Assembly (NCBI GenBank): GCA_000237975.1
Contig: CP003179.1
Coordinates: 62,001 to 126,000, forward strand
Source: Sulfobacillus acidophilus DSM 10332
GTDB taxonomy: Bacteria > Bacillota > Sulfobacillia > Sulfobacillales > Sulfobacillaceae
DNA: 64,000 nt
Direction of reading: 5' to 3'
A model generated the notes under the pieces. The model was not told where the DNA came from. It saw nothing but the letters and a program-made list of their open reading frames with translations, and ran no database searches. A program made the position numbers and the translations under genes. Of this stretch, positions 1-64,000 are shown piece after piece. Each line of letters starts with the position of its first letter. The first letter of the stretch is position 1.

Positions 1-2
1 TC

Positions 3-77
3 CGGCTTTTACTGCTGGTGGCCGCCGTTGTGCTGACTACCGTCTTCATCTTTCGTCAACCTCCGCCCCGGAGTTAA
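3..77 (+). CDS. C-terminal end of an unidentified membrane protein (partial)
   Basis: The window opens inside a reading frame of 24 codons that ends at TAA. It encodes a strongly hydrophobic run (LLLLVAAVVLTTVFIF) followed by a short basic, proline-rich tail (RQPPPRS), which looks like the last transmembrane helix of a membrane protein. The start lies outside the window, so no function can be given. The 174 bases from here to the vsr start hold no gene that I can support. Confidence 0.45.
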   Translation, partial: RLLLLVAAVVLTTVFIFRQPPPRS

Positions 78-251
78 CGTTGAGAGCATTGGTATAGGGC
101 GCCATTTTTGGTAATGGTCTTCTTCGGTTTTTCTTCGATCTGGAAGGAATTTCGGATTAAAAGTCGAAAAAAGCAATGACCGGTTGGCAGACTATGCAAT
201 ATATGCCGGATCAGCTTGGTCGGGTAACACGTCATGGTTTGAGGTTCGCCT

Positions 252-677
252 ATGGATAGGATGACCGCCGAATCACGCAGTCGGGTTATGGCCCGGGTCA
301 AGAACAAAAATACCGCTCCGGAAATACTATTGCGAAAAACCCTCTATGCCGCCGGAGTGCGTGGTTGGCGTTGCCATAAAAGGGATTTGCCGGGAACGCC
401 CGACATCGTGTTTACACGATGGAAGCTCGCGATTTTTGTCGACGGGGCATTTTGGCATGGCCATCCCAGTCATTATCGTCCTGGTCAAAGCGGGACTTTT
501 TGGGACCGAAAGATTGAAAAGAACCGGCGCCGTGACGACGAGGTGAATCGTCTTCTTTCCCGTTTGGGCTATACGGTGATTCGCGTGTGGGATTTTGAAA
601 TCGAAAAAGATCCTGCAGCGGTGGCCCGGAGAATCTCGGAGCGGTTACGGGAATTAAAGGGGACGGTATCCGAATGA
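252..677 (+). CDS. vsr: Vsr-type DNA mismatch endonuclease
   Basis: This 141-residue protein belongs to the very-short-patch repair endonucleases, which nick 5' of the T in T:G mismatches left by deamination of 5-methylcytosine. The family core is clear: an N-terminal RSRVMARVKNKNTAPE segment, LPGTPDIVF with Asp51 (the metal-binding aspartate position of E. coli Vsr) and VDGAFWHGH at residues 63-71. The length is normal for the family. The start at 252 has GAGG seven bases upstream. The stop overlaps the start of the cytosine methyltransferase by ATGA, so the pair is co-translated, as expected of a methylase with its repair partner. The cysteines that bind the structural zinc in E. coli Vsr are not present: Ala66, Ser73 and no Cys near residue 117. 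The fold may therefore be stabilised differently. Confidence 0.9.
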   Translation: MDRMTAESRSRVMARVKNKNTAPEILLRKTLYAAGVRGWRCHKRDLPGTPDIVFTRWKLAIFVDGAFWHGHPSHYRPGQSGTFWDRKIEKNRRRDDEVNRLLSRLGYTVIRVWDFEIEKDPAAVARRISERLRELKGTVSE

Positions 678-1789
678 ACGGACTCGGGAACCGAAAAAAG
701 CGGTATCGCTCCGAGGATTTGGTGGCCGTTGACCTTTTTGCGGGAGGCGGAGGCCTGACGCTCGGTTTGAAATTGGCCGGGTTTCGTGTTTTGGGCGCGG
801 TCGAAATTGATGATTTGGCGGCAGAAACGTACCGGATGAATCACCCCGAGGTTGACATCGAACAACAAGACATCCGCCTATTGGATGCGGAGGAATTTCG
901 TCGGACGTTGGGTCTCCGGAAAGGCCGGCTGGATCTCTTGGCGGGATGTCCTCCGTGTCAGGGGTTTTCCGCCTTGACGACCAAAAACGGGGCCAAGACG
1001 ATTGACGACCCGAGAAACTCCCTGGTACGCGAGTTCGTGCGATTTACCGACGAATTTAAGCCGAAAGTTATTATGCTGGAAAACGTGCCGGGGTTGGCGA
1101 ACGACCCGGGATTTCATGACGTCCTTCGGGAATTGGAGTCGTTGGGTTATACGGTGGAATTCCGCATATTGAATTCGGCAAAATTCGGGGTTCCCCAGAG
1201 AAGACGGCGATTGATTCTTTTAGCCGGATTATATGGCCCCGTACCGTTTGCGGAGGCGGCGGAGACACCGGAAATCACGGTTCGAGAAACTATCGGCATG
1301 TTGCCGGAACCCGGCGACAGCGGGGATCCTCTTCACGATTTGCCCGAAAAGCGGAGCGAACGGGTCCGGCGCATTATCCAAACGATCCCGTTGGATGGCG
1401 GCAGTCGTGCGGAGTTGCCGGAAGACCTGACCTTGGACTGTCACCGTCGCGGAAACGGGTTTAAGGACGTTTACGGACGAATGGCCTGGGATGCGGTGGC
1501 CCCGACGATTACGGGCGGTTGCGTGAATCCGAGCAAGGGCCGGTTCCTTCACCCGTCTCAACACCGAACCATTACGCTACGGGAAGCGGCGCTTTTACAG
1601 GGGTTTCCGCGCGATTACCGGTTTAGTCTCCGAAAGGGGAAATACGCCGCCGCGGTGGTCATCGGGAACGCGCTGCCTCCTGAATTTATCCGTCGGCATG
1701 CCGTTAAGGTAAAGCATTACATTCGTCGCCGATACCTACGAAAGACAACGGAATCGGGGAAGACTCCTCAAAATCTCCATATGACGTAA
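674..1789 (+). CDS. C5-cytosine DNA methyltransferase (Dcm family)
   Basis: This 371-residue enzyme transfers a methyl group from S-adenosylmethionine to carbon 5 of cytosine in a DNA target. All main motifs are visible in order: motif I FAGGGGLTLGL (residues 22-32), motif IV PPCQGFS with the catalytic Cys95, motif VI ENVPGL, motif VIII QRRRRL, motif IX ITLREAALLQGFP and motif X GNALPPEF. The target-recognition region between VIII and IX is short, about 90 residues, so the recognition site cannot be read off. It is translationally coupled to vsr through ATGA. No dedicated restriction endonuclease lies beside it. It may be a Dcm-like maintenance methylase, or it may mark self DNA for the helicase-nuclease encoded next, by analogy with the cytosine methylase DrmMII of class 2 DISARM. 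Confidence 0.93.
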   Translation: MNGLGNRKKRYRSEDLVAVDLFAGGGGLTLGLKLAGFRVLGAVEIDDLAAETYRMNHPEVDIEQQDIRLLDAEEFRRTLGLRKGRLDLLAGCPPCQGFSALTTKNGAKTIDDPRNSLVREFVRFTDEFKPKVIMLENVPGLANDPGFHDVLRELESLGYTVEFRILNSAKFGVPQRRRRLILLAGLYGPVPFAEAAETPEITVRETIGMLPEPGDSGDPLHDLPEKRSERVRRIIQTIPLDGGSRAELPEDLTLDCHRRGNGFKDVYGRMAWDAVAPTITGGCVNPSKGRFLHPSQHRTITLREAALLQGFPRDYRFSLRKGKYAAAVVIGNALPPEFIRRHAVKVKHYIRRRYLRKTTESGKTPQNLHMT

Positions 1790-1889
1790 CCTGCGCCAAC
1801 GGTAAACGCGGGACGGTGAATGGATACCGAGGTACCTAATAAAAAGTCCGAAAAGAGAGACGAATTTGCTCCGGAAGGGGGGCTCCCAA

Positions 1890-4800
1890 TTGACACCGGA
1901 AGAAATTAAAGAAAGGCTTTTGGCCGGACTTACCGAGGATCAGAAAGTTGCCGTGCAGTCTCCCAAACGACGTTTGTTGATCGTCGCGGGAGCGGGTGCC
2001 GGAAAAACCGAGGTTATGGCTCGGCGTATCGTCTGGTGGATTACCATGAACGACGTACCGAAGGAACGGACCGTCGCCCTGACGTTTACGGAAAAGGCCG
2101 CGGGAGAGATGAAATTCCGGATCAGGGAAAAACTGAAAACGATTGCCGATCCGGGTGACGACGTGAGTTTGGGGGGGATGTACGTCGGTACGATTCACGG
2201 TTATTGTCTGGCTAAACTGCGAGAATATTGGCCCGATATCTATCATAATTACGACATTCTGGACGAAGCGGCCCGTAGCGCGCTGATTTTTCGGGAGTTT
2301 CGCGGGGTTTTACGGCTGGATAAATTACAGGAGGCGTTAAACACCAGCCAAAACGAGACCGTCAAGCGTTTTATGACCGGATACGACCAACTGAACGAAC
2401 ATAACCTGCTGGATGTCGCCCTTCCCGATACCGTACCGCCTTATCGGTTAGGCGACGACGAGAGGGCGTGGTGTGCCGAAGCTCGTCTAAGGACCGACGT
2501 CGGCGACGATGCCGTATCACGGGCGTTTGCCGAGTCCGCGGCACGATATTACGCGTACTTGCGTTGTCGACGGTTTCTCGATTTCAGTACCTCCCAGACC
2601 GAATTTTTAAGAAATATGGCGAGGGACCCGGATCCCCCGCACCGATTGTCCGAAGAACCTCTTCATGTGGTGGTCGACGAGGCGCAAGACCTTAATCCGG
2701 TTCAACAAGACATCGTCGAACGGTTAATCGGCTCTATCGGATCCCTGACGGTCGTCGGGGATCATCGACAATCCATTTACGGCTTTCGGGGGGCAAAAGT
2801 CCAAATCATTGCCGATCTTTGGGCGACGTTTCGGCGGGCCGACGACGGGGAAACCATAGACTTGCGGGAGAATTTTCGTTCCACGCCGCGCATCATCGGC
2901 ATTGCCAACGAATGGGCCCGAACCATCTCGCCCTTGGGTTCGATGATTACGCCCGATATGCGGCACGGGAAGGAAGACCGGATCGATATCGATCCGTCGC
3001 ACGTGGCGTCCGTACGGTTTACCACACGGGAAGAGGAAGCCCGATGGATAGCCGACGCCATTCGAGCCCTGGTTCCGTCGGATCGGTTCGGGGCGGAGCA
3101 CGATAAGCGGAACGGGAAGACGCGCGGGCTTAGCCTGTCCGACATCGGCATCCTGGTGCGATCGGCGACCGATGTACGCACCTATATGAACGCCCTGGAA
3201 AATCGCGGCATCCCGGTCGTCGTTCGCGCAGGGCCGGATTTGTTTTCGCAACCGGAAGTGTTGTTTTTTTTAGGGCTTTTGGCCATTACGGCAAACATCG
3301 CCGAATTTTACGGGTCTTTACATAATCCTCGGTCGTTGCCGGCACGCATCCAAAACGTGCTTGGTTGCCCTCCGCGACCTGACGAGGTCATCCGGGCTTC
3401 CGCCGACATGCTACGGAAAGCGGGCCTGCCGTTGTCGCACGAGGCCGAACGACGGGTCTTACGAGCCGCCGAGGCCGTTCGCGACAAGATCACATCGGGT
3501 TCGGCCGGGGCCGGCGACTTTCGTGACGAGGGGCTTCAAAGGTATTTGCGGGATTCGGGAAAACCGCGGCGGGTATTTCCTCAAACCATCTATCACTGGT
3601 TATTGACGGAAGCGGAGATTGACCGGTGGGACACCGGTTTTCCTCGAGGGGAGACCGCTTTGTTCCATTTGGGGGCGTTAAGCGGCCTCGTGACCGGGTT
3701 GGAGACGCCGGGCTGGACCAGTGCCACGGATTACAAGTGGCAAATTGTCGGATTGGGCCAATTCGGGTCCGAGGAAGGCCGGAGTCCCGAACAGCCGTTA
3801 CTGGTGCCGCCCGACGCCGTCACGCTGAGTACCATACATGGCGTCAAGGGACTCGAATTCGCCGCGGTTTTTTTGGCCGACGTGACCGCCGGGCGGTTTC
3901 CGAGCTCGCTGGCCAAAAGGAAGGCGGAGTTACCGATGTCCGGAGACATTCTGCGACAAATCGACGCCGACGGATTATCGGATAACGACAACCACGACGG
4001 CGAGAGGCGACTCATGTACGTAGCGTTGACTCGGGCCGAACGGTTCCTGTTCGTCTCGCGTTCGGGAAAAAGGACATCGCAATTTATCAAGGATCTGGAG
4101 CCGATTATCCGTCACAACGGGGGAACGGTAACGGACAACCCGACAGAGCTTTTACGTCGGATTCGTCATGCCCCGTTGGAATATCAACGGGACGTCCAGC
4201 TGAACACGTCGTTTTCCGATCTCCGGTATTACCTCGCATGCGCCCATGACTTTTATTTACGGAAGGTACTGGGGTTTTCCCCCACTATCGATCAGGCCTT
4301 CGGATACGGTCGCGGCCTACATAACTTGATGCGGGCAATACATGGTAATCCCCGATATTGGGCGGAATTGGCGACAGACCAAAAGCGCTTGATAAGCGAA
4401 CTGGAAAAATTGGTGGATCAAGGGCTCTTTTACCTTCGGTACACGACTGGAGAACCCGCGGAAAACATGCGCCAAAAAGGGATCAGGTTGGCGGCCGAAT
4501 ATGTGCGCACGTTCCGGTCGGAATTGGAACGGACGGTATTTGAACCCGAAAAGGCGTTCGAAACGGTATTGGATCCGGGCGACGACTCCGGAGGCATCAT
4601 GGTATCCGGGGCCATCGACGTGGTGCGGCACGAGGATCCTCCGCGTGTTACCCTCATCGACTTTAAGTCAGGGGACCCGGATTCCGACAAATATCGGCTG
4701 GACGAGGATGAAATGCGCCTGCAACTCGGCATCTATGCGCTTGGGACCAAAAAGGAGTTGGAATACGAACCGGATTTGGGATTGGTCCGGTATCTCGATG

Positions 4801-5015
4801 TGGACGGAACCGCGGAGCGGCGGCAACTGGAGGTGTCCTTGGATGCCAAATCCCTAAAAACGGCGGAGGATACGGTCCTTGGAATTGCGCGAGCGATCAA
4901 AAATCGGGACTTCCGACGGGGGCCGGCCAAGCCCGCGGCCGACGGTAAGCATCGGTGTCGGACATGCGACTTTTTCGGGTTTTGCGGCATGAAAGTCGGT
5001 GTCGGGGATCGGTGA
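1890..5015 (+). CDS. UvrD-type helicase fused to an AddB/Cas4-like iron-sulfur nuclease
   Basis: This 1041-residue SF1A helicase has Walker A AGAGAGKTEVM (about residue 33), motif II VVDEAQDLNP (about 262), motif III GDHRQSIYGFRGA, motif V STIHGVKGLEF (about 647) and motif VI YVALTRAERF. The C-terminal third is a PD-(D/E)XK nuclease with AIDVV and LIDFKSG (about 908-926). A cysteine in YLACAHDFYL before the nuclease core and the triad CRTCDFFGFC near the C terminus match the four-cysteine iron-sulfur cluster of AddB and Cas4 nucleases. It probably unwinds and degrades linear or unmodified DNA. The TTG at 1890 is preferred because a GGAAGGGGGG ribosome site lies eight bases upstream; another in-frame TTG at 1866 would place that site inside the gene. 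The gene follows the cytosine methylase after 100 bases. Confidence 0.88.
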   Translation: MTPEEIKERLLAGLTEDQKVAVQSPKRRLLIVAGAGAGKTEVMARRIVWWITMNDVPKERTVALTFTEKAAGEMKFRIREKLKTIADPGDDVSLGGMYVGTIHGYCLAKLREYWPDIYHNYDILDEAARSALIFREFRGVLRLDKLQEALNTSQNETVKRFMTGYDQLNEHNLLDVALPDTVPPYRLGDDERAWCAEARLRTDVGDDAVSRAFAESAARYYAYLRCRRFLDFSTSQTEFLRNMARDPDPPHRLSEEPLHVVVDEAQDLNPVQQDIVERLIGSIGSLTVVGDHRQSIYGFRGAKVQIIADLWATFRRADDGETIDLRENFRSTPRIIGIANEWARTISPLGSMITPDMRHGKEDRIDIDPSHVASVRFTTREEEARWIADAIRALVPSDRFGAEHDKRNGKTRGLSLSDIGILVRSATDVRTYMNALENRGIPVVVRAGPDLFSQPEVLFFLGLLAITANIAEFYGSLHNPRSLPARIQNVLGCPPRPDEVIRASADMLRKAGLPLSHEAERRVLRAAEAVRDKITSGSAGAGDFRDEGLQRYLRDSGKPRRVFPQTIYHWLLTEAEIDRWDTGFPRGETALFHLGALSGLVTGLETPGWTSATDYKWQIVGLGQFGSEEGRSPEQPLLVPPDAVTLSTIHGVKGLEFAAVFLADVTAGRFPSSLAKRKAELPMSGDILRQIDADGLSDNDNHDGERRLMYVALTRAERFLFVSRSGKRTSQFIKDLEPIIRHNGGTVTDNPTELLRRIRHAPLEYQRDVQLNTSFSDLRYYLACAHDFYLRKVLGFSPTIDQAFGYGRGLHNLMRAIHGNPRYWAELATDQKRLISELEKLVDQGLFYLRYTTGEPAENMRQKGIRLAAEYVRTFRSELERTVFEPEKAFETVLDPGDDSGGIMVSGAIDVVRHEDPPRVTLIDFKSGDPDSDKYRLDEDEMRLQLGIYALGTKKELEYEPDLGLVRYLDVDGTAERRQLEVSLDAKSLKTAEDTVLGIARAIKNRDFRRGPAKPAADGKHRCRTCDFFGFCGMKVGVGDR

Positions 5016-5035
5016 CGAGAGGGGAGGCCTAGAGA

Positions 5036-5746
5036 ATGCACGATGACGTTATGATCGATATCAAGCCGTTTGGCCAAAAGGCATTTCGAATCGAAAACGC
5101 GTGGGAAATCGCCGAACTTTTCTTTCGGACCGACCCCAGTTCCGCTTATGACGTATCCCGGAAAGGCTACGACGCGTGGATTCTGGCGCACGCTCAGGAT
5201 CCGGATTGGCGGGATATGGTGATACCGGAGGATATCGGCATTATTAACGGGTCCAATATGCATATGCGATCACCTTTGACCGCTTGGCAAGCGATCGCGA
5301 CCGGTGACCGGTTGCCGTGGATCGCCGCTTTGGATCCGGGCTGGTCGACGGAAAACCTTCTCGGAGGGGACTGGCATCGGGCCCGTGACCGGATTTTAGA
5401 CGCCGTTTCTCGAATGATCCGGTATCGACATATCTCCGTCGCCGGTGCCACCAAGATTTTACACATGAAAAGGCCGTACTTGGTGCCGATATTGGATTCT
5501 TATGTGGGCAACGTTCTCGGATCACCCAAACCGAGCAATAAATCCGCGATGCCGGATTGGTCCGCCCGAATGTTGGATAGCCTGCATGAGATTTTGGTTT
5601 CGAATCGGGACGCCTTGACGGCGATTCAACAACGGCTAATGGCTCGCGGCATTTTTCGGACGCCCGTACGGATATTGGACGCCGTTTTGTGGAGCGCGGA
5701 GCCGACTTCGACATTTGGGTACCGCGTTAAACGGCGAGAACTGTAA
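5036..5746 (+). CDS. Uncharacterised 236-residue protein (possibly DUF6308-like)
   Basis: The function is not known. The protein is soluble, with no signal peptide or membrane segment, and appears mostly helical. It has a helical N-terminal part, a central segment RYRHISVAGATKILHMKRP followed by a helix with PILDSYVG, and a basic C terminus ending RVKRREL. The SVAGATK...RP pattern resembles what I remember of DUF6308 proteins, but this cannot be checked here. GAGGGGAGG eight bases upstream fixes the ATG start. The gene begins 20 bases after the helicase-nuclease, so it is the last gene of the first block. A nucleic-acid-binding or accessory role there is only inference. Confidence 0.7.
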   Translation: MHDDVMIDIKPFGQKAFRIENAWEIAELFFRTDPSSAYDVSRKGYDAWILAHAQDPDWRDMVIPEDIGIINGSNMHMRSPLTAWQAIATGDRLPWIAALDPGWSTENLLGGDWHRARDRILDAVSRMIRYRHISVAGATKILHMKRPYLVPILDSYVGNVLGSPKPSNKSAMPDWSARMLDSLHEILVSNRDALTAIQQRLMARGIFRTPVRILDAVLWSAEPTSTFGYRVKRREL

Positions 5747-5835
5747 TCGTCCTGTATGAGCAACAGGGTTTCAAACATCTTCCAAGCTTGAAAGGCTTTG
5801 GGATTGCAGGGATTGACGGCTTTATGTCGAATGTG

Positions 5836-5853
5836 TGTCAATAAGGTTTGACA
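5836..5853 (+). promoter_or_regulatory. Putative operator dyad upstream of the DUF499 operon
   Basis: TGTCAA-TAAGGT-TTGACA is a perfect 6-bp inverted repeat with a 6-base spacer. Together with its upstream flank (TGTGTGTCAA) it recurs at 20196-20213 in front of the other plus-strand operon of the island. The dyad ends 67 bases before the start at 5921. TTGACA could also serve as a -35 element, but no convincing -10 lies at the proper distance. TATGAT (5854-5859) and TATAAC (5866-5871) are nearby. The remaining bases of 5747-5920 hold no gene. Confidence 0.45.
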
Positions 5854-5920
5854 TATGATACACACTATAACGGGATCATTCGAATCCCCATCGTAATGGA
5901 AACGGGTTGGTGACCGGAAA

Positions 5921-8920
5921 ATGGGAATTAAAGTCGGAGCCGTACCTCATGCCTATTTATTAAAAGACACCTTGACGGATGCCGATTTCGCGGCCGATTT
6001 AATGCGTCTCTATCGCAACGAAGCGCCTCCGGTCTACCAGGATCCGACCGTATTTTTAAAGCAAACCTTTCCTACCGAGGGTCTTCGCGACACGTTGAAG
6101 CAAGTGTTCGGTCGCATCGCCCATGTGCCCGGATCCGCTTCGGTCATTCGGCTGGAAACCGCTTTCGGGGGCGGCAAGACGCACGTGATGAGTACCATCT
6201 ACCACGTGGCCCGAGACGGACACCGTCTCCGATCGCTCGTCCGGCCGCTTTTGGACGAGGCCTTGATACCTTCGGCACCGGTCAAAACCGTGGTTTTGGT
6301 GGGGGACAAGTATTCCGGAAACCACTGCATGGAATATGCGGAAGACGGCATCGAAACGCATACGTTATGGGGCGAATTGGCGTACCAGGTCGGGGGCAAA
6401 GAAGCGTGGAACACCTGGAAGGCCTACGACGAGGAGCGGATGCCCCCCAGTGACGCGGTGTTGCACCGTTTGTTGAGCGGGTCTCCGGTCGTGTTGCTGA
6501 TGGACGAATTGCCGGCCTATTTGCGTACCGCCCGGTCGGTCACCGTGGGGCACACGACCCTGGCCGGGGTGACGATTCCGTTTATGCAACGGCTGTTGAC
6601 CCTGGCGGCGAGTTTGCCGAATCTGGTGGTGGTGTACTCGTTGGCTCGGGAAGCGTATGCGGACGAAGCGGAAGAACTGTTACGGGAACTTGACGCGGTG
6701 TCGGCACGGGTCGAGACGGTAATCCGGCCGACCGGGGATACCGAAGTCGCGGCTATCGTCAACCGGCGGTTGTTTGCCTCGGTCGATCCGGCGGCCGCCG
6801 AAAACACCGCGGACCGGTTTATCCGGTACTACCAGTCGTCTCTCGGTAACGACATGCCGTTACCGGCCGAATATGTTACCCCCGCATACCGGGAGGCGCT
6901 GATCCGGTCCTATCCGTTTCATCCGGCCCTGTTGGACGTGCTTGACCGAAAGGTGGCGACCATACCCGATTTCAACAAAACGCGGGGAGCCTTGCGGGTA
7001 TTGGCGGATACGGTTCAAGCCTTATGGGAGGGGGACGACGATCCGGACCTGATTCTTCCCGGAATGGTACCGGTCTCCGACGTCCGGGTTCAGCCCCAGC
7101 TGACCAGCCGTATCAAACGGGAAGTGTTTACTCATGCCCTTCGGGCGGATTTGGCCAACGATCAGGGGGATGCCCACGCCCAACTTCTGGATCGGTCATG
7201 GATCGGCCGCACGGGTCGGCCCCTGGTGTCGCACATGGCCCGGACCGCCTATCTCCATAGTCTGGTGCAAGGGAAGGCGTCCGGAGCGACCCTGACGGAT
7301 CTGCTGATCGGGGCGGGGAGTCCGGGAGTGGACTTGGGCCTTTGTCTGACGGCTTGGGAAGAGTTTATGAACGCGGCCTGGTATGTGGTATCCGACGGTC
7401 GCTTGTTCCGGTTTCAAACCGAGCCCTCGCTCAACAAAGTGATTGCGGACGAAATGACCATGGTTCACAACCAGGATGTTCGGGCGGAACTGGTGGCGAA
7501 GATTCAGCAGGTCTTTCAGGACGGCGCGTTCAAATTGGTGTACAACCCGGACGAGTCCGTCGAATTGGAGGATCGGCCGAGTTTACGGTTGGTGGTGACG
7601 AGTCCGGATGGCCCGCTGTTGGACCTGCGGACGACCGGAATCGAAACGCCGGCGATTCCCGATCGAATTCGCGATCTGTTCGAAAATCATGGCGGGGATT
7701 TACGCAAGTACCGGAACAGCCTGGTATTTTTGCTGGCCGACGAAGGAATGCGGGAGGATCTTTACCGATTGGCCCGTCGTTTACGGGTCATCCGGTCGTT
7801 GGTGGAAGACCCTTTGCGGAAAGAGGCGTTCGCTTCCCAATGGGATCGCCTGATCCAAGAACAGAAATCGGGTCCCCAAGAGCTTTCGCGGGCCATCTAC
7901 CGAACCTATCGCCACCTGTTCTATCCGGACGGCAGCGCGAACGGCCTGGCCTATCGGATAATCGAGCCGCACCAGGACGATTTTCCCAAAGGGAAAGGGC
8001 AACACATGATTGAACGCGCCCTGCGGGAACGGCCGGAAGGTCCGAAATTGCTGGTGGCCGACGACCCGCCCAAAGATCCCGACTGGCTGAAAGAACGGGC
8101 CTGGGACTACGGACGGGACGAGATTACCACCGAGGCCTTGTATCATGCGTTCTTTCGTCGGGGTCAACTGCCTTTTTTGGCGGCGGTCGATCCCTTGAAG
8201 GAATCGATTCGACAGGCCGTGGAAAAACGGCTTTGGGTATACAGAGACGGAGACCGGGTGGTTTACGGGGAATCGGTGAATCCGGTCATCTCAAGTACCG
8301 TATGGCTTTATACGGCGGAACGGGCCAAAAACCTGGGCATCGGGCCATGGCAGCCGGGCACGGACGAATCGGCCGCCATCTTGACGGAACCTGAAAAAGC
8401 CCCGGGACGTCCGGCCGAAACGGGATATTCGGGCGGATCCGCCAAAGAAGCTCGCGTAACCTACGCCAAACCCGTACGGGAATGGAAAACCACCGGTACG
8501 GTAGACGAGGTCATTCGGGATCTGGCGGATGCGGATTTAACGGAGCCGGTCGCCATCGTCCGGTTGGCGGCGGTGCAACTGGCCGCGGTCAACGCCCTGA
8601 CCGAGCTGTCCACCACCGGTATTCGGCTGCCCGTAACGGTTGACGCGAGCTTTTTGATCACGGTGGACGACGAGGAAATTCGGTTAGATTTTAAAGGGTC
8701 CGTCCGACGCTTCCAACGGGTCAAAACCGCTATAGTGCCGTTTGTCTCGGAGGCTATGACGCGAAATCGACCGGATCAAAATCATGTGTCCATGACGCTG
8801 ACATACGACTGGGATGCCGATCAGCCGACTACCGCGCTCGTCGATTGGCTTCGGACCGCGTTAGGAAAGCGGCCCGGCACGTACGAACTGACCGTCGGTT
8901 TCAAGGAAGCCACGGTATGA
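5921..8920 (+). CDS. DUF499-family AAA+ ATPase (anti-phage associated)
   Basis: This is a 999-residue ATPase of the DUF499 family. Walker A is the family's unusual ETAFGGGKTHVM (about residues 79-90) and Walker B is VVLLMDELPAY (about 188-198). An arginine-rich all-alpha part follows, then a C-terminal region with a repeated beta pattern. No nuclease or methylase motif is visible. DUF499 proteins recur next to DUF1156 methyltransferases and helicases in phage-defence loci, which is exactly the neighbourhood here, so it probably powers or gates the methylase/helicase complex encoded downstream. The start at 5921 has only a weak ribosome site. It opens the second block and has the shared dyad 67 bases upstream. 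Its substrate is unknown. Confidence 0.85.
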   Translation: MGIKVGAVPHAYLLKDTLTDADFAADLMRLYRNEAPPVYQDPTVFLKQTFPTEGLRDTLKQVFGRIAHVPGSASVIRLETAFGGGKTHVMSTIYHVARDGHRLRSLVRPLLDEALIPSAPVKTVVLVGDKYSGNHCMEYAEDGIETHTLWGELAYQVGGKEAWNTWKAYDEERMPPSDAVLHRLLSGSPVVLLMDELPAYLRTARSVTVGHTTLAGVTIPFMQRLLTLAASLPNLVVVYSLAREAYADEAEELLRELDAVSARVETVIRPTGDTEVAAIVNRRLFASVDPAAAENTADRFIRYYQSSLGNDMPLPAEYVTPAYREALIRSYPFHPALLDVLDRKVATIPDFNKTRGALRVLADTVQALWEGDDDPDLILPGMVPVSDVRVQPQLTSRIKREVFTHALRADLANDQGDAHAQLLDRSWIGRTGRPLVSHMARTAYLHSLVQGKASGATLTDLLIGAGSPGVDLGLCLTAWEEFMNAAWYVVSDGRLFRFQTEPSLNKVIADEMTMVHNQDVRAELVAKIQQVFQDGAFKLVYNPDESVELEDRPSLRLVVTSPDGPLLDLRTTGIETPAIPDRIRDLFENHGGDLRKYRNSLVFLLADEGMREDLYRLARRLRVIRSLVEDPLRKEAFASQWDRLIQEQKSGPQELSRAIYRTYRHLFYPDGSANGLAYRIIEPHQDDFPKGKGQHMIERALRERPEGPKLLVADDPPKDPDWLKERAWDYGRDEITTEALYHAFFRRGQLPFLAAVDPLKESIRQAVEKRLWVYRDGDRVVYGESVNPVISSTVWLYTAERAKNLGIGPWQPGTDESAAILTEPEKAPGRPAETGYSGGSAKEARVTYAKPVREWKTTGTVDEVIRDLADADLTEPVAIVRLAAVQLAAVNALTELSTTGIRLPVTVDASFLITVDDEEIRLDFKGSVRRFQRVKTAIVPFVSEAMTRNRPDQNHVSMTLTYDWDADQPTTALVDWLRTALGKRPGTYELTVGFKEATV

Positions 8921-8954
8921 GGACATTTCACATCATTGTGGGAGGCTTTTTTCG

Positions 8955-9389
8955 GTGACTGTTCCTAAACCCTATCGGCTGAAGGTTTCCTTGGATCACG
9001 ACAATGCACTAAGGCTGGAACTTTGGCAGGTGGGATATAGCCCTCGGGAAACCGAGCGAACGCCGCTTAAGGTCGGCACGTTGCGCGGAGTTCCGTTGAC
9101 CGTGTCCCATACCGGATTGGTCGAACTCCTGCAAAAAGAGGGATACGGACCGGGATGGTTGACGAGACCGCAACCCGAACCGGCCGAGTTGACGGAAAAC
9201 ACCGGGATATTGTTGGCCCTATGGTTTCGGTTGGTACAACCAGTCAAAAAGATCGAGCGGATTCAAAACATTATTCAGGGATTAGCCCGGATGACCCCGG
9301 ACGAACGGCAATATTTTTTTGCCCGTATCCGCTATCCCGGCAAAGGCCGCTACATGGAACGGGCACTAAGACTCTGGTTGGGCGAATGA
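8955..9389 (+). CDS. Uncharacterised 144-residue protein of the DUF499/DUF1156 block
   Basis: I do not recognise a family. The protein is small and soluble. Its N-terminal half looks beta-rich (PYRLKVSLDHDNALRLELWQ) and its C-terminal half helical and basic (IQNIIQGLARMTPDERQYFFARI). The GTG start at 8955 has GGAGG about ten bases upstream. It sits 34 bases after the DUF499 gene and 34 before the methyltransferase gene, so it is almost certainly co-transcribed with them. A small adaptor between the ATPase and the methylase is a reasonable guess. No catalytic motif supports an enzymatic role. Confidence 0.75.
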   Translation: MTVPKPYRLKVSLDHDNALRLELWQVGYSPRETERTPLKVGTLRGVPLTVSHTGLVELLQKEGYGPGWLTRPQPEPAELTENTGILLALWFRLVQPVKKIERIQNIIQGLARMTPDERQYFFARIRYPGKGRYMERALRLWLGE

Positions 9390-9423
9390 ACAGGAAAACG
9401 CAAACGAAAGAAGGGTTTTCGCT

Positions 9424-12195
9424 ATGGCACGACCACGCGTCTTGATTGAAGAAAATCTACCGGTCGAAGCGCTGGGGATTGAAAGTCGCCGGGAACGGGG
9501 AGCCAGCAGTGCGTTACCGCCGTTATATTTTCTTCATGTATGGTGGGCCAGGCGACCTCTGACCATTAGTCGGGCGGCCATTTTGGCCAGCCTGCTGCCG
9601 GCGGATACCGATCCCCAATGGTTTCTCGAGGTGTTGGGAATCAAGGGGGATCCGGTTAAAGTTTATAAACGGATTCTTGAGGCCAGAACTACCGGTGAAG
9701 ATCTCGGAACAAATCCGTATGGATACAAGAGGGCATTCAGTGAACCGGTTCCAGAAACTATAAGGAAAGAGCTACATAGCCGTTTAACAAATTATTGGGC
9801 ATCCTCGTCGATCACGGTATTCGACCCGATGGCCGGTGGCGGTTCTATCCCGTTTGAGGGAGTCCGTACGGGTATGGATGTTATTTCTAACGATTTGAAT
9901 CCAGTAGCTTATGTTATTCAACAAGCCACACTGCGGTATCCCGTGCAGTTTGGGTTGGGGCTTGTCGATCTGGTGGGTAATTACGCTCGGAGCATGCAAA
10001 AATTTGTTCAGACAGTGACCAATGGAATATTTGCCGAACAAGACAACGAACGCGTTTGGGGTTATTTGTGGGCGCACACGGTTTATTGCCCGTCGTGTGC
10101 CTTAGAAGTCCCGTTAAGTCCCAATTGGTGGCTGGCTAATACTAAAAAGCAAAAGGTAGCCGTGCGTTGGAAGGTAACATCCAACGAGGATCGCTTGGTA
10201 CCCGAAGTCATTGACGTTACGCGGGAAGATTACGATCCTGATAAGGGAACGGTAAAAAATGGGGCGGGTATATGTCCCCGTTGTCATATTGTTATTGAGA
10301 GTGATTATATCAAGCGGCAGGCGCAAGGACCCGGATTGGGATTTCAATTATATGCGTTGGCAATTAAGGTTAAGGGCGGATTGGAATTTAGGGCTCCCAC
10401 AATCGAGGACGAGGCAGCTTTCGCTGAGGCGGAACGTCGGTTGGCGGAAAATCTACCCCGCTGGGAAGCGCTGGGGTGGGTGCCAAACGAGCCCTATCCC
10501 GAAATCACCAACGATCCGCGACCACTCTATTATGGGATGAGACAATGGAAAGATTTTTTCAATCCGCGTCAGCTATTAAGCCTCCTCACCTATTTGGAAG
10601 CGTTTAACGCGATTAAGGACGAGGTGACGGCGAACCATCCTGCAGATGAGGCCAAGGCCATTTTGACGTATTTGGCCTTCGCTTTGGATAAGGCGGCCGA
10701 TTATAATTCTCGAATGACACGATTTGACGGTACTCGCAATAAAATCGCCAATACGTTCGATCGGCATGATTATGCGTTTAAGTGGTCATTTGCCGAAATG
10801 AACTTGACGGCGCCCGGATTAGGATTCGACTGGGCCGTCGATCAGGTGTTGGACGCCTATGAGGGGCTTTGTAAGCTCCTGGGGACAGCCAATCACACCA
10901 TGAATTGGTTGTCCGAAAATCGGACCTTGCCGACGGTCCGGTTGGGTTCGGCATCGGATCTGTGGGATGTTGCCGACGCGTCGGTGCATGCGGTGGTGGT
11001 CGACCCGCCCTACTACGACAACGTGATGTATGCGGAGATGGCCGATTTCTTTTACGTGTGGCAAAAACGCACGTTAGGGGATCTCTATCCGGAAGCGTTT
11101 TTGGACCCGTTGACCGACAAAACCCAGGAAGCGGTGGCCAATCCGGCGTTATTTAGCAAACAGGGGACCCTGACGCCGAAGGCCCAAGCCGAACAGGATT
11201 ATCGCAACAAGATGCAGGGCGTGTTTCGGGAAATCGCCCGCGTTTTGCGGCCGGACGGGGTATTGACGCTCATGTTTACCCATAAACGGGTCGAAGCGTG
11301 GGATACGCTGGCCTCCGCCTTGATTGACGCCGGATTTGAGATTACCGCGTCGTGGCCGGTTCACACCGAGTCGGAGCATAGTCTTCATATCGCCAATAAG
11401 AACGCCGCCGAAAGCACCATCTTGTTGGCCTGTCGCAAACGGGAATCGGAGCGCGGCGGCTGGTGGGACGAGTTGTTGCCGCTGGTGCGACAACGGATTT
11501 TAGAGCGGGCCAAGGTCTTTGAAGCGAAAGGGTTTCGTAAGCTTGACCTGATGCTGGCAACCTATGGGCCGGCCTTGCAGGTGCTGTCGGAATATTGGCC
11601 GGTGAAAGACAGTACCGGGCAATTGGTACAGCCGGAACGGGTGCTGGAAGAGGCCCGATCCTTGGTGACCCAGCTCCGGGTGACAGACCTGGTGCAACAC
11701 CGTCAAGTGACTTTTGATCCGTTGACCCGGTGGTACCTGTTGGCGTGGGACGTGTTCGGGGCGGAACAGTTTCCGTACGACGAAGCCCGGCTGTTGGCCA
11801 TCACGTGTGGCGTGGATTTGGACCGGCAGGTGATTCGGGAGCACGGCTTGGCCGGGAAAAAAGGCAAGTATCTGATATTGGCGACCCCCGAGGAGCGGAT
11901 GGACGGACATCGGCGGGGCAGTCTCGACCGGGCACCGGAAGCTTCGGTGGACGCATTGCACTTGGCGTTATTTTTATTGAATCGGGACGGCAGTCAAGCC
12001 GCCGGGCGCTACCTGAATGACCATCGCCTAACGACCGATACTACCTTTCAGGCTTTGATTGACGCGTGTTTGACCGCCATACCGCGGGTGCGGCCCGAGT
12101 GGCAGGCGATACACATATTGGCCACGGCATATTTCCGGACGAGCAGTCAGGTGCTCGAGCAAATCCAATGGGAATTGAGCCAAAAAGAGGGATAA
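9424..12195 (+). CDS. DUF1156-family DNA methyltransferase (N6-adenine or N4-cytosine)
   Basis: This 923-residue DNA methyltransferase begins with a DUF1156 domain (residues 5-60, with HVWWARRPL). The SAM-binding motif DPMAGGGS lies at about 133, and the catalytic motif IV DPPYYDN at about 526. Motif I precedes motif IV with a long insert that should hold target recognition. The insert carries two CxxC knuckles, CPSC (about 221) and CPRC (about 283), which probably bind one zinc. In this neighbourhood it would play the self-marking role of the adenine methylase DrmMI in class 1 DISARM. The ATG has AAGAAGGG nine bases upstream, and the next gene starts three bases after the stop. Bases 9640-10800 look clearly A+T-richer than the rest of the gene, a possible recombination mosaic. 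Confidence 0.9.
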   Translation: MARPRVLIEENLPVEALGIESRRERGASSALPPLYFLHVWWARRPLTISRAAILASLLPADTDPQWFLEVLGIKGDPVKVYKRILEARTTGEDLGTNPYGYKRAFSEPVPETIRKELHSRLTNYWASSSITVFDPMAGGGSIPFEGVRTGMDVISNDLNPVAYVIQQATLRYPVQFGLGLVDLVGNYARSMQKFVQTVTNGIFAEQDNERVWGYLWAHTVYCPSCALEVPLSPNWWLANTKKQKVAVRWKVTSNEDRLVPEVIDVTREDYDPDKGTVKNGAGICPRCHIVIESDYIKRQAQGPGLGFQLYALAIKVKGGLEFRAPTIEDEAAFAEAERRLAENLPRWEALGWVPNEPYPEITNDPRPLYYGMRQWKDFFNPRQLLSLLTYLEAFNAIKDEVTANHPADEAKAILTYLAFALDKAADYNSRMTRFDGTRNKIANTFDRHDYAFKWSFAEMNLTAPGLGFDWAVDQVLDAYEGLCKLLGTANHTMNWLSENRTLPTVRLGSASDLWDVADASVHAVVVDPPYYDNVMYAEMADFFYVWQKRTLGDLYPEAFLDPLTDKTQEAVANPALFSKQGTLTPKAQAEQDYRNKMQGVFREIARVLRPDGVLTLMFTHKRVEAWDTLASALIDAGFEITASWPVHTESEHSLHIANKNAAESTILLACRKRESERGGWWDELLPLVRQRILERAKVFEAKGFRKLDLMLATYGPALQVLSEYWPVKDSTGQLVQPERVLEEARSLVTQLRVTDLVQHRQVTFDPLTRWYLLAWDVFGAEQFPYDEARLLAITCGVDLDRQVIREHGLAGKKGKYLILATPEERMDGHRRGSLDRAPEASVDALHLALFLLNRDGSQAAGRYLNDHRLTTDTTFQALIDACLTAIPRVRPEWQAIHILATAYFRTSSQVLEQIQWELSQKEG

Positions 12196-12198
12196 CCC

Positions 12199-15100
12199 GT
12201 GCTTCTTTCGGATAGGGAATGGCGTGTCGCCTATCATTCGGATAGCGTAACGTTGGTGCGGGACTTTTACGTGCCCGTCCTTCAGGCGGCCTCGCACTAT
12301 TCGCGTGAAGCCGGTTATTTCAGCAGCACCAGCTTGGCCATCGCCGCCGAGGGGTTTTCCGCGTTGTTTTCCCGGGTTCGGCGCGGAGAAGTCGCCAAGC
12401 CGGCCGTACGCCTTTTGATCGGGGCACAGTTACCGGCCCCGGATCGGTTGGCCATGGAGGACGCGGCTTTGGCGGAGACGGTGTCCCGGGAGTTGGCTGA
12501 TGCATGGGAGGTCCCGGAAGATCTGCTGATTCGTGAACGGTTGAGCATTCTTGCCTGGTTACTTCGGGAAGGTTATTTGGAGATCCGCATCGGCATTCCC
12601 CGCGATGTCGGGGCTCTTTACCATCCGAAAGTCGGGATTATCCGGGACGACTCGGGAAACTATCTGACATTCAATGGAAGCCTAAACGAATCCGCCCGGG
12701 GATGGACAGAAAATGTGGAGAGCTTTCACGTTTTTGCCTCCTGGCGATCCGGCGAGGGCGCCCATGTGGCCACCGATCGTGAAGCGTTCGAACGTCGCTG
12801 GGAAGGGCGTTCACCGCAATTAACGGTGATTCCTCTGTCGGACGCGTTGGCCGCACGGCTCTTGGAATGGGTACCGGAACCGGACTGGGAGCCGTCGGAA
12901 GAGGAACGCTTGATAACGGCCGGCGATTCGGACGAGGACGAAAGCCGGGACGAGGTTCCGGAACAAGACGGTCGTCGCACGTTGAGCGATAAGGCGCGTG
13001 CATTGTTGGATCAATGGGAAGCCCTCTCTTTGGAGGAAAAAACCTATGCATCCGAACCGGTCAATCCATGGCCCCATCAAAGGGCGGTGCTGCATGATGC
13101 CTTGGGGCGACGTCCGGTTCGGCGGTTGTTGTGTGACGAGGTAGGGCTCGGAAAGACCGTGGAGGTATCGCTGGTCGTCCGGGCGCTGGCGCTGTCCGAC
13201 GAGGCCCGAACCGTCCTGTTTGCCGTTCCTGCCGGATTAATGCCGCAATGGCAGGAACAACTTTGGGAAAAAGGCGGATGGGAGGTGCCGATTTACGACG
13301 AGGGTGAGCTGAAATTGCGAGACGGTTCGTCGATGCCGGCGCCGACGAAAAATCCGTTGGACGGAAGGGTCCCCTGGCTCATTTGCTCCAAGTCGCTTCT
13401 GGCACGAAAAGATCGTCGCCAATGGCTTGACGAATCGGTCGTATGGGACGTCCTGGTGGTGGACGAGGCTCATAATTTACGTCGTCAGGCGCCGACGAAT
13501 ATTAAACGGCCCAAGTTCAATCAGCTTCTTCAAACATTTCGCGGACTTCGGGAGCGGGGCAAATTTCGTCATGCCTTGCTCTTGACCGCGACGCCGATGC
13601 AAATGCACCCTATCGAGCTGTACGACTTGCTCCAAGTGTTGGGGGTCGACGGGCCCTGGGCCGAGGAAACGTGGTTTCGAAAGTTTTATGATGTCCTTGA
13701 CCAGATTCGTCAAGGAGACTGGGAAGAACTTCCTTGGCTTCTGGGAGCGGTCAACACCACATTGGAAACGTATGGGCAGGGGCTTTCTCCTACCGTGTTG
13801 CAAACGCTGTCCCGTCAAAAGCAGTGGCTCGTCGAAAAGGCCTTGCAAGTGCCCGGGTTGATGGCAAGCAAAGTCGTCAACACGCTCGAACCCTCCGAGA
13901 TGACCTTTGTGGCCGCATCTCATACGCCGTTGCAATATATGATGAGCCGGCATACCCGACAACTGCTGAAAGCCTATCACCAACGGGGCATAACCAAGGA
14001 CCCTTTGCCGGAACGACGGGTGGAAGACGTCGTTGTGGCCATGACCCCCGAGGAAGAACAAATCTATCAAGACATCGAATCGTATTTCATTCAGGTCTAC
14101 CGTAACGATGAATGGACGAAAAAGGGTCTCGGCTTCATGAAAACCCTTTATTTGCGGCGGTTGACCAGCAGTCTGACCGCGGCGAAAAAGAGTTTGGAGC
14201 GTCGAGCCAAAAGACTGTCTCAAGGGATAAACGAAACTTTTGACTTCGACGACCTTGAGTTGGTGGATATTGACGCTGATCCGGTCCAGGTACCGGCCGA
14301 GCCGGGATACGTCCGGGAATCCGAAATCGAACAAATTCGGATGCTGCTGCACCGGCTGGAACAGGCTCCGCCGGACAGCAAATATTTGCGGTTGCGCCAG
14401 GATATGGATGAATTGCTGCGTCGTCACCGGTCGATCTTGGTGTTTACGCAGTATACCGACACGTTGGACGATTTGCGGGAGCGTCTCTTACCCGTCTTCG
14501 GCACCCGTCTCGCCACTTATAGCGGGCGGGGCGGCGAATATTGGACCGGTAGCGACTGGGCGCCGATATCCAAGACGGAGCTTTTGGAAACGTTTCGTCG
14601 GGGAGATACCGTCAGGATATTATTATGCACCGATGCCGCCAGCGAAGGGCTCGACCTTCAGACATGTGCCGCGATGATTAACTACGACATGCCGTGGAAT
14701 CCGATGCGCGTAGAGCAGCGGATTGGACGCATCGACCGTATCGGGCAGTCGGCACCGGTTATCGAGATCCTCAATTATTATTACCCGGTCGGGGTAGACC
14801 GCGCGGTGTACGGGGCCCTTCGCCAACGCCTGAATCTCTTCGTGGCGGCGGTGGGGCCGATGCAGGCGATTTTGGGGAAAGTCGAGTCGGTGGTCGAACA
14901 GGTTTTTCTGGAACCGTCGTCGGATCGGCGGCAATTTCGTATTTCCCAAGAAATCGAGCGGCTTCAAAAGGAACAGGAACGGCTGGCGATTGCCGCCAAA
15001 ACGTTGGACATCACGAGAGACACGGTTTTGACCGTGGCCGTCGACCGGATTGAGGCATGGCGTTCGACCTTAATCGAGTGGCTTGAACTGTACCACCGCA

Positions 15101-15285
15101 TTACGGGATTCGTTTCACCGTGGTCCGATCATCCGGTCGCACGAATTTCGGTTCGCGGAGAATATCGATGGGTAACGGCCGACCCGGCGACCTATCGCCG
15201 CTTAAAATCCGAGGGGGTGGGATGGTTTTCTTTGGACACCGCGGAATTCATGGTTTTAATGCAAACGTGGGCCACTATGCAATAG
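12199..15285 (+). CDS. SNF2-type helicase with N-terminal PLD domain (DrmD-like)
   Basis: This 1028-residue protein has an N-terminal phospholipase-D-like domain with one HKD-type motif, HPKVGI...FNGSLNES (about residues 142-164). A SNF2/RapA-like helicase follows: Walker A DEVGLGKT (about 312), DEAH box VVDEAHNL (about 421), motif III LLTATPMQ, and motifs V-VI ASEGLDLQ and RIGRIDRIGQ (about 842). A charged C-terminal helical region follows. In DISARM the SNF2 helicase (DrmD) and the PLD protein (DrmC) are usually separate; here the two activities are on one chain. The GTG start lies three bases after the methyltransferase stop, so the genes are translationally coupled. It probably translocates on unmodified DNA, with the PLD domain as nuclease or sensor. 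PLD domains of this type act as dimers when only one HKD is present. Confidence 0.88.
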   Translation: MLLSDREWRVAYHSDSVTLVRDFYVPVLQAASHYSREAGYFSSTSLAIAAEGFSALFSRVRRGEVAKPAVRLLIGAQLPAPDRLAMEDAALAETVSRELADAWEVPEDLLIRERLSILAWLLREGYLEIRIGIPRDVGALYHPKVGIIRDDSGNYLTFNGSLNESARGWTENVESFHVFASWRSGEGAHVATDREAFERRWEGRSPQLTVIPLSDALAARLLEWVPEPDWEPSEEERLITAGDSDEDESRDEVPEQDGRRTLSDKARALLDQWEALSLEEKTYASEPVNPWPHQRAVLHDALGRRPVRRLLCDEVGLGKTVEVSLVVRALALSDEARTVLFAVPAGLMPQWQEQLWEKGGWEVPIYDEGELKLRDGSSMPAPTKNPLDGRVPWLICSKSLLARKDRRQWLDESVVWDVLVVDEAHNLRRQAPTNIKRPKFNQLLQTFRGLRERGKFRHALLLTATPMQMHPIELYDLLQVLGVDGPWAEETWFRKFYDVLDQIRQGDWEELPWLLGAVNTTLETYGQGLSPTVLQTLSRQKQWLVEKALQVPGLMASKVVNTLEPSEMTFVAASHTPLQYMMSRHTRQLLKAYHQRGITKDPLPERRVEDVVVAMTPEEEQIYQDIESYFIQVYRNDEWTKKGLGFMKTLYLRRLTSSLTAAKKSLERRAKRLSQGINETFDFDDLELVDIDADPVQVPAEPGYVRESEIEQIRMLLHRLEQAPPDSKYLRLRQDMDELLRRHRSILVFTQYTDTLDDLRERLLPVFGTRLATYSGRGGEYWTGSDWAPISKTELLETFRRGDTVRILLCTDAASEGLDLQTCAAMINYDMPWNPMRVEQRIGRIDRIGQSAPVIEILNYYYPVGVDRAVYGALRQRLNLFVAAVGPMQAILGKVESVVEQVFLEPSSDRRQFRISQEIERLQKEQERLAIAAKTLDITRDTVLTVAVDRIEAWRSTLIEWLELYHRITGFVSPWSDHPVARISVRGEYRWVTADPATYRRLKSEGVGWFSLDTAEFMVLMQTWATMQ

Positions 15286-15296
15286 TCAGCTCCCTG

Positions 15297-18200
15297 TTAT
15301 TCATATATTTGAACATCAACGGACGTATCTTCGCTTCTGACTTCATATCGTTTTTCTGCTTTACCGTATACGTTGACCAGCTGATGACCAGTAGAGAAAG
15401 AGTTATCTTCGAGGTAGCTTTGGCTCCCAAAAATTAACTCTTCGATCGAGTGAGAATGGTGTTCAATCCAGTCGGATTGTTCTTTGCAAAGTTTTTCGAT
15501 CTGCTTAATCAACGTCAGATGGCCAATATTTTCGGTATTATCGTCAGGCATTATCAAAATCAAGTAGTCTCTTGCGCGGCTAATCGATACATTTATGATG
15601 TTTATTTTGTTAAGAAACATCTCTTTTGAGGCAGAGATCGAGGGAGGCGGGTTGAATAACGCAATGATGATATCGCATTCGTCGCCTTGAAATCCGTGAA
15701 TTGTTCCAACTTGAATATCAATGTTCTTGGCCCATGGCACGGAGGATACTAATTTATCGACCAAATCGGCCTGAGCCCGGTAGGGAGCTATTACCCCTAT
15801 TCGGAAGAACTCGTCGCCATGTTGCAATTCGATTAACGATGACAGGTGCTTCACAAGCTCAAAAGCAAAAAGCGCAGAATAAACTTGATAGCTGCTTTTT
15901 CCGGCCAAACGTTTGGGCCGGTAGATACTTTCAAATTTACTGACCGGGAACTTAAAAATTGTTAAAGGTTTGAGATCAATATATTCGTTAACATCTAACC
16001 TGCGGTGACTATCAGATGAGCGGTTATGCCGTAAAACCCCTCCGTACGCAAACCGGCTGAAAACTTCTCCGATTGAAGGAATACTTCTGTATTGTGTGGT
16101 TAGTAGTTTGGTGGGGTACGAATGGGGAACGGTTGTTGGATCATTAAATGAATTGAGTTTCACCATGGTATAGATATTTTCATTTTTCCAGATGTCTACA
16201 GTTGTAATCGGTTCGATTTGAAACGGGTCACCTGCAATGATGAATTTCTTAGGCGTCTTCTTATACAACGGAAGAACGACGTTGACAAGCGGAATCATGG
16301 ACGCTTCGTCAATAATAATATAGTCCCACTTGAGATCACTTAAATGAAGCCGAGTGGTTTGATCCGGCAGAAAATAATCATAGGGAAAACGTGCAATGGT
16401 GGTAACGGTGACGTTGCGTGGCAAAGTACGTATGTCGAAAGTCTTGTCACGAAATACCCCGCTTCGTTCAATGACGGAATCGTCTGTGGATCCGAAACGA
16501 ATTAACCAATCGGTATAACCGGAGTCGCAGTCCATGCTGTCTATAATCCGGCGTACAAGGACATCAGCCGCTTTATTTGTGGGTGTCAAGACAAGGATTT
16601 TCCGGTCGTCCGGTTCTCTCATAATCGGAAGAATTACCTCTTTAGCCAGATGGGTTGTTTTGCCGGTCCCAGGAGGACCAAAGATAAATTCAATGTTTTT
16701 ACATAGATTTTTCTGTAGATCGTAATCGGCATCAAAATCAAGGGAGTTGAAGGATTTCTTTAATTCTTCCAAGAGGAACACCGGGTTTCGAGCCTCTATT
16801 CTTGCTTCCGTGACAAGCGACAAGTCTACCCCGTCGATCTCGGCATTAGAACGGAGTTTGGCCCTTAAAGTGTAAGATTTAACGCTAACAACCTCAACAG
16901 CGACTTTTACCGGCGGTTGATTGCTTAAGGAGAGTTCAAGCGGAATATCCGCGAGGTCTTCCATAGAATGAGGAATATGACGGTTTGGATGTTTTAAGAT
17001 GAGAGTCCGAGACGTGCCCTCTTCTCGCTCCACCTTTGAGAATGTTATTGAAATTTCTCTACTGTTGGCGATATTCTCCTTGCTGTTTAGCATTTCCAAT
17101 TCAAGTAAGGCCTGAAACCATCTGTAGGAATATTTTTTGGAGGACAAGGCTTGCTGCGTTATTTCGTCCAGTTGAGCTATTTTCGAAATCTCTTCCGCGC
17201 TTCGCTGTTTGGCCTGTTCAATTTTCTTGAGAAAGTCGACTGACGGCTTTATATAGTCGTCTTCGTCCTCCTCGGAGGAAATGCCGTCTTTGGCGGTATC
17301 GTTCGGGGACGTATTCCTTGAAGAGGGAGAAACCGCTCGACGCGTGATTTCCTTTGCTACGCGTGTGATGGGCGATTGAGCCGAGGATCCGTCTTCTTCC
17401 GATTCCAACGGCTCTTGGTTAATAGGGTTGCCGGATTGTGAGTTTAAGGCGCGTAGTTGGTTACGATACTCCTCCGCGGCTTGTATCAAAACCTGCTGTG
17501 GAACATCGGCAAAGGTGTCCGCAAAGGCAATTTTGGCCCTTTGGTCTTCAGTTAAATTGTTGTAGGGGATCAAAGCGGCTTCGTCCTTAATACCTAAAAA
17601 CTGAAGGAGTTCCCTGGCTTCGTCGCTCGTCGTATTATACGTTGAAGAAAGCGTTTGGATTGTCAGTTTTTCCGCGGAGACCAGTTCGCCGTTGCGGTTT
17701 AATAACCATGCTATTTTGCGAAGTGCCATGGCGTCACGTGAAATAAACCGTTCATTTTGTTGTGACCGATAGAAATATTCATAGGTTCCGAGAAGAAGTC
17801 GACTGAAGGTGTTCCAGTGCGAACACCGGGACGCTATGATTTTAAGAAGTTGATCCCAAATAACAACGGAGGTATCCGGGGTAGCATGTAAAAGGACCTC
17901 TTGACATCCGTCAATATAAGGTTCAATCCATCTTCTTGATCGGCTGGAATAAGGCCACTCCATTTTAATAAGAAGAGCCTCTTCATAAGAAAGTTCGCGA
18001 GAAAAAACTTTGGGTTCCAATCGCACGCCAAGTCTGGTCAGAAAGCCTATAAGGGCCTCCGTGTTATTTGAATCCGATAGGTTGACATACTTCTCAAGTG
18101 CGAGAAAACGCGTATCGGGTTTATTTATAAACCATTGGCGAATCGAGTCATCGGGGAAATAAAGTGTACCCGGTTTGCCCCGATATAATTTCGGATCGTC

Positions 18201-20039
18201 GTTAGAACGGAATAGAAGAAAGTTATATTCCTTTAGGTTGTGGATAAACGCGTCGGATTCCGACTGTGAACACTCCAGATAATATTGAAAGAATTTTTTA
18301 AAATGGCCCAGGGTATTAATGGACTGATTGTTATCCTTATAGAGCGGCAGAATCTTATTATAAATTTCGTCCTTTAAGGAGGGGGTGGTGATGCCCAGCT
18401 GCTGGATAAACAAGGCGGTTTCTTCGTTCTGTAGAAGAACTTTGCTAACTGTTTCATAGCCGTCGATATCCTCGGTGGGCAGGAACAATATCGGTTGCCC
18501 AGTGGCATCGAAAGCGGCCACCGCTTTGCTGTCCTGATTCAGGAACACTTTCTTGGTTTTTATCAGTTTGGTACGGCCGGCAGTATCTGCTACGTACTTA
18601 TAAAATTGGTGCAACCAATCGATTGGCTGGATTTCGATAAATTCGGCGCTGACAAATCCTATCATGTCTTCATGATTAAACCAATCCTTGGTAATCGCAT
18701 CAATGTAGTTGGTTAATTCCGAGTTGGCTCGTAAAGTTTCGTCCCGTCCAAAGGAAGTAAAAACCCACTGCGCGTTATTGTTTTGACATAGATAAGCCAA
18801 CTGCGAATCGGAGAAAATCTCCGGAATTTGAGGTACGGAGGCCCAATATGCATTTTCGGCCGAAACAAATCCATCCGAACTCGGTAATAATTCGTCGGTC
18901 GTTAGTCGCTCCTTAATAGCCGTATAAAATGGCTTGAAGGAGATACGGTCGCGGCTGTTGACGTCCGTAAACTTGTTTTGGTCGTATGGTATAATTTCAA
19001 AAACACGATCGTTGATAAGGCCAAGATTTTTGAGATAGGTTAAACCGTCGGCGGCTAACTTCGCCAATAAATTAATCATGTATTTATTATGGAATTCACC
19101 GGATTTAATTCCCTCGCGGCTATCGGTTAATAAAAACGGGGCATGAATCATAAAATTTAGCCCGGTTACCTCTTTGGTTGGGAAAAAGCAAAAAGCCGCA
19201 TGGTTTGACCGTTTGAGTTCTCCTTCATCGTCTAATAAAAACCCTAATGAATACCTATAGCCATTTTCTTCGGTACGGGAAAACAACCAAAGCTTTTCTT
19301 CTGTGTTTGCATCGTTATTTCTATTAGTTACGTTAACGAGTTCGGCAACTGTTGTGCCAAACTGGATTTTTGTTTGAATGGATTTGTTATATTGGCCCAT
19401 TGGTTGTCCGGGACATTCATACGATATCTTATTTAAGTTGGTTAAAAACAAAACAGGGTAAACTAGCGACCGTAATTTATCGTAGATATCGTCATAGGCC
19501 TCGACGGGTGATCTGTCCGGGTGGTCGAAAGGCAACACAAATAAGGTCTCCTCCGGGTGTCTGCCGTCGAAGTCGTTATCAAGTCGAACTGGTACGATAA
19601 ACCTTTCGATTTTAAAACGGAAATTCGGGTCGTAAATCCGTGGAGTTTGGGTATATTGAAACACTGCTTTAAAGCCCACGCCGAACTTACCGATGGAAGC
19701 CGTTGTTTTATTGGAATTGGCAATTGACGTAATGGCGTTAATGTCCCCTAATGTGCCATTTCGAGAATCCTCTTCTTCGGTATCGGGATCGGATATGGAA
19801 AAACGCCTTATACCATTATGGGCAAAAATTAATTCTTGGTCGTGTAAGATAAAACGCGCCGATGTTGCGCCGGCGTCATCGGCGTTTTGTAGTAATTCGT
19901 ATATAAAATGCGCTTGATCGGAATATTTCTCGACTACGCTAGTTCTTACTCCGCGCATCGAAGGTTTTTCGAGCATATTGGCACTGTCTGCCCTGTCGGC
20001 AGATAAAGCGATAAAATAGGCTTCTTCCTGTTTCGTCAA
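15297..20039 (-). CDS. Sacsin/Hsp90-like ATPase fused to an SF1 (UPF1-type) helicase
   Basis: This 1580-residue protein begins with a GHKL ATPase domain of the sacsin/Hsp90 type: ELLQNADDAGAT (about residues 48-59) and IGKFGVGFKAVF. A long region of unknown fold follows, then an acidic, serine-rich linker (about 870-940). The C terminus is an SF1B helicase with GPPGTGKTTH (about 1120), IIIDEASMIP (about 1243), TTQYRS, TIHGFQGDE (about 1446) and NVSISRARD. The TTG at 20039 is chosen because GGAGG lies eight bases upstream; an upstream in-frame TTG at 20054 would put that site inside the gene. The gene lies opposite to its neighbours. Sampled lines are about 48% G+C against about 62-67% in blocks 2 genes, suggesting separate acquisition. 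It converges on the PLD-SNF2 gene with an 11-base gap. Proteins joining a sacsin-like ATPase to a helicase occur in defence islands; the mechanism is unknown. Confidence 0.85.
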   Translation of the reverse strand: MTKQEEAYFIALSADRADSANMLEKPSMRGVRTSVVEKYSDQAHFIYELLQNADDAGATSARFILHDQELIFAHNGIRRFSISDPDTEEEDSRNGTLGDINAITSIANSNKTTASIGKFGVGFKAVFQYTQTPRIYDPNFRFKIERFIVPVRLDNDFDGRHPEETLFVLPFDHPDRSPVEAYDDIYDKLRSLVYPVLFLTNLNKISYECPGQPMGQYNKSIQTKIQFGTTVAELVNVTNRNNDANTEEKLWLFSRTEENGYRYSLGFLLDDEGELKRSNHAAFCFFPTKEVTGLNFMIHAPFLLTDSREGIKSGEFHNKYMINLLAKLAADGLTYLKNLGLINDRVFEIIPYDQNKFTDVNSRDRISFKPFYTAIKERLTTDELLPSSDGFVSAENAYWASVPQIPEIFSDSQLAYLCQNNNAQWVFTSFGRDETLRANSELTNYIDAITKDWFNHEDMIGFVSAEFIEIQPIDWLHQFYKYVADTAGRTKLIKTKKVFLNQDSKAVAAFDATGQPILFLPTEDIDGYETVSKVLLQNEETALFIQQLGITTPSLKDEIYNKILPLYKDNNQSINTLGHFKKFFQYYLECSQSESDAFIHNLKEYNFLLFRSNDDPKLYRGKPGTLYFPDDSIRQWFINKPDTRFLALEKYVNLSDSNNTEALIGFLTRLGVRLEPKVFSRELSYEEALLIKMEWPYSSRSRRWIEPYIDGCQEVLLHATPDTSVVIWDQLLKIIASRCSHWNTFSRLLLGTYEYFYRSQQNERFISRDAMALRKIAWLLNRNGELVSAEKLTIQTLSSTYNTTSDEARELLQFLGIKDEAALIPYNNLTEDQRAKIAFADTFADVPQQVLIQAAEEYRNQLRALNSQSGNPINQEPLESEEDGSSAQSPITRVAKEITRRAVSPSSRNTSPNDTAKDGISSEEDEDDYIKPSVDFLKKIEQAKQRSAEEISKIAQLDEITQQALSSKKYSYRWFQALLELEMLNSKENIANSREISITFSKVEREEGTSRTLILKHPNRHIPHSMEDLADIPLELSLSNQPPVKVAVEVVSVKSYTLRAKLRSNAEIDGVDLSLVTEARIEARNPVFLLEELKKSFNSLDFDADYDLQKNLCKNIEFIFGPPGTGKTTHLAKEVILPIMREPDDRKILVLTPTNKAADVLVRRIIDSMDCDSGYTDWLIRFGSTDDSVIERSGVFRDKTFDIRTLPRNVTVTTIARFPYDYFLPDQTTRLHLSDLKWDYIIIDEASMIPLVNVVLPLYKKTPKKFIIAGDPFQIEPITTVDIWKNENIYTMVKLNSFNDPTTVPHSYPTKLLTTQYRSIPSIGEVFSRFAYGGVLRHNRSSDSHRRLDVNEYIDLKPLTIFKFPVSKFESIYRPKRLAGKSSYQVYSALFAFELVKHLSSLIELQHGDEFFRIGVIAPYRAQADLVDKLVSSVPWAKNIDIQVGTIHGFQGDECDIIIALFNPPPSISASKEMFLNKINIINVSISRARDYLILIMPDDNTENIGHLTLIKQIEKLCKEQSDWIEHHSHSIEELIFGSQSYLEDNSFSTGHQLVNVYGKAEKRYEVRSEDTSVDVQIYE

Positions 20040-20081
20040 AATCGGTTCCTCCAAACATGTATTAAATAAATAATTAGATTT

Positions 20082-20110
20082 GTTATATTAGACCACAACT
20101 TTGCTTTAAA
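20082..20110 (-). promoter_or_regulatory. Candidate promoter of the ATPase-helicase gene
   Basis: On the minus strand TTTAAA (20110-20105) and TATAAC (20087-20082) are 17 bases apart, a plausible -35/-10 pair about 43 bases upstream of the TTG at 20039. The sequence ATTAGACC (20087-20094) touches the -10 and recurs in inverted orientation as GGTCTAAT (20153-20160), on the side facing the divergent operon. It could be a shared operator, though an 8-base repeat may be chance. Confidence 0.35.
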
Positions 20111-20195
20111 CGAAATGGGGCGGAGGATGACCTTAAAACACTTATCCCAAAAGGTCTAATTTGTGAAGCTGACTTTCGTAGGCGGTCGATGTGTG

Positions 20196-20213
20196 TGTCA
20201 AAATTCGTTGAGT
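20196..20213 (+). promoter_or_regulatory. Putative operator dyad upstream of the DrmA/DrmB operon
   Basis: TGTCAA-AATTCG-TTGAGT copies the architecture of the dyad at 5836-5853: same left arm, same six-base spacer, and a right arm matching four of six positions. It is preceded by the same TGTGTG flank. It ends 68 bases before the start at 20282, against 67 bases at the other site. Sharing of sequence, spacing and distance suggests that one regulator acts on both operons. No clear -10 could be fixed; TTGCAA (20215-20220) and TTTGAT (20238-20243) are one 17-base-spaced option. Confidence 0.42.
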
Positions 20214-20281
20214 GTTGCAAAAGAATGTGTCTTATGCTTTGATCTAAGAGTATGAAATCAGAATGAAGTTTTGAGGGTCTT

Positions 20282-22942
20282 ATGTGGCGGGACGTCCTAT
20301 TTGACGCTTATAAAACGGCTTATGACAAGTTTCAACGTGATCATCCCCAAATAACACCGCATTTTTGGGAATTAGAGATGTTTCTCCCCGAGGATGACCT
20401 TGAAACGGCAGCCCGGGCCGTAGTCCAAGAAATCCGTTTGAAAGGATGGGCGGAATGTCCTCGGGCCAGTACCCTCTTTCTGCGTTATCTTTTGCGAACC
20501 CGGCTTAGTGCTATCCGCGGCAATCGGTTATGGCCGGAGGTTGGGCGGTTCTTACGGTCCTATACGGCGTTTGATGTTCCGGATGCCGTTTTGCAAAGAT
20601 ATTTTCGGGAAAGTCTTCAGCAAGTTCATCGACGCGAGCTGCCTCATCATCACAATAAATATGTCATGTTTTTGATTAGCGATACCGGTGCGGGCCTGGC
20701 ACGCAGTCGATCGGTGAAAGTATTTTTGTGGGATGCCGCCACGGAATATCGAGACCAAGTGGGACATCTAGATGGTCGCTCATTTCTCCGGGAATATATG
20801 GCGCGTAGACAGTCCGATGATTTATCCATCCTATCGGTGGTTTTAGAACCTACGCTGCTCGCGCTCTTTGACATGGTGGATTATGCCGAGCACCATGAAA
20901 TCCCTTCTGCCTCCGAGTGGGAGACGGCGCGTGGATTGCTTCAGACCCGAAATATTGATATTGACCGCTTGCTCCCCGAAGCACAAGAGATGATAGGGGA
21001 TTTGCTGAGGGACATTGCGCGATGGTCGCGGCGTGTCCACAAAGTGCCCCATGTGCCCCTGAACCGGCCTCCCCGTCTCAAGCTGCACGGTCGGCCGATT
21101 GCTACAGGAGTTGTCCCGGTTCGATTTGCCCAGGAACGGATCGAGGTTTTTTCAAACGGTGATATTCCTCAGACGTCCCCAGGCGTTTCTATTTCTTCTA
21201 AAACGGTTGACGGGATTAAACGGCATTATCTTCGAGGATGGCCGGTGGACCGTTTGGCCTGGATTCAGGTGGGCGCCAGCCGTTGGACCGTGATTAACAC
21301 GTCACAGATAGAGGTGGTTTTGCCTGCCGAATCGGTGAAGTGGGACGACATAACGGTTTTAGGGAATCATTGCCATGTTATTCAAGCCTCACGAGGGAAT
21401 GACATATCCGTCAATTATCCTGAAGACTTTGAGGGTCAATTGGCTCTACAATTGTCGGTTTTTCCAGGTGACGTTAAAACGATACCCCTGGTTCGGGGGC
21501 ACCCGATATCCCTCGATGATTTGATTTCGGATACCGGGCCTTTTGCGATTGATGTGTTATATCAGGGCCGGTCCTTGGATTTGACGACTTATGGATATTT
21601 CTTTAACCAACCGCCTCAGCGGCAAACCGGGCAACTCGGGCGACCCGCGTTATTGCAATGGGTTGATGGGCAGGGCCAGGTTATCACGCTATCGAGCAAA
21701 ACGCCGGTCGAAGTATCGACTGTCGACGAGAACAAATTCGTCCGTGGAACGTATGTGCCGGTAGCAGACCGTTCATGGACACTGGAATTTCATTGGAAGC
21801 CGTGGGTTTCGGATGTTGTACTGCAAGTGGATGGCCAACGGATCATTTTGGACTCGTCAATTACGGTCAAAGCCGAAAAAATTCGTGAGACCGTTACCTT
21901 GGAACCGGTCGGTTTATCCCATGGATCCTGCGAAGTATATGTCGACGGATTGGACGGTTCGTCCGAACTGACGGGTTTTCCCGAGATGTTGAAAGGCGTT
22001 TTACGGGAGACGGCGGCGGAAATACCGGTTGTCGTCCAGGGCCCCGGGTGGACGAAACGATTCGTGATTACGGCTGATTTGGAGATCGTGCAAGTTCATG
22101 TTGACTGGGGCGATCGCCAACCTAAAGGCGAAGTATGTTGGATTAGCCTTCCGGGACAGCGGCCCGTTTTAATGCTGAACGGCCGTCAAGGAACGTGGGA
22201 AACCTTTGAGGAAGAGGAACTCGTAGGGCCGATAGGATATCGTCGCTTTAGGGGGAAAATCGCTTGGCCGGCATTCGAAACGGATGGCGAGCGGAATCAA
22301 TCCGTGCCGATTCTTTTATGGAAGGACCAATCGTGGGTTCCGGTTGCCGAAATAACGCCTCCGCCATTAAAAGACCCGGGGGATATTTTACGGGTTTTAA
22401 AATCCCGGATAGACAAGATGGTCACTGCCGGCGACGCGTGGGAAGTCGTCTACGCGTTCGAACGCTATACCCGGGAAGCGAATGCGCTTCCGCCGATTAG
22501 CTCGGATAAAGTGGTGCGGCTGATGCGGGCCATCCAAGACCCGGGCGCGGAGGACGCCGTCAATACCTTTCGGCTTTTAGAAGAAATAATTAAAAGGCAT
22601 CCTTCACCGCGATATGATGTTCGTGACGTTTTCGGTATCGACGTGAAGTCGCGTGTGTTTTACTTAAGTCTACTGGTGGTGAATCAACAACAGTTGTTTT
22701 TAAAGGGCATGGGAAATCCTCAGGAATGCGACAAACTCATTGATGCCCTTCGACAATACTTTGATGATCAAAGTATAGATTTTTGGAGTCGCCTAATGGT
22801 GAGGTATTGCCAAGAGATTGCCGGATTTGTTTCACATGATAAGCTACCCGCTCGTCTATTGACGGACCCCGTCTTTCTGAGTGATGAGGGACTTCGTCAT
22901 TGGTTATCGCAAGTTTATAACGTAGAGGAGTCCGCCGGATGA
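20282..22942 (+). CDS. Uncharacterised 886-residue protein heading the DrmA/DrmB operon
   Basis: I do not recognise the family. Three parts can be seen. Residues 1-260 are helical, with an HHH cluster near 125. Residues 260-670 are dominated by alternating hydrophobic strands with many V, T and W residues, compatible with several beta-sandwich domains. Residues 690-886 are helical again. There is no signal peptide, membrane segment, Walker motif or nuclease motif. The ATG has GAGGG four bases upstream. The stop overlaps the start of the coiled-coil gene by ATGA. As first gene of an operon that also encodes an Hsp70 and the DISARM core, it may be a scaffold, a substrate receptor for the chaperone, or a phage sensor. 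This is inference from position and size only. Confidence 0.8.
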   Translation: MWRDVLFDAYKTAYDKFQRDHPQITPHFWELEMFLPEDDLETAARAVVQEIRLKGWAECPRASTLFLRYLLRTRLSAIRGNRLWPEVGRFLRSYTAFDVPDAVLQRYFRESLQQVHRRELPHHHNKYVMFLISDTGAGLARSRSVKVFLWDAATEYRDQVGHLDGRSFLREYMARRQSDDLSILSVVLEPTLLALFDMVDYAEHHEIPSASEWETARGLLQTRNIDIDRLLPEAQEMIGDLLRDIARWSRRVHKVPHVPLNRPPRLKLHGRPIATGVVPVRFAQERIEVFSNGDIPQTSPGVSISSKTVDGIKRHYLRGWPVDRLAWIQVGASRWTVINTSQIEVVLPAESVKWDDITVLGNHCHVIQASRGNDISVNYPEDFEGQLALQLSVFPGDVKTIPLVRGHPISLDDLISDTGPFAIDVLYQGRSLDLTTYGYFFNQPPQRQTGQLGRPALLQWVDGQGQVITLSSKTPVEVSTVDENKFVRGTYVPVADRSWTLEFHWKPWVSDVVLQVDGQRIILDSSITVKAEKIRETVTLEPVGLSHGSCEVYVDGLDGSSELTGFPEMLKGVLRETAAEIPVVVQGPGWTKRFVITADLEIVQVHVDWGDRQPKGEVCWISLPGQRPVLMLNGRQGTWETFEEEELVGPIGYRRFRGKIAWPAFETDGERNQSVPILLWKDQSWVPVAEITPPPLKDPGDILRVLKSRIDKMVTAGDAWEVVYAFERYTREANALPPISSDKVVRLMRAIQDPGAEDAVNTFRLLEEIIKRHPSPRYDVRDVFGIDVKSRVFYLSLLVVNQQQLFLKGMGNPQECDKLIDALRQYFDDQSIDFWSRLMVRYCQEIAGFVSHDKLPARLLTDPVFLSDEGLRHWLSQVYNVEESAG

Positions 22943-24105
22943 AGAAAAACAACCCCGAAGCTATTCAGAACGTAGCCATCGACTTTTTGTTATCGGACGT
23001 TGACGAGTTAAAAAAGAAAATAGGTCAATTGTCGGATCCCGACAAGAAATGGGTTGGACGTCTCGTGGCTAAATCCTTAGTTACCGACGATACGGTTTAC
23101 GAAGCGGTCTTACGCATAAAATCGCTGCCTAAACCCGTGCTCCAGGGTTTTTTGCTGGAAGGGTTACATCAAAACCGTGATTGGTTGAAGTATTTAACGG
23201 ATAGGACGTCTATCACCGAAAGTCTGCGACTTCTATTAATGGATGCGGCTTCGGAAAATATTCGCGACGAACAATGGTGGACGAATTGGAAAAAGATTAC
23301 GGAAAAGATGGCAACTGAGAAGTCATCAGGGTCTAAAACTTGGGCTTCCGATATTGTTCGGTTTTTACAAGAAGCTTCGTCTATTCCCGTGGACATATCC
23401 GACATCCTATCGCTGTTGTCATCGTGGGAATCCCCATCATCAAAACCGTCGACGTCCGGCAAGAAGCCCAAGAAGTCACAAAAAAGTGAACGGTTACGTG
23501 CCGATAAGGACGCTGTGATCAACGCGGTCGACAAGTTATACCGGAAGATTATCGAGGAGCAACAAGGGTGGGAAACAGAACGAAACGAGCTTTTGGATCG
23601 GATTGCCCGGTTGTACCGTGAACGGGACGATTTCGAAAAACGACTGTCCGATCTTACCCAACAATTGGACGCCGCGATAGAAGCGGGCGACGAATTAAGG
23701 CGACAGCGGGAGCAGTTAAGAGAAGAAATCGCCACCTATATTGCCCAAGGTCGATTATTGCAAAATGAGTTACAGGTTATAACGGATGAACGAGACAAGT
23801 TGAAATCCGAGATCGTTCTTTGGGAGCGAACTGCCGAAGCTCAGCGCCACCAAGCGGAACAGGCCCGAGAAGAGACCGAATTGGAATTTCGTCATCGTTT
23901 GCGTAAAAATCTTGTGCCTTTAGCGGCCTTTGTCCGTGACCGTGCGGAACAAGCTTTGCACACATTACTACCCCAAGATGTGCGGCTACTGGCCGCGCAA
24001 TTCGATCAACTGCACCAAGAAATTTTAAAAGAGGCCAAATTACCGCAAGAGGGCCGAATATCTTCGGAACTGTTAATGCCTCCGGAGGAGAATGTTCATG
24101 AGTAA
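22939..24105 (+). CDS. Coiled-coil protein next to Hsp70, candidate nucleotide-exchange factor
   Basis: This 388-residue protein has a helical N-terminal domain (1-150), a Ser/Lys/Pro-rich linker (about 165-190), a long heptad-patterned coiled coil (about 195-325) rich in Glu, Arg and Gln, and a short helical C-terminal domain (about 325-385, with RKNLVPLAAFVRDRAEQAL). No catalytic motif is present. Coiled coil followed by a small helical domain, beside an Hsp70 gene, is the layout of GrpE, the exchange factor of DnaK. Sequence similarity to GrpE is not evident by eye, so this is a hypothesis. GAGGAG lies nine bases before the start; the gene overlaps the previous one by four bases and the Hsp70 gene by eight. 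Confidence 0.8.
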   Translation: MKKNNPEAIQNVAIDFLLSDVDELKKKIGQLSDPDKKWVGRLVAKSLVTDDTVYEAVLRIKSLPKPVLQGFLLEGLHQNRDWLKYLTDRTSITESLRLLLMDAASENIRDEQWWTNWKKITEKMATEKSSGSKTWASDIVRFLQEASSIPVDISDILSLLSSWESPSSKPSTSGKKPKKSQKSERLRADKDAVINAVDKLYRKIIEEQQGWETERNELLDRIARLYRERDDFEKRLSDLTQQLDAAIEAGDELRRQREQLREEIATYIAQGRLLQNELQVITDERDKLKSEIVLWERTAEAQRHQAEQAREETELEFRHRLRKNLVPLAAFVRDRAEQALHTLLPQDVRLLAAQFDQLHQEILKEAKLPQEGRISSELLMPPEENVHE

Positions 24106-25549
24106 ATTATTTGTCGGGGTCGACTTTGGCACGACCAATTCGACCATTGCATTCGTCCAACCTAATGGTCGGATAAGCACAAATGGTCCGGTTCCGTCAT
24201 TAGTTGCATGGGAAAATCATCAAATCGTGGCCTTGGGCCAAAAAGCTCGGGATCTGACTCAACGGGGAAGTCCGCCTTATCCGCTGCGGGATTTAAAAAT
24301 GCACCTGGATTCGGGAATAGTTCGCTTGGGCACAACGGCCGTGGATGTTGTCGATATTATCTCTCGATATTTAAAATCCCTTTTTTCCAACGCCGGGTAC
24401 GGCACGACGGACGTGCAAGTCGTGGCCGGCACGCCGGTTCGGGTATCTCGTAAACACCGGGAAAATCTTAGAGAGGCCTTTCGGCGGGCGGGAATACCAT
24501 CCGTGCAATTAATCTATGAACCGACTGCGGCCTTATTGGGGGCGATGCGTAATATCTCGCAATTAATATCGGAAACCGTTTTGGTGGTCGATTGGGGTGG
24601 AGGAACGCTGGATTTGGCCCTGATTCGGATAGACGAAGACCATGGGTTTCGGGAGTTGGGGGTAGATGGCGATGTGAATGATCTCGGCGGTAGTCAAATG
24701 GATCATGAAATCGTCCGACAACTACTTCAAAAATCGGCTGCCGCAAAGAAGGCTGTCGAATCGATACCCAGCGGGTATGCCATATTGTTAGAAACCATCG
24801 AACGGTTAAAAGTATATTTTCTTGAAGATCCGGAAGCGTCAAGACAACTGGTGTCGGGGTTGCCGGTGCAAGTTTATCTGGATTCCGATTTGGTTATGTC
24901 GGTTATCCAAAATTTTGCCCGTCGTGCACGAACGGCGGTTGAAAACATGTTGGCTAAAATGCAAATCAACCCGACCGATATCACCAAAATATTTTTTGCC
25001 GGAGGTGTGAGTCAATCGTCCGTCGTTCGTGACGAGATTATGGCGCTTTTTCCGGATGCGGAAGAAATTCACGACGACAACCCGCAATTAAGCACCGGAA
25101 TCGGCTGTGCGAAATTGGCGCAAACGCCCTTTTCTCTAGAGCTTGCTGCCGATTTTGCCGTTCGCCAGAGCGACGATTCATCATTTGTCCTCTTAAAGAA
25201 GGGACAATCGGTGTCGCAAAATAGATACCGGCAGGTCGATTTTATGGTGACCGACGTCACAGCGGATGAGGCGGTTTTTGATTTTGGATTGCACCATCGA
25301 ACCCCAGGGGCCACGTCCATGTGGTCGGTCGATAGCGAGGGGTTTCAATCGGTTCGTCAAACCTTTATTCGAGTCGGCCAACCTGAACTGCCACGCGCGA
25401 AAAATATCCCGGATATAGTCCATGTGTTTACCGGGTTGGACGAAAATTTGAGTGTGGCCGTTTATCTAAAGGCGCAAAGAAGCGAGGCCAGTGTGCAAGA
25501 CTTCATTACCGGTATTCCGTTAACCGTTCGTTTGGGTGAACCGCAATGA
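24098..25549 (+). CDS. Hsp70-family (DnaK-like) ATPase lacking the lid
   Basis: This 483-residue Hsp70/actin-fold ATPase has phosphate-1 motif VDFGTTNST (about residues 6-14), phosphate-2 motif VVDWGGGTLDLALI (about 163-176) and adenosine motif FFAGGVSQSSVV (about 299). The nucleotide-binding domain covers about 370 residues. Only about 110 residues of beta-type sequence follow, so the substrate-binding part is short and the helical lid of DnaK (610-640 residues) is absent. GGAGGAG lies seven bases before the ATG at 24098, which is preferred to the ATG at 24092. The gene overlaps the coiled-coil gene by eight bases and the next helicase by ATGA. It is not part of a dnaK-dnaJ-grpE set, so it is probably dedicated to assembling or switching the defence complex encoded with it. 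Confidence 0.9.
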   Translation: MSKLFVGVDFGTTNSTIAFVQPNGRISTNGPVPSLVAWENHQIVALGQKARDLTQRGSPPYPLRDLKMHLDSGIVRLGTTAVDVVDIISRYLKSLFSNAGYGTTDVQVVAGTPVRVSRKHRENLREAFRRAGIPSVQLIYEPTAALLGAMRNISQLISETVLVVDWGGGTLDLALIRIDEDHGFRELGVDGDVNDLGGSQMDHEIVRQLLQKSAAAKKAVESIPSGYAILLETIERLKVYFLEDPEASRQLVSGLPVQVYLDSDLVMSVIQNFARRARTAVENMLAKMQINPTDITKIFFAGGVSQSSVVRDEIMALFPDAEEIHDDNPQLSTGIGCAKLAQTPFSLELAADFAVRQSDDSSFVLLKKGQSVSQNRYRQVDFMVTDVTADEAVFDFGLHHRTPGATSMWSVDSEGFQSVRQTFIRVGQPELPRAKNIPDIVHVFTGLDENLSVAVYLKAQRSEASVQDFITGIPLTVRLGEPQ

Positions 25550-27744
25550 AAGAACAAAGCAATAATCGTCCGAAGCTGCGAGCGAATATTTTGGCCGTAG
25601 CGGCCGAATCGGTCGATATTCAAACGAAGTCTGAGAGTAAGGGAATGGACTACCGTTCCGAACAAGACATCGCGTCCCATCTTTGGTATTGGGATCTGTT
25701 AGAGTTGACGCGCATTTGGCCCATGCGGTTTCCCCGGGAGTGGGCGCGTGAGGGTTATTTGACCGAACGACAAAAAGCGGAAAAAGATGCCTTTATCCGC
25801 CCAGCCAGTGAACATATCATAAGCCTATGGCAGAACATCCCGAAAGTTTTTCAGCCTATGCCGATAACCCACGATGCTCCTTGGTTTAGCCAAACGCAAA
25901 AGCCGGTTAGCTCTTCTCCGCTTTCGTCGCTATTCCCGGAGGTTCCGTCGGTTCCGGAAAGCTCATCTATCGAAAATGCGTCGTTACATGCTGCGGAAAA
26001 CGTGTCGGAAATACTGCGGGCACCGGCCGACGCTCGAATTTTAGTTACGGCTCCTCCAGGCACCGGTAAAACCTACTTGATGCTGGATCGGTTAGAATCA
26101 TTGATCGAACAACCGGATATAGGCGATCCGCACCGAGATGTACTTGTCTTGAGTTTCACGAGAGCTACCGTGTCCGAAATCGTCCGTCGACTGCAAGACC
26201 GAATTACCCACGGGGCGTCTGACAATTTACGTTACGTGAATGTGTCCACTTTTGATTCTTTGGTGTCCCGGCTTTTGGTTTTGGACATTGAGCCGGATAA
26301 ATTGCCCTTGGGCTATAACCAACGTATCCGTTACTTTCTCGAATTATTGGAAGCCCAAAAGATTCCTCGGGCCTTACAGGAATTGACGGCGGTTCGCACC
26401 CTATTCGTGGACGAGCTTCAGGATCTTTCGGGAGTTCGAGCCGACTTGGTCTTAAGCTTGGCGCGTCTAGTGCTTGATCATGGGGGAGGATTATTTTTCT
26501 CGGGTGACCCGGCTCAATCCATTTATGACTTTGATCGAGAGGGAGGGTTAACCGGGCACCAATTTATTCGCCGATTGATAAAGCTTGTCGGTTCCGATCT
26601 GATTACCTGGCGTCTCAAAACGTATTATCGATTTCATAATCCGGCCTTGGAAAAATTAGCCAAGGAGTTGCGTGAATCGTTCGGTGAAGACGGATTACAG
26701 GCGCCCTCCATCGAAGTTTTGCCGAACCTTCGAGAGAACGCCCCTCGACGCACTTTCGGTTGGCTAATCGAGGAATCCCGAAAACGCCGCATTGCTATCT
26801 TGGTTCACAATAATTTGGAAGTTTTTCAATTGGCTCAATGGCTTCGGGAACAAGACGTCCGCGTCGACTTGAAGTCCCGGATGACTGTCTGGCCGGCTTG
26901 GATGGCGCGCTTAGTATGGGGTATTTCGGGTGAACATGTTAGCGAAGCACATTTGAAAAAACTCTGGTTTCAACGGGTGGCTGATCGAGCAACCGAATCA
27001 TGGGGTGACGCGCTTGAATTGTTGCGGCAATCCGGAACCTTCCAGCGAGGCCATTTGGTTCTAAATCGGTTGGGCGAATTGGTTCGAGAACATGTTCCAC
27101 CCCTGCCTTCTCAAGAAGCCGGCGTGTTTATCACCACGATTCATCAATCCAAAGGACTGGAATATGATACGGTGGCTATTCTCGAACCGACCGGTAAAAA
27201 TCTTTCCGGAGATCCTGAAGAAGTGCGGAAAATGTATGTCGCCGCGACGCGCGCCCGGCATGACTTAGTGTTACTTGAGCGGAACTCGGAAGTTCTAGGC
27301 TTTGGTCGAAAAGATATCTATCGACATTTTCACCGGTTTCACAAGGACAACGAATTTCTTTTACACGGGTTGGAAGATATTTCGGTGCAAAACTTGTGGC
27401 AATGTCCCAATTATATGACACGCCTGGCATGGGAGCAGCTAATCAAGTCGGAACAGGAACGATGGTGGGAAGAAGGGGGAATGAACCGGACCCTCTCGTT
27501 GCCTTGGTCGCTTAACGGGGGTGTCGGTAGTCCATCTCTTATAGAATTAGACCATTCGGTTCAGGAGGATTTAAAAGAACTGGTTAATAAACATTCCTTG
27601 CCTCGACAGGGACTCATGGAACTGCCGGTGAGGGATTTGGTGACCGTGGCTCGGCCACATTCCGGGGACGTAGGCGGTACGGCCGGATTATTCCTGGTGC
27701 CTTGGGTTTTCGGATGGAGCCGGGTCCTGTTACGGGAGGGATAG
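25546..27744 (+). CDS. UvrD/Rep-type helicase of the DrmA/DrmB operon
   Basis: This 732-residue SF1A helicase has an N-terminal extension of about 160 residues with many aromatic residues. Walker A APPGTGKTY lies at about 168, motif II FVDELQDLSG at about 286, motif III SGDPAQSIYDF follows, then motif V TTIHQSKGLE at about 530 and motif VI YVAATRARHD at about 563. Unlike the helicase at 1890-5015 it carries no recognisable PD-(D/E)XK domain or cysteine cluster; the last 130 residues are unassigned. It is coupled to the Hsp70 gene by ATGA and ends one base before the DrmA start. It probably supplies 3'-to-5' translocation to the DrmA/DrmB complex. A separate SF1 helicase is not part of classical DISARM. 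Confidence 0.87.
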   Translation: MKEQSNNRPKLRANILAVAAESVDIQTKSESKGMDYRSEQDIASHLWYWDLLELTRIWPMRFPREWAREGYLTERQKAEKDAFIRPASEHIISLWQNIPKVFQPMPITHDAPWFSQTQKPVSSSPLSSLFPEVPSVPESSSIENASLHAAENVSEILRAPADARILVTAPPGTGKTYLMLDRLESLIEQPDIGDPHRDVLVLSFTRATVSEIVRRLQDRITHGASDNLRYVNVSTFDSLVSRLLVLDIEPDKLPLGYNQRIRYFLELLEAQKIPRALQELTAVRTLFVDELQDLSGVRADLVLSLARLVLDHGGGLFFSGDPAQSIYDFDREGGLTGHQFIRRLIKLVGSDLITWRLKTYYRFHNPALEKLAKELRESFGEDGLQAPSIEVLPNLRENAPRRTFGWLIEESRKRRIAILVHNNLEVFQLAQWLREQDVRVDLKSRMTVWPAWMARLVWGISGEHVSEAHLKKLWFQRVADRATESWGDALELLRQSGTFQRGHLVLNRLGELVREHVPPLPSQEAGVFITTIHQSKGLEYDTVAILEPTGKNLSGDPEEVRKMYVAATRARHDLVLLERNSEVLGFGRKDIYRHFHRFHKDNEFLLHGLEDISVQNLWQCPNYMTRLAWEQLIKSEQERWWEEGGMNRTLSLPWSLNGGVGSPSLIELDHSVQEDLKELVNKHSLPRQGLMELPVRDLVTVARPHSGDVGGTAGLFLVPWVFGWSRVLLREG

Positions 27745-27745
27745 C

Positions 27746-30700
27746 ATGGGCGATTCTACGTTGTATGTTGAAGCACGCCAAATGTTGGTGGAAGCATTGA
27801 AAAGACACTTAATTGGACCAAGCGAAGCCGAAGAAATTATCGATGAACATCCCCGGGAACATTATCATTACGGCTATTTAATTGCTCAAGAAGATAAAGC
27901 TTTGGTGGAAGAAGATATCCGCGATGAAGATCTGGTGGATACCGACAATGATGAGCTGGGGGAGGACGAGGTTCTCCCGATCAATAAGACCCGAAACGTT
28001 CGGACGATAGGGATAACATTTCAGTTGGTACCGGAATCGGATATCTCGATTCAGGTAGAATGGGCAAGATATTTTATGGTTCACCGTGAGGGTCGAACGG
28101 AACCGTCTTGGCAACGGGAGCCGTTCACTTTTACATTCGACGTGCCGGTGGGGCACCGATTCGATCAACAAGAATTTAATCACGGCGGAATGGCGGTTCG
28201 CGTGTTAACGCGTCCTCTGGATGATTGGGTCGCAACAACCGTTTCCGTTATTAATCGGGGGCAAAAGAAAGACAATACGAGTGACCACCAATCGGATGAC
28301 ACGGCTTACCAAGTAAAATTAACCGTGATAGACAGTAAACGACAGGGGATATTTACACCTCGCATCCACCGGGCAGCGAAACACGATAACGAGTTTTGGC
28401 GGGATGAAATTCGATTTCGAAAGATTCGTAGCTACGCGATTGGCCATGGTTGTGCGGTGGACTGGGAAGACGACGGGTTAGGTGTTTATAAAATTTATAC
28501 GGAATGGTTGCCAACAGTTGAAGTGCGGCGGGCATCATCCAAGGTCCTGGAATCGGAACCCGCTTTATCGATGAAGCGTTTGGGCGACTTGTCTTTGCAA
28601 TCCGACAATATGCAGGGATTGATGCGCATAGCCCAAGCATACCGGCATTGGATTGACGATTTACATACCACGGTGGGTGATATCGTCGATCAGTTTCCGA
28701 AAGCCAGGGATCAGGTTCAAACGGCGGCCAAGGAAATACTTCAAGAGAATCGGGAAGTTTACCAACGATTTGTCGCCGGGATAGATTTTTTGGGCCGTGA
28801 TTCGGTGGCAATGAAGGCCTTTAGTCTGGCAAACCGAGCTATGGCGCTTTCTATGCAGCAACGGGATCCCCTAAAAGAGCCACGATGGCGAGCTTTCCAA
28901 TTAGTGTTTATGGTGATGACCTTACCCTCCGCCGTGGACCGTTCGCATCCCGAGCGAAATTTATTCGACTTGATATGGTTTCCCACCGGTGGCGGAAAAA
29001 CCGAGGCGTATTTGGGACTGGCCGCTACGGTAATCTTTTATCGGCGACTAAATGGTCAACATGGGGTTGCGGTACTAACGCGATATACGCTGAGATTATT
29101 AACCGTGCAACAGTTTGAGCGTGCTAGCCGAATGATATGCGCGGCCGAATTGGTCCGGCGCGAAGAGCCAGATTTACGACAGGGGCCCCCGATATTGGGT
29201 GGACTTTTTGTGGGAGGACAATTAACACCGAATAACCTTGAGGATGCCCGGACGTTATTAGCCGCAACCGATGCGGAAGGCACGACCACAACCCTTCCTT
29301 TGGTACGATGTCCTTGGTGTGGATCGCCATTAGATACGACTTTTCAGTCGGCAGACAAATATCTCAGGACCCGTTGCCCCGATACGTCTTGTTCCTTTTC
29401 TGAGGAAATTCCGATACGGGTCGTTGACGTCGATATTTATTCACAACTGCCGGATATGGTCGTGGCGACCATTGACAAATTTGCACGGATGCCGTGGGAA
29501 CCGCGGATGGCCGCTTTATTCGAAGCGGGCCCCGATTTAATTATTCAAGATGAACTTCACTTAATTGGAGACGCCCTGGGTTCCATCGCGGCTTTGTACG
29601 AAGCGGTGGTTGACGGATTGTGCTTGAATAAGGGCTTTTTACCCAAAATTATCGGGTCTACCGCGACCACTCGACGAACGGGCAGTCAGGTAGACATCCT
29701 GTTTAATCGTAAGTTAAGGCAATTTCCGGCTGGTGGTTTGGATATGGGAGATGCCTTTTTTTACCGGGAAGATGACGGAAATCCCGGACGGCTCTATGTG
29801 GGCATTCATGCGATAGGTCGTTCAATGCCACATACTCTCGAAAGGACAGCCGGTTTGTTATTACACCAGGTTACAAAAATTGAAAATGATGCGGTTCGGG
29901 ACCAATATTGGACCTTGGCCGTATATTTTAAGGCGTTACGGGAATTAGGCGGGGCTTTGGTTTTGATGCAAGATAGCGTGCCCCGGTATATGGAATCTTT
30001 GGCGAAACCCGCGGAACCGGTCCGAATGATTCAGGTTGAAGAATTAACCAGTCATGTTCCGTCACGGACCATTCCGGAAATTTTATCCCGGTTATCGCAG
30101 CCGATCGTGGAGTTACAAGATGAGGAACAATTGGAGCGTGGGGCGCCGGTCGATGTAGTTTTAGCGACGAATATGATCTCGGTGGGGATTGATATCGATC
30201 GACTCGGTATGATGATTGTCGACGGTCAGCCGTCTTCCGTTTCGGAATATATTCAAGCTACGAGCCGGGTCGGTAGGAGAAGCGAAGCGGCCGGAGTGGT
30301 GGTCACAATATTTAACTGGGCGCGCCCACGGGATCGGTCCATCTATGAACAATTTCGGGTGTTTCACCAAGCAATGTATCGTTTTGTCGAGCCGACCAGT
30401 CTAACCCCGTTTTCCCTTCGGGCTCGAGAACGGGCGTTACATGCGGTGCTGTTTGCGTTAGCCCGGTTAAGTATTCCTGAGCTCCAACCGTATGATTCGC
30501 CTTATCGTGTGCTGGAACCGTCCGTCCATCAAGCCGTTATCCGATTAATCGACCGAATTGTCGACCGCGTTAACGACGTCGATCCGGAAGAAAGCGAATC
30601 GACCAGGCGACAACTAGAAGAGATACTCGAAAAGTGGAGATTCATCGCTCGTGAGTATGGAGCCCTCAAATGGACCAAGACCGCGTATTCTATAAATCCG

Positions 30701-30850
30701 GCTTTACTATATCCCGTCGAGGAGGGGATTAACGACGTCATCGGGTGGGTCACTATGCAGTCGATGCGGGATGTATCCCCGCCGGCGCGGGTAAGGATTC
30801 TCAAGCATCAGGAGCTTCAACGGGGAGGGGAAGTAAATGGCCTCCGCTAA
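27746..30850 (+). CDS. drmA: DISARM helicase DrmA
   Basis: This 1034-residue SF2 helicase of the DISARM core has Walker A FPTGGGKTEAY (about residues 411-421), motif II QDELHLIG (about 600) with the family's DELH instead of DEAH, GSTATTRR as motif III, and C-terminal helicase motifs ATNMISVGIDID (about 807) and QATSRVGRRS (about 836). Between motifs I and II sits an insert with a four-cysteine knuckle, CPWC...CPDTSC (about 520-550). DrmA and DrmB form a complex that loads on DNA ends and discriminates unmethylated invading DNA. The ATG has a GGGAGGG site and follows the previous stop by one base. The DrmB gene overlaps its end by 14 bases, the usual drmA-drmB order. Confidence 0.92.
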   Translation: MGDSTLYVEARQMLVEALKRHLIGPSEAEEIIDEHPREHYHYGYLIAQEDKALVEEDIRDEDLVDTDNDELGEDEVLPINKTRNVRTIGITFQLVPESDISIQVEWARYFMVHREGRTEPSWQREPFTFTFDVPVGHRFDQQEFNHGGMAVRVLTRPLDDWVATTVSVINRGQKKDNTSDHQSDDTAYQVKLTVIDSKRQGIFTPRIHRAAKHDNEFWRDEIRFRKIRSYAIGHGCAVDWEDDGLGVYKIYTEWLPTVEVRRASSKVLESEPALSMKRLGDLSLQSDNMQGLMRIAQAYRHWIDDLHTTVGDIVDQFPKARDQVQTAAKEILQENREVYQRFVAGIDFLGRDSVAMKAFSLANRAMALSMQQRDPLKEPRWRAFQLVFMVMTLPSAVDRSHPERNLFDLIWFPTGGGKTEAYLGLAATVIFYRRLNGQHGVAVLTRYTLRLLTVQQFERASRMICAAELVRREEPDLRQGPPILGGLFVGGQLTPNNLEDARTLLAATDAEGTTTTLPLVRCPWCGSPLDTTFQSADKYLRTRCPDTSCSFSEEIPIRVVDVDIYSQLPDMVVATIDKFARMPWEPRMAALFEAGPDLIIQDELHLIGDALGSIAALYEAVVDGLCLNKGFLPKIIGSTATTRRTGSQVDILFNRKLRQFPAGGLDMGDAFFYREDDGNPGRLYVGIHAIGRSMPHTLERTAGLLLHQVTKIENDAVRDQYWTLAVYFKALRELGGALVLMQDSVPRYMESLAKPAEPVRMIQVEELTSHVPSRTIPEILSRLSQPIVELQDEEQLERGAPVDVVLATNMISVGIDIDRLGMMIVDGQPSSVSEYIQATSRVGRRSEAAGVVVTIFNWARPRDRSIYEQFRVFHQAMYRFVEPTSLTPFSLRARERALHAVLFALARLSIPELQPYDSPYRVLEPSVHQAVIRLIDRIVDRVNDVDPEESESTRRQLEEILEKWRFIAREYGALKWTKTAYSINPALLYPVEEGINDVIGWVTMQSMRDVSPPARVRILKHQELQRGGEVNGLR

Positions 30851-32621
30851 ACATACGAGTCAAATACCCAGTCATCAATTGGTGGGGTATCACGGGGTCG
30901 GATCCATTTACGAATTACGTACCCATTGGAAAGAGAAACAAGCCACATTACATTCCGTTATGGTGGCGGGATTAGATTATTGGAACACGGACGCACTTCA
31001 AGAGCTCCATGATCCCGTTTTGGAGAGCATTTTAGGGGTTCGGAAATTTTATATGCCGTCATTGCCCGATGATGAGAAGTATTCCAAGTCGGCTATACCG
31101 GTTGTTCGATTTCCTCGGTGGCTGGTATGTAACCGTTGCCATCGATTAGGAAAAGTCCCCCAAGAATTTAACGATATCGGTTTTTCGGGCCCTGTATGTA
31201 ATGCCGCGGGTTGTAAAGGACACGGGGTTCCGGTGCGTTTGGTGGTGGCATGTCGTGCAGGCCATATTGATGATTTTCCCTGGGCTTATTGGGCCCATGG
31301 AGGCAAGGATTCTTGTAATAATCCGGCGCTACGTTTGACGGTCCAGCCGGGTACCACATCCTTAGGGGGCTTGATGGTATCATGCCTAAACCCCGATTGT
31401 ACCGATTATAAAAAAGAATATTCTTTAGGACGGGCTCTACACCAGCGCTTTCTTTGTACCGGAAATCGGCCGTGGTTAAATGATCGTGAGGGGTGCACCG
31501 AGAAGGGGCATGCTCTCTTTCGACATTCCAGTACCATCTATTTTCCCGACGTTGTCTCTGCCGTATCGATTCCGCCGTATTCGCAAGAACTTTACCAACG
31601 ACTCCAAAAGGTTGCGGCACGTGATATTAGTCGGATTCAGTCGGCCCACAAACGCGGACGGGATATCGATTGGGAAGAAATTTTGGATTCCCTGCGTGAC
31701 GACATACGGTGGCTGGCCAACTATACCGACGATCAGATTATTCATGCATTGCAATCATTGGCTTTCATTAACGAAAACCGGTTAGAGGATCATATGGCCA
31801 ACGAACGGCTCGCCCTCTTAAACGGGTATCCCGAAATCGATCGTTCGGTGTTTGTGGCTACTCCGGTTCCTTCAGAGGCATTGACGCCGAACATGGCACG
31901 CCTCTTTCAATCATTGGTTGGTGTGGACCGATTGCGGGTGGTACAAGTCTTAAATGGGTTTAGTCGTATAACTCATTATGGGGTTAGGGCCGCCTTATCC
32001 AAAAACGACTTCGATTGGAAGCCGGCCGTCGAATTACATGGTGAAGGGATATACCTCGAATTTAACCGCGATTCGTTATTGAAATGGGCAGCACAGAGTA
32101 ATGTCCGTGCCCGCGTGAAGCCCTTGGCGGACTTGGCGGGCGACCATCAGCAGGAGAAGGCGCATCCTGTATCCATATTCCTTCATACCCTCGCGCATCT
32201 ATTAATTAAACAGTTAAGCTTGGATTCCGGTTACGGCATGGGGGCTCTTCGAGAGAGGCTTTATGTCAACCCCCGGGAAGATACATGGATGGCCGGAATT
32301 CTCATATATGTGGCGGCCACCACCGCAACAGGGACGTTAGGAGGATTGGTGCGTCAGGCGAATCCAGCTCGGCTGGAGGAGCTATTATATTCGATATACG
32401 AGGAGGCTCAGTGGTGCTCGTCCGATCCGCTGTGTCTCGAAACAGATAAACCGGTTGACGACGTGCTCAATCTGGCGGCTTGCCACGCGTGCTGTTTGAT
32501 ATCGGAGACTTCATGCGATTGGCGCAATCAATTTTTAGATAGGGCATTGGTGGTGGGATTACCCGGAGAGGAATCGTTAGGCTTTTTAAGCGGGATGCTC
32601 GGAGAGCAAACCATTAAATAG
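30837..32621 (+). CDS. drmB: DISARM protein DrmB (DUF1998)
   Basis: This 594-residue protein is the second part of the DISARM core and the helicase partner of DrmA. The N-terminal half contains cysteine knuckles, CNRC (about residue 100), CNAAGC and CRAGHIDDFPW. The C-terminal DUF1998 domain is marked by LHTLAHLLIKQLSLDSGYG and the closing cluster ACHACCLISETSC...N..LDRAL. Length and motif order match DrmB. GGGGAGGGG lies just upstream of the ATG, inside drmA, and the frames overlap by 14 bases. It is the last gene of the operon. No separate drmC (PLD) gene follows; the only PLD domain of the island is fused to the SNF2 helicase at 12199-15285. Confidence 0.92.
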   Translation: MASAKHTSQIPSHQLVGYHGVGSIYELRTHWKEKQATLHSVMVAGLDYWNTDALQELHDPVLESILGVRKFYMPSLPDDEKYSKSAIPVVRFPRWLVCNRCHRLGKVPQEFNDIGFSGPVCNAAGCKGHGVPVRLVVACRAGHIDDFPWAYWAHGGKDSCNNPALRLTVQPGTTSLGGLMVSCLNPDCTDYKKEYSLGRALHQRFLCTGNRPWLNDREGCTEKGHALFRHSSTIYFPDVVSAVSIPPYSQELYQRLQKVAARDISRIQSAHKRGRDIDWEEILDSLRDDIRWLANYTDDQIIHALQSLAFINENRLEDHMANERLALLNGYPEIDRSVFVATPVPSEALTPNMARLFQSLVGVDRLRVVQVLNGFSRITHYGVRAALSKNDFDWKPAVELHGEGIYLEFNRDSLLKWAAQSNVRARVKPLADLAGDHQQEKAHPVSIFLHTLAHLLIKQLSLDSGYGMGALRERLYVNPREDTWMAGILIYVAATTATGTLGGLVRQANPARLEELLYSIYEEAQWCSSDPLCLETDKPVDDVLNLAACHACCLISETSCDWRNQFLDRALVVGLPGEESLGFLSGMLGEQTIK

Positions 32622-32657
32622 GGGTTGAGCCGCGGTTTTTGGGTTGACTAACTGTAG

Positions 32658-32687
32658 ATGTGGATAACCTGCACGACTTATCCACAT
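32658..32687. repeat. Perfect inverted repeat made of two DnaA-box-like sequences
   Basis: ATGTGGATAA (32658-32667) and TTATCCACAT (32678-32687) are perfect 10-bp inverted arms around a 10-base spacer. Each arm contains TTATCCACA, the consensus DnaA box. It lies between the 3' end of drmB and the 3' end of the dehydrogenase pseudogene. As RNA it would also form a hairpin, but no T-run follows on either strand, so it would be a poor intrinsic terminator. It could be a DnaA-binding site, a boundary mark of the island, or a structured transcript end. Confidence 0.6.
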
Positions 32688-32932
32688 ATCGGGTTTCGGT
32701 TAGTCCATGGCCAGCCCTCCATTAACCGGAACATAGGCCCCGGTGACGAAGCCGGTATAGTCGCCGACAAACATCATGACGGCTCGGGCTACGTCCTCCG
32801 GCCGGGCGACATGACCAAGCGGCTTTTGGGCGGCAACCTGGCGGAGACAGTCTTCCGGTTGAAATTGAGTGGCCTCGGTCTTGACGAGGCCGGGGGAAAT
32901 CACATTGGCGGTGATTCCGTAAGGGCCGTATT

Positions 32933-32940
32933 CCTGGGCA
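32933..32940. repeat. Target-site duplication, left copy
   Basis: CCTGGGCA directly abuts the left end of the insertion sequence and is repeated exactly at 34734-34741. The bases on either side differ between the two copies, so the duplication is exactly 8 bp. Confidence 0.85.
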
Positions 32941-34733
32941 CCTCTTTCGCACGTGGGCGATTGGTGATTCCACATTTTAACCGGTGCGTCGTTCGGGAAT
33001 CTGCGTATAGATCGCGGCGGTGAACCCGGCCGCCGCCAATATCGCGGACACCGTCTTCTGGTAGAGAGGCGGGACGACCAACTGTCGCGTCTGATCATGC
33101 CCTCGGATCACCACTAAGGGTCGGAGATGGTGCAGGATTTCTTGGCCCGTGGGCCGCGCGAGGCGGCCCCGGGACGGCGTCGGCAGCGGCGGTCCTTGGC
33201 GGACGCGCCGTTCCAACAGACTGAGCACGAGACAGGCGAGCAGCAGGACATCGCCTAAGGCCTCCACGCGTTCCGGTTTCTGCACAAACAACGCATCCAC
33301 GAAGGCGGGATCCTTCAAAAAATGAAACCGCTGCTCAATGACGGTTTGGCCTTTGTATTCTTCCAGGAGCCGTCGGGCGTCAAAATCTTCGGCAGCCAGA
33401 TTGGTGATCAGCACAAAGGTTGAGGCGCGTTCTCGCGCGGCTTGGAGACGATCCGGATCGGGCGAGCCCACGGTCGGCTGCACGCGATAGCGCGTGATGG
33501 TTGGCGGGGCGGGCGCTTGGGCCCGCGGCCGGCCCCGCGTGGGCCGTTTTTGAGGGACGGTTTCGGCCACCACGGTCGTGGAGACGGTATGCCAGACGGC
33601 GGTGGCCTGCCATTGGGCGCCGGCGGCTTCGGCATCGGCGGCGCAGGCGAAGGTCCGCGCGCCGAAGGCCGCGGCTGTCCGCGTCAACTGCTGGAACTCC
33701 CGCGTCACCGCTCGGTCCAGGGTCTGGGCCTTCCGGCGGTCGAGATGACTCGACCGATAGACCACCAAGCGATAGTCCCGGCCCTCAATCTGGCCATGCT
33801 GTTCCGACGCCTGGTAGGTCGCGGCGTCCGCCCGGACGCCGATGCGGCCCAGCGGCCTCCACACATCGGCGGCCCAAGCCGCGGCTTTGACGTCGGCGGC
33901 CACGTGATACGTATCCGGTAAGCGGGATAGGAAGCGGAGCTGACGCTCCGCCAGGAGCTCCAGGTTGGGGCCGGTCACCAAGGCCGAGTCGGCCACGTAC
34001 ACCAACTGCCGCAACTGAGTGGGCGAAAAATCGTCGTCGAGGGCGGCCACCATCTCAGCATTTAAGGTCTTGTCGCTGCGGTTCCCCTCTTGAACGGTCC
34101 CGACGACCGGGATCCCCTCCCGGGTCCCTAAGAGCGTCAAAATCATTGGGCGGAGATCGGGCCGATGATCCTTGGAGTGCCCATAGGCCGGAGTGACCCC
34201 CGACCCGGAGCCCGCATCCGGATACGTGCCATACACCGATCGCGTCGTACTATCCCAGTGGACAAACAGGGGGCCGTCGGGATACCAGACCCGGTCATGC
34301 AGTAAGGCGCGTGCCGCCACCGCACTAAAGACGGTGGCCCCACCCGCGGCCGCAATTTTGTCGAGGGCCCGTCCGAGCGCATCATCGGTTAAGTCGGTGG
34401 CGGTAATCCCCGCTCCTAACAGCAGGGGCGTATCGGTGAGCGCCAATGGCTCATGCACCCGGTATAAGGGCTGCCGAGCGGTCAGAACATTGATGACTAA
34501 GGCTAAGATCCGCTCTCCGGGGGAGAGGTGACAGCGCTCGGGATCCCACTGCACGCATTGGTCAATGGCGGCCACGAGGCCGATCTCTTCGCACAGGGCC
34601 CGAATCACCGGCCCCGCCCCGACGATGTCAGGTGTGTTCATACGCAGGTTATTCGACACACGGATCCCCAAGTCCTTTGCGTCGGGGCTGCAAAAAATTA
34701 TTTTTTTCTGTCAAGCGACGTGCGGAAGATGTG
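32941..34733 (-). mobile_element. IS1634-family insertion sequence (1793 bp)
   Basis: The element is bounded by the 8-bp direct repeat CCTGGGCA and contains one transposase gene. Its termini are imperfect inverted repeats: CTTTCGCACGT begins three bases inside the left end, and CTTCCGCACGT (inverted) begins five bases inside the right end, with 10 of 11 matching. Removing the element and one target copy restores the dehydrogenase frame, which confirms the boundaries. It is visibly more G+C-rich than the defence operon on its left. The right end carries an A/T run around 34690-34710 just upstream of the transposase, likely part of its promoter region. Confidence 0.88.
32977..34671 (-). CDS. 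IS1634-family DDE transposase
   Basis: This 564-residue transposase has an N-terminal DUF4277-like domain (GAGPVIRALCEEIGLVAAID). A DDE core follows: HWDSTTRSVYG (first Asp, about residue 160), the family signature AYGHSKDHRPDLRP, YVADSALV (second Asp), and a late YKGQTVIEQRFHFLKDP segment with the catalytic Glu. It appears full length and has no frameshift, so the element may still be active. The start is uncertain: TTG at 34671, GTG at 34659 (GGGGA five bases upstream) and ATG at 34641 are all in frame. The stop lies only 36 bases from the left end of the element. Confidence 0.9.
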   Translation of the reverse strand: MGIRVSNNLRMNTPDIVGAGPVIRALCEEIGLVAAIDQCVQWDPERCHLSPGERILALVINVLTARQPLYRVHEPLALTDTPLLLGAGITATDLTDDALGRALDKIAAAGGATVFSAVAARALLHDRVWYPDGPLFVHWDSTTRSVYGTYPDAGSGSGVTPAYGHSKDHRPDLRPMILTLLGTREGIPVVGTVQEGNRSDKTLNAEMVAALDDDFSPTQLRQLVYVADSALVTGPNLELLAERQLRFLSRLPDTYHVAADVKAAAWAADVWRPLGRIGVRADAATYQASEQHGQIEGRDYRLVVYRSSHLDRRKAQTLDRAVTREFQQLTRTAAAFGARTFACAADAEAAGAQWQATAVWHTVSTTVVAETVPQKRPTRGRPRAQAPAPPTITRYRVQPTVGSPDPDRLQAARERASTFVLITNLAAEDFDARRLLEEYKGQTVIEQRFHFLKDPAFVDALFVQKPERVEALGDVLLLACLVLSLLERRVRQGPPLPTPSRGRLARPTGQEILHHLRPLVVIRGHDQTRQLVVPPLYQKTVSAILAAAGFTAAIYTQIPERRTG

Positions 34734-34741
34734 CCTGGGCA
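34734..34741. repeat. Target-site duplication, right copy
   Basis: This is an exact copy of CCTGGGCA at 32933-32940, flanking the insertion sequence at its right end. Confidence 0.85.
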
Positions 34742-35345
34742 ACGTAGCGGGCAAATTGCACCAATGCGGCTTTGGCGCTGCCGTGTTCCGCCATTCCGGG
34801 GGCCGGCCGTTTAGCGAGTCCGCTGGCGATATAGACCAGGCGTCCGTAGCATTGTACTTTCATCACCGCCGTGACCGCTTGGGTCACCAAAAAGGCGGAT
34901 TTCATCTCTCGTTCAATTTTTGGGCAAACTCGTCCCAGGTCATGTCGGCAATCGGTTTCATGACAAAAGACATACCGGCGTTATTGATTAATATATCCAG
35001 TAGACCCCAGCGGTCGACGATGGTCTCGACTAACCGGTGTACCTCATCCGGGTTTCGGACGTCGGCGGCAATATCGAGGGCGTCCCCACCCGCCTGGTGA
35101 ATCCGGTCGACCAGTTGACGGCAACGCGAGCTCCGTGCTCGGCTAACATGACGGATGTGGCGGCCCCGATCCCCCGGCTGCCACCGGTGACCAACGCGAC
35201 TCTCCCCGTCAAATCCATCAGGCACCCTCCGTTCGTTTCGATCAGGTCTGCCTGACTATATCACGTTTGACCAGGCGGTCGCAAAAGAACCTGGAGGCGT
35301 GACGGAAGGCCTATCACGCCCATATTCTTACGGGTCGGTGTTTCC

Positions 35346-35918
35346 CTAACCTGTTGTTGCCTGGCGACGGCCTAACCGAAGAGACGCCCAAACGATGCCG
35401 CCGGCAACGAGCGGTAATGCGGCCGAATACGGCACCTCCGGTAATTGGCCTGTAGGCGGTGTCGTCGGAGTTTGGTAGGTAAAGGTGGTTCCATACGGTT
35501 CGGTGGGATCGGGATATCCTTCGAATCGCGTAAATACGGCTCCTCCGCTCCCAGTGTTGATGAGGGCGCCATACGTGTGACCGGTGGTTCCTCCCGGCGG
35601 CATTTTAAAGCTAAATTCGTCCCAGGTCGTTCCCCAGTTGATGCCATCTTGCGTGGCAAAATCAGGTGTGAAATTCCCGGTAATCTGCCCCACATAGGTC
35701 AGAGGGACGGTGTTGTTGAAGTTGCCCGTTCCCGACTCGGGAAAGAGACTAATCGTAAAACCTGTGGTGCCGTAATAGGGTAACGTAAATACGTCGACGG
35801 TTTCTCCCGGACTAAAAACCGGGCCGGAGGAGGCAAAGCTGACCCCGGTGGCCAAACAGACGATTCCGGCGGTCGACCCTAAAATCGCCGCGGTTCGGAC
35901 AACCAAAGATGTCTTCAC
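35346..35918 (-). CDS. Secreted protein with C-terminal LPEVP-type sorting signal
   Basis: This 190-residue exported protein has no recognised family. It has a signal peptide (MKTSL...AAILGSTAGIVCLATGVSFAS). The mature part is rich in Gly, Thr and aromatic residues and looks beta-stranded, followed by a Pro/Thr linker (YQTPTTPPTGQ). The C terminus has three parts, LPEVPYSA, a hydrophobic helix (ALPLVAGGIVWASL) and a basic tail RLGRRQ, which is the layout of LPXTG and PEP-CTERM sorting signals. The same GQLPEVP-A-P-W-RL pattern ends the protein at 53934-54593. The GTG start has AAGGGGAG nine bases upstream. The likely role is a surface or extracellular-matrix component. Confidence 0.75.
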   Translation of the reverse strand: MKTSLVVRTAAILGSTAGIVCLATGVSFASSGPVFSPGETVDVFTLPYYGTTGFTISLFPESGTGNFNNTVPLTYVGQITGNFTPDFATQDGINWGTTWDEFSFKMPPGGTTGHTYGALINTGSGGAVFTRFEGYPDPTEPYGTTFTYQTPTTPPTGQLPEVPYSAALPLVAGGIVWASLRLGRRQATTG

Positions 35919-36073
35919 GAAAACGACTCCCCTTTTGGGTGTGGATGGGTGGCGTTATCGAGCCCATCCCATAGTACGGCGCGTTCCCGGTTGTCGCAGT
36001 CTCCGCCAAGGTCTCATGTCAGGTCTTTATGGTTCGGCCGTTGCCGGGGCTATGGCCTTCATCCGGCCGAGGC

Positions 36074-36598
36074 TTAGCCCGCTTCGGGGTTCATGTCGTC
36101 ATTGACTCCAATCACCGGACTTCGGCGCTCCAATAACAGCACATCGCGCCAAACACCATGGAGGCGACCGATTCGTTCCCGACGGCCGACTTCGCGAAAC
36201 CCGAGCTTTTTATGGAGGGCGACACTGGCCGTGTTTTCCGGAAAAACTCCGGACTGTAGGGTCCAAAACCCTTCCTCTTCGCTGGCGTCGATAAGGGCCT
36301 GTAAGAGCCGACGACCGACGCCTTGACCACGGACCTTTTCGCTCACGTAGATACTGACTTCGGCGACCCCGGCGTAGACACAACGACTGGAAACCGGGCT
36401 TAAGGCCGCCCATCCGACGGGGGGCCCGTCGACACGGGCCACTAACCGACAGGCCTTGAGATGAGCGGTATCCCATGCGACCCATTCTGGTGGATGTTCT
36501 TCAAACGTGGCGTGGCCGGTTTGAATACCTTCCCAATAAATTTGACGTACGGCGTGCCAATCGGTCGCGAGAAGGGGGGTAATCTGTAACGCTTCCAT
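36074..36598 (-). CDS. GNAT N-acetyltransferase, phosphinothricin acetyltransferase-like
   Basis: This 174-residue GNAT enzyme belongs to the Pat/MnaT group, which acetylates free amino groups of compounds such as phosphinothricin or methionine sulfoximine. The N-terminal QIYWEGIQTGHATFEE matches the typical Y.G...G.ATFE.. signature of this group. AEVSIYVSEKVRGQGVGRRLLQALI is the acetyl-CoA site, and FPENTASVALHKKLGFREVG is motif B. The ATG has AAAGGAG five bases upstream. The gene stands alone, 46 bases downstream of a large SNF2 helicase on the same strand. The substrate cannot be fixed from sequence. Confidence 0.85.
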   Translation of the reverse strand: MEALQITPLLATDWHAVRQIYWEGIQTGHATFEEHPPEWVAWDTAHLKACRLVARVDGPPVGWAALSPVSSRCVYAGVAEVSIYVSEKVRGQGVGRRLLQALIDASEEEGFWTLQSGVFPENTASVALHKKLGFREVGRRERIGRLHGVWRDVLLLERRSPVIGVNDDMNPEAG

Positions 36599-36644
36599 GA
36601 CGACTCCTTTAATTTCGTTATCCTATCGTATTGATACCGGACTC

Positions 36645-39600
36645 TTAAAGCGCCAAGAGCTCCCGGATATCCTCTTCGGTCAGCCGGTCGATGGATTCGG
36701 TGGCATTACTCAATACATGGTCGACCAAGGCCGATTTCTTTTGTTGAAGCTCATAGATTTTGTCCTCGATGGTGCCTTGCGCTATGAGCCGAATGACTTG
36801 TACCACGTTACGCTGGCCGAGTCGATGGGCGCGGCCGATGGCCTGCTCGTCCACCTGGGGGTTCCACCAAAGGTCATATAAGATGACCGTGTCGGCCCCG
36901 GTCAGGTTAAGGCCGGTACCGCCGGCGCGAAGAGAAATGAGAAAAAGACTCCGTTCGCCTTGGTTAAAGCGGGTGACCATGGCTTGCCGGTCGGCCGGCG
37001 GAGTGTTGCCGTCGAGATAGAAAAAGGGCCAGCCGTGCGATTCCAAAACCGGTTTCATCAACGTCAGCATGGAGGTGAATTGGGAGAAGATCAGCACCCG
37101 TTGGCCCCCGTCCCGGCATTCCTCCAATACCTCCACGAGTTGGTCGAGTTTTCCGGAGCCGCCTTGGTAATTTTCGAGGAATAGGGCCGGATGGGCGCAG
37201 ATTTGACGAAGCCGGGTCAGTCCGGCCAAGATCTTGATTCGGCTTTTATCCAACCCCTGGCGTGCCAGTTCCTCACGGGTTTCTTTTTGGAACTGGCTCA
37301 AATAGGCGAGGTAGACCTTTTTCTGATCCGGGGTGAGGTCGCTATAATGCACCGAATCGATCCGGTCGGGCAATTCTCGCAGCACGTCGCGTTTGACCCG
37401 GCGGAGGATAAACGGCCGCACCCGTTTCGCCACCTGCTCAGGCGTCAGCCGGCCGAAAGCGGTTTTGCCCCCCAAGAGATCGGGAAACACCGCGTGAAAA
37501 ATGGACCAGAGGTCATCCAAGGAATTTTCCACCGGCGTGCCGGTCAGGGCAAACCGATACCGACTCGGGACGTCGGCGACCGCCTGGGCGGTTTGGGTGG
37601 CTTGGTTTTTGATCATCTGCGCTTCGTCCAAAATGAGCGCGTGAAACGATAGCGCCCGGTACTGGACGATGTCCCGCCGGATTAAGGGGTATGAGGTAAT
37701 CAGCACGTCGTAGGCGTCCAGATTTTCCAGCATCGTTTCCCTTTCAGCCTTATTGCCGGTGAGAAGGCCGACCCGCAGCACCGGGGCGAATTTCATGAGT
37801 TCACTGTGCCAGTTGTAGGCCAAAGATGCCGGCGCCACGATGAGGGCAGGCTCTGTCATGGCGCTGGATTCCCATTCGGACAAGAGAAATGCGATAGTTT
37901 GCACCGTTTTCCCTAGGCCCATGTCGTCGGCCAAGATACCCCCGAAGCCATAGCGGGCCAACGTTTTAAACCATTGAAACCCGGTCACCTGGTATTCTCG
38001 CAAGATCGACGCCAACGAGGTCGGCACCGGAATATCCGCGGCCTCCGGGTGACGTAAATCCTCGAGCCACTGTTTCAACGTCCGGCCCAGTTTTACGGGG
38101 CCCGGGGCGGAGTCCAACAGCGGCAGGGCGCCCAAGGCGGGGACTCGGGCTTGGGTACTCTTTAGGGTACGTGGGTTGACACCGAGCGCGTCGAGCGTAT
38201 CGCCCCATGCCTGAAGCTCAGGGTCGTTTAAGGCGAGAAAGGTGCCGTTGGTCAGACGGTGGTACGTTTTTTTCTCGATCAGGGCCTTTAAGATCCCGGG
38301 GAGCTCGTCCGGATCGATACCGTCCAGGCTAGACGAGACGTCCAGCCACTGAAGCTTTTGGTCGAGCTCCACCCGGGCGCTCGGCCGCACGGTTTCCTGC
38401 CGCCCTAAAAGGGATTCGAACCGCGGGGTGGCGTAAACCTCCGCCGCGGATTCCAATTCTTTTAGACCGTCGGTCAGAAAAGCGAACAGAGGTTCCTCCT
38501 CGCTCAATATCCAATGCGAGCCGACGTTTTGAAATCCGAACCGGCCGAGGCGTTCCAAAAGCGCCGATTCCTCGGCGCTTCGGCGGATAATGACGGGGGC
38601 GTCCGGCGGCAGGGGCTCGCCGTCATGAAGAACCCAGGCGCCGTAGACGAAGTCGACGTGGGCGGTGACCATATCGTCAATCCAATCGAGGTAGACCCTT
38701 AAAACGACTGGTATATCGACCACTTGGGAAGCGACCGCCGGGTCGATCGTTACCTGACCGATGCGGTCGAGTACCGGCAGGGCCCGAGCCAATGCGGCGG
38801 GCAGATCGTCGGCCGTCAGACCGATATCCAGTGTCGCGCGATGTCGCGAGAGCTTCTGTAATTCGCTGAGGGAGGCGAAATCCTCGGCCGCCAGAAGATA
38901 GGCCACGTTGTCCCAAAAGACGGTGTGATAGAGGGGCAACAAAAAGAGCACGTGTAACCCGTTAATTTGCAGGACGTAACGTCCCGGACTATCGGGCGTC
39001 ACGGTCGTATCGAGCGGTAACGGGCCCTGACCCAGTTCAAAGGGTTCCGCCAGGGAACCGACCATAGTCGAAGCGGTGGCCAAGAGCGGCGCCAGTCGGG
39101 GCCAGAGGTCGGGCTGCACGGCCAGGATCCGAGGTTCGGTCGGCACCGTATAGCTATAGGGGTTGATCTGGCGTTCGTAGAACCGACGCTGTTGGACCAT
39201 CTCGTAGAGCAGGGAACAAATCCTTTGAGAGGTTTCGTCAAACGTATGGTCTTCCGGCCGGTACCAAAACTTGTCGGTAAACCGATAGGGCTTTTGTTGG
39301 GCGACCGCTTCCAAAAAGTCCCCCACGTTTTTGACCACATACGGCTTTTTCGGGCCGACTTTCAGTTCCAGTTGGAGTACATAGTCAATCCCTTTCGGGA
39401 CCATGTGAAGAAAAAACTGGACCGTCAGCACGTCCCGGGTTTTGGGCGCGACGTCGGAACGAAAAATCTGCAAAAACCGTGCCGACAAATCGGACGGGCC
39501 GGCCTCGACCGGGCTCATCTCCGGCGGGGGCTGAATGAGATACAAGAGGGCGGCGGCAATGTGTTTGCACCATTCGCCGCCATGATAGACGGGGCATTCG

Positions 39601-39809
39601 CATTCCGCGCCGAGGGTGTCTTCCTGGGCACCGAAGATGGTGACGGTATAGGGCCTGACGCCCATCACCCGAAACACCCATTCCTCTTCGGCCTCTAACG
39701 CGTCCAAAAGCCGTACCCGGCCGTCGTAGAGATATTGCGCCCCGCGTTCGATATACCGGTGGGGAATCCACCGTTCCAGTACCGATCGGTTCAGTTTCGC
39801 CAACCCCAC
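36645..39809 (-). CDS. SWIM zinc-finger SNF2-family helicase
   Basis: This 1054-residue protein has an N-terminal SWIM zinc finger (CECPVYHGGEWCKH), a bacterial SNF2-associated region, and a complete SNF2 motor: LADDMGLGKTVQTIAF, ILDEAQMIKN, ALTGTPVENSLDDLWSI, LRAGGTGLNLTGAD and QAIGRAHRLGQ. It is an ATP-dependent DNA translocase that remodels protein-DNA complexes. Such proteins are common in Firmicutes genomes, usually outside defence loci. The GTG at 39809 is chosen because AAAGGAG lies ten bases upstream; an ATG at 39935 in the same frame would overlap the divergent phosphoesterase start and has no ribosome site. It is probably not part of the defence island, from which the pseudogene and a secreted-protein gene separate it. 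Confidence 0.9.
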   Translation of the reverse strand: MGLAKLNRSVLERWIPHRYIERGAQYLYDGRVRLLDALEAEEEWVFRVMGVRPYTVTIFGAQEDTLGAECECPVYHGGEWCKHIAAALLYLIQPPPEMSPVEAGPSDLSARFLQIFRSDVAPKTRDVLTVQFFLHMVPKGIDYVLQLELKVGPKKPYVVKNVGDFLEAVAQQKPYRFTDKFWYRPEDHTFDETSQRICSLLYEMVQQRRFYERQINPYSYTVPTEPRILAVQPDLWPRLAPLLATASTMVGSLAEPFELGQGPLPLDTTVTPDSPGRYVLQINGLHVLFLLPLYHTVFWDNVAYLLAAEDFASLSELQKLSRHRATLDIGLTADDLPAALARALPVLDRIGQVTIDPAVASQVVDIPVVLRVYLDWIDDMVTAHVDFVYGAWVLHDGEPLPPDAPVIIRRSAEESALLERLGRFGFQNVGSHWILSEEEPLFAFLTDGLKELESAAEVYATPRFESLLGRQETVRPSARVELDQKLQWLDVSSSLDGIDPDELPGILKALIEKKTYHRLTNGTFLALNDPELQAWGDTLDALGVNPRTLKSTQARVPALGALPLLDSAPGPVKLGRTLKQWLEDLRHPEAADIPVPTSLASILREYQVTGFQWFKTLARYGFGGILADDMGLGKTVQTIAFLLSEWESSAMTEPALIVAPASLAYNWHSELMKFAPVLRVGLLTGNKAERETMLENLDAYDVLITSYPLIRRDIVQYRALSFHALILDEAQMIKNQATQTAQAVADVPSRYRFALTGTPVENSLDDLWSIFHAVFPDLLGGKTAFGRLTPEQVAKRVRPFILRRVKRDVLRELPDRIDSVHYSDLTPDQKKVYLAYLSQFQKETREELARQGLDKSRIKILAGLTRLRQICAHPALFLENYQGGSGKLDQLVEVLEECRDGGQRVLIFSQFTSMLTLMKPVLESHGWPFFYLDGNTPPADRQAMVTRFNQGERSLFLISLRAGGTGLNLTGADTVILYDLWWNPQVDEQAIGRAHRLGQRNVVQVIRLIAQGTIEDKIYELQQKKSALVDHVLSNATESIDRLTEEDIRELLAL

Positions 39810-39933
39810 AACCGGCTTGCTCCTTTGCGGTCCATTTTGTCCCTTTGATTGTAAGGGAACGTTAACCGGCTTGTCGCGGTTCGGGGCATATGGGGCAGAG
39901 TAACCGTGCATCTTACCGGAGGAGGTGGGAAAC

Positions 39934-41370
39934 ATGGCGGAACGGCGTCTGACGCTGGTGCAACAAAACGATACGCACGGCTATTTGTGGCCTCATCCGG
40001 AACTCTTTTGGACGGTGCCCCGACCCACGTTTCGCCGGCACGTCGGGGGATTGGCCCGAGCGGTGACGGTGGTCCGTCGGTTACGGCAGGCGGGGCCCGT
40101 GTTATGGGTCGACGGCGGGGACACCTTTCACGGCACCGGACCGGTGGTCTTGAGCCGGGGGCAAATCGTACCGCCCCTTTTAAAGGCGGCCGGCATTGAC
40201 GTGATGGTGCCCGGCAACTGGGTTTTCGCTTACGGACCCGACGCGTTGAAAGACTTCATCCGGCAAAGCGGGGTTTCGGCTTTGGCCGCTAACGCCGAGA
40301 CATCGGACGGCTCCTTTTTGCCGGCGGTCACCGTAAAAGAGGTCGGGGGGGTTCGGGTGGGACTGATGGGCCTGACCTATCCGGCCGAGACCCAAACCAT
40401 GCCGGAGTCTTTTAGCCGCGGGCTGACATTTACGTTGGACGTTCCGGAAATTCAGGCGTCCATGGACCGGTTGCGGCATACCGAACGGGTCGATCTGACG
40501 GTCTTGTTGAGTCATATCGGGCTACCGTTAGACTTACGGTTGGCCGAGGAGGTTCACGGTATTGACGTCATTTTGAGCGCGCACAGTCACGATCGGCTGC
40601 ATCAGGTCATGACCGTGGGAAACACGGTGGTGATTCAAGCGGGCGCACACGGGTCTTTTTTGGGCGTGCTCTCGTTGACCGTCGACGGGCCTCAGAAACT
40701 CAGCGATTGGGATTATCGACTCATGACCTTGATCGACGAGGAGGAAGACCCCGCGATCGCCGCCCGGGTCTCAGAAGCCCTCGCCCCGTATCAGGAACAG
40801 ATGAACGAGCCGGTCGGCCAGCTGGGGAGTCCGCTTCACCGGATGACCGTGTTGGAAACTCCTATGGACCGGGTCATTACCGACGCCTATGTGGCCTATA
40901 CCGGGGCCGACATGGCCTTTTCCCACGGATGGCGGTATGGGGCGCCGATGTTGCCCGGAGTGTTCACTCGGGGTGATTTATACAACATGATCCCGACTAA
41001 TCCGGATCTGTTTGAAGCCGAACTCGACGGGCACACGCTGCGTGATTTTTTGGAAAAGAATTTGGAGAGCGTGTTCGCGGCCAATCCTTTTCACCAAAAA
41101 GGTGGATATGTCGTGCGGAGTTCGGGCCTTTTGATGGCCTTCAAAGCGTATCATCCGCGTGGCCACCGGATTGAATATTTGGCGGTGAATAATCAGGAAG
41201 TCCGGCCGCATGCCCGCTACCGGGTGGTATCGGCCGGACCACAAGCGCTGAAGGGGATTGACGTGACGCGAAAAGGGCTTTCGGTCGACGCCCATCAGGT
41301 GATTTCGGAGTATTTCCGCCGGCATAAACCGGTCGTGGTGCCGTCCGGTCCTCACGTCATCGCGCTCTAG
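39934..41370 (+). CDS. SoxB-like metallophosphatase of the 5'-nucleotidase family
   Basis: This 478-residue protein has the calcineurin-type metallophosphatase fold plus a 5'-nucleotidase C-terminal domain. Metal motifs are QNDTHGY (about residues 10-16), DGGDTFHGT (about 56-64) and LSAHSHD (about 215). The usual GNHE/D motif is changed to PGNWVFAYG, close to the GHWEFTYG of SoxB thiosulfohydrolases. LSHIGLPLDLRLAEEVHGIDVIL also resembles SoxB more than UshA. The protein has no signal peptide, whereas SoxB and UshA are exported, so a cytoplasmic role such as sulfur or nucleotide metabolism is likely. GGAGGTGG places the start at ATG 39934, not the GTG at 39925. It is divergent from the SNF2 helicase. 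Confidence 0.8.
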   Translation: MAERRLTLVQQNDTHGYLWPHPELFWTVPRPTFRRHVGGLARAVTVVRRLRQAGPVLWVDGGDTFHGTGPVVLSRGQIVPPLLKAAGIDVMVPGNWVFAYGPDALKDFIRQSGVSALAANAETSDGSFLPAVTVKEVGGVRVGLMGLTYPAETQTMPESFSRGLTFTLDVPEIQASMDRLRHTERVDLTVLLSHIGLPLDLRLAEEVHGIDVILSAHSHDRLHQVMTVGNTVVIQAGAHGSFLGVLSLTVDGPQKLSDWDYRLMTLIDEEEDPAIAARVSEALAPYQEQMNEPVGQLGSPLHRMTVLETPMDRVITDAYVAYTGADMAFSHGWRYGAPMLPGVFTRGDLYNMIPTNPDLFEAELDGHTLRDFLEKNLESVFAANPFHQKGGYVVRSSGLLMAFKAYHPRGHRIEYLAVNNQEVRPHARYRVVSAGPQALKGIDVTRKGLSVDAHQVISEYFRRHKPVVVPSGPHVIAL

Positions 41371-41379
41371 CTCCGTAAG

Positions 41380-41412
41380 TATCGTGAAGGGGCGCCGGGC
41401 GCCCCCACGATA
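41380..41412. terminator. Strong hairpin between convergent genes
   Basis: TATCGTG-AA-GGGGCGCC-G-GGCGCCCC-CACGATA forms a stem of 8 plus 7 perfect pairs with a two-base bulge. It sits ten bases after the phosphoesterase stop and 24 bases before the end of the convergent kynureninase gene, the position expected of a bidirectional terminator. No T-run follows on either strand, so termination may be weak or need a factor. Confidence 0.55.
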
Positions 41413-41436
41413 TCGGGTATCCGCTGCGGGCCAGGC

Positions 41437-42714
41437 TTACGAGACCACCTCACGCTCGGGGGAATACCGCTCGTACTCTCGGTATTCCATAATCTCCCAT
41501 AGGTGATTGACGGTGTCCCAGACATCCTGATAGGTGGTATACAGCGGACTTGGCGCCAGGCGGATGATTCGGGGCGGCCGATAGTCCGGAATGACCTGCC
41601 GGGCTTTCAGCGCTTTTGAAATCCGTATGGCGTCCGGGTGGGCGAGGGCTACATGCCCGCCCCGACGCGCGTCTTGAAGAGGCGTGACGATCCGAAAGCC
41701 CCGGTCGGCCAGACGATGGTTCACCAAATCCATCAGGTATCGGGTCAAGCGCAAGGACTTGTCCCGAATCGTCTCGATCGGGATTTCCCGGAACATTTCC
41801 AACGATCCCATCAGCGGGGCGAGACTTAAAATGTGAGGGGTTCCGATTTGAAAAGCCCCGGCGTCGGAAGACGGCACTAACGTATGGGCCATATCAAATT
41901 GCACCGCCTTGTCGGAACTGAACCAACCGGCCAGCCCGGGGGTTTTCGGGAGATGGCGGTCGGCCACATAGAGGGCTCCGACGCTGCCCGGTCCGCCGTT
42001 TAAATATTTGTAGGTGCACCAAAAAGCGAAGTCGACGCCCCACGCGGACAGTTGATGCGGCATGATGCCGACGGAATGGGCCAAATCGAATCCGATGAGA
42101 ATGCCGCGGTCATGGGCGGCCGCCGTGAGTGTGGCCATATCGAGTCGCTGCCCGCTGACGAAGAGCACCGAGGGCAAGATGACCAGCGCTACGTCGTCCG
42201 TCATGGCTTGGATGACGGCGTTTTCGTCCAGGGTCAGCCCGTCCGGGCTTGCCACTTCTATCAGGGCCTCCTCTACGGTAAGGCCATGAAGGGTGATATG
42301 GCTTTTGATGGCGTAGATGTCCGAGGGAAACGCGAGGGAATCCGTGAGAATTTTTATCCGTCGCCCGCGGGGACGATAAAATGTGGCCAGCAACTGATGT
42401 AAATTGACCGTGGTCGATCCGGTCACGATCACTTCATGGGGGTTGGCCCCGACCAAAGGCACCATCAAGCGTCCCAGGCGTTCGGACAGGTCGAACCAGG
42501 GATAGGGGCCGTGAGACCAGCCGTCCACCCCATGGTGCCGCCAACTCTCCAGCACCGCCATGAGCGACTGTTCCGCGCGTTCGGACCAGAGCCCCAGCGA
42601 ATTGCCCGCCAGATAGATGCGTTCGGCCGCCGGCGGGAACAGGCGGCGATAGGGCGCGAGCGGATCGTTACGGTCCTCGGTTTCGGCAAATTGCCGGGAT
42701 AGGGTAAACGACAT
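41437..42714 (-). CDS. kynU: Kynureninase
   Basis: This 425-residue PLP enzyme cleaves kynurenine to anthranilate and alanine in tryptophan breakdown. Family features include LAGNSLGLWSERAEQSL near the N terminus, TGSTTVNLHQLLATFYRP, GFDLAHSVGIMPHQL with the PLP-ring aspartate, and FWCTYKYLNGGPGS with the Schiff-base lysine (about residue 234). The length fits the family when ATG 42714 (GAGGTGA just upstream) is used; a longer in-frame start at 42861 would add 49 unrelated residues and lie inside a hairpin region. It is the last gene of the minus-strand histidine-utilisation cluster but is separated from hutU by 157 bases containing a strong hairpin, so it may be partly uncoupled. No other kynurenine-pathway gene is visible. 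Confidence 0.92.
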   Translation of the reverse strand: MSFTLSRQFAETEDRNDPLAPYRRLFPPAAERIYLAGNSLGLWSERAEQSLMAVLESWRHHGVDGWSHGPYPWFDLSERLGRLMVPLVGANPHEVIVTGSTTVNLHQLLATFYRPRGRRIKILTDSLAFPSDIYAIKSHITLHGLTVEEALIEVASPDGLTLDENAVIQAMTDDVALVILPSVLFVSGQRLDMATLTAAAHDRGILIGFDLAHSVGIMPHQLSAWGVDFAFWCTYKYLNGGPGSVGALYVADRHLPKTPGLAGWFSSDKAVQFDMAHTLVPSSDAGAFQIGTPHILSLAPLMGSLEMFREIPIETIRDKSLRLTRYLMDLVNHRLADRGFRIVTPLQDARRGGHVALAHPDAIRISKALKARQVIPDYRPPRIIRLAPSPLYTTYQDVWDTVNHLWEIMEYREYERYSPEREVVS

Positions 42715-42800
42715 GACGTCACCTCGTCGAATGGATATCGGCGTACTCTTCCGATAGGGTAACTCCCATGAGCCGTTTTGGCGAGGCGGTCCCATAATCG

Positions 42801-42845
42801 GGAGTCCGGCCGCATCCCCTTCACAGGGGACATCGGCCGGACTCC
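42801..42845 (-). terminator. Long nested hairpin between hutU and kynU
   Basis: GGAGTCCGGCCG (42801-42812) and CGGCCGGACTCC (42834-42845) are perfect 12-bp inverted arms. Inside them TCCCCT (42815-42820) pairs with AGGGGA (42825-42830) around a TCAC loop. The whole 45 bases would fold into one long stem. It starts 26 bases beyond the hutU stop on the minus strand. There is no T-run after it, so it may be a partial terminator or an RNA-stability element that lowers kynU expression. Confidence 0.5.
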
Positions 42846-42870
42846 GGTAGGCTCCTTCCATCTCCTCCGG

Positions 42871-44559
42871 CTATTCGGCATCCCGTACCGGGCCGATGAG
42901 GGGCGTCCGAATCCGGTCGGCATGGGCGTGTAACGTGTCGTGGGCGAGCCGGTAGCCGGCGTCGGCATGACGCACCACCCCAATCCCGGGGTCGTTATAT
43001 AAGACGCGGGCGAGGCGTTCGGCGCTGTCGGCGGACCCGTCGGCCACCACTACCATTCCGGCGTGCAGCGAATAGCCGATGCCGGTACCTCCGCCGTGGT
43101 GGATGGACACCCAGTGGGCGCCCGACGCCACGTTGAGCATCGCGTTCAAGAGGGGCCAGTCGGCAATCGCGTCCGATCCGTCAAGCATCCGTTCGGTTTC
43201 CCGGTACGGCGAGGCCACCGATCCGGTATCGTGGTGGTCGCGGCCAAACACCACCGGGGCGCGCAATTTACCCGAAGCGACCCATTGGTTGACTTCCACG
43301 GCAAACCGGTCGCGCTCCCCTTGTCCCATATAGGCGATTCGGGCCGGCAGCCCCTGAAACGGGATGTACCGGCGCGCCAGGTCGAACCAGCGGCGAAGTA
43401 GCGGGTTGTCCCCGAACAGCGTCAAGGCCAGGTCGTCCATGTGATAGATGTCGGCGGGATCCCCGGAGAGCGCCACCCAACGAAACGGCCCCTTGCCCTG
43501 ATTGAACAGGTCCCGAATAAAAGCCGGCACATAGCCCGGAATGTCGAACGCGTCGGTGACTCCTTGGTCATAAGCTTCCCGGCGGATGTTGTTGCCGTAG
43601 TCGAACGTGACGGCGCCACGGCGCTTCAGGGTCAAAAGCTGTTCCACGTGCCGAGCGATCGATGCCCGGGCCCGCCGGAGATATTCGGCCGGATCGTTTT
43701 GGCGAAGCCGGGCCGCATCCGCCACCGAAAACCCGTCGGGAATATAGCCGACCAGCGGATCATGGGCGGCGGTTTGGTCGGTCAAAACGTCAGGCACCCG
43801 CCCTTCCCGGATGAGATAGGCCAAAAGGTCGTTAGCATGGCACGTCACCCCGATACTGAGCGGGCGGCGCGCCGCTTTGGCCGCCCAAGCCTCGGCCACG
43901 GCGTCGGCGATATCGCTTTTGATCACGTCGAGATAGCCGGAGCGGTGGCGGCGTTCCAATTTGGCCGGATCCACGTCGGCAATTAAGGCGACCCCGTCGA
44001 GCATCTTGCCGGCCAGCGGCTGGGCTCCTCCCATTCCGCCGAGCCCGGCGGACACGTACACCCGTCCGGCCAGCGTACCGTCGAAATGCTTGGTCGCCAA
44101 GGCCGCCAAGGTTTCGAACGTGCCTTGGATAATGCCTTGGCTGCCGATGTAAATCCAGGAGCCGGCCGTCATTTGGCCGTACATGGTTAGACCCAATGCC
44201 TCCAGTCGGTTGAACTCCTCTAAGGTGGCCCATTTGGGGACCAAATGGCTGTTGGCGATCAAGACTCGCGGAGCGGCCGGCTGAGTGCGAAACACCGCCA
44301 CCGGCTTACCGGACTGAATCAAGAGGGTCTCGTCGTTTTCCAGCGTCAGCAGGCTTTGCACAATCTTGTCGTAGGCGTCCCAGGACCGGGCGGCCCGCCC
44401 CCGTCCGCCATAGACGATCAGATGGGCGGGATCTTCCCCCACCGCCGGATCAAGATTATTCATCAGTGTGCGAAGTGCCGCTTCCTGTCCCCAGCCTTTG
44501 CAATGAAGCGTAGGGCCGGTCGGGGCATGAATGTCGTCGTGTCGGAAAAAATCGGTCAT
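42871..44559 (-). CDS. hutU: Urocanate hydratase
   Basis: This 562-residue NAD-dependent enzyme is the second step of histidine breakdown, converting urocanate to imidazolonepropionate. The family is obvious along the whole length: [19 protein letters not shown] near the N terminus, [30 protein letters not shown], the glycine-rich [14 protein letters not shown], and the active-site region [13 protein letters not shown] with VTCHAND. The length is typical (about 555). The ATG at 44559 has AAGGAGG seven bases upstream and lies 16 bases after the deiminase stop, so the two are in one operon. The first step (hutH) and third step (hutI) are encoded on the opposite strand about 5 kb away. Confidence 0.96.
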
Positions 44560-44575
44560 CGGAAGACCTCCTTCG

Positions 44576-45901
44576 TTAAGACCATTGTCGCACCCATCGG
44601 GTGACGTCCGCTTGTAAAGACGACCAGGACAGGGTCAGCCAACGTCCGGCTTCCACCACCGGACGGCCACCGACCACCACGTGCGTCACGGCGTCGGGCT
44701 GCATGGCATAGACCAGATTGGCCATCAAGGTGTCCGGGGTCCAGGGAGTGAGCGAAACGTGGGTGAGATCGACGGCGATGAAATCGGCCAACCGGCCCGG
44801 CGCGATCCGACCGGCCGGCAGCCGCAAAATATCCGCCCCGGCCCGGGTTCCCATATCCAGCACCGTACGCCAGTCGACCCGGGTGGCGTCCAAATTCGCC
44901 ACCTTGTGGAGTAGCGCGGCCATCCGCATTTCCTCGAAAATGCTTGACCGGTTGTTGCTGCACCCGCCGTCGGTGCCGAGGCCTGCGGGCACTCCGGCCT
45001 GGCGGAGTCCCGTCCAGGGCGCGATCCCGTCGGCCAAAAACATGTTGCTGGAGGGACAATAGGCCCAAGATGCCCCCGCATCGCCGAGCCGGGTGATGTC
45101 GTCCGGCGTAAGCCACACCAAATGCACCGCGATGGTACGTTCGGAGAGCGCCCCCAGGTGAGCCAGTTGGGCGACCGGTGTCAGGCCGGTGCGCGCCCGG
45201 ACTTCGTCGACTTCAAACGGCTCCTCCGCCACATGGATGTGAAACGGCGTATCCAGTTCCTCGGCCAGCCGAACCGCCGCTTGAATCATGGCGTCGGACG
45301 CGCCGTGCAGGCTGTGGGGGGCAGGATGCACGGTCACCCGGGGATCCCCTTGGACCTCTGCGGCCAATCGTCGGGTCCGGCTCACCGCATCCTCGATGGA
45401 TTCCCGGTAGGCGGCCGGGGCCCCGTCCCAGTCGTAGAAGGTGCGCGCGAACACCAGCCGGATGCCGGTATCCCGCGCCGCCTGAATTACCGCCCGGTCG
45501 TTGTCGAGGCCGTCGCCATGCACGTAGAAAAAGTCGGCGACAGTGGTAATGCCGGATTTCAACATATCCATAAACGCCAGGGCGGCCCCCAAATAGACCG
45601 CTTCCGGATCCAGACGGGGGCTGATGCGATACAAGGCATCGTCCCGCCAGGCCAAAAACGGTTGATCCACCCCCCGGCCGCGGACCAAATGCTGAAACGA
45701 GTGGGCATGCAGATTGACGGTTCCCGGCATGACCAGATGGTGCGACCACCCGATGGCCGGCAGGGGCCCATAATCCCGCAACAGGCGGGCACGGTCGCCG
45801 GCATCGACAATCCGGCCGGCAGTCTCGTCGATCACCAACGATCCGTCGGGGTACAGCGTCTCGCCGTCCCAGAGATAGGCGGCATCATAGCGTTTGAGCA
45901 T
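44576..45901 (-). CDS. HutF-like amidohydrolase, probable formimidoylglutamate deiminase
   Basis: This 441-residue enzyme belongs to the amidohydrolase (TRZ/ATZ/HutF) superfamily. Metal and catalytic motifs are [38 protein letters not shown] and GTDGGCSNN. In this cluster the expected job is to convert N-formimidoyl-glutamate, the HutI product, to N-formylglutamate and ammonia. No hutG-type formiminoglutamase is visible in the window. The same fold also contains 8-oxoguanine and guanine deaminases, so the assignment rests partly on context. The ATG at 45901 has GGAGG seven bases upstream. The gene overlaps the M20 hydrolase gene by 17 bases and precedes hutU by 16 bases. Confidence 0.8.
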
Positions 45902-47138
45902 GGGACAACCTCCGAATTTCCCGGTCGAGGACCAACAGCGCATCGGCCAACACTTGAGCGCCTAGGGCCAAATCCTCGAGCCGGCTGGATTCCTCCGGGC
46001 AATGGCTTTTTCCTCCGAGGCTCCGAATGAAGAGCATGCCGGTGGGCACCACATCCGCCAAATGGGTCGCATCATGGCCGGCCAGGCTGGACAGCGTGGT
46101 CACCGGAATTTGTCGGTAAACCAGTCGGTCGACCAACAACCGGTGAATGTCCGGATGGAGTGCCCGGGGCGCCTGGTTTAATACATTCGTCACGTGCACC
46201 GTGACCCCCCGGCGAAGAGCCAGCCGGGTTAACCGTTCGCGGTGTTCTTGAACCCGCTCGGCCAGCCGGTTTTCGTCGACCGATCGCATTTCCGCCACGT
46301 ATTCGACCCGGGACGGGACGATGTTGATGGCGTTCGGGAAAATGGCGGCTTGGCCGATGGTGCCGATGACACCGTCACCCAAGAGGGCTTCAAACGCCGT
46401 GACGGCTTCCCCGAACGCCATCAGGGCGTCGCGGCGGTCTTCCGGACGGGTGGTGCCGGCATGGTTTTGTTCTCCCTGAAATACAATCCGGTCACGATGA
46501 ATGCCGGTAATGACGTCGACCAACCCGAGCGGCAGTCCGGCCTGGTCCAACCGCCCGCTCTGCTCGACGTGGGGTTCGATGAACGCGGCCAAAAAATCCG
46601 GGGTCAAGTGATCGGCCGAATCGAGGTCGCCGCCCACTTCCCGTAGGGCCTCGGCGAGCGTCCGTCCGGCGGGGTCGGTCACGTTTTTCAGGGCGGCCGC
46701 TTTCAGTTTGCCGGTCAAGAGGCGGCTTCCCAAAGTGGACAGACCGAACGGGTTCGGTTCTTCCCCGGTAAACGCCACCACCGCCAACGGATGGTGTGGC
46801 CGGTATCCGGCCTCTTTTAAGGTCTCGATCGCCTCCAGCGCCAATATGACGCCGGCGGCGCCGTCGTACATGCCGCCTTGGGGCACCGTATCCAAATGCG
46901 ATCCCGCCGCAATGGTTTTTTCGCCGGCGGTGCCGGGCCACACGGCCCACTGATTGCCGGCGGCGTCCACCGTTACGGTAAGCCCGGCGTCGGCGGCTTC
47001 GGCGAAAAACCAGCGGCGGGCCTCCCCATCGGCCGCACTGCCGAAGGGCCGGGTAATGCCGCCCGACGGATCCCGGCCGATGGCTCCTAAGGTCTTTAGC
47101 CGGCGGCGGAGGCGTTCGGGATGGATCTGAGCTGTCAT
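45885..47138 (-). CDS. M20-family amidohydrolase (N-carbamoyl-amino-acid hydrolase type)
   Basis: This 417-residue two-metal amidohydrolase belongs to the HyuC/allantoate amidohydrolase group of M20. Metal ligands and catalytic residues are in GSHLDTVPQGGMYDG, FTGEEPNPFG, EPHVEQSG, and the closing LAGHDATHLA and SLGGKSHCPEE. Enzymes of this group remove carbamoyl or formyl groups from L-amino acids. Placed between the HutF-like deiminase and the regulator, it is a good candidate for hydrolysing N-formylglutamate to glutamate and formate, the last step of this histidine route. That substrate is inference. ATG 47138 (GGAG nine bases upstream) is preferred over an in-frame GTG at 47171. Confidence 0.82.
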   Translation of the reverse strand: MTAQIHPERLRRRLKTLGAIGRDPSGGITRPFGSAADGEARRWFFAEAADAGLTVTVDAAGNQWAVWPGTAGEKTIAAGSHLDTVPQGGMYDGAAGVILALEAIETLKEAGYRPHHPLAVVAFTGEEPNPFGLSTLGSRLLTGKLKAAALKNVTDPAGRTLAEALREVGGDLDSADHLTPDFLAAFIEPHVEQSGRLDQAGLPLGLVDVITGIHRDRIVFQGEQNHAGTTRPEDRRDALMAFGEAVTAFEALLGDGVIGTIGQAAIFPNAINIVPSRVEYVAEMRSVDENRLAERVQEHRERLTRLALRRGVTVHVTNVLNQAPRALHPDIHRLLVDRLVYRQIPVTTLSSLAGHDATHLADVVPTGMLFIRSLGGKSHCPEESSRLEDLALGAQVLADALLVLDREIRRLSHAQTL

Positions 47139-47180
47139 GAAACACCGCTCCGTTTCGTCAAAAAGTCCCACCCGCTGTCG

Positions 47181-48047
47181 TCAATCGGCCGGGCCCTTCC
47201 CGGCCCGTACATACACGTGATGGGTGATGTCATACTGTTCGATGGCCTCCAGGCGTCGGGCGATATCCGGCGTCTTGGCCGCCACCTGCCGAATCAGGTA
47301 ATTGGTCAAGACCAAGGGAGCGGCATACGAGTCAAACAACGATGCCGACGCCACCGGCACCACTAGACACGGATCGGCCCACGCCCGAACCGGGGATCGT
47401 TCCCGATCGGTCATAGCCGCCACCGGGGTCCCCCATTGGGTCAGATCTTTAATCCACTGCAACAGCACGGCGGGATAGCGGGGAAAGACAAAGGTAAAGA
47501 CCGCCGTATCCGGCTGCGGCCGGCTGGCCAAGGCGTCCCAGAGTATGGTGCCGGGTGTGGCGATTTCCACCCGGTCCCGTACTTTACTGAAAAAATAGGC
47601 GGCATAAGGGATAAGGGTGGCCGAGGCCCGAGCGCCCGCCAAAACCAATCGGGGCGCCTCTAAAATAAACCGGACCGCCTCGTCGACGGCCGGGCTTCGA
47701 CAAATGGCCGGCAGCCGTTCCAGGTTTTGGCGTTCTTGGGTCAACAGCGGATCGTCGTCGGCCGCCGGTTTCAGATAGCGGACACGCTCCGGTGCCTGCC
47801 ATTCTTCCCGAATCAGATCTTGCAGCACCCGAACGAACTCCGAAAAGCCGCTAAAGCCGAGCGCGGTACAAAATCGGGTGACCGAGGCCTGACTGACCTG
47901 GGCCGCCTCGGCCAATTCGGTGGCGGTCATCAGCGAGACTTCCCGCAGGTGGTCGGCAATGAACGCGGCGATTTGCCGATTGACCGGGGACAAGTCTCCG
48001 GTTTTGTCTACCTGGCGGCGCAGTTCATCTAACGTAATCGATGCCAT
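47181..48047 (-). CDS. RpiR/MurR-family transcriptional regulator
   Basis: This 288-residue regulator has an N-terminal helix-turn-helix of the RpiR type (LSPVNRQIAAFIADHLREV, then MTATELAEAAQVSQASVTRFC, residues about 20-65). A C-terminal SIS domain (about 115-260), normally a sugar-phosphate or small-metabolite sensor, follows. It is the first gene of the minus-strand histidine cluster and is divergent from the NCS1 permease gene. Two near-identical GAAT-N6-ATTC dyads lie at the start points of the two divergent promoters, so it probably represses both operons until an intermediate of histidine breakdown binds. HutC or HutP usually fill this role; an RpiR protein here is less common. Confidence 0.9.
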   Translation of the reverse strand: MASITLDELRRQVDKTGDLSPVNRQIAAFIADHLREVSLMTATELAEAAQVSQASVTRFCTALGFSGFSEFVRVLQDLIREEWQAPERVRYLKPAADDDPLLTQERQNLERLPAICRSPAVDEAVRFILEAPRLVLAGARASATLIPYAAYFFSKVRDRVEIATPGTILWDALASRPQPDTAVFTFVFPRYPAVLLQWIKDLTQWGTPVAAMTDRERSPVRAWADPCLVVPVASASLFDSYAAPLVLTNYLIRQVAAKTPDIARRLEAIEQYDITHHVYVRAGKGPAD

Positions 48048-48075
48048 ACGGACGTGCCCCTTTGTGCCGGTTAAA

Positions 48076-48091
48076 GAATAAAGTCATTCAT
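48076..48091. promoter_or_regulatory. Putative RpiR operator, regulator side
   Basis: GAATAAAGTCATTCAT contains the dyad GAAT-N6-ATTC and lies at about +3 to +18 of the predicted minus-strand promoter. It matches the site at 48204-48219 at 13 of 16 positions. Confidence 0.5.
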
Positions 48092-48100
48092 TCGCCAATC

Positions 48101-48130
48101 ATTGTACAGAAGACAACCGCTTGAAAACAA
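48101..48130 (-). promoter_or_regulatory. Promoter of the rpiR-hydrolase-hutF-hutU operon
   Basis: On the minus strand TTGTTT (48130-48125) and TACAAT (48106-48101) are 18 bases apart. The predicted start is near 48094, about 47 bases upstream of the regulator start codon. Confidence 0.5.
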
Positions 48131-48172
48131 GAGATATTCGGGTTTAAGGCGAAAGATTGTGGAAAATCACGC

Positions 48173-48201
48173 TTGAAGGGATAAATAACCGGTGGTATGA
48201 T
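48173..48201 (+). promoter_or_regulatory. Promoter of the NCS1 permease-hutH-hutI operon
   Basis: TTGAAG (48173-48178) and TATGAT (48196-48201) are exactly 17 bases apart, a good housekeeping-type promoter. The predicted start near 48208 lies about 52 bases before the GTG at 48260, which rules out the in-frame ATG at 48197 as the start of the permease. Confidence 0.65.
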
Positions 48202-48203
48202 GC

Positions 48204-48219
48204 GAATCAAATTATTCAT
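48204..48219. promoter_or_regulatory. Putative RpiR operator, permease side
   Basis: GAATCAAATTATTCAT contains GAAT-N6-ATTC and spans about -4 to +12 of the predicted plus-strand promoter, a position where a bound repressor would block initiation. It pairs with the site at 48076-48091. Confidence 0.5.
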
Positions 48220-48259
48220 CATTGACGGGCTGCACAGGAATTGTAAAGGAGGTTTAGCC

Positions 48260-49642
48260 GTGCCGATAGAACAGCATTCGGTGGATTTTATTCCCTTGGC
48301 GGAACGTCACGGGAAGGCCCGGGACTTATTGACGTTATGGTTTTCCGCCAATATGCAGTTTACCGCGATTACCACCGGGGCGTTGGCGGTCGTCCTCGGG
48401 CAGTCGTTTTTTTGGGCGGCCGTCAGCATCGTGGTCGGTAATGTGGTCGGCGGGATCTTTATGGCCTACCATTCGGCGCAAGGGCCAAAACTGGGCATAC
48501 CCCAAATGATCCAGAGCCGGGCCCAGTTCGGCTATTATGGCGCCATCTTGCCGCTGTTGCTGGTCATCGTCATGTATGTCGGCTATTTCGCCACCAGTGC
48601 GGTGTTGGGCGGGCAGGCGATATCGGGGTGGCTGCACGTGCCGGCGACGGCCGGGATTTTACTGGTGGCGGCGGTCTGTGCCGTGTTGGCAATTTATGGG
48701 TATGACACGATTCACCGGTATGAACGGTACCTCGCGGTAATTTTCGCGGTGGCGTTTTTGTACCTGACCGTGCGGATGCTGAGCCATCCGGTGGCCGGGG
48801 GCGTCAGCCCTCATGGGTTTTCCTTTCCCACCTTTTTGTTGTCCGTATCGGTCTTTGCCACCTGGCAAATCACCTATGCGCCTTACGTTGCGGATTACAG
48901 CCGGTACTTGGCGCCCGACACGCCCGTCTCGGCGACCTTTTGGACCACGTATGCCGGCAGTGTGGCGGCATCGGTTTGGATGATGCTGCTCGGCGCCTGG
49001 GCAATGGCGGCGGCCTCCAAGGCGTTTAACGCCAACGGGGTGGCCTATGTGGTCGGGCAAGCCGGTCCCGGATTGGCCGGCGCCTTCTATCTCTTGATTA
49101 TTTTAGGCATTATTGCCGCTAACGTATTAAACTTATACGGGATTTATATGTCAACGATGACCACAGTAAGCGCTTTGCGGCGCGCCGGCCATTCTCAGGT
49201 CTGGCGGATTGCCGTCATTACGGCGGGGGGTGTCGCCGGGACGGCCTTGGCGATTTGGGGGCAGGGGAACTTCCTCAACAACTACAGTAATTTTCTGTTG
49301 CTGTTGTTATACTTCCTGGTTCCTTGGACCGCCATCAACCTGACCGACTTTTATCTGTTGCGCCACGGCGCCTATGACATCGATGCGATTTTGGAACGCG
49401 GGCCGATCTACGGGGACGTCAACTGGCGGGCGATGGTCGCTTTCGTGGTTTCGGTGGCAGCGGAGGTACCGCTGATGAATACCACATTATATCAGGGACC
49501 GTTGTCGAAACTGATGGGCGGGGCGGATATTTCGTGGTTGGTCGGGATCGTGGTGGCCGGTGCCCTGTATTACGGATTGATGCGCGGACGGCTCGAGGCG
49601 TATCCCCTGGTGGACGCCCGAAAGGACAGCCGGCCCGTGTAA
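48260..49642 (+). CDS. NCS1-family permease, probable histidine-pathway importer
   Basis: This 460-residue membrane protein belongs to the purine-cytosine permease (NCS1) family, with about twelve hydrophobic segments. The family signature includes LTLWFSANMQFTAITTGALAV, HSAQGPKLGIPQMIQSRAQFG and the late segment PWTAINLTDFY. The GTG at 48260 has AAAGGAGG seven bases upstream. It is 22 bases ahead of hutH in the same operon and faces the putative operators. Known family members import cytosine, allantoin, hydantoins or other small nitrogen heterocycles. Given the neighbours, histidine, urocanate or another imidazole is the most likely cargo. Cytosine or a hydantoin cannot be excluded, especially as a HyuC-type hydrolase lies nearby. 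Confidence 0.85.
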   Translation: MPIEQHSVDFIPLAERHGKARDLLTLWFSANMQFTAITTGALAVVLGQSFFWAAVSIVVGNVVGGIFMAYHSAQGPKLGIPQMIQSRAQFGYYGAILPLLLVIVMYVGYFATSAVLGGQAISGWLHVPATAGILLVAAVCAVLAIYGYDTIHRYERYLAVIFAVAFLYLTVRMLSHPVAGGVSPHGFSFPTFLLSVSVFATWQITYAPYVADYSRYLAPDTPVSATFWTTYAGSVAASVWMMLLGAWAMAAASKAFNANGVAYVVGQAGPGLAGAFYLLIILGIIAANVLNLYGIYMSTMTTVSALRRAGHSQVWRIAVITAGGVAGTALAIWGQGNFLNNYSNFLLLLLYFLVPWTAINLTDFYLLRHGAYDIDAILERGPIYGDVNWRAMVAFVVSVAAEVPLMNTTLYQGPLSKLMGGADISWLVGIVVAGALYYGLMRGRLEAYPLVDARKDSRPV

Positions 49643-49664
49643 ACAGCAGGAAGGAGTTTTGGTC

Positions 49665-51194
49665 TTGAAGCCCTGTCTCATTACCGGAGAAGAGCTCTCC
49701 ATCGCGGACGTTTATGATGTGGCCGTTCAGCACCGGCCGGTAGAACTCGCCCGAGAGGTCGCCGAGAAACTGGCGGCCTCTCGTTTTATGGTAACGCGTT
49801 ACCTGGATGAAGAACGGGTCGTCTACGGGGTAACCACCGGGTTCGGCCGGTTCAGCGACCGGGTGATTGCCCCGGAAGACCGCCGGCGACTGCAAGTCAA
49901 TCTTTTGCGCAGTCATGCGGCGGCGGTCGGCGATCCGTATCCGGAGCCGGTGGTGCGGGCGATGATGCTTTTACGGGCCAATGCGCTGGCCAAAGGGTAT
50001 TCCGGGGTCCGGCCGGTCGTGGTGGAGCGCCTGGTGGATTTGTTAAACCGCGGGGTGGTTCCTGTCATTCCCTCGCAAGGGTCGGTCGGGGCCAGCGGGG
50101 ATTTGGCGCCGTTGGCCCATCTGGCCTTGGTGCTGATCGGCGAAGGGGAAGCCTTTGTCAACGGCATGCGCTATACCGGCGGTGACGCCTTGCGTCAGGT
50201 GGGGATGACTCCTTTGGTGCTGGAAGCCAAAGAAGGGCTCGCCTTGATTAACGGCACGCAGGCCATGACCGCGCTCGGGGCGCTGGCGGTCGAGCAGGCG
50301 GGGTGGCTGGCCGATTGGGCGGATGTCGCGGCCGCCCTAACCTTCGAAGTGCTGCGGGGTATTCCGGAGGCGTTTGATCCGGCCGTGTTTGCCGTCCGGC
50401 CGCATCCGGGCGCTATCACCAGCGCCGCCCATCTTCGCCGGTTGCTGGAGGGAAGCCGCCTGACCACCCGGCCCGGAGAACTTCGGGTGCAAGACGCCTA
50501 TGCGCTTCGGTGCATTCCCCAAGTGCACGGAGCCGGCCGGGACGGACTCGAACATGTCCGGCAGGTGGTGGAACGCGAATGCAATAGCGCCACCGACAAC
50601 CCGCTGTTTTTCCCGGACACGGGTGCCGTAATTTCGGCAGGCAATTTCCATGGACAGCCGGTGGCGGTGGTCCTGGATTATTTGGCGATCGTGTTGGCGG
50701 AGTGGGCCAACATCAGCGAACGGCGGACCGAACGGCTGGTCAACCCGGCGCTGTCCGGCTTGCCCCCCTTTTTGGTGCGGCATGGCGGGCTGAATTCCGG
50801 GTTGATGGTGGCGCAATACACGGCGGCCAGTCTGGTGTCGGAAAACAAGGTTTGGGCCCATCCGAGCAGCGTGGATTCCATCCCCACGTCGGCCAATCAG
50901 GAAGATCACGTGTCGATGGGGACTACCGCCGCCCGAAAAGCCCACCTGGTGCTGAACAACTTGCGCCGGGTGCTGGCCATCGAGCTCTTGTGCGGGGCCC
51001 AGGCGGCCGATTTGACGGGACCGGAGCTGCTCTCGCCGCACGGGCGGGCAACCTATGCTTTTGTCCGCCGGCGGGTGCCGTTTTGGGAGGATGATCGGGT
51101 ATTGGCGCCCGATATCGAACGGTTGGCGGAGGCGCTTATCGCCCCCGAGGGGCTCGAGCATCTGAGCGACGTGTTGGGAGGAATGTCGGCATGA
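49665..51194 (+). CDS. hutH: Histidine ammonia-lyase
   Basis: This 509-residue enzyme removes ammonia from histidine to give urocanate, the first step of histidine use. The self-processed Ala-Ser-Gly that forms the MIO cofactor lies in GSVGASGDLAPLAHL (about residues 139-153). Other family segments are YGVTTGFGRFSD near residue 50, NGTQAMTA, QDAYALRCIPQVHG, ECNSATDNPL and NQEDHVSMG. The length is typical. The TTG at 49665 is chosen because AAGGAG lies eight bases upstream; an in-frame TTG at 49659 would be only two bases from it. hutI overlaps its end by ATGA. Confidence 0.96.
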   Translation: MKPCLITGEELSIADVYDVAVQHRPVELAREVAEKLAASRFMVTRYLDEERVVYGVTTGFGRFSDRVIAPEDRRRLQVNLLRSHAAAVGDPYPEPVVRAMMLLRANALAKGYSGVRPVVVERLVDLLNRGVVPVIPSQGSVGASGDLAPLAHLALVLIGEGEAFVNGMRYTGGDALRQVGMTPLVLEAKEGLALINGTQAMTALGALAVEQAGWLADWADVAAALTFEVLRGIPEAFDPAVFAVRPHPGAITSAAHLRRLLEGSRLTTRPGELRVQDAYALRCIPQVHGAGRDGLEHVRQVVERECNSATDNPLFFPDTGAVISAGNFHGQPVAVVLDYLAIVLAEWANISERRTERLVNPALSGLPPFLVRHGGLNSGLMVAQYTAASLVSENKVWAHPSSVDSIPTSANQEDHVSMGTTAARKAHLVLNNLRRVLAIELLCGAQAADLTGPELLSPHGRATYAFVRRRVPFWEDDRVLAPDIERLAEALIAPEGLEHLSDVLGGMSA

Positions 51195-52417
51195 GCCTAA
51201 AACGCGTGACGTTAATTCACGGTCGTCTGTATCGCGACGGCGATCCGGCCGAAGCCCTCTGGCAGATTGAACCGGACGGGGCGGTGGTGATGGATGACGG
51301 CGTGATTACCCGCGTCGGACCGAGCCGGCATGTGATGCGGCAGGAGACCGATCTCGGCACGGTCATCGACGTCGACGGCCGGGCGGTCATTCCGGGGCTA
51401 ATCGACTGCCACACCCACGTACCGTTTGCCGGGTGGCGGGTTGACGAATATGAGGCCCGGCTGCGGGGCCAATCCTATGAGGCAATTGCCCGGAAAAAAG
51501 GCGGTATCGTTCGGTCCGCCCGGCAATGGCAGGAGGCGACCGACGCGGAGATTTTGGCCATGGCGCGCCGCTTGGCCCAGGAGGCGCTTTTATGGGGTAC
51601 GACGGCCATGGAAATGAAATCCGGTTATGGACTGTCCGTCGATCAGGAGTTACGGGCATTGAGGCTCATCCGGCGACTTGCGGCCGAGCTGCCCCAGCAC
51701 ATTTCCGCCACTGGTCTCTTTTTTCATGCGGTGCCGCCGGAGACGGCCCCCGACGATTGGATTCGGACGGTGAGAGAGGTTTTGTTGCCGGCTGCCTTGG
51801 CGGAGGGACTGGTCTCGGCCGTGGACGCCTTTATCGAGCGAACCGCTTTTTCGGTCACGGCGGTCGCCCAAGCGTTTGAGGCATTGCCGGCTTCCCTTCC
51901 GATCCGGCTTCATACCAACCAATTTTCCCGTCAAGGCGGGATTGAATTAGCGGTCCGTTTGTCCGCGCGGGCGGTCGATCATCTGGAATATTTAGAGCCC
52001 GACGAGATCGAGATCCTGGCGCGTCACGGCATTGCTGCGGTGTTGATGCCGGGCGCCGCCTTTTATACCCGTCAACCGTATGCCCCGGCGCGGGCGCTGT
52101 TGGACCGGGGGGTGCGGGTGGCGCTGGCGACGGATCTCAACCCGGGCACGAGTCCCATCGGCAATTTACCGACCGTCATGGCCATGGCGGTCAACGCGAT
52201 GGCGATGAGTCCCGACGAAGCGCTGGCCGGAGTGACCCGGCAGGCGGCCTATGTCTTGGGGATACAGGACACCCACGGATCCATCGAACCCGGCCGGCGG
52301 GGGGATTTGGTCGTGCTGGACGCCGACACCGTCGCTATGATTCCTTATCGCCTGGGACATAACCCGGTCGATCGGGTCATCGTGGGCGGACGGCCGGTCA
52401 CCCCCAAAACCCCTTGA
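51191..52417 (+). CDS. hutI: Imidazolonepropionase
   Basis: This 408-residue amidohydrolase converts imidazolonepropionate to N-formimidoyl-L-glutamate, the third step of histidine breakdown. It shows the metal motif IDCHTHVPFAGWR, the HutI signature RKKGGIVRSA, TTAMEMKSGYGLS, THxN-type LHTNQFS, VDHLEYL and ATDLNPGTSP. It is translationally coupled to hutH by ATGA. Its product would pass to the HutF-like enzyme encoded on the other strand. It is the last gene of the plus-strand operon, converging on an MFS transporter gene with only 24 bases between them and no clear terminator. Confidence 0.95.
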   Translation: MSLKRVTLIHGRLYRDGDPAEALWQIEPDGAVVMDDGVITRVGPSRHVMRQETDLGTVIDVDGRAVIPGLIDCHTHVPFAGWRVDEYEARLRGQSYEAIARKKGGIVRSARQWQEATDAEILAMARRLAQEALLWGTTAMEMKSGYGLSVDQELRALRLIRRLAAELPQHISATGLFFHAVPPETAPDDWIRTVREVLLPAALAEGLVSAVDAFIERTAFSVTAVAQAFEALPASLPIRLHTNQFSRQGGIELAVRLSARAVDHLEYLEPDEIEILARHGIAAVLMPGAAFYTRQPYAPARALLDRGVRVALATDLNPGTSPIGNLPTVMAMAVNAMAMSPDEALAGVTRQAAYVLGIQDTHGSIEPGRRGDLVVLDADTVAMIPYRLGHNPVDRVIVGGRPVTPKTP

Positions 52418-52441
52418 GAATCCGGTGAGCCCTTTGGGATG

Positions 52442-53683
52442 CTATCCGGGCATGGTGGATCGAATGTCTTGAGCGGTCATCCGGCGCACGTCACGAAGCG
52501 CAAGGGGGCTCAAGGCCACGAGGATAAAGAGGACTCCGCCGACCGTGACCACCGGGTAAATGCCCCAGCGGTCCGCCAGCGGGACCGCCAGAATTTCCCC
52601 GAGCGGAATGCCGACATACGATCCGAATTCGTCGAAGGCGAGAACCTGCCCGAGCTTGTCTTGGGGGACCCCTTGCTGAAGGGCGGTATCCCAGGTGACG
52701 CCGGTAATAGCCGAGCCGATGCCGGCCAAACCGGCGGCCGCCGTCAGAACGGGTAAGGGGAGATGACAGCCCAGCACCACCAACGGCAGCCCGACTCCGG
52801 CCGCAGCCGCCATGCCGTCACGGAGCGGCCGGGCAAATCGGATCTTCAGTAACACCATGCTGCCCGCCAATATTCCGGCCGCCTTGACGCTGAGCGTGAG
52901 TCCCCAGCCGGCGGGTCCGAAGGATTTTTGGGCAATCATCGGGCCTAGCACTTGCCAGGCTCCCATCTGGATCAGGTTCATGACGGTCCAGGCGCCGGTG
53001 ATGGACCAAATCCACCGCCGCCGTCGGAAATATTGCCAGCCGTCTTTTATCGAGCGAACCAACGAACGGACCGGTCCCGCCGGGCGCGAGGGAATGGCGA
53101 CTTGGGCCATACACGCCGCGGCGGCAAAAAACGTGACGGCATCCGCGGCAATGCCGAACCCGCCGCCGATGGTGGCGACCAGAAGGCCGGCGGTCGCCGG
53201 ACCGACGATCCTGGCGGCGCTTTTGGAGGCGTTCAAGAGCGCATTAGCCTGGGAAATATGGGCAGGGGTGACCAGCTCCGGCACGATGCCGCGGAGGGCG
53301 GGTGAGGTGACGGCGGCCAAGACCCCGTTTAACACGGCCAAAGGGAAAAGACCGTAAGGGTTCGTGCCGGTCAGCACGACAGCGGCGACGGCGGCCTGGG
53401 AACATCCTTGTCCCACATGGGCCCAGACAAGGAGCCGATCCCGGCGAAAGCGATCGGCCAGGCTCCCTCCCAGCAGAACCAGCAACACGTTGGGCAAAAG
53501 CTCCGCGGCCAGAAGATAACCGAGGAGTTCTTGGCCGTGGCGGGCTGCAAGCACGGCAAACGCCAGCGCCACCGGTGTCATGGCGCTGCCGAACAACGAC
53601 ACCGTACGGCCAAGATAGAACCAACGAAAGGATGGGTTGGCCAACGCGCCGGATGACCAGGCCAACGGCAACCGGGTGTTCAT
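52442..53683 (-). CDS. MFS transporter, probable efflux permease
   Basis: This 413-residue membrane protein has about twelve hydrophobic segments and the major-facilitator motif A region GGSLADRFRRDRLLV between helices 2 and 3. The N-terminal FRWFYLGRTVSLFGSAMTPVAL is typical of the MFS_3/enterobactin-exporter-like group, drug or siderophore exporters found in many Gram-positives. The ATG has GGGGAGA six bases upstream. It appears to be a single-gene unit, convergent with hutI. The substrate cannot be assigned. The 250 bases upstream (53684-53933) contain no other gene. Confidence 0.88.
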   Translation of the reverse strand: MNTRLPLAWSSGALANPSFRWFYLGRTVSLFGSAMTPVALAFAVLAARHGQELLGYLLAAELLPNVLLVLLGGSLADRFRRDRLLVWAHVGQGCSQAAVAAVVLTGTNPYGLFPLAVLNGVLAAVTSPALRGIVPELVTPAHISQANALLNASKSAARIVGPATAGLLVATIGGGFGIAADAVTFFAAAACMAQVAIPSRPAGPVRSLVRSIKDGWQYFRRRRWIWSITGAWTVMNLIQMGAWQVLGPMIAQKSFGPAGWGLTLSVKAAGILAGSMVLLKIRFARPLRDGMAAAAGVGLPLVVLGCHLPLPVLTAAAGLAGIGSAITGVTWDTALQQGVPQDKLGQVLAFDEFGSYVGIPLGEILAVPLADRWGIYPVVTVGGVLFILVALSPLALRDVRRMTAQDIRSTMPG

Positions 53684-53933
53684 GACAACTCTCCCCTGAA
53701 ATTCATGAAAGGCGTTTACGGATGGCCCATGTCCGGAATATTCCCCCCCAGTATAGCCTATCGGCGAAACCGCGGCGGGGAAGACGGCCGTTATCCCTTG
53801 CCGACGAGACGGTTATTGAGACCGGTGATTACCTGCGAATCTTCGCCGGATATCCTACAGTCATGTTGTCATCGCGTATCGGGTCGGGTCCCGTCGCATG
53901 ATGCCTTTATGAAGACTCAAGGAGACGTCAGAG

Positions 53934-54593
53934 ATGAATGGAAAAATCGGACGGCCGACGATATTCGGCCTCGGCATGGCGATCGCCCTCACGGCGATCG
54001 GATCGGAAGCCGCACAGGCGGCCGCGCTGCCGCCGTCTTCCAGCGACTTTGAACTGACCGGATTGAGCGCCACGCCCGTGAAGGGCAATTCCAACACGTT
54101 TGACGTAACGGTGACGGTAACCCAAACCCAGGCTGACGGCAGCGATTTTACTCCTCAAGTGACGGAGGAAACCCATGATTTTCCCGGCACCGTGTATTTT
54201 GTTGTCGAGAACGGGTCGGTCACGGAGGGACCGTATTCGGCGACCCTGACGACCAGCCCGACCCCCGGGATTACCTATCCTAACCTCGGGCCGGGACCCT
54301 CGGCGCCTCAGATTTCCGCGTCGGCCACCTATCAATTGGTCCTACCGTCATCCGTCGTTCTTGGCGGCGGGGATAACCTGGAAATCTATCCGGGCTCCAA
54401 TCGTCAATATATATTTCGGATGGGCCCGTCAAGCGATAACTCGTGGGCGGACGATAACGTCTCCGGCGTCGGCCAGGTGACGATACCGTACGGGCAATTA
54501 CCGGAAGTGCCCTGGGCCGCCGGGATACCGGCGATCGGCCTGGGGCCGGCGGGACTGGTCTGGATGTGGCGTCTAAAATCCCGGGTTATCTGA
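53934..54593 (+). CDS. Secreted protein with C-terminal LPEVP-type sorting signal
   Basis: This 219-residue exported protein has no recognised family. The signal peptide (IFGLGMAIALTAIGSEAAQA, cleavage probably after AQA) is followed by a beta-rich, Thr/Ser/Pro-rich mature part with strand pairs such as NTFDVTVTVTQTQ. The C terminus is LPEVPWAA, a hydrophobic stretch (GIPAIGLGPAGLVWMW) and the basic tail RLKSRVI, the same three-part pattern as the protein at 35346-35918. The ATG has AAGGAG nine bases upstream. The last 21 bases overlap the convergent acetyltransferase gene. It is probably a cell-envelope or surface protein. Confidence 0.75.
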   Translation: MNGKIGRPTIFGLGMAIALTAIGSEAAQAAALPPSSSDFELTGLSATPVKGNSNTFDVTVTVTQTQADGSDFTPQVTEETHDFPGTVYFVVENGSVTEGPYSATLTTSPTPGITYPNLGPGPSAPQISASATYQLVLPSSVVLGGGDNLEIYPGSNRQYIFRMGPSSDNSWADDNVSGVGQVTIPYGQLPEVPWAAGIPAIGLGPAGLVWMWRLKSRVI

Positions 54594-55109
54594 TACCGGA
54601 CTTATTCGACCCGAACCGGTTGGCTTTATGGGCTGATCCGGTTCGTCGATATGGTTGACCAACCATACCCGGTCCCGGCACCAAATGCCGTGTTCGTAGA
54701 TGGGCTCGGGATACTGGGCGGGAAAATAATCCGGCTCGATTCTCGCCAGCCGAAAACCCGTTTTTTGATACAAGGCAAGAGCTTCCAAACTGGAATTGCC
54801 GGTCGCGACATGAATCTCGCGAATTCCTCGCGTCCGGGCATCGGCGATCGCCGTGCGGATGAGGGCTTGGCCTACGCCTTGTCCTTGCCGGTCCGGGTCG
54901 ACCGCCAGATTGACGATTTCCGCCTGGGTTTCGTCTTGGGGCAACAGGGCCAATGCACCAATGGGCATATCGTATTCAAAGGCCAGGTAGAGGAGGCTTC
55001 GATCGATATATTTTTTAATCGCCGTTCGGGACGGATCGGCCATCAGCAAAAGACGCCAGGGCAACGGATGATGGGGCGGTACCAATTCGATACGGAGTTC
55101 AGTTGACAT
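54573..55109 (-). CDS. GNAT-family N-acetyltransferase
   Basis: This 178-residue protein has the GNAT core: LAFEYDMPIGALALL, then EIVNLAVDPDRQGQGVGQALIRTAI as the acetyl-CoA-binding motif A, then EIHVATGNSSLEALALYQKTGFRL as motif B. The C terminus, NHIDEPDQPIKPTGSGRIS, looks disordered. The start overlaps the end of the acyl-CoA synthetase gene by 11 bases, so the two are co-translated. The substrate is unknown; ribosomal-type or small-molecule acetylation are both possible. Confidence 0.85.
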   Translation of the reverse strand: MSTELRIELVPPHHPLPWRLLLMADPSRTAIKKYIDRSLLYLAFEYDMPIGALALLPQDETQAEIVNLAVDPDRQGQGVGQALIRTAIADARTRGIREIHVATGNSSLEALALYQKTGFRLARIEPDYFPAQYPEPIYEHGIWCRDRVWLVNHIDEPDQPIKPTGSGRISPVSDNPGF

Positions 55110-56661
55110 GGCTTTGTCGGCCTTCCCAGTACGGTTTTCGCAAAACGTATTTTTGCACTTTGCCGCTGGCGGTGCGCGGCAGCGCCTCGACGAATTCGAA
55201 GCTGGTGGGCACTTTATAATGGGCCAATCGATCGCGGCAGAATTGGCGCAGCTCTTCGGCGGTCACGGTCATGCCCGGCTTTGGCACGATAAAGGCTTTG
55301 GGTGTTTCCCCCCACTTGTCGTCCGGTACCGCCACGACCGCCGCCTCATAAACGCCCGGGTGGCGATAGAGCACGTCTTCCACCTCGACCGAAGAAATAT
55401 TCTCACCGCCGGAGATAATAATGTCTTTGGCCCGGTCCCGAATTTGGATAGAGCCGTCGGAATGTACCACCGCGAGGTCGCCGGTGTGAAACCAGCCGTC
55501 GCGAATCACTTCGGCGGTTTTTTCGGGATCCTGATAATAACCGGCCATCACCACGTTAGACCGATTGACGATTTCCCCCAAGTCCTGCCCGTCGTGCGCC
55601 ACTTCGGTGCCGTCTTCATGCACGACTTTGACTTCGCCGGCCAAAATCTGCTCCACTCCTTGGCAACTCATTTTGGCGGCTAATGCTTCCGGGGACAATG
55701 TGTGGTCTTCCGGCCGGATCTCCGAGACGGTAATCCAGGGGGAGACTTCGGTCAAGCCATAGACATGCAAAATCTCGATCCCTTCTTGGGCCAAGGTTTG
55801 GAGTAATGCCGCGGGCGGCGGCGCGCCGGCGGTGGCAATCCGTACCGGGTGGTCGAGCGGAGCGTGCGGCGTCGTGGCCAGCATGTTTAAGACTGCCGGG
55901 GCTCCACAAAGAGCTGTCACGCCTTCTTGATGGATCAAGTCCCACATGGCTTGTCCTTCCACTTTGGACATCATGACATGCACCGCCCCGACCGCCGTGA
56001 CCGCCCAGGCGTCCCCCCAGCCGTTGACGTGAAAGAGCGGTAACGTATGAAGATACCGGTCGGTGATAGCCATGCGGTGATGCAGCAAGAAATTGACCGC
56101 ATTCATGAACGTGTTGCGATGGGTCAACATGACGCCCTTGGGCCGGGATGTGGTCCCGCTGGTGTAATTCAGGGTGATAAGCCCGTTTTCGTCCGGTACG
56201 TCAAGCGGAATCGGATCGGCAGATTGTCGAGAAAGCCAGTCTTCATAAGCAAGCGTGCCGGGCGGGGCATCGCCGTCCACTAAAATTAACGGCAACCCCT
56301 CGGCGACCGGGGCGATGAGCGGCCAAAGCCGCCCGTCCGCAATTAAGGCGCGACTGCCCGAATGGGTGAGAATATAGCGGTATTCTTCCGGGGTCAGGCG
56401 GGTGTTGAGCGGAACCAGCACCAGCCCTGCCCACGGGACGCCATAAAAGGTTTCCAACATGGTATGGGTATTCGGGGCCAGTACGGCCACCCGGTCTCCC
56501 GGCCGAAGGCCGGCCGCTTTGAGGCCATGGGCCAGCCGATAGGTGCGTTCGGCCAAATCGCGGTAGGTGAGGCGGAGCGGTCCGTCGACCACCGCCAGAC
56601 GGTCCGGATACAGTTTAAAGGCACGACGACCAAAGTCCAACGGGGTTACCGGCACGATCAT
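55099..56661 (-). CDS. Acyl-CoA synthetase (AMP-forming, fatty-acid type)
   Basis: This 520-residue adenylate-forming ligase activates a carboxylic acid to its CoA thioester at the expense of ATP. AMP-binding motif LNYTSGTTSRPKGVMLTH lies at about residues 160-177, followed by HTLPLFHVNGWG, HVYGLTEVSPW and the hinge GWFHTGDLAVVHSDG. The C-terminal catalytic lysine is in PRTASGKVQKYVLRK. The overall pattern, including FHVNGWG, is that of the medium-chain fatty acid or methylthioacyl (AlkK-like) group. AAGGAG lies nine bases before the ATG. It is divergent from the ECHDC3-like gene, which suggests a shared acyl-CoA function. Confidence 0.9.
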   Translation of the reverse strand: MIVPVTPLDFGRRAFKLYPDRLAVVDGPLRLTYRDLAERTYRLAHGLKAAGLRPGDRVAVLAPNTHTMLETFYGVPWAGLVLVPLNTRLTPEEYRYILTHSGSRALIADGRLWPLIAPVAEGLPLILVDGDAPPGTLAYEDWLSRQSADPIPLDVPDENGLITLNYTSGTTSRPKGVMLTHRNTFMNAVNFLLHHRMAITDRYLHTLPLFHVNGWGDAWAVTAVGAVHVMMSKVEGQAMWDLIHQEGVTALCGAPAVLNMLATTPHAPLDHPVRIATAGAPPPAALLQTLAQEGIEILHVYGLTEVSPWITVSEIRPEDHTLSPEALAAKMSCQGVEQILAGEVKVVHEDGTEVAHDGQDLGEIVNRSNVVMAGYYQDPEKTAEVIRDGWFHTGDLAVVHSDGSIQIRDRAKDIIISGGENISSVEVEDVLYRHPGVYEAAVVAVPDDKWGETPKAFIVPKPGMTVTAEELRQFCRDRLAHYKVPTSFEFVEALPRTASGKVQKYVLRKPYWEGRQSHVN

Positions 56662-56777
56662 GGTATCAATCTCCTTGAAAAAATCTTGTTATTACTATGG
56701 ATTGTAGCATGATCGCCATGAACCCACACAATCCAAACTATTCGATATAATGTGATAAAAAAGAGAAGGGGATTACG

Positions 56778-57554
56778 ATGAGTATTGTCGTCAGGGATAA
56801 CCGGCCGGAGGATCGGGTGGTTCGGGTAACCCTTCACCATCCGGAACGACGAAACGCGCTGTCGTATGCCATGCTTGACGCGTTGGAGGAGACCTTACGC
56901 ACCGTGGCGGAGGATCCCGCTTTCAATGCGGTCATCATTCGCGCCGACGGCCCGGTGTTTAGCGCCGGACATGATTTGCACGAGATTCTGGAACAGTCGG
57001 TGGACGAGGTGTGGAATTTATTTGAAAAATGCCGGACGGTGATGGCCACCATCCGCGAGGTACCGCAAGTCGTCATCGCCGAGGTGTCCGGAATTGCCAC
57101 CGCTGCCGGATGCCAGTTGGTGGCGGCGGCCGATCTGGCGGTCGCCGGGGAGACGGCCCGCTTTGCCACGCCCGGAGTGCGCATCGGATACTTTTGCGGC
57201 AGTCCGTCGGTGCAAGTCTCCCGCAATGTGCCGATGAAAATCGCGGCGGAACTGCTCTTGACCGGCGAGTATCTCTCCGCTCACGACGCCTATCGGCATG
57301 GGTTTGTCAACCGGGTGGTACCGGACGACCAGGTCGAGATGGAAGCTCTCCGGCTGGCCGGGCAGGTGACGCGCTGGAGCCGGCCGGTATTGGCGGCCGG
57401 CAAGCGTCTCTTATACCGGCAACGGGAGATGACGGAAGACGGGGCGGCCCGGTATGCCGTGGAGTTTATGACCCGACAAAGCCGGATGCCGGACGCCGTG
57501 GAGGGCATCACCGCCTTTTTCGAAAAACGCCCGCCTGCCTGGAGTGATCGTTAG
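56778..57554 (+). CDS. Enoyl-CoA hydratase/isomerase-family protein, ECHDC3-like
   Basis: This 258-residue crotonase-fold protein has the CoA-site segments RRNALSYAMLDAL and FSAGHDLHEI and the oxyanion-hole segment GIATAAGCQLVAAADLAVA. The glutamates that catalyse hydration in classical enoyl-CoA hydratase are both absent: the residue after GC is Gln, and the later position in ATPGVRIGYFCGSP is Gly. This matches the ECHDC3 branch, whose reaction is not settled. A TATAAT box lies about 20 bases upstream, and AAGGGG precedes the ATG. It is divergent from the acyl-CoA synthetase and its stop overlaps the convergent glycosyltransferase by four bases. Confidence 0.87.
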   Translation: MSIVVRDNRPEDRVVRVTLHHPERRNALSYAMLDALEETLRTVAEDPAFNAVIIRADGPVFSAGHDLHEILEQSVDEVWNLFEKCRTVMATIREVPQVVIAEVSGIATAAGCQLVAAADLAVAGETARFATPGVRIGYFCGSPSVQVSRNVPMKIAAELLLTGEYLSAHDAYRHGFVNRVVPDDQVEMEALRLAGQVTRWSRPVLAAGKRLLYRQREMTEDGAARYAVEFMTRQSRMPDAVEGITAFFEKRPPAWSDR

Positions 57555-58426
57555 GCCCGGCGTTTATATTGTTTCATCTTCCATCGCCAGATCACGGCGG
57601 CTGTCCAGGCCAACGGATCGGCTTGAACGGCTTTTAAGAGGGCATGGACTGATTTGCGTCCTTGGCGCCAGCCGCTGACCAGGGCATCAAGCCGTTGCCG
57701 TGCCCGCACTTGTCGCTGGTCCCAGGGGCTAAAGCCCAACCGGGGAAACCAGGTGTCAATCAAAGGTTGATCGCGATGGGTCAAGTGATGATGAGCCCCT
57801 CCCGGATGGTCGCGGTAGACCGTTAGCGGTTCCGCACGGTAGACGGCGGTAAAGCCTTCCGATAATAGCGCCAGCCAGAGGAGCCAGTCGTCGGCGCCGG
57901 ATATCGCGGGATCGGGAGCCAAGCGCGATTTGACCTCTTGCCAGGCTGCCATGCGTAAGAGTACTTGACTTGGGGAGACAATTTGATTGGCCATTTTGAG
58001 GTCCCGGAGTTTCAACGTGGGCGGGACCTGATATAACAGGCGGTCGGGCTGGTCCGGCGAGACAATCCGGGCGTTGGTCACCGCAAATCCCGCCGTGGGA
58101 TGGTCCTCGAGATCGGCCAGGGTACGTTCCAAAAATGTCGGTTCCCACCAGTCGTCTTGGTCTAAAAAAGCCAGGTAATCCGCCGGCCCGAGGGATTCGG
58201 CACCGGTCCAACGAGCCACCCATACGCCTTGATTGGTGGGGAGGCAGAGATAGCGCGCGTCGTACCGATTGGCGATATCTTGGGCCCGATGTTCTTCCGG
58301 GGTGCCGTCTTCTACCACCAGGATCTCGACGAACGCTTCCGCCGTTTGTTGTCGGACGCTTGCCAAGGCTTTTTCCAGATATGCCCGTCCGTAATAGACG
58401 GGGATGACCACGCCAACCTGTGTCAC
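57551..58426 (-). CDS. Family 2 glycosyltransferase
   Basis: This 291-residue GT-A fold glycosyltransferase carries the nucleotide-sugar-binding start VGVVIPVYYGRAYLEKAL, VEILVVEDGTPEE, and the metal site AFLDQDDWWEP. SGADDWLLWLALL is the acceptor-side catalytic segment. The C-terminal region is basic (WRWKMKQYKRRA), suiting membrane association. The GTG at 58426 is chosen because AAAGGGG lies seven bases upstream; an upstream in-frame start at 58684 would add 86 low-complexity residues overlapping the neighbour. A 17-base palindrome (58415-58431) spans the start codon. It may act in exopolysaccharide or envelope glycan synthesis. Confidence 0.85.
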   Translation of the reverse strand: MTQVGVVIPVYYGRAYLEKALASVRQQTAEAFVEILVVEDGTPEEHRAQDIANRYDARYLCLPTNQGVWVARWTGAESLGPADYLAFLDQDDWWEPTFLERTLADLEDHPTAGFAVTNARIVSPDQPDRLLYQVPPTLKLRDLKMANQIVSPSQVLLRMAAWQEVKSRLAPDPAISGADDWLLWLALLSEGFTAVYRAEPLTVYRDHPGGAHHHLTHRDQPLIDTWFPRLGFSPWDQRQVRARQRLDALVSGWRQGRKSVHALLKAVQADPLAWTAAVIWRWKMKQYKRRA

Positions 58427-58518
58427 AGGTTTTCCCCTTTCTCCCTCCATCAGATCGCATCTATTGTAACCAAAGGGGAAAACCTTACCAAATCCTAAAG
58501 GGGACCGTCGTACTCGCC

Positions 58519-60846
58519 CTAGGTGGCTCGGCTCAAGGTGATTTCCGCTTGTCCGATCGTTAACGTATGGTTCTTCAGGTGGCCGTGGGCGAGTTCGATG
58601 CTCTGAATTTCCGGGACTTCGTCGACCAGGCGGGATACTCGGAGCACCAACTCGTACAAGAGCGGTTTGAGCGGGTCGGGACAATGCGAGACTAAATTGG
58701 ATGCATCCTGGTCCGTCAGGGGGACTAAACGAATACGGGGGGTCGTGCCTTGAAGACCCAAAATCGGACCAAAGACTTTATCGGTGACGACGGCTAAAGA
58801 CCAACCGGCGTCATTGGCGGGATAGGCCTCGATCCGGGCGGGGATGCCGATGGCCTCTAAAAGCGGGGTGACGGCATCCCCTTGTAATGAGGGCAGGCCT
58901 TGGTGCATCCAATCGGTCACCAAGGTACGGGCCCGTTCGGTATCCAAGTGAGGCAAGTCCGGAATCCGGCCGGCCGGTTGACGGACATATTCCGCATAAC
59001 GAGCGACGCGAGCCAAGGCGCGTACTGCCAATTCGGGAAACGGATAGACCGGGATGCGGGTCTCGCCGGCGGGAAGAAACCGTTGTTGCACCGGGTCGTT
59101 CATGAGCACGTTGGCCACCACCGGCGTGAGGGGCGCCCCGGACTGGCGCGAACGGGCGACGGCCTCTCGAATGGCGGAGAGGACAGCTTCGGTTTCGGAT
59201 AGACCGACCGGAACGTAAAGGACCATCAACGCATCCACATCGTCTCGGGCTAGGATATCCGGGATGGCACGGGCATACCGGTCGGCCAGGGCGTCGAAGC
59301 CCAAATCGATGGCGGGACAGGCCAATTGCAAGCCCTCGGTGATCAACGCGTCTTCCGCAATGGTGGCGCCGGCGGCGCTATTGGTGACCAAGGCAACTCG
59401 GCGGCCGCGCGGTAACGGTTGGCTGGTGAGGATGGCTGCGACGTCAAAGAGTTCTTCTAATGTATCGGCGCGGATGATGCCGGACTGGCGGAATAGGGCG
59501 TCGACCGGGGCGTCCAACATATCCCAGCGCATACTCCGCGTGGTGACATCCGGTCGGGTGCGTCGGGTGCGGGCGCTTTTGACCACCAAAATCGGTTTCG
59601 TTCGGGAAATCCGACGCGTAATTTGAGAAAACTTCCGGGGATTACCGAACGATTCCAAATAGAGCATGATGACGTCGGTGTCCGGGTCATCTTCCCAATA
59701 TTGTAACAGGTCATTACCGGATACGTCGGGTTTATTGCCGAGACTGGCAAACCGGGAGATGCCGAGACCCATGCGATCGGCATAATCTAAAATGGCAATC
59801 CCGAGCGCTCCCGAGTGGCTGGCCAGCGCAAGACGTCCCGGACGCGGCAGCTTGGGTGCAAAACTGGCGTTTAGCCGCACATTCGGGTGGGTGGTGAGAA
59901 GACCCAAGCAATTAGGGCCCATCAAACGGATACCGGCTTGGCGGAGGCGGGCGGTGAGGGTTTTTTCCAACTGGGCCCCGTCCTCTCCCGCATCACTTAA
60001 TCCGGAGGTGGTGATGACGACGGCGCGTACATGGGCGGCAATACATTCGTTAACGACCGGTTCCAATTCCCGCACCGGCACCACAATGACCGCTAAGTCC
60101 ACCGGTTCCGGCACGTCCTGGATTCGGGGATACGCATGCACGGCCGCGACGGCCGAGGCTTGCGGGTTAACCGGATAGACCGTGCCTTGAAAGTTGCCGG
60201 CAATAATGTGTTGCAACAGCACATGACCCAGGCGTTCCGGATCGCGCGAGGCTCCAATCACGGCGACGGTGCGAGGGTGAAAAAAGGGATGGAGAGAGGC
60301 GGCAGTAGCTAATTTTTCTCTCAATGCCTGCAGTGCGCGCTGCCGTTCGGTGATATTGAGCGGCAGCACCAGATGAAGCGCCCCGTCTTCCCACTTTTGT
60401 TCCAGTTGGAATCCGCTGGACCGAAATACCCGCAGCATTTGATAGTTGTCGCTGAGGACGTACGCTTCAAACTGACGGAAGCCTTCCAGCCAGGCGTGAT
60501 GAGCCATATGTTCGAGTAATAGGGTGCCCAAGCCGCGGCCGTGCAGTTGGTCATCGACCAGGAAGGCGACTTCGGCAATCCCGGGACCCGATTGAACGTA
60601 ATTGCCGATCGCCAAAAAGGCCTCGCCGGCATCACAAACCAAGGCGTAGGAATGCCCCGGAATAATGGTCATCATGCGGGTAAGTTCGTCTTCACCGACA
60701 TCGGCGACGACATGAAAAAACCGAAAGTATAGACTGTCCTTTGAACAACGCCGAAAGAGGTCATGCAGTCGCTCCCGATCCTCTGGGGTGGGATTCGGGG
60801 GCCGCAATTCGGCCACCCGGCCGTCACGTAAAATGACCCGCGCCAT
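58519..60846 (-). CDS. Pat-like protein: GNAT acetyltransferase fused to a reduced acyl-CoA ligase
   Basis: This 775-residue protein begins with a GNAT domain (residues 1-165, AEVAFLVDDQLHGRGLGTLLLEHM). A CoA-binding Rossmann domain follows (about 185-310, VAVIGASRDPERLG), then two succinyl-CoA-ligase-like domains (LASHSGALGIAIL and RRVALVTNSAAGATIA). The final ATP-grasp part is cut short: the sequence jumps from LLEAIGIPARIEAYPAND to VTDKVFGPILGL, so about 75 residues, including the lysine and HKSDVGG-type core, are missing. It is therefore unlikely to form acyl-CoA. It probably acts as a protein acetyltransferase of the Pat type, which silences acetyl-CoA synthetase. It is divergent from AcuC, the expected deacetylase partner, with 90 bases between them. 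Confidence 0.85.
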   Translation of the reverse strand: MARVILRDGRVAELRPPNPTPEDRERLHDLFRRCSKDSLYFRFFHVVADVGEDELTRMMTIIPGHSYALVCDAGEAFLAIGNYVQSGPGIAEVAFLVDDQLHGRGLGTLLLEHMAHHAWLEGFRQFEAYVLSDNYQMLRVFRSSGFQLEQKWEDGALHLVLPLNITERQRALQALREKLATAASLHPFFHPRTVAVIGASRDPERLGHVLLQHIIAGNFQGTVYPVNPQASAVAAVHAYPRIQDVPEPVDLAVIVVPVRELEPVVNECIAAHVRAVVITTSGLSDAGEDGAQLEKTLTARLRQAGIRLMGPNCLGLLTTHPNVRLNASFAPKLPRPGRLALASHSGALGIAILDYADRMGLGISRFASLGNKPDVSGNDLLQYWEDDPDTDVIMLYLESFGNPRKFSQITRRISRTKPILVVKSARTRRTRPDVTTRSMRWDMLDAPVDALFRQSGIIRADTLEELFDVAAILTSQPLPRGRRVALVTNSAAGATIAEDALITEGLQLACPAIDLGFDALADRYARAIPDILARDDVDALMVLYVPVGLSETEAVLSAIREAVARSRQSGAPLTPVVANVLMNDPVQQRFLPAGETRIPVYPFPELAVRALARVARYAEYVRQPAGRIPDLPHLDTERARTLVTDWMHQGLPSLQGDAVTPLLEAIGIPARIEAYPANDAGWSLAVVTDKVFGPILGLQGTTPRIRLVPLTDQDASNLVSHCPDPLKPLLYELVLRVSRLVDEVPEIQSIELAHGHLKNHTLTIGQAEITLSRAT

Positions 60847-60936
60847 GGAAGGATCCCTTCTTTCCCGAGCGGTTTCCCGTCATGATACAATTATAGACAA
60901 TTGGAAGTCCCCGACAGAGGACAGGAGGGGCGTTCG

Positions 60937-62094
60937 GTGCCGCTCGCAGAATTTATTTACAGTGACGCGTTTCAAGGATATCAATTTTCGCCCGACCATC
61001 CGTTTAATCCCCATCGTCTGTTGGTCACCAAGGATTTGATCGATACCGTAGGGCTTTTGTCCCCCGACATGATCCGGCCTCCCCGGCCGGCAACCGTAGA
61101 GGACTTGTCCCGGGCCCACGCCGGCTATTACATCGATCTCGTGGCGCGCATCAGTCAAACCGGGGTGGCGACCCACGGCATTGAACGGCTGGGGCTCGGA
61201 ACCGAGGACAACCCGGTATTTTTGGGGATGCATGACGCGGCGGGTCTCATCGTCGGCGGCAGTTTGACCGCCGCCGAAGCGATAGTCGGCGGCCGGGTGC
61301 GCCATGCGGCCAATTTGGCCGGGGGCCTTCATCATGCCGGGCACGGTTATGCCTCGGGATTTTGCATCTATAACGATCTCGTGGTCGCGATTCGCTGGAT
61401 CCGGGAAATGACCGGGTGGCGGGTTCTCTATTTTGATACCGATGCCCATCACGGCGACGGGGTGCAAGAAGCCTTTTATCAGGATCCGAACGTGCTCACG
61501 GTATCCTATCACGAATCCGGCCAATATTTATTTCCCGGAACCGGTGCGATTACGGAGCTCGGCGACGGACCGGGGTACGGGTATAGCCTCAACGTGCCGC
61601 TCATGCCCTCGACGGATGACGACTCGTGGTTGGAGACGATTGATCTGTTGATGCCGGAAGTGATGGACCGGTTTCGGCCCGATATCATCGTCAGTCAGCA
61701 CGGGTGTGACGGCCATTATTGGGATGCGTTGGCCGACTTGGCGGCCACCACCCGCTTTTATGCCGAGGTCCCCCGGCGGGTGCATGCGTGGGCTGAACAA
61801 TATTGCCAGGGACGCTGGCTGGCCACCGGCGGGGGCGGCTATCAAACCCTGAAAGTGGTCCCTCGGGCGTGGACCCTTTTGTGGGCGGAAATGGTGCATC
61901 AACCGCTTCCGGCCGATGCCCGGGTGCCCGAGTCGTGGCTTACCCGTTGGCAACCTCCGGGTATGGGACCGCTCCCGGATCGCTTCTGGGATTCGCCCAA
62001 AGATTTTCACCCCATTTTGGATCGGGAGCGGATTCACAGCACCAATCGGGCGACCGTTATGGCCCTTAAAGAGCGCATTCCCTGGCTTTTATGA
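60937..62094 (+). CDS. acuC: AcuC-type deacetylase (histone-deacetylase family)
   Basis: This 385-residue zinc deacetylase reactivates acetylated acetyl-CoA synthetase in bacilli. HDAC motifs are HPFNPHRLLVTKDLI near the N terminus, GGLHHAGHGYASGFCIYND with the catalytic histidines, DTDAHHGDGVQEAFY with zinc ligands, SQHGCDGHYWDAL, and TGGGGYQTLKVVPRAW. The length equals that of B. subtilis AcuC. The GTG at 60937 has AGGAGGGG six bases upstream and is preferred over the in-frame ATG at 60901. Divergent placement against the Pat-like acetyltransferase indicates a reversible lysine-acetylation switch for acetate metabolism. Its last bases overlap the convergent dapA gene. Confidence 0.92.
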   Translation: MPLAEFIYSDAFQGYQFSPDHPFNPHRLLVTKDLIDTVGLLSPDMIRPPRPATVEDLSRAHAGYYIDLVARISQTGVATHGIERLGLGTEDNPVFLGMHDAAGLIVGGSLTAAEAIVGGRVRHAANLAGGLHHAGHGYASGFCIYNDLVVAIRWIREMTGWRVLYFDTDAHHGDGVQEAFYQDPNVLTVSYHESGQYLFPGTGAITELGDGPGYGYSLNVPLMPSTDDDSWLETIDLLMPEVMDRFRPDIIVSQHGCDGHYWDALADLAATTRFYAEVPRRVHAWAEQYCQGRWLATGGGGYQTLKVVPRAWTLLWAEMVHQPLPADARVPESWLTRWQPPGMGPLPDRFWDSPKDFHPILDRERIHSTNRATVMALKERIPWLL

Positions 62095-62991
62095 AAGAAA
62101 CGCGGCAGAGCTGCGGGAAGCCCGGATGCTTTCAAATTCGTCCGCCAGCCGGTTTAACGCCGTTTGATCTTCCGGGAATACCAGCGGTAAACGGACGGGG
62201 CCGACCGGTACCCCGATATGGTTTAAAAGCCATTTGACCGGAATCGGGTTCGGCCAGCTGAAGAGATCGCGGAATAGCGGGGCCAACATCAGGTGCAGAC
62301 GTTGCGCTTCCGCCCCCTGACCGCCGACAAAGGCTCCGATCATGCGGGCCATTTCCGGGCCGACGACATGTGCCGCTACACTGACCACCCCATAGGTTCC
62401 TAAGCCCAACGAGGGATAGAAGAGGGCGTCGTCGCCGGAATAAATCGTGAGGTCGGGGCAATGCTCCCGCAACTGTTCAAATCCTTGAATCGTGCCGCCG
62501 GCTTCTTTGATCGCAATCACATTAGGGGAGGCATCGATAATGCGGCGGACGGTGCGGGCTTCGAGGTTGACACCGGTTCGGCCGGGCACGTTATAGAGCA
62601 TGGCGGGGATCGGTAAATCCCGGGTAATCCGGACGAAGTGGTGGAACAAACCGTCTTGCGGGGGTTTATTGTAGTAGGGGGTGACCAGTAGAACGCCATC
62701 GGCTCCCCACTCGGCGGCTTGGTGCGACATTTCCCGGGCGTGCTCGGTATTGTTCGTACCGGTTCCCATCAAGACGGTCGCGGTAGGAGCTCCTCGCCGG
62801 ACCGCACGGAACAGCCGTTCGCGTTCATCGGGCGTCAACGTGGGCGATTCCCCGGTGGTTCCGGCGACCACCAAACCTTCCGATCCTTGCTCGATTAACC
62901 AATGGGCGAGCGATTCGGCGCGCTCTTCATCTAATTCGCCATTCTCGGTAAATGGGGTCACCATAGCCGTGATTAAACGGGGCCACTGCAT
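62089..62991 (-). CDS. dapA: 4-hydroxy-tetrahydrodipicolinate synthase
   Basis: This 300-residue class I aldolase condenses pyruvate with aspartate semialdehyde in the lysine/diaminopimelate pathway. Motifs are GLVVAGTTGESPTLT (residues about 38-52), YNVPGRTGVNL with the proton-relay Tyr, and VIAIKEAGGT with the Schiff-base Lys. The length is normal (about 292). AAGGAGG lies seven bases before the ATG. No other lysine-pathway gene is adjacent, so a related pyruvate-aldolase role cannot be excluded, but the motif set favours DapA. I looked upstream for a lysine riboswitch or T-box and saw none. Confidence 0.92.
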   Translation of the reverse strand: MQWPRLITAMVTPFTENGELDEERAESLAHWLIEQGSEGLVVAGTTGESPTLTPDERERLFRAVRRGAPTATVLMGTGTNNTEHAREMSHQAAEWGADGVLLVTPYYNKPPQDGLFHHFVRITRDLPIPAMLYNVPGRTGVNLEARTVRRIIDASPNVIAIKEAGGTIQGFEQLREHCPDLTIYSGDDALFYPSLGLGTYGVVSVAAHVVGPEMARMIGAFVGGQGAEAQRLHLMLAPLFRDLFSWPNPIPVKWLLNHIGVPVGPVRLPLVFPEDQTALNRLADEFESIRASRSSAAFLS

Positions 62992-63079
62992 AAAAATGCC
63001 TCCTTAGGGGATATCTATGCGAAATGTGTCACAGACATACGCCGTTATCACTGTCGGCCATAACGGACTCAGGCTGTGC

Positions 63080-63091
63080 TACTGTACAGTA
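63080..63091. promoter_or_regulatory. Perfect 12-base palindrome upstream of dapA
   Basis: TACTGTACAGTA is a perfect palindrome 89 bases upstream of the dapA start, between the small gene at 63140-63277 and dapA. It may be an operator for dapA. A palindrome of this length is uncommon but can occur by chance. Confidence 0.3.
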
Positions 63092-63139
63092 ATCAGTTCC
63101 AGGAGATTGGTGACTGTTTGGAGGCGCCGGTTGCCGCGC

Positions 63140-63277
63140 TTAGGCGCAACAAACCGGCCAGGTCTTAACGCCCTTCTTGGCCAGGACGAAAGACCCGCCG
63201 AAGAAAGCGGGGGAAATCACACGAAAAAGGCGCGCCAACTCCAGCGTGGACATCAGTGGTGTCGCATGCTGATCCAT
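63140..63277 (-). CDS. Small gene encoding a 45-residue protein
   Basis: An ATG at 63277 is preceded by AAAGGAGG with seven-base spacing and by a good promoter, and opens a frame of 45 codons ending TAA at 63140. The product starts MDQHATPLMSTLELARLF, has a hydrophobic middle (VISPAFFGGSFVLAKK) and ends in CCA. It is amphipathic to weakly hydrophobic, possibly membrane-associated. The combination of promoter, ribosome site and start makes it likely to be expressed. It could be a small regulatory protein or a leader peptide for dapA, which lies 148 bases downstream on the same strand. It fills most of the otherwise gene-free stretch 62992-63363. Confidence 0.55.
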   Translation of the reverse strand: MDQHATPLMSTLELARLFRVISPAFFGGSFVLAKKGVKTWPVCCA

Positions 63278-63311
63278 GAGTTGGCCTCCTTTACACATAT
63301 CGTTAGTGCAT

Positions 63312-63339
63312 ATTATACAGGGTCACCAGGGAAAGACAA
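63312..63339 (-). promoter_or_regulatory. Promoter of the 45-residue small gene
   Basis: On the minus strand TTGTCT (63339-63334) and a perfect TATAAT (63317-63312) are 16 bases apart. The ribosome site follows at 63290-63285. The short leader suits a small gene and could also carry transcription on to dapA. Confidence 0.55.
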
Positions 63340-63363
63340 GGGTTTTTGCGAAACTTTTTCAGG

Positions 63364-64000
63364 TTACCAGCCGGGGTCGTGATGGGTCGCGGAGGCGGTT
63401 TCGAATTGGATGGTCATATGCTCGATCCCCAGGGGCAATAACGCCGCTTGGATGGCTTCGAGAACGGCTTGCCCCTCGTCAAGAGTCATTCCGGTGCGAA
63501 TCTCGACATGACAGGCCAGGGCATTTTGACCTTGACTCACGCTCCACACGTGCACGTCATGCACGCGTTCGACCGCCGGGACGTCTTCGATGGCTTGAAT
63601 GACCTGGGAGAGCCGAATGCCGGGCGGCGTCGCCTCCAATAACACGGAGGTCGTTTCCGCGATGATGCCCCAGGTTCCCCAAAGGATAAAGATCGCGATC
63701 ACCACGGTCAGAATCGGATCAATCAGTGTCCAGCCCGTACGGGCGATGAGAACGGCCCCGACGAGAATGGCCAAGGATCCGAGGGCGTCGCTGGCGAGAT
63801 GCAACGACACGCTGCGGATATTGACATTGGCTTGTCGGTTGAAGCCCAAGACCAACACGATATCGGCCGCCAGGGCAATCGCGGCGGTGATCAGCATGGC
63901 GCCGGGCGCTACGGTAACCGGCTGCCGCCAGCGATGCCAGGACTCCCAGAGAAGCAGAATCGCCAGTCCGGTTAACGCCAGACTGTTAACCAGTGCCGCC
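63364..64000 (-). CDS. Cation diffusion facilitator (CzcD/ZitB-like), N terminus beyond the window
   Basis: The frame is open to the window edge and covers at least 211 residues of a CDF metal exporter. It shows an upstream membrane helix (ALVNSLALTGLAILLLW), further helices, the metal-binding HLASDALGS of transmembrane helix 5 (HxxxD), and a C-terminal cytoplasmic domain with VERVHDVHVWSVSQGQNALACHVEI. These proteins export zinc, cobalt or iron in exchange for protons. The first helices and the start lie outside the window. Zinc is the most likely cargo, but the ion cannot be fixed from this part. Confidence 0.9.
   Translation of the reverse strand, partial: AALVNSLALTGLAILLLWESWHRWRQPVTVAPGAMLITAAIALAADIVLVLGFNRQANVNIRSVSLHLASDALGSLAILVGAVLIARTGWTLIDPILTVVIAIFILWGTWGIIAETTSVLLEATPPGIRLSQVIQAIEDVPAVERVHDVHVWSVSQGQNALACHVEIRTGMTLDEGQAVLEAIQAALLPLGIEHMTIQFETASATHHDPGW

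What the first reader, a model, noticed from the sequence alone, without database searches (positions are those of the whole stretch)
252..32621. A 32-kb DISARM-related superlocus with an embedded Hsp70 chaperone module
DrmA and DrmB are clear, and a DNA methylase, a SNF2 helicase and a PLD domain are all present, so the DISARM parts list is met. The locus also holds a DUF499 ATPase, two different UvrD-type helicases, a lid-less Hsp70, a coiled-coil protein, an 886-residue unknown protein, a sacsin-ATPase/helicase fusion and a Vsr/cytosine-methylase pair. Eight or more NTPases in one island is far beyond textbook DISARM. I cannot tell whether this exact arrangement has been named.
Basis: partly seen in the sequence, partly recalled or inferred. 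Interest (0 to 1): 0.88.

Follow-up and report, generated by a model that had tools for sequence, protein, structure and literature searches.

The report
Hsp70-linked DrmAB helicase defence operon
Inside a large bacterial defence island sits a six-gene operon that couples a lid-less Hsp70 chaperone and a coiled-coil protein to the DNA-helicase core of the DISARM anti-phage system; the same gene order recurs in unrelated bacteria, so it looks like a real but uncharacterised defence machine rather than a chance pile-up.

Summary
All the described genes are there, but the 32 kb is not one DISARM superlocus. It is at least four blocks: (A) Vsr/C5-methylase/UvrD-PD(D/E)xK nuclease; (B) a BREX-related "BR"/Hma-type set (DUF499, DUF7680, DUF1156 methylase, PLD-SNF2); (C) a low-GC, reversed sacsin-ATPase/SF1 helicase; (D) a tightly overlapping six-gene operon, 20282-32621: U886, coiled coil, Hsp70, UvrD, DrmA, DrmB. 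A Zorya-I system lies just left of the window.

Block D is the finding. The order coiled coil-Hsp70-UvrD-DrmA-DrmB recurs in other Sulfobacillus-family genera and at 22-35% identity in Clostridia, Synergistota, Melainabacteria and a viral contig. Hsp70, UvrD and DrmA trees agree for the shared distant loci. In both lineages genes 1-2 evolve fast and Hsp70 slowly. DrmA-based sampling finds Hsp70 beside 5 of 6 DrmAs of this kind and beside 0 of 47 others. DISARM's methylase, PLD and SNF2 genes are missing from D, so it is not DISARM.

Best reading: a DrmAB/UvrD DNA-motor defence system gated by an Hsp70/coiled-coil switch and a variable sensor. The module is well supported; antiphage function is inferred; the gating mechanism is a hypothesis. 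I found no published description in the literature held. New variant of a known kind.

The parts
20282..22942 (+). U886: fast-evolving protein of unknown fold, first gene of the six-gene operon; proposed sensor/specificity subunit
   Evidence: No family match. Homologues only in the same family, 27-31% identity, always at this place. AF2 model failed (pLDDT 47).
22939..24105 (+). CC388: N-terminal helical part plus coiled coil; proposed Hsp70 adaptor or co-chaperone
   Evidence: 4-bp overlap with U886; coiled-coil matches only. A 350-450 aa coiled-coil-type gene is always directly upstream of Hsp70 in relatives.
24092..25549 (+). Hsp70L: Hsp70 ATPase domain plus beta substrate-binding domain, no lid
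   Evidence: Pfam 5e-18; model pLDDT 88, aligned to DnaK/BiP over residues 1-478; 58-64% identity in family relatives.
25546..27744 (+). UvrD732: SF1 (UvrD/GajB-like) helicase
   Evidence: Pfam 1e-19; Walker A APPGTGKT, DELQ, YVAATR. Conserved between Hsp70 and DrmA.
27746..30850 (+). DrmA: YprA-type SF2 helicase, N-terminal half of the split DrmAB helicase
   Evidence: PADLOC 2e-195; NCBIfam DISARM_DrmAS 833 bits, below the cut-off of 950; Serratia DrmA structure 7s9v 9e-121.
30837..32621 (+). DrmB: DUF1998/MZB zinc-binding partner of DrmA
   Evidence: NCBIfam DrmB_fam 401 bits against cut-off 240; 7s9v chain B 1e-62.
15297..20054 (-). Neighbour, separate block C: sacsin ATPase fused to SF1 helicase (TmtA/MkoA-like)
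   Evidence: opposite strand, GC 0.436 against 0.57 and 0.50 on either side.
5921..8920 (+). Neighbour block B: DUF499 ATPase (HmaC-like)
8955..9389 (+). Neighbour block B: DUF7680 protein, at the position of a small accessory gene
   Evidence: PF24728 2e-36.
9424..12195 (+). Neighbour block B: DUF1156 adenine methylase (HmaB-like), DPPY motif
12199..15285 (+). Neighbour block B: N-terminal PLD (HKD) nuclease fused to SNF2 helicase
   Evidence: HPKVGIIRD...GSLN.
252..677 (+). Neighbour block A: Vsr endonuclease
   Evidence: PF03852 6e-25.
674..1789 (+). Neighbour block A: C5 cytosine methylase
   Evidence: PF00145 5e-60.
1866..5015 (+). Neighbour block A: UvrD helicase with RecB-like PD-(D/E)xK nuclease
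   Evidence: LIDFK motif.
5036..5746 (+). Neighbour block A: DUF6308 protein
   Evidence: PF19827 4e-10.

Best explanation
Window 20282-32621 is a self-contained defence operon, a DrmAB-type system with an Hsp70 switch. DrmA and DrmB form the split YprA-family helicase. From the solved Serratia DrmAB it is inferred that they load on 5'-ssDNA ends of invading DNA. UvrD732 is a second, SF1 DNA motor of the same complex. Hsp70L (ATPase plus peptide-binding beta domain, no lid) and the coiled-coil protein CC388 would act as an ATP-driven switch or assembly clamp that holds the helicases inactive, or assembles them, according to what the fast-evolving first protein (U886) senses. DNA destruction would come from a NERD-helicase encoded next in many relatives or, in Sulfobacillus, from the nucleases of the BREX-type system next door. 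SHOWN: gene order, coevolution of the core, folds, motifs, rate profile. INFERRED: antiphage role (family and island context). HYPOTHESIS: Hsp70 gating, U886 sensing, borrowed nuclease. Confidence: module about 0.9, defence about 0.85, this gating mechanism about 0.35.
For: Genes overlap by 4-14 bp or abut, and GC is even (0.47-0.51). All six genes keep their order in S. benefaciens; the G025 contigs split inside gene 1 and a 4.3-kb contig of G009 keeps genes 1-3. A search by Hsp70 brought in ten distant loci (Synergistota, Melainabacteria, several Clostridia) in which UvrD-DrmA (and DrmB where the contig allows) follow Hsp70 in the same order at 22-35% identity. Searches by DrmA independently brought in G1580/L175 and a viral contig, L186, with CC-Hsp70-UvrD-DrmA-DrmB-NERD helicase. 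Of DrmA-found loci, Hsp70 lies beside 5 of 6 of this DrmA kind and 0 of 47 others (related sequences, so the p-value is only a guide). DrmA, UvrD and Hsp70 trees show matching branching for the shared distant loci. In two separate lineages genes 1-2 diverge most (30/26% and 33/42% identity) and Hsp70 least (59% and 74%). Hsp70L has both NBD and SBD-beta. Defence context: Zorya I, BR and RM genes adjacent here, BREX type-3-like set 18 bp upstream of U886 in S. benefaciens, DUF1156-DUF499 upstream in G025.
Against: No phage experiment was possible. One locus of this DrmA clade (G1556/L173) has UvrD-DrmA-DrmB without Hsp70, and ten loci of a sister group carry UvrD-DrmAB without it, so Hsp70 is not needed by every UvrD-DrmAB unit. 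Gene 1 of the distant clade is not detectably homologous to U886, and the coiled-coil proteins match only weakly. The Hsp70-linked DrmAs are weakly rejected as one clade (AU p 0.033), and Sulfobacillus Hsp70L sits on a long branch: the link may have arisen twice. There is no direct evidence for Hsp70-helicase contact.
Confidence: 0.6

Rival explanations
1. The whole 252-32621 stretch is one integrated superlocus: the BR set (DUF499/DUF1156/PLD-SNF2) supplies the methylase and nuclease for the DrmAB-Hsp70 operon, making a DISARM-like composite.
For: In all three family members with readable upstream DNA the operon stands behind a BREX or BREX-related set: DUF499 set here, BREX type-3-like with 18-bp spacing in S. 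benefaciens, DUF1156-DUF499 in G025. Sulfobacillus operons lack the NERD nuclease-helicase found in distant relatives. X-coiled coil-Hsp70 cassettes elsewhere also follow DUF1156-DUF499 (L032, L090), BREX (L033) and type III RM (L034).
Against: A reversed, low-GC gene separates the two here. The upstream set differs between relatives. Distant relatives with the operon mostly have no such set. BR sets function as separate systems in the literature (PMC12839542).
Confidence: 0.15
2. The island is a pile-up of independent defence genes with no functional unit beyond textbook systems.
For: True for the blocks taken together: different GC, orientation and neighbours, and unrelated systems such as Zorya adjoin.
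Against: Fails for 20282-32621, whose order is conserved across phyla and was recovered independently by DrmA and by Hsp70 searches.
Confidence: 0.1
3. Hsp70L is only a dedicated folding chaperone for the large helicases, not a switch in the defence reaction.
For: It has a substrate-binding domain and is the most conserved gene, with little sign of an arms race.
Against: UvrD-DrmAB units on plasmids do without it. It always comes with a fast-evolving coiled-coil partner and lacks the lid; ordinary DnaK is available for folding.
Confidence: 0.2
4. Hsp70L is an actin/ParM-like filament ATPase rather than an Hsp70.
For: Pfam MreB_Mbl scores close to HSP70 (1e-17 against 5e-18).
Against: The model has a beta substrate-binding domain after the ATPase domain and aligns with two-domain DnaK/BiP over residues 1-478 at Z 35-38.
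Confidence: 0.03

Closest known systems
DISARM (DrmAB core, Serratia structure 7s9v)
   Same: DrmA and DrmB homologous and adjacent; acidic loop region at the place of the DrmA trigger loop present, but shorter (by reading the alignment)
   Different: No DrmMI/DrmMII, DrmC or DrmD in the operon; adds UvrD, Hsp70, coiled coil, U886; DrmA below the NCBIfam DISARM cut-off
ARMADA / Druantia (YprA-family systems, PMC12458937)
   Same: YprA-family helicase; ARMADA II also has a GajB-like UvrD helicase
   Different: Here the helicase is split (DrmA + DrmB); no BrxHII/PglX pair in the operon; Hsp70 is not mentioned in that paper
CoCoNuT systems and Hsp70-McrB fusions (PMC11090510)
   Same: Hsp70 NBD/SBD units with coiled coils and SF1 helicases in a defence operon
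   Different: McrBC GTPase-based and predicted to target RNA; no DrmAB; here Hsp70 is a separate protein
BREX-related Type-2 BR / Hma systems (PMC12839542)
   Same: Block B: DUF499 ATPase, DUF1156 methylase, N-terminal HKD nuclease-SNF2 helicase
   Different: DUF7680 where Type-2 BR has DUF3780; far below the NCBIfam equivalog cut-offs
Plasmid UvrD-DrmA-DrmB(-NERD helicase) loci
   Same: UvrD-DrmA-DrmB order (L017-L020, L022)
   Different: No Hsp70 or coiled-coil genes

Membership tests
DISARM | DrmA helicase at the family's curated score | tested here: not met
   NF038325 833 bits, cut-off 950; clear homologue by PADLOC
DISARM | DrmB (DUF1998) protein | tested here: met
   NF038324 401 bits, cut-off 240
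DISARM | DrmMI or DrmMII methylase in the operon | tested here: not met
   None in 20282-32621; the island's C5 methylase is 18 kb away and fits DruM/type II models better (1e-85) than DrmMII (3e-45)
DISARM | DrmC PLD protein (or DrmD SNF2 in class 1) in the operon | tested here: not met
   Only a PLD-SNF2 fusion of block B, best to PbeA/PLD_Helicase/phospholipD_antiphage models and below the DrmD cut-off (249 of 610 bits)
[quoted passage not shown]
   DrmA and DrmB are separate genes; no such pair in the operon
Type-2 BR / Hma (block B) | DUF499 ATPase, DUF1156 N6-methylase, N-terminal HKD-SNF2 helicase | tested here: met
Type-2 BR / Hma (block B) | Standalone DUF3780 gene (98% of Type-2 per PMC12839542) | tested here: not met
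   DUF7680 in that position; no DUF3780 match
Hsp70 | NBD plus SBD-beta; SBD-alpha lid in full-length members | tested here: met
   NBD + SBD-beta in the model; the lid is absent
CoCoNuT | McrB-type GTPase | tested here: not met
   No McrB match in the six genes
Antiphage defence system | Measured protection from phage | not testable with these tools
   Needs a bench assay

The most novel reading that the evidence does not exclude
Bacteria use lid-less Hsp70 plus coiled-coil cassettes as a general, portable switch for DNA-targeting immunity: they have been attached several times to DrmAB, and to BREX, DUF499 and restriction-modification systems, to license helicase/nuclease action according to protein-level signs of infection.
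Probability: 0.25. Interest if true: 0.88.

Novelty: new variant of a known kind. Interest (0 to 1): 0.68.

Why it matters
It would add a chaperone ATPase to the DrmAB/YprA branch of prokaryotic immunity and name a conserved operon that standard defence annotation only partly sees (U886 and the coiled coil unmatched, Hsp70 read as an ordinary chaperone or actin-like protein, DrmA under the cut-off). If the Hsp70 senses proteins, the system would combine protein-level sensing with DNA destruction. The recurrence of the same Hsp70/coiled-coil pair beside BREX, DUF499 and RM loci makes 'what does Hsp70 do in immunity?' directly testable.

Tried and rejected
Plasmid and viral searches with U886 gave nothing. 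The AF2 model of U886 from three sequences was unusable (pLDDT 47), so no fold is claimed. U886 against gene 1 of distant loci by profile comparison: no homology. The coiled-coil proteins of the two lineages: only a weak coiled-coil match, so equivalence rests on position, size and rate. A guess that CC388 is GrpE-like was not supported by Pfam. The idea that Hsp70 replaces the DrmA trigger loop was dropped: an acidic loop, shorter than in Serratia, is still there. A first one-clade test on UvrD was void because it placed L173 outside the group. Literature searches for DrmA/DrmB+Hsp70, Hsp70+UvrD+antiphage, DUF1998+Hsp70 and BREX+Hsp70 found only the CoCoNuT papers as relevant; subscription journals are not in that library.
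Full report
WHERE IT IS. The window is G000:C1:62001-126000 of a 3.56-Mb, two-contig genome. The closest named relative carrying the operon is Sulfobacillus benefaciens AMDSBA4, in the same family.

THE OBSERVATION. Catalytic motifs are intact. GC, strand and spacing divide the stretch. Block A (252-5746) and block B (5921-15285) have GC about 0.53-0.59. Block C (15297-20054) is reversed with GC 0.436. Block D (20282-32621) has GC 0.47-0.51, and its genes overlap by 4-14 bp or abut within 1 bp. A transposase gene (32977-34671) lies close behind DrmB. Immediately left of the window is a Zorya type I set: ZorD 1092 bits, ZorB 2e-82, ZorA 5e-35, ZorC 1e-15. This is a layered defence island.

BLOCK B IS A KNOWN KIND. 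DUF499 + DUF1156 methylase + N-terminal HKD nuclease fused to an SNF2 helicase is the architecture called Hma, or Type-2 BREX-related (BR), in PMC12839542. The small gene at the place of DUF3780 is DUF7680, and scores are far below NCBIfam equivalog cut-offs, so it is a divergent member. The 'methylase, SNF2 and PLD' that seemed to complete DISARM belong here.

BLOCK D IS A CONSERVED UNIT. In the family, U886-CC-Hsp70-UvrD-DrmA-DrmB is intact in S. benefaciens. In G025 it is split over two contigs inside gene 1, and the first three genes are visible on a 4.3-kb contig of G009. A genome-wide Hsp70 scan returned ten distant loci in which UvrD, DrmA and (where the contig allows) DrmB follow Hsp70 in order, at 22-35% identity to the window: Synergistota, Melainabacteria, Clostridia, Eubacterium, Ruminococcus and others. 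Each has a 350-450 aa gene directly before Hsp70. DrmA-found loci of the high-scoring kind have Hsp70 in 5 of 6 informative cases (window, G021, G025, L175, L186; not L173). None of 47 other DrmA loci has it. Sequences are related, so the Fisher p of 2e-6 is only a guide. Ten of the 47 have UvrD-DrmAB without Hsp70.

TREES. DrmA, UvrD and Hsp70 trees show matching branching for the shared distant loci, as expected if the operon moves as a unit. Sulfobacillus forms a second, separate group. One clade of Hsp70-linked DrmA is weakly rejected (AU p 0.033), and Sulfobacillus Hsp70L sits on a long branch. Two origins are possible; orthology of the two versions is unproven. In both lineages the rate order is the same: genes 1-2 fast, Hsp70 slowest.

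HSP70L. An AF2 model from 14 sequences has pLDDT 88 and pTM 0.89. It aligns with two-domain DnaK/BiP over residues 1-478 at Z 35-38 with no helical lid. U886 could not be modelled.

WIDER PATTERN. Related Hsp70s, again preceded by two genes of about 340-440 aa, stand behind DUF1156-DUF499 (L032, L090), a BREX set with PglZ, BrxL and GmrSD (L033) and type III RM-like genes (L034). A coiled coil-Hsp70-UvrD start stands behind a Type ISP RM gene (L041). In one DrmA sub-group a C5 methylase and/or Vsr lies next to the operon (L047, L082, L175, L186, L037), which leaves open that block A serves block D.

MECHANISM. Solved DrmAB is autoinhibited by a trigger loop and loads on 5' ssDNA overhangs (PMC9142583). 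The profile of Hsp70-linked DrmAs aligns along most of that protein, with a shorter acidic stretch at the loop. I infer that DrmAB plus UvrD are DNA motors. I propose that Hsp70L/CC388 form the ATP switch and U886 the variable sensor. These last steps are hypothesis.

MEMBERSHIP. It is not DISARM (methylase, PLD and SNF2 absent from the operon; DrmA below the curated cut-off), not ARMADA and not CoCoNuT. It works like a DrmAB-type system. No description of an Hsp70-DrmAB system was found in the papers held.

Noticed in passing
G000:C1:54408-60953 (L014:2408-8953), just left of the window: Complete Zorya type I system (ZorA, ZorB, ZorC, ZorD) adjoining the island.
   Followed up: partly
L186 (IMG/VR contig 3300029305_008688): A contig classed as viral carries CC-Hsp70-UvrD-DrmA-DrmB-NERD helicase-C5 methylase-Vsr, so the operon may travel on mobile elements.
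   Followed up: partly
L032, L090, L033, L034, L041, L025, L030: Hsp70 preceded by small accessory genes sits beside DUF1156-DUF499, BREX, type III RM, Type ISP RM and EVE-AAA genes: a possible portable accessory cassette.
   Followed up: partly
L049:9992-16664: Desulfomonile: Hsp70, then a UvrD fragment, then a 1616-aa fused YprA-type helicase with MZB domain (ARMADA/Druantia-like), suggesting Hsp70 also partners fused YprA helicases.
   Followed up: no
window 8955-9389: DUF7680 gene inside a DUF499/DUF1156 set where Type-2 BR systems have DUF3780.
   Followed up: no
window 15297-20054: Low-GC, reversed sacsin-ATPase/SF1 helicase (TmtA/MkoA-like) lying between blocks B and D, probably a later insertion.
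   Followed up: no
L008:1-10129 (S. benefaciens): BREX type-3-like set (PglXI, BrxHI, PglZ, BrxA) ends 18 bp before U886.
   Followed up: yes
window 674-5015 and L125: C5 methylase plus UvrD-PD(D/E)xK protein are also neighbours in L125, beside a DrmAB locus: a possible linked pair.
   Followed up: no
window 36645-39935: SWIM/SNF2_assoc SNF2 helicase right of the island, with high scores to DpdE/ZorD models; may be an ordinary chromosomal gene.
   Followed up: no
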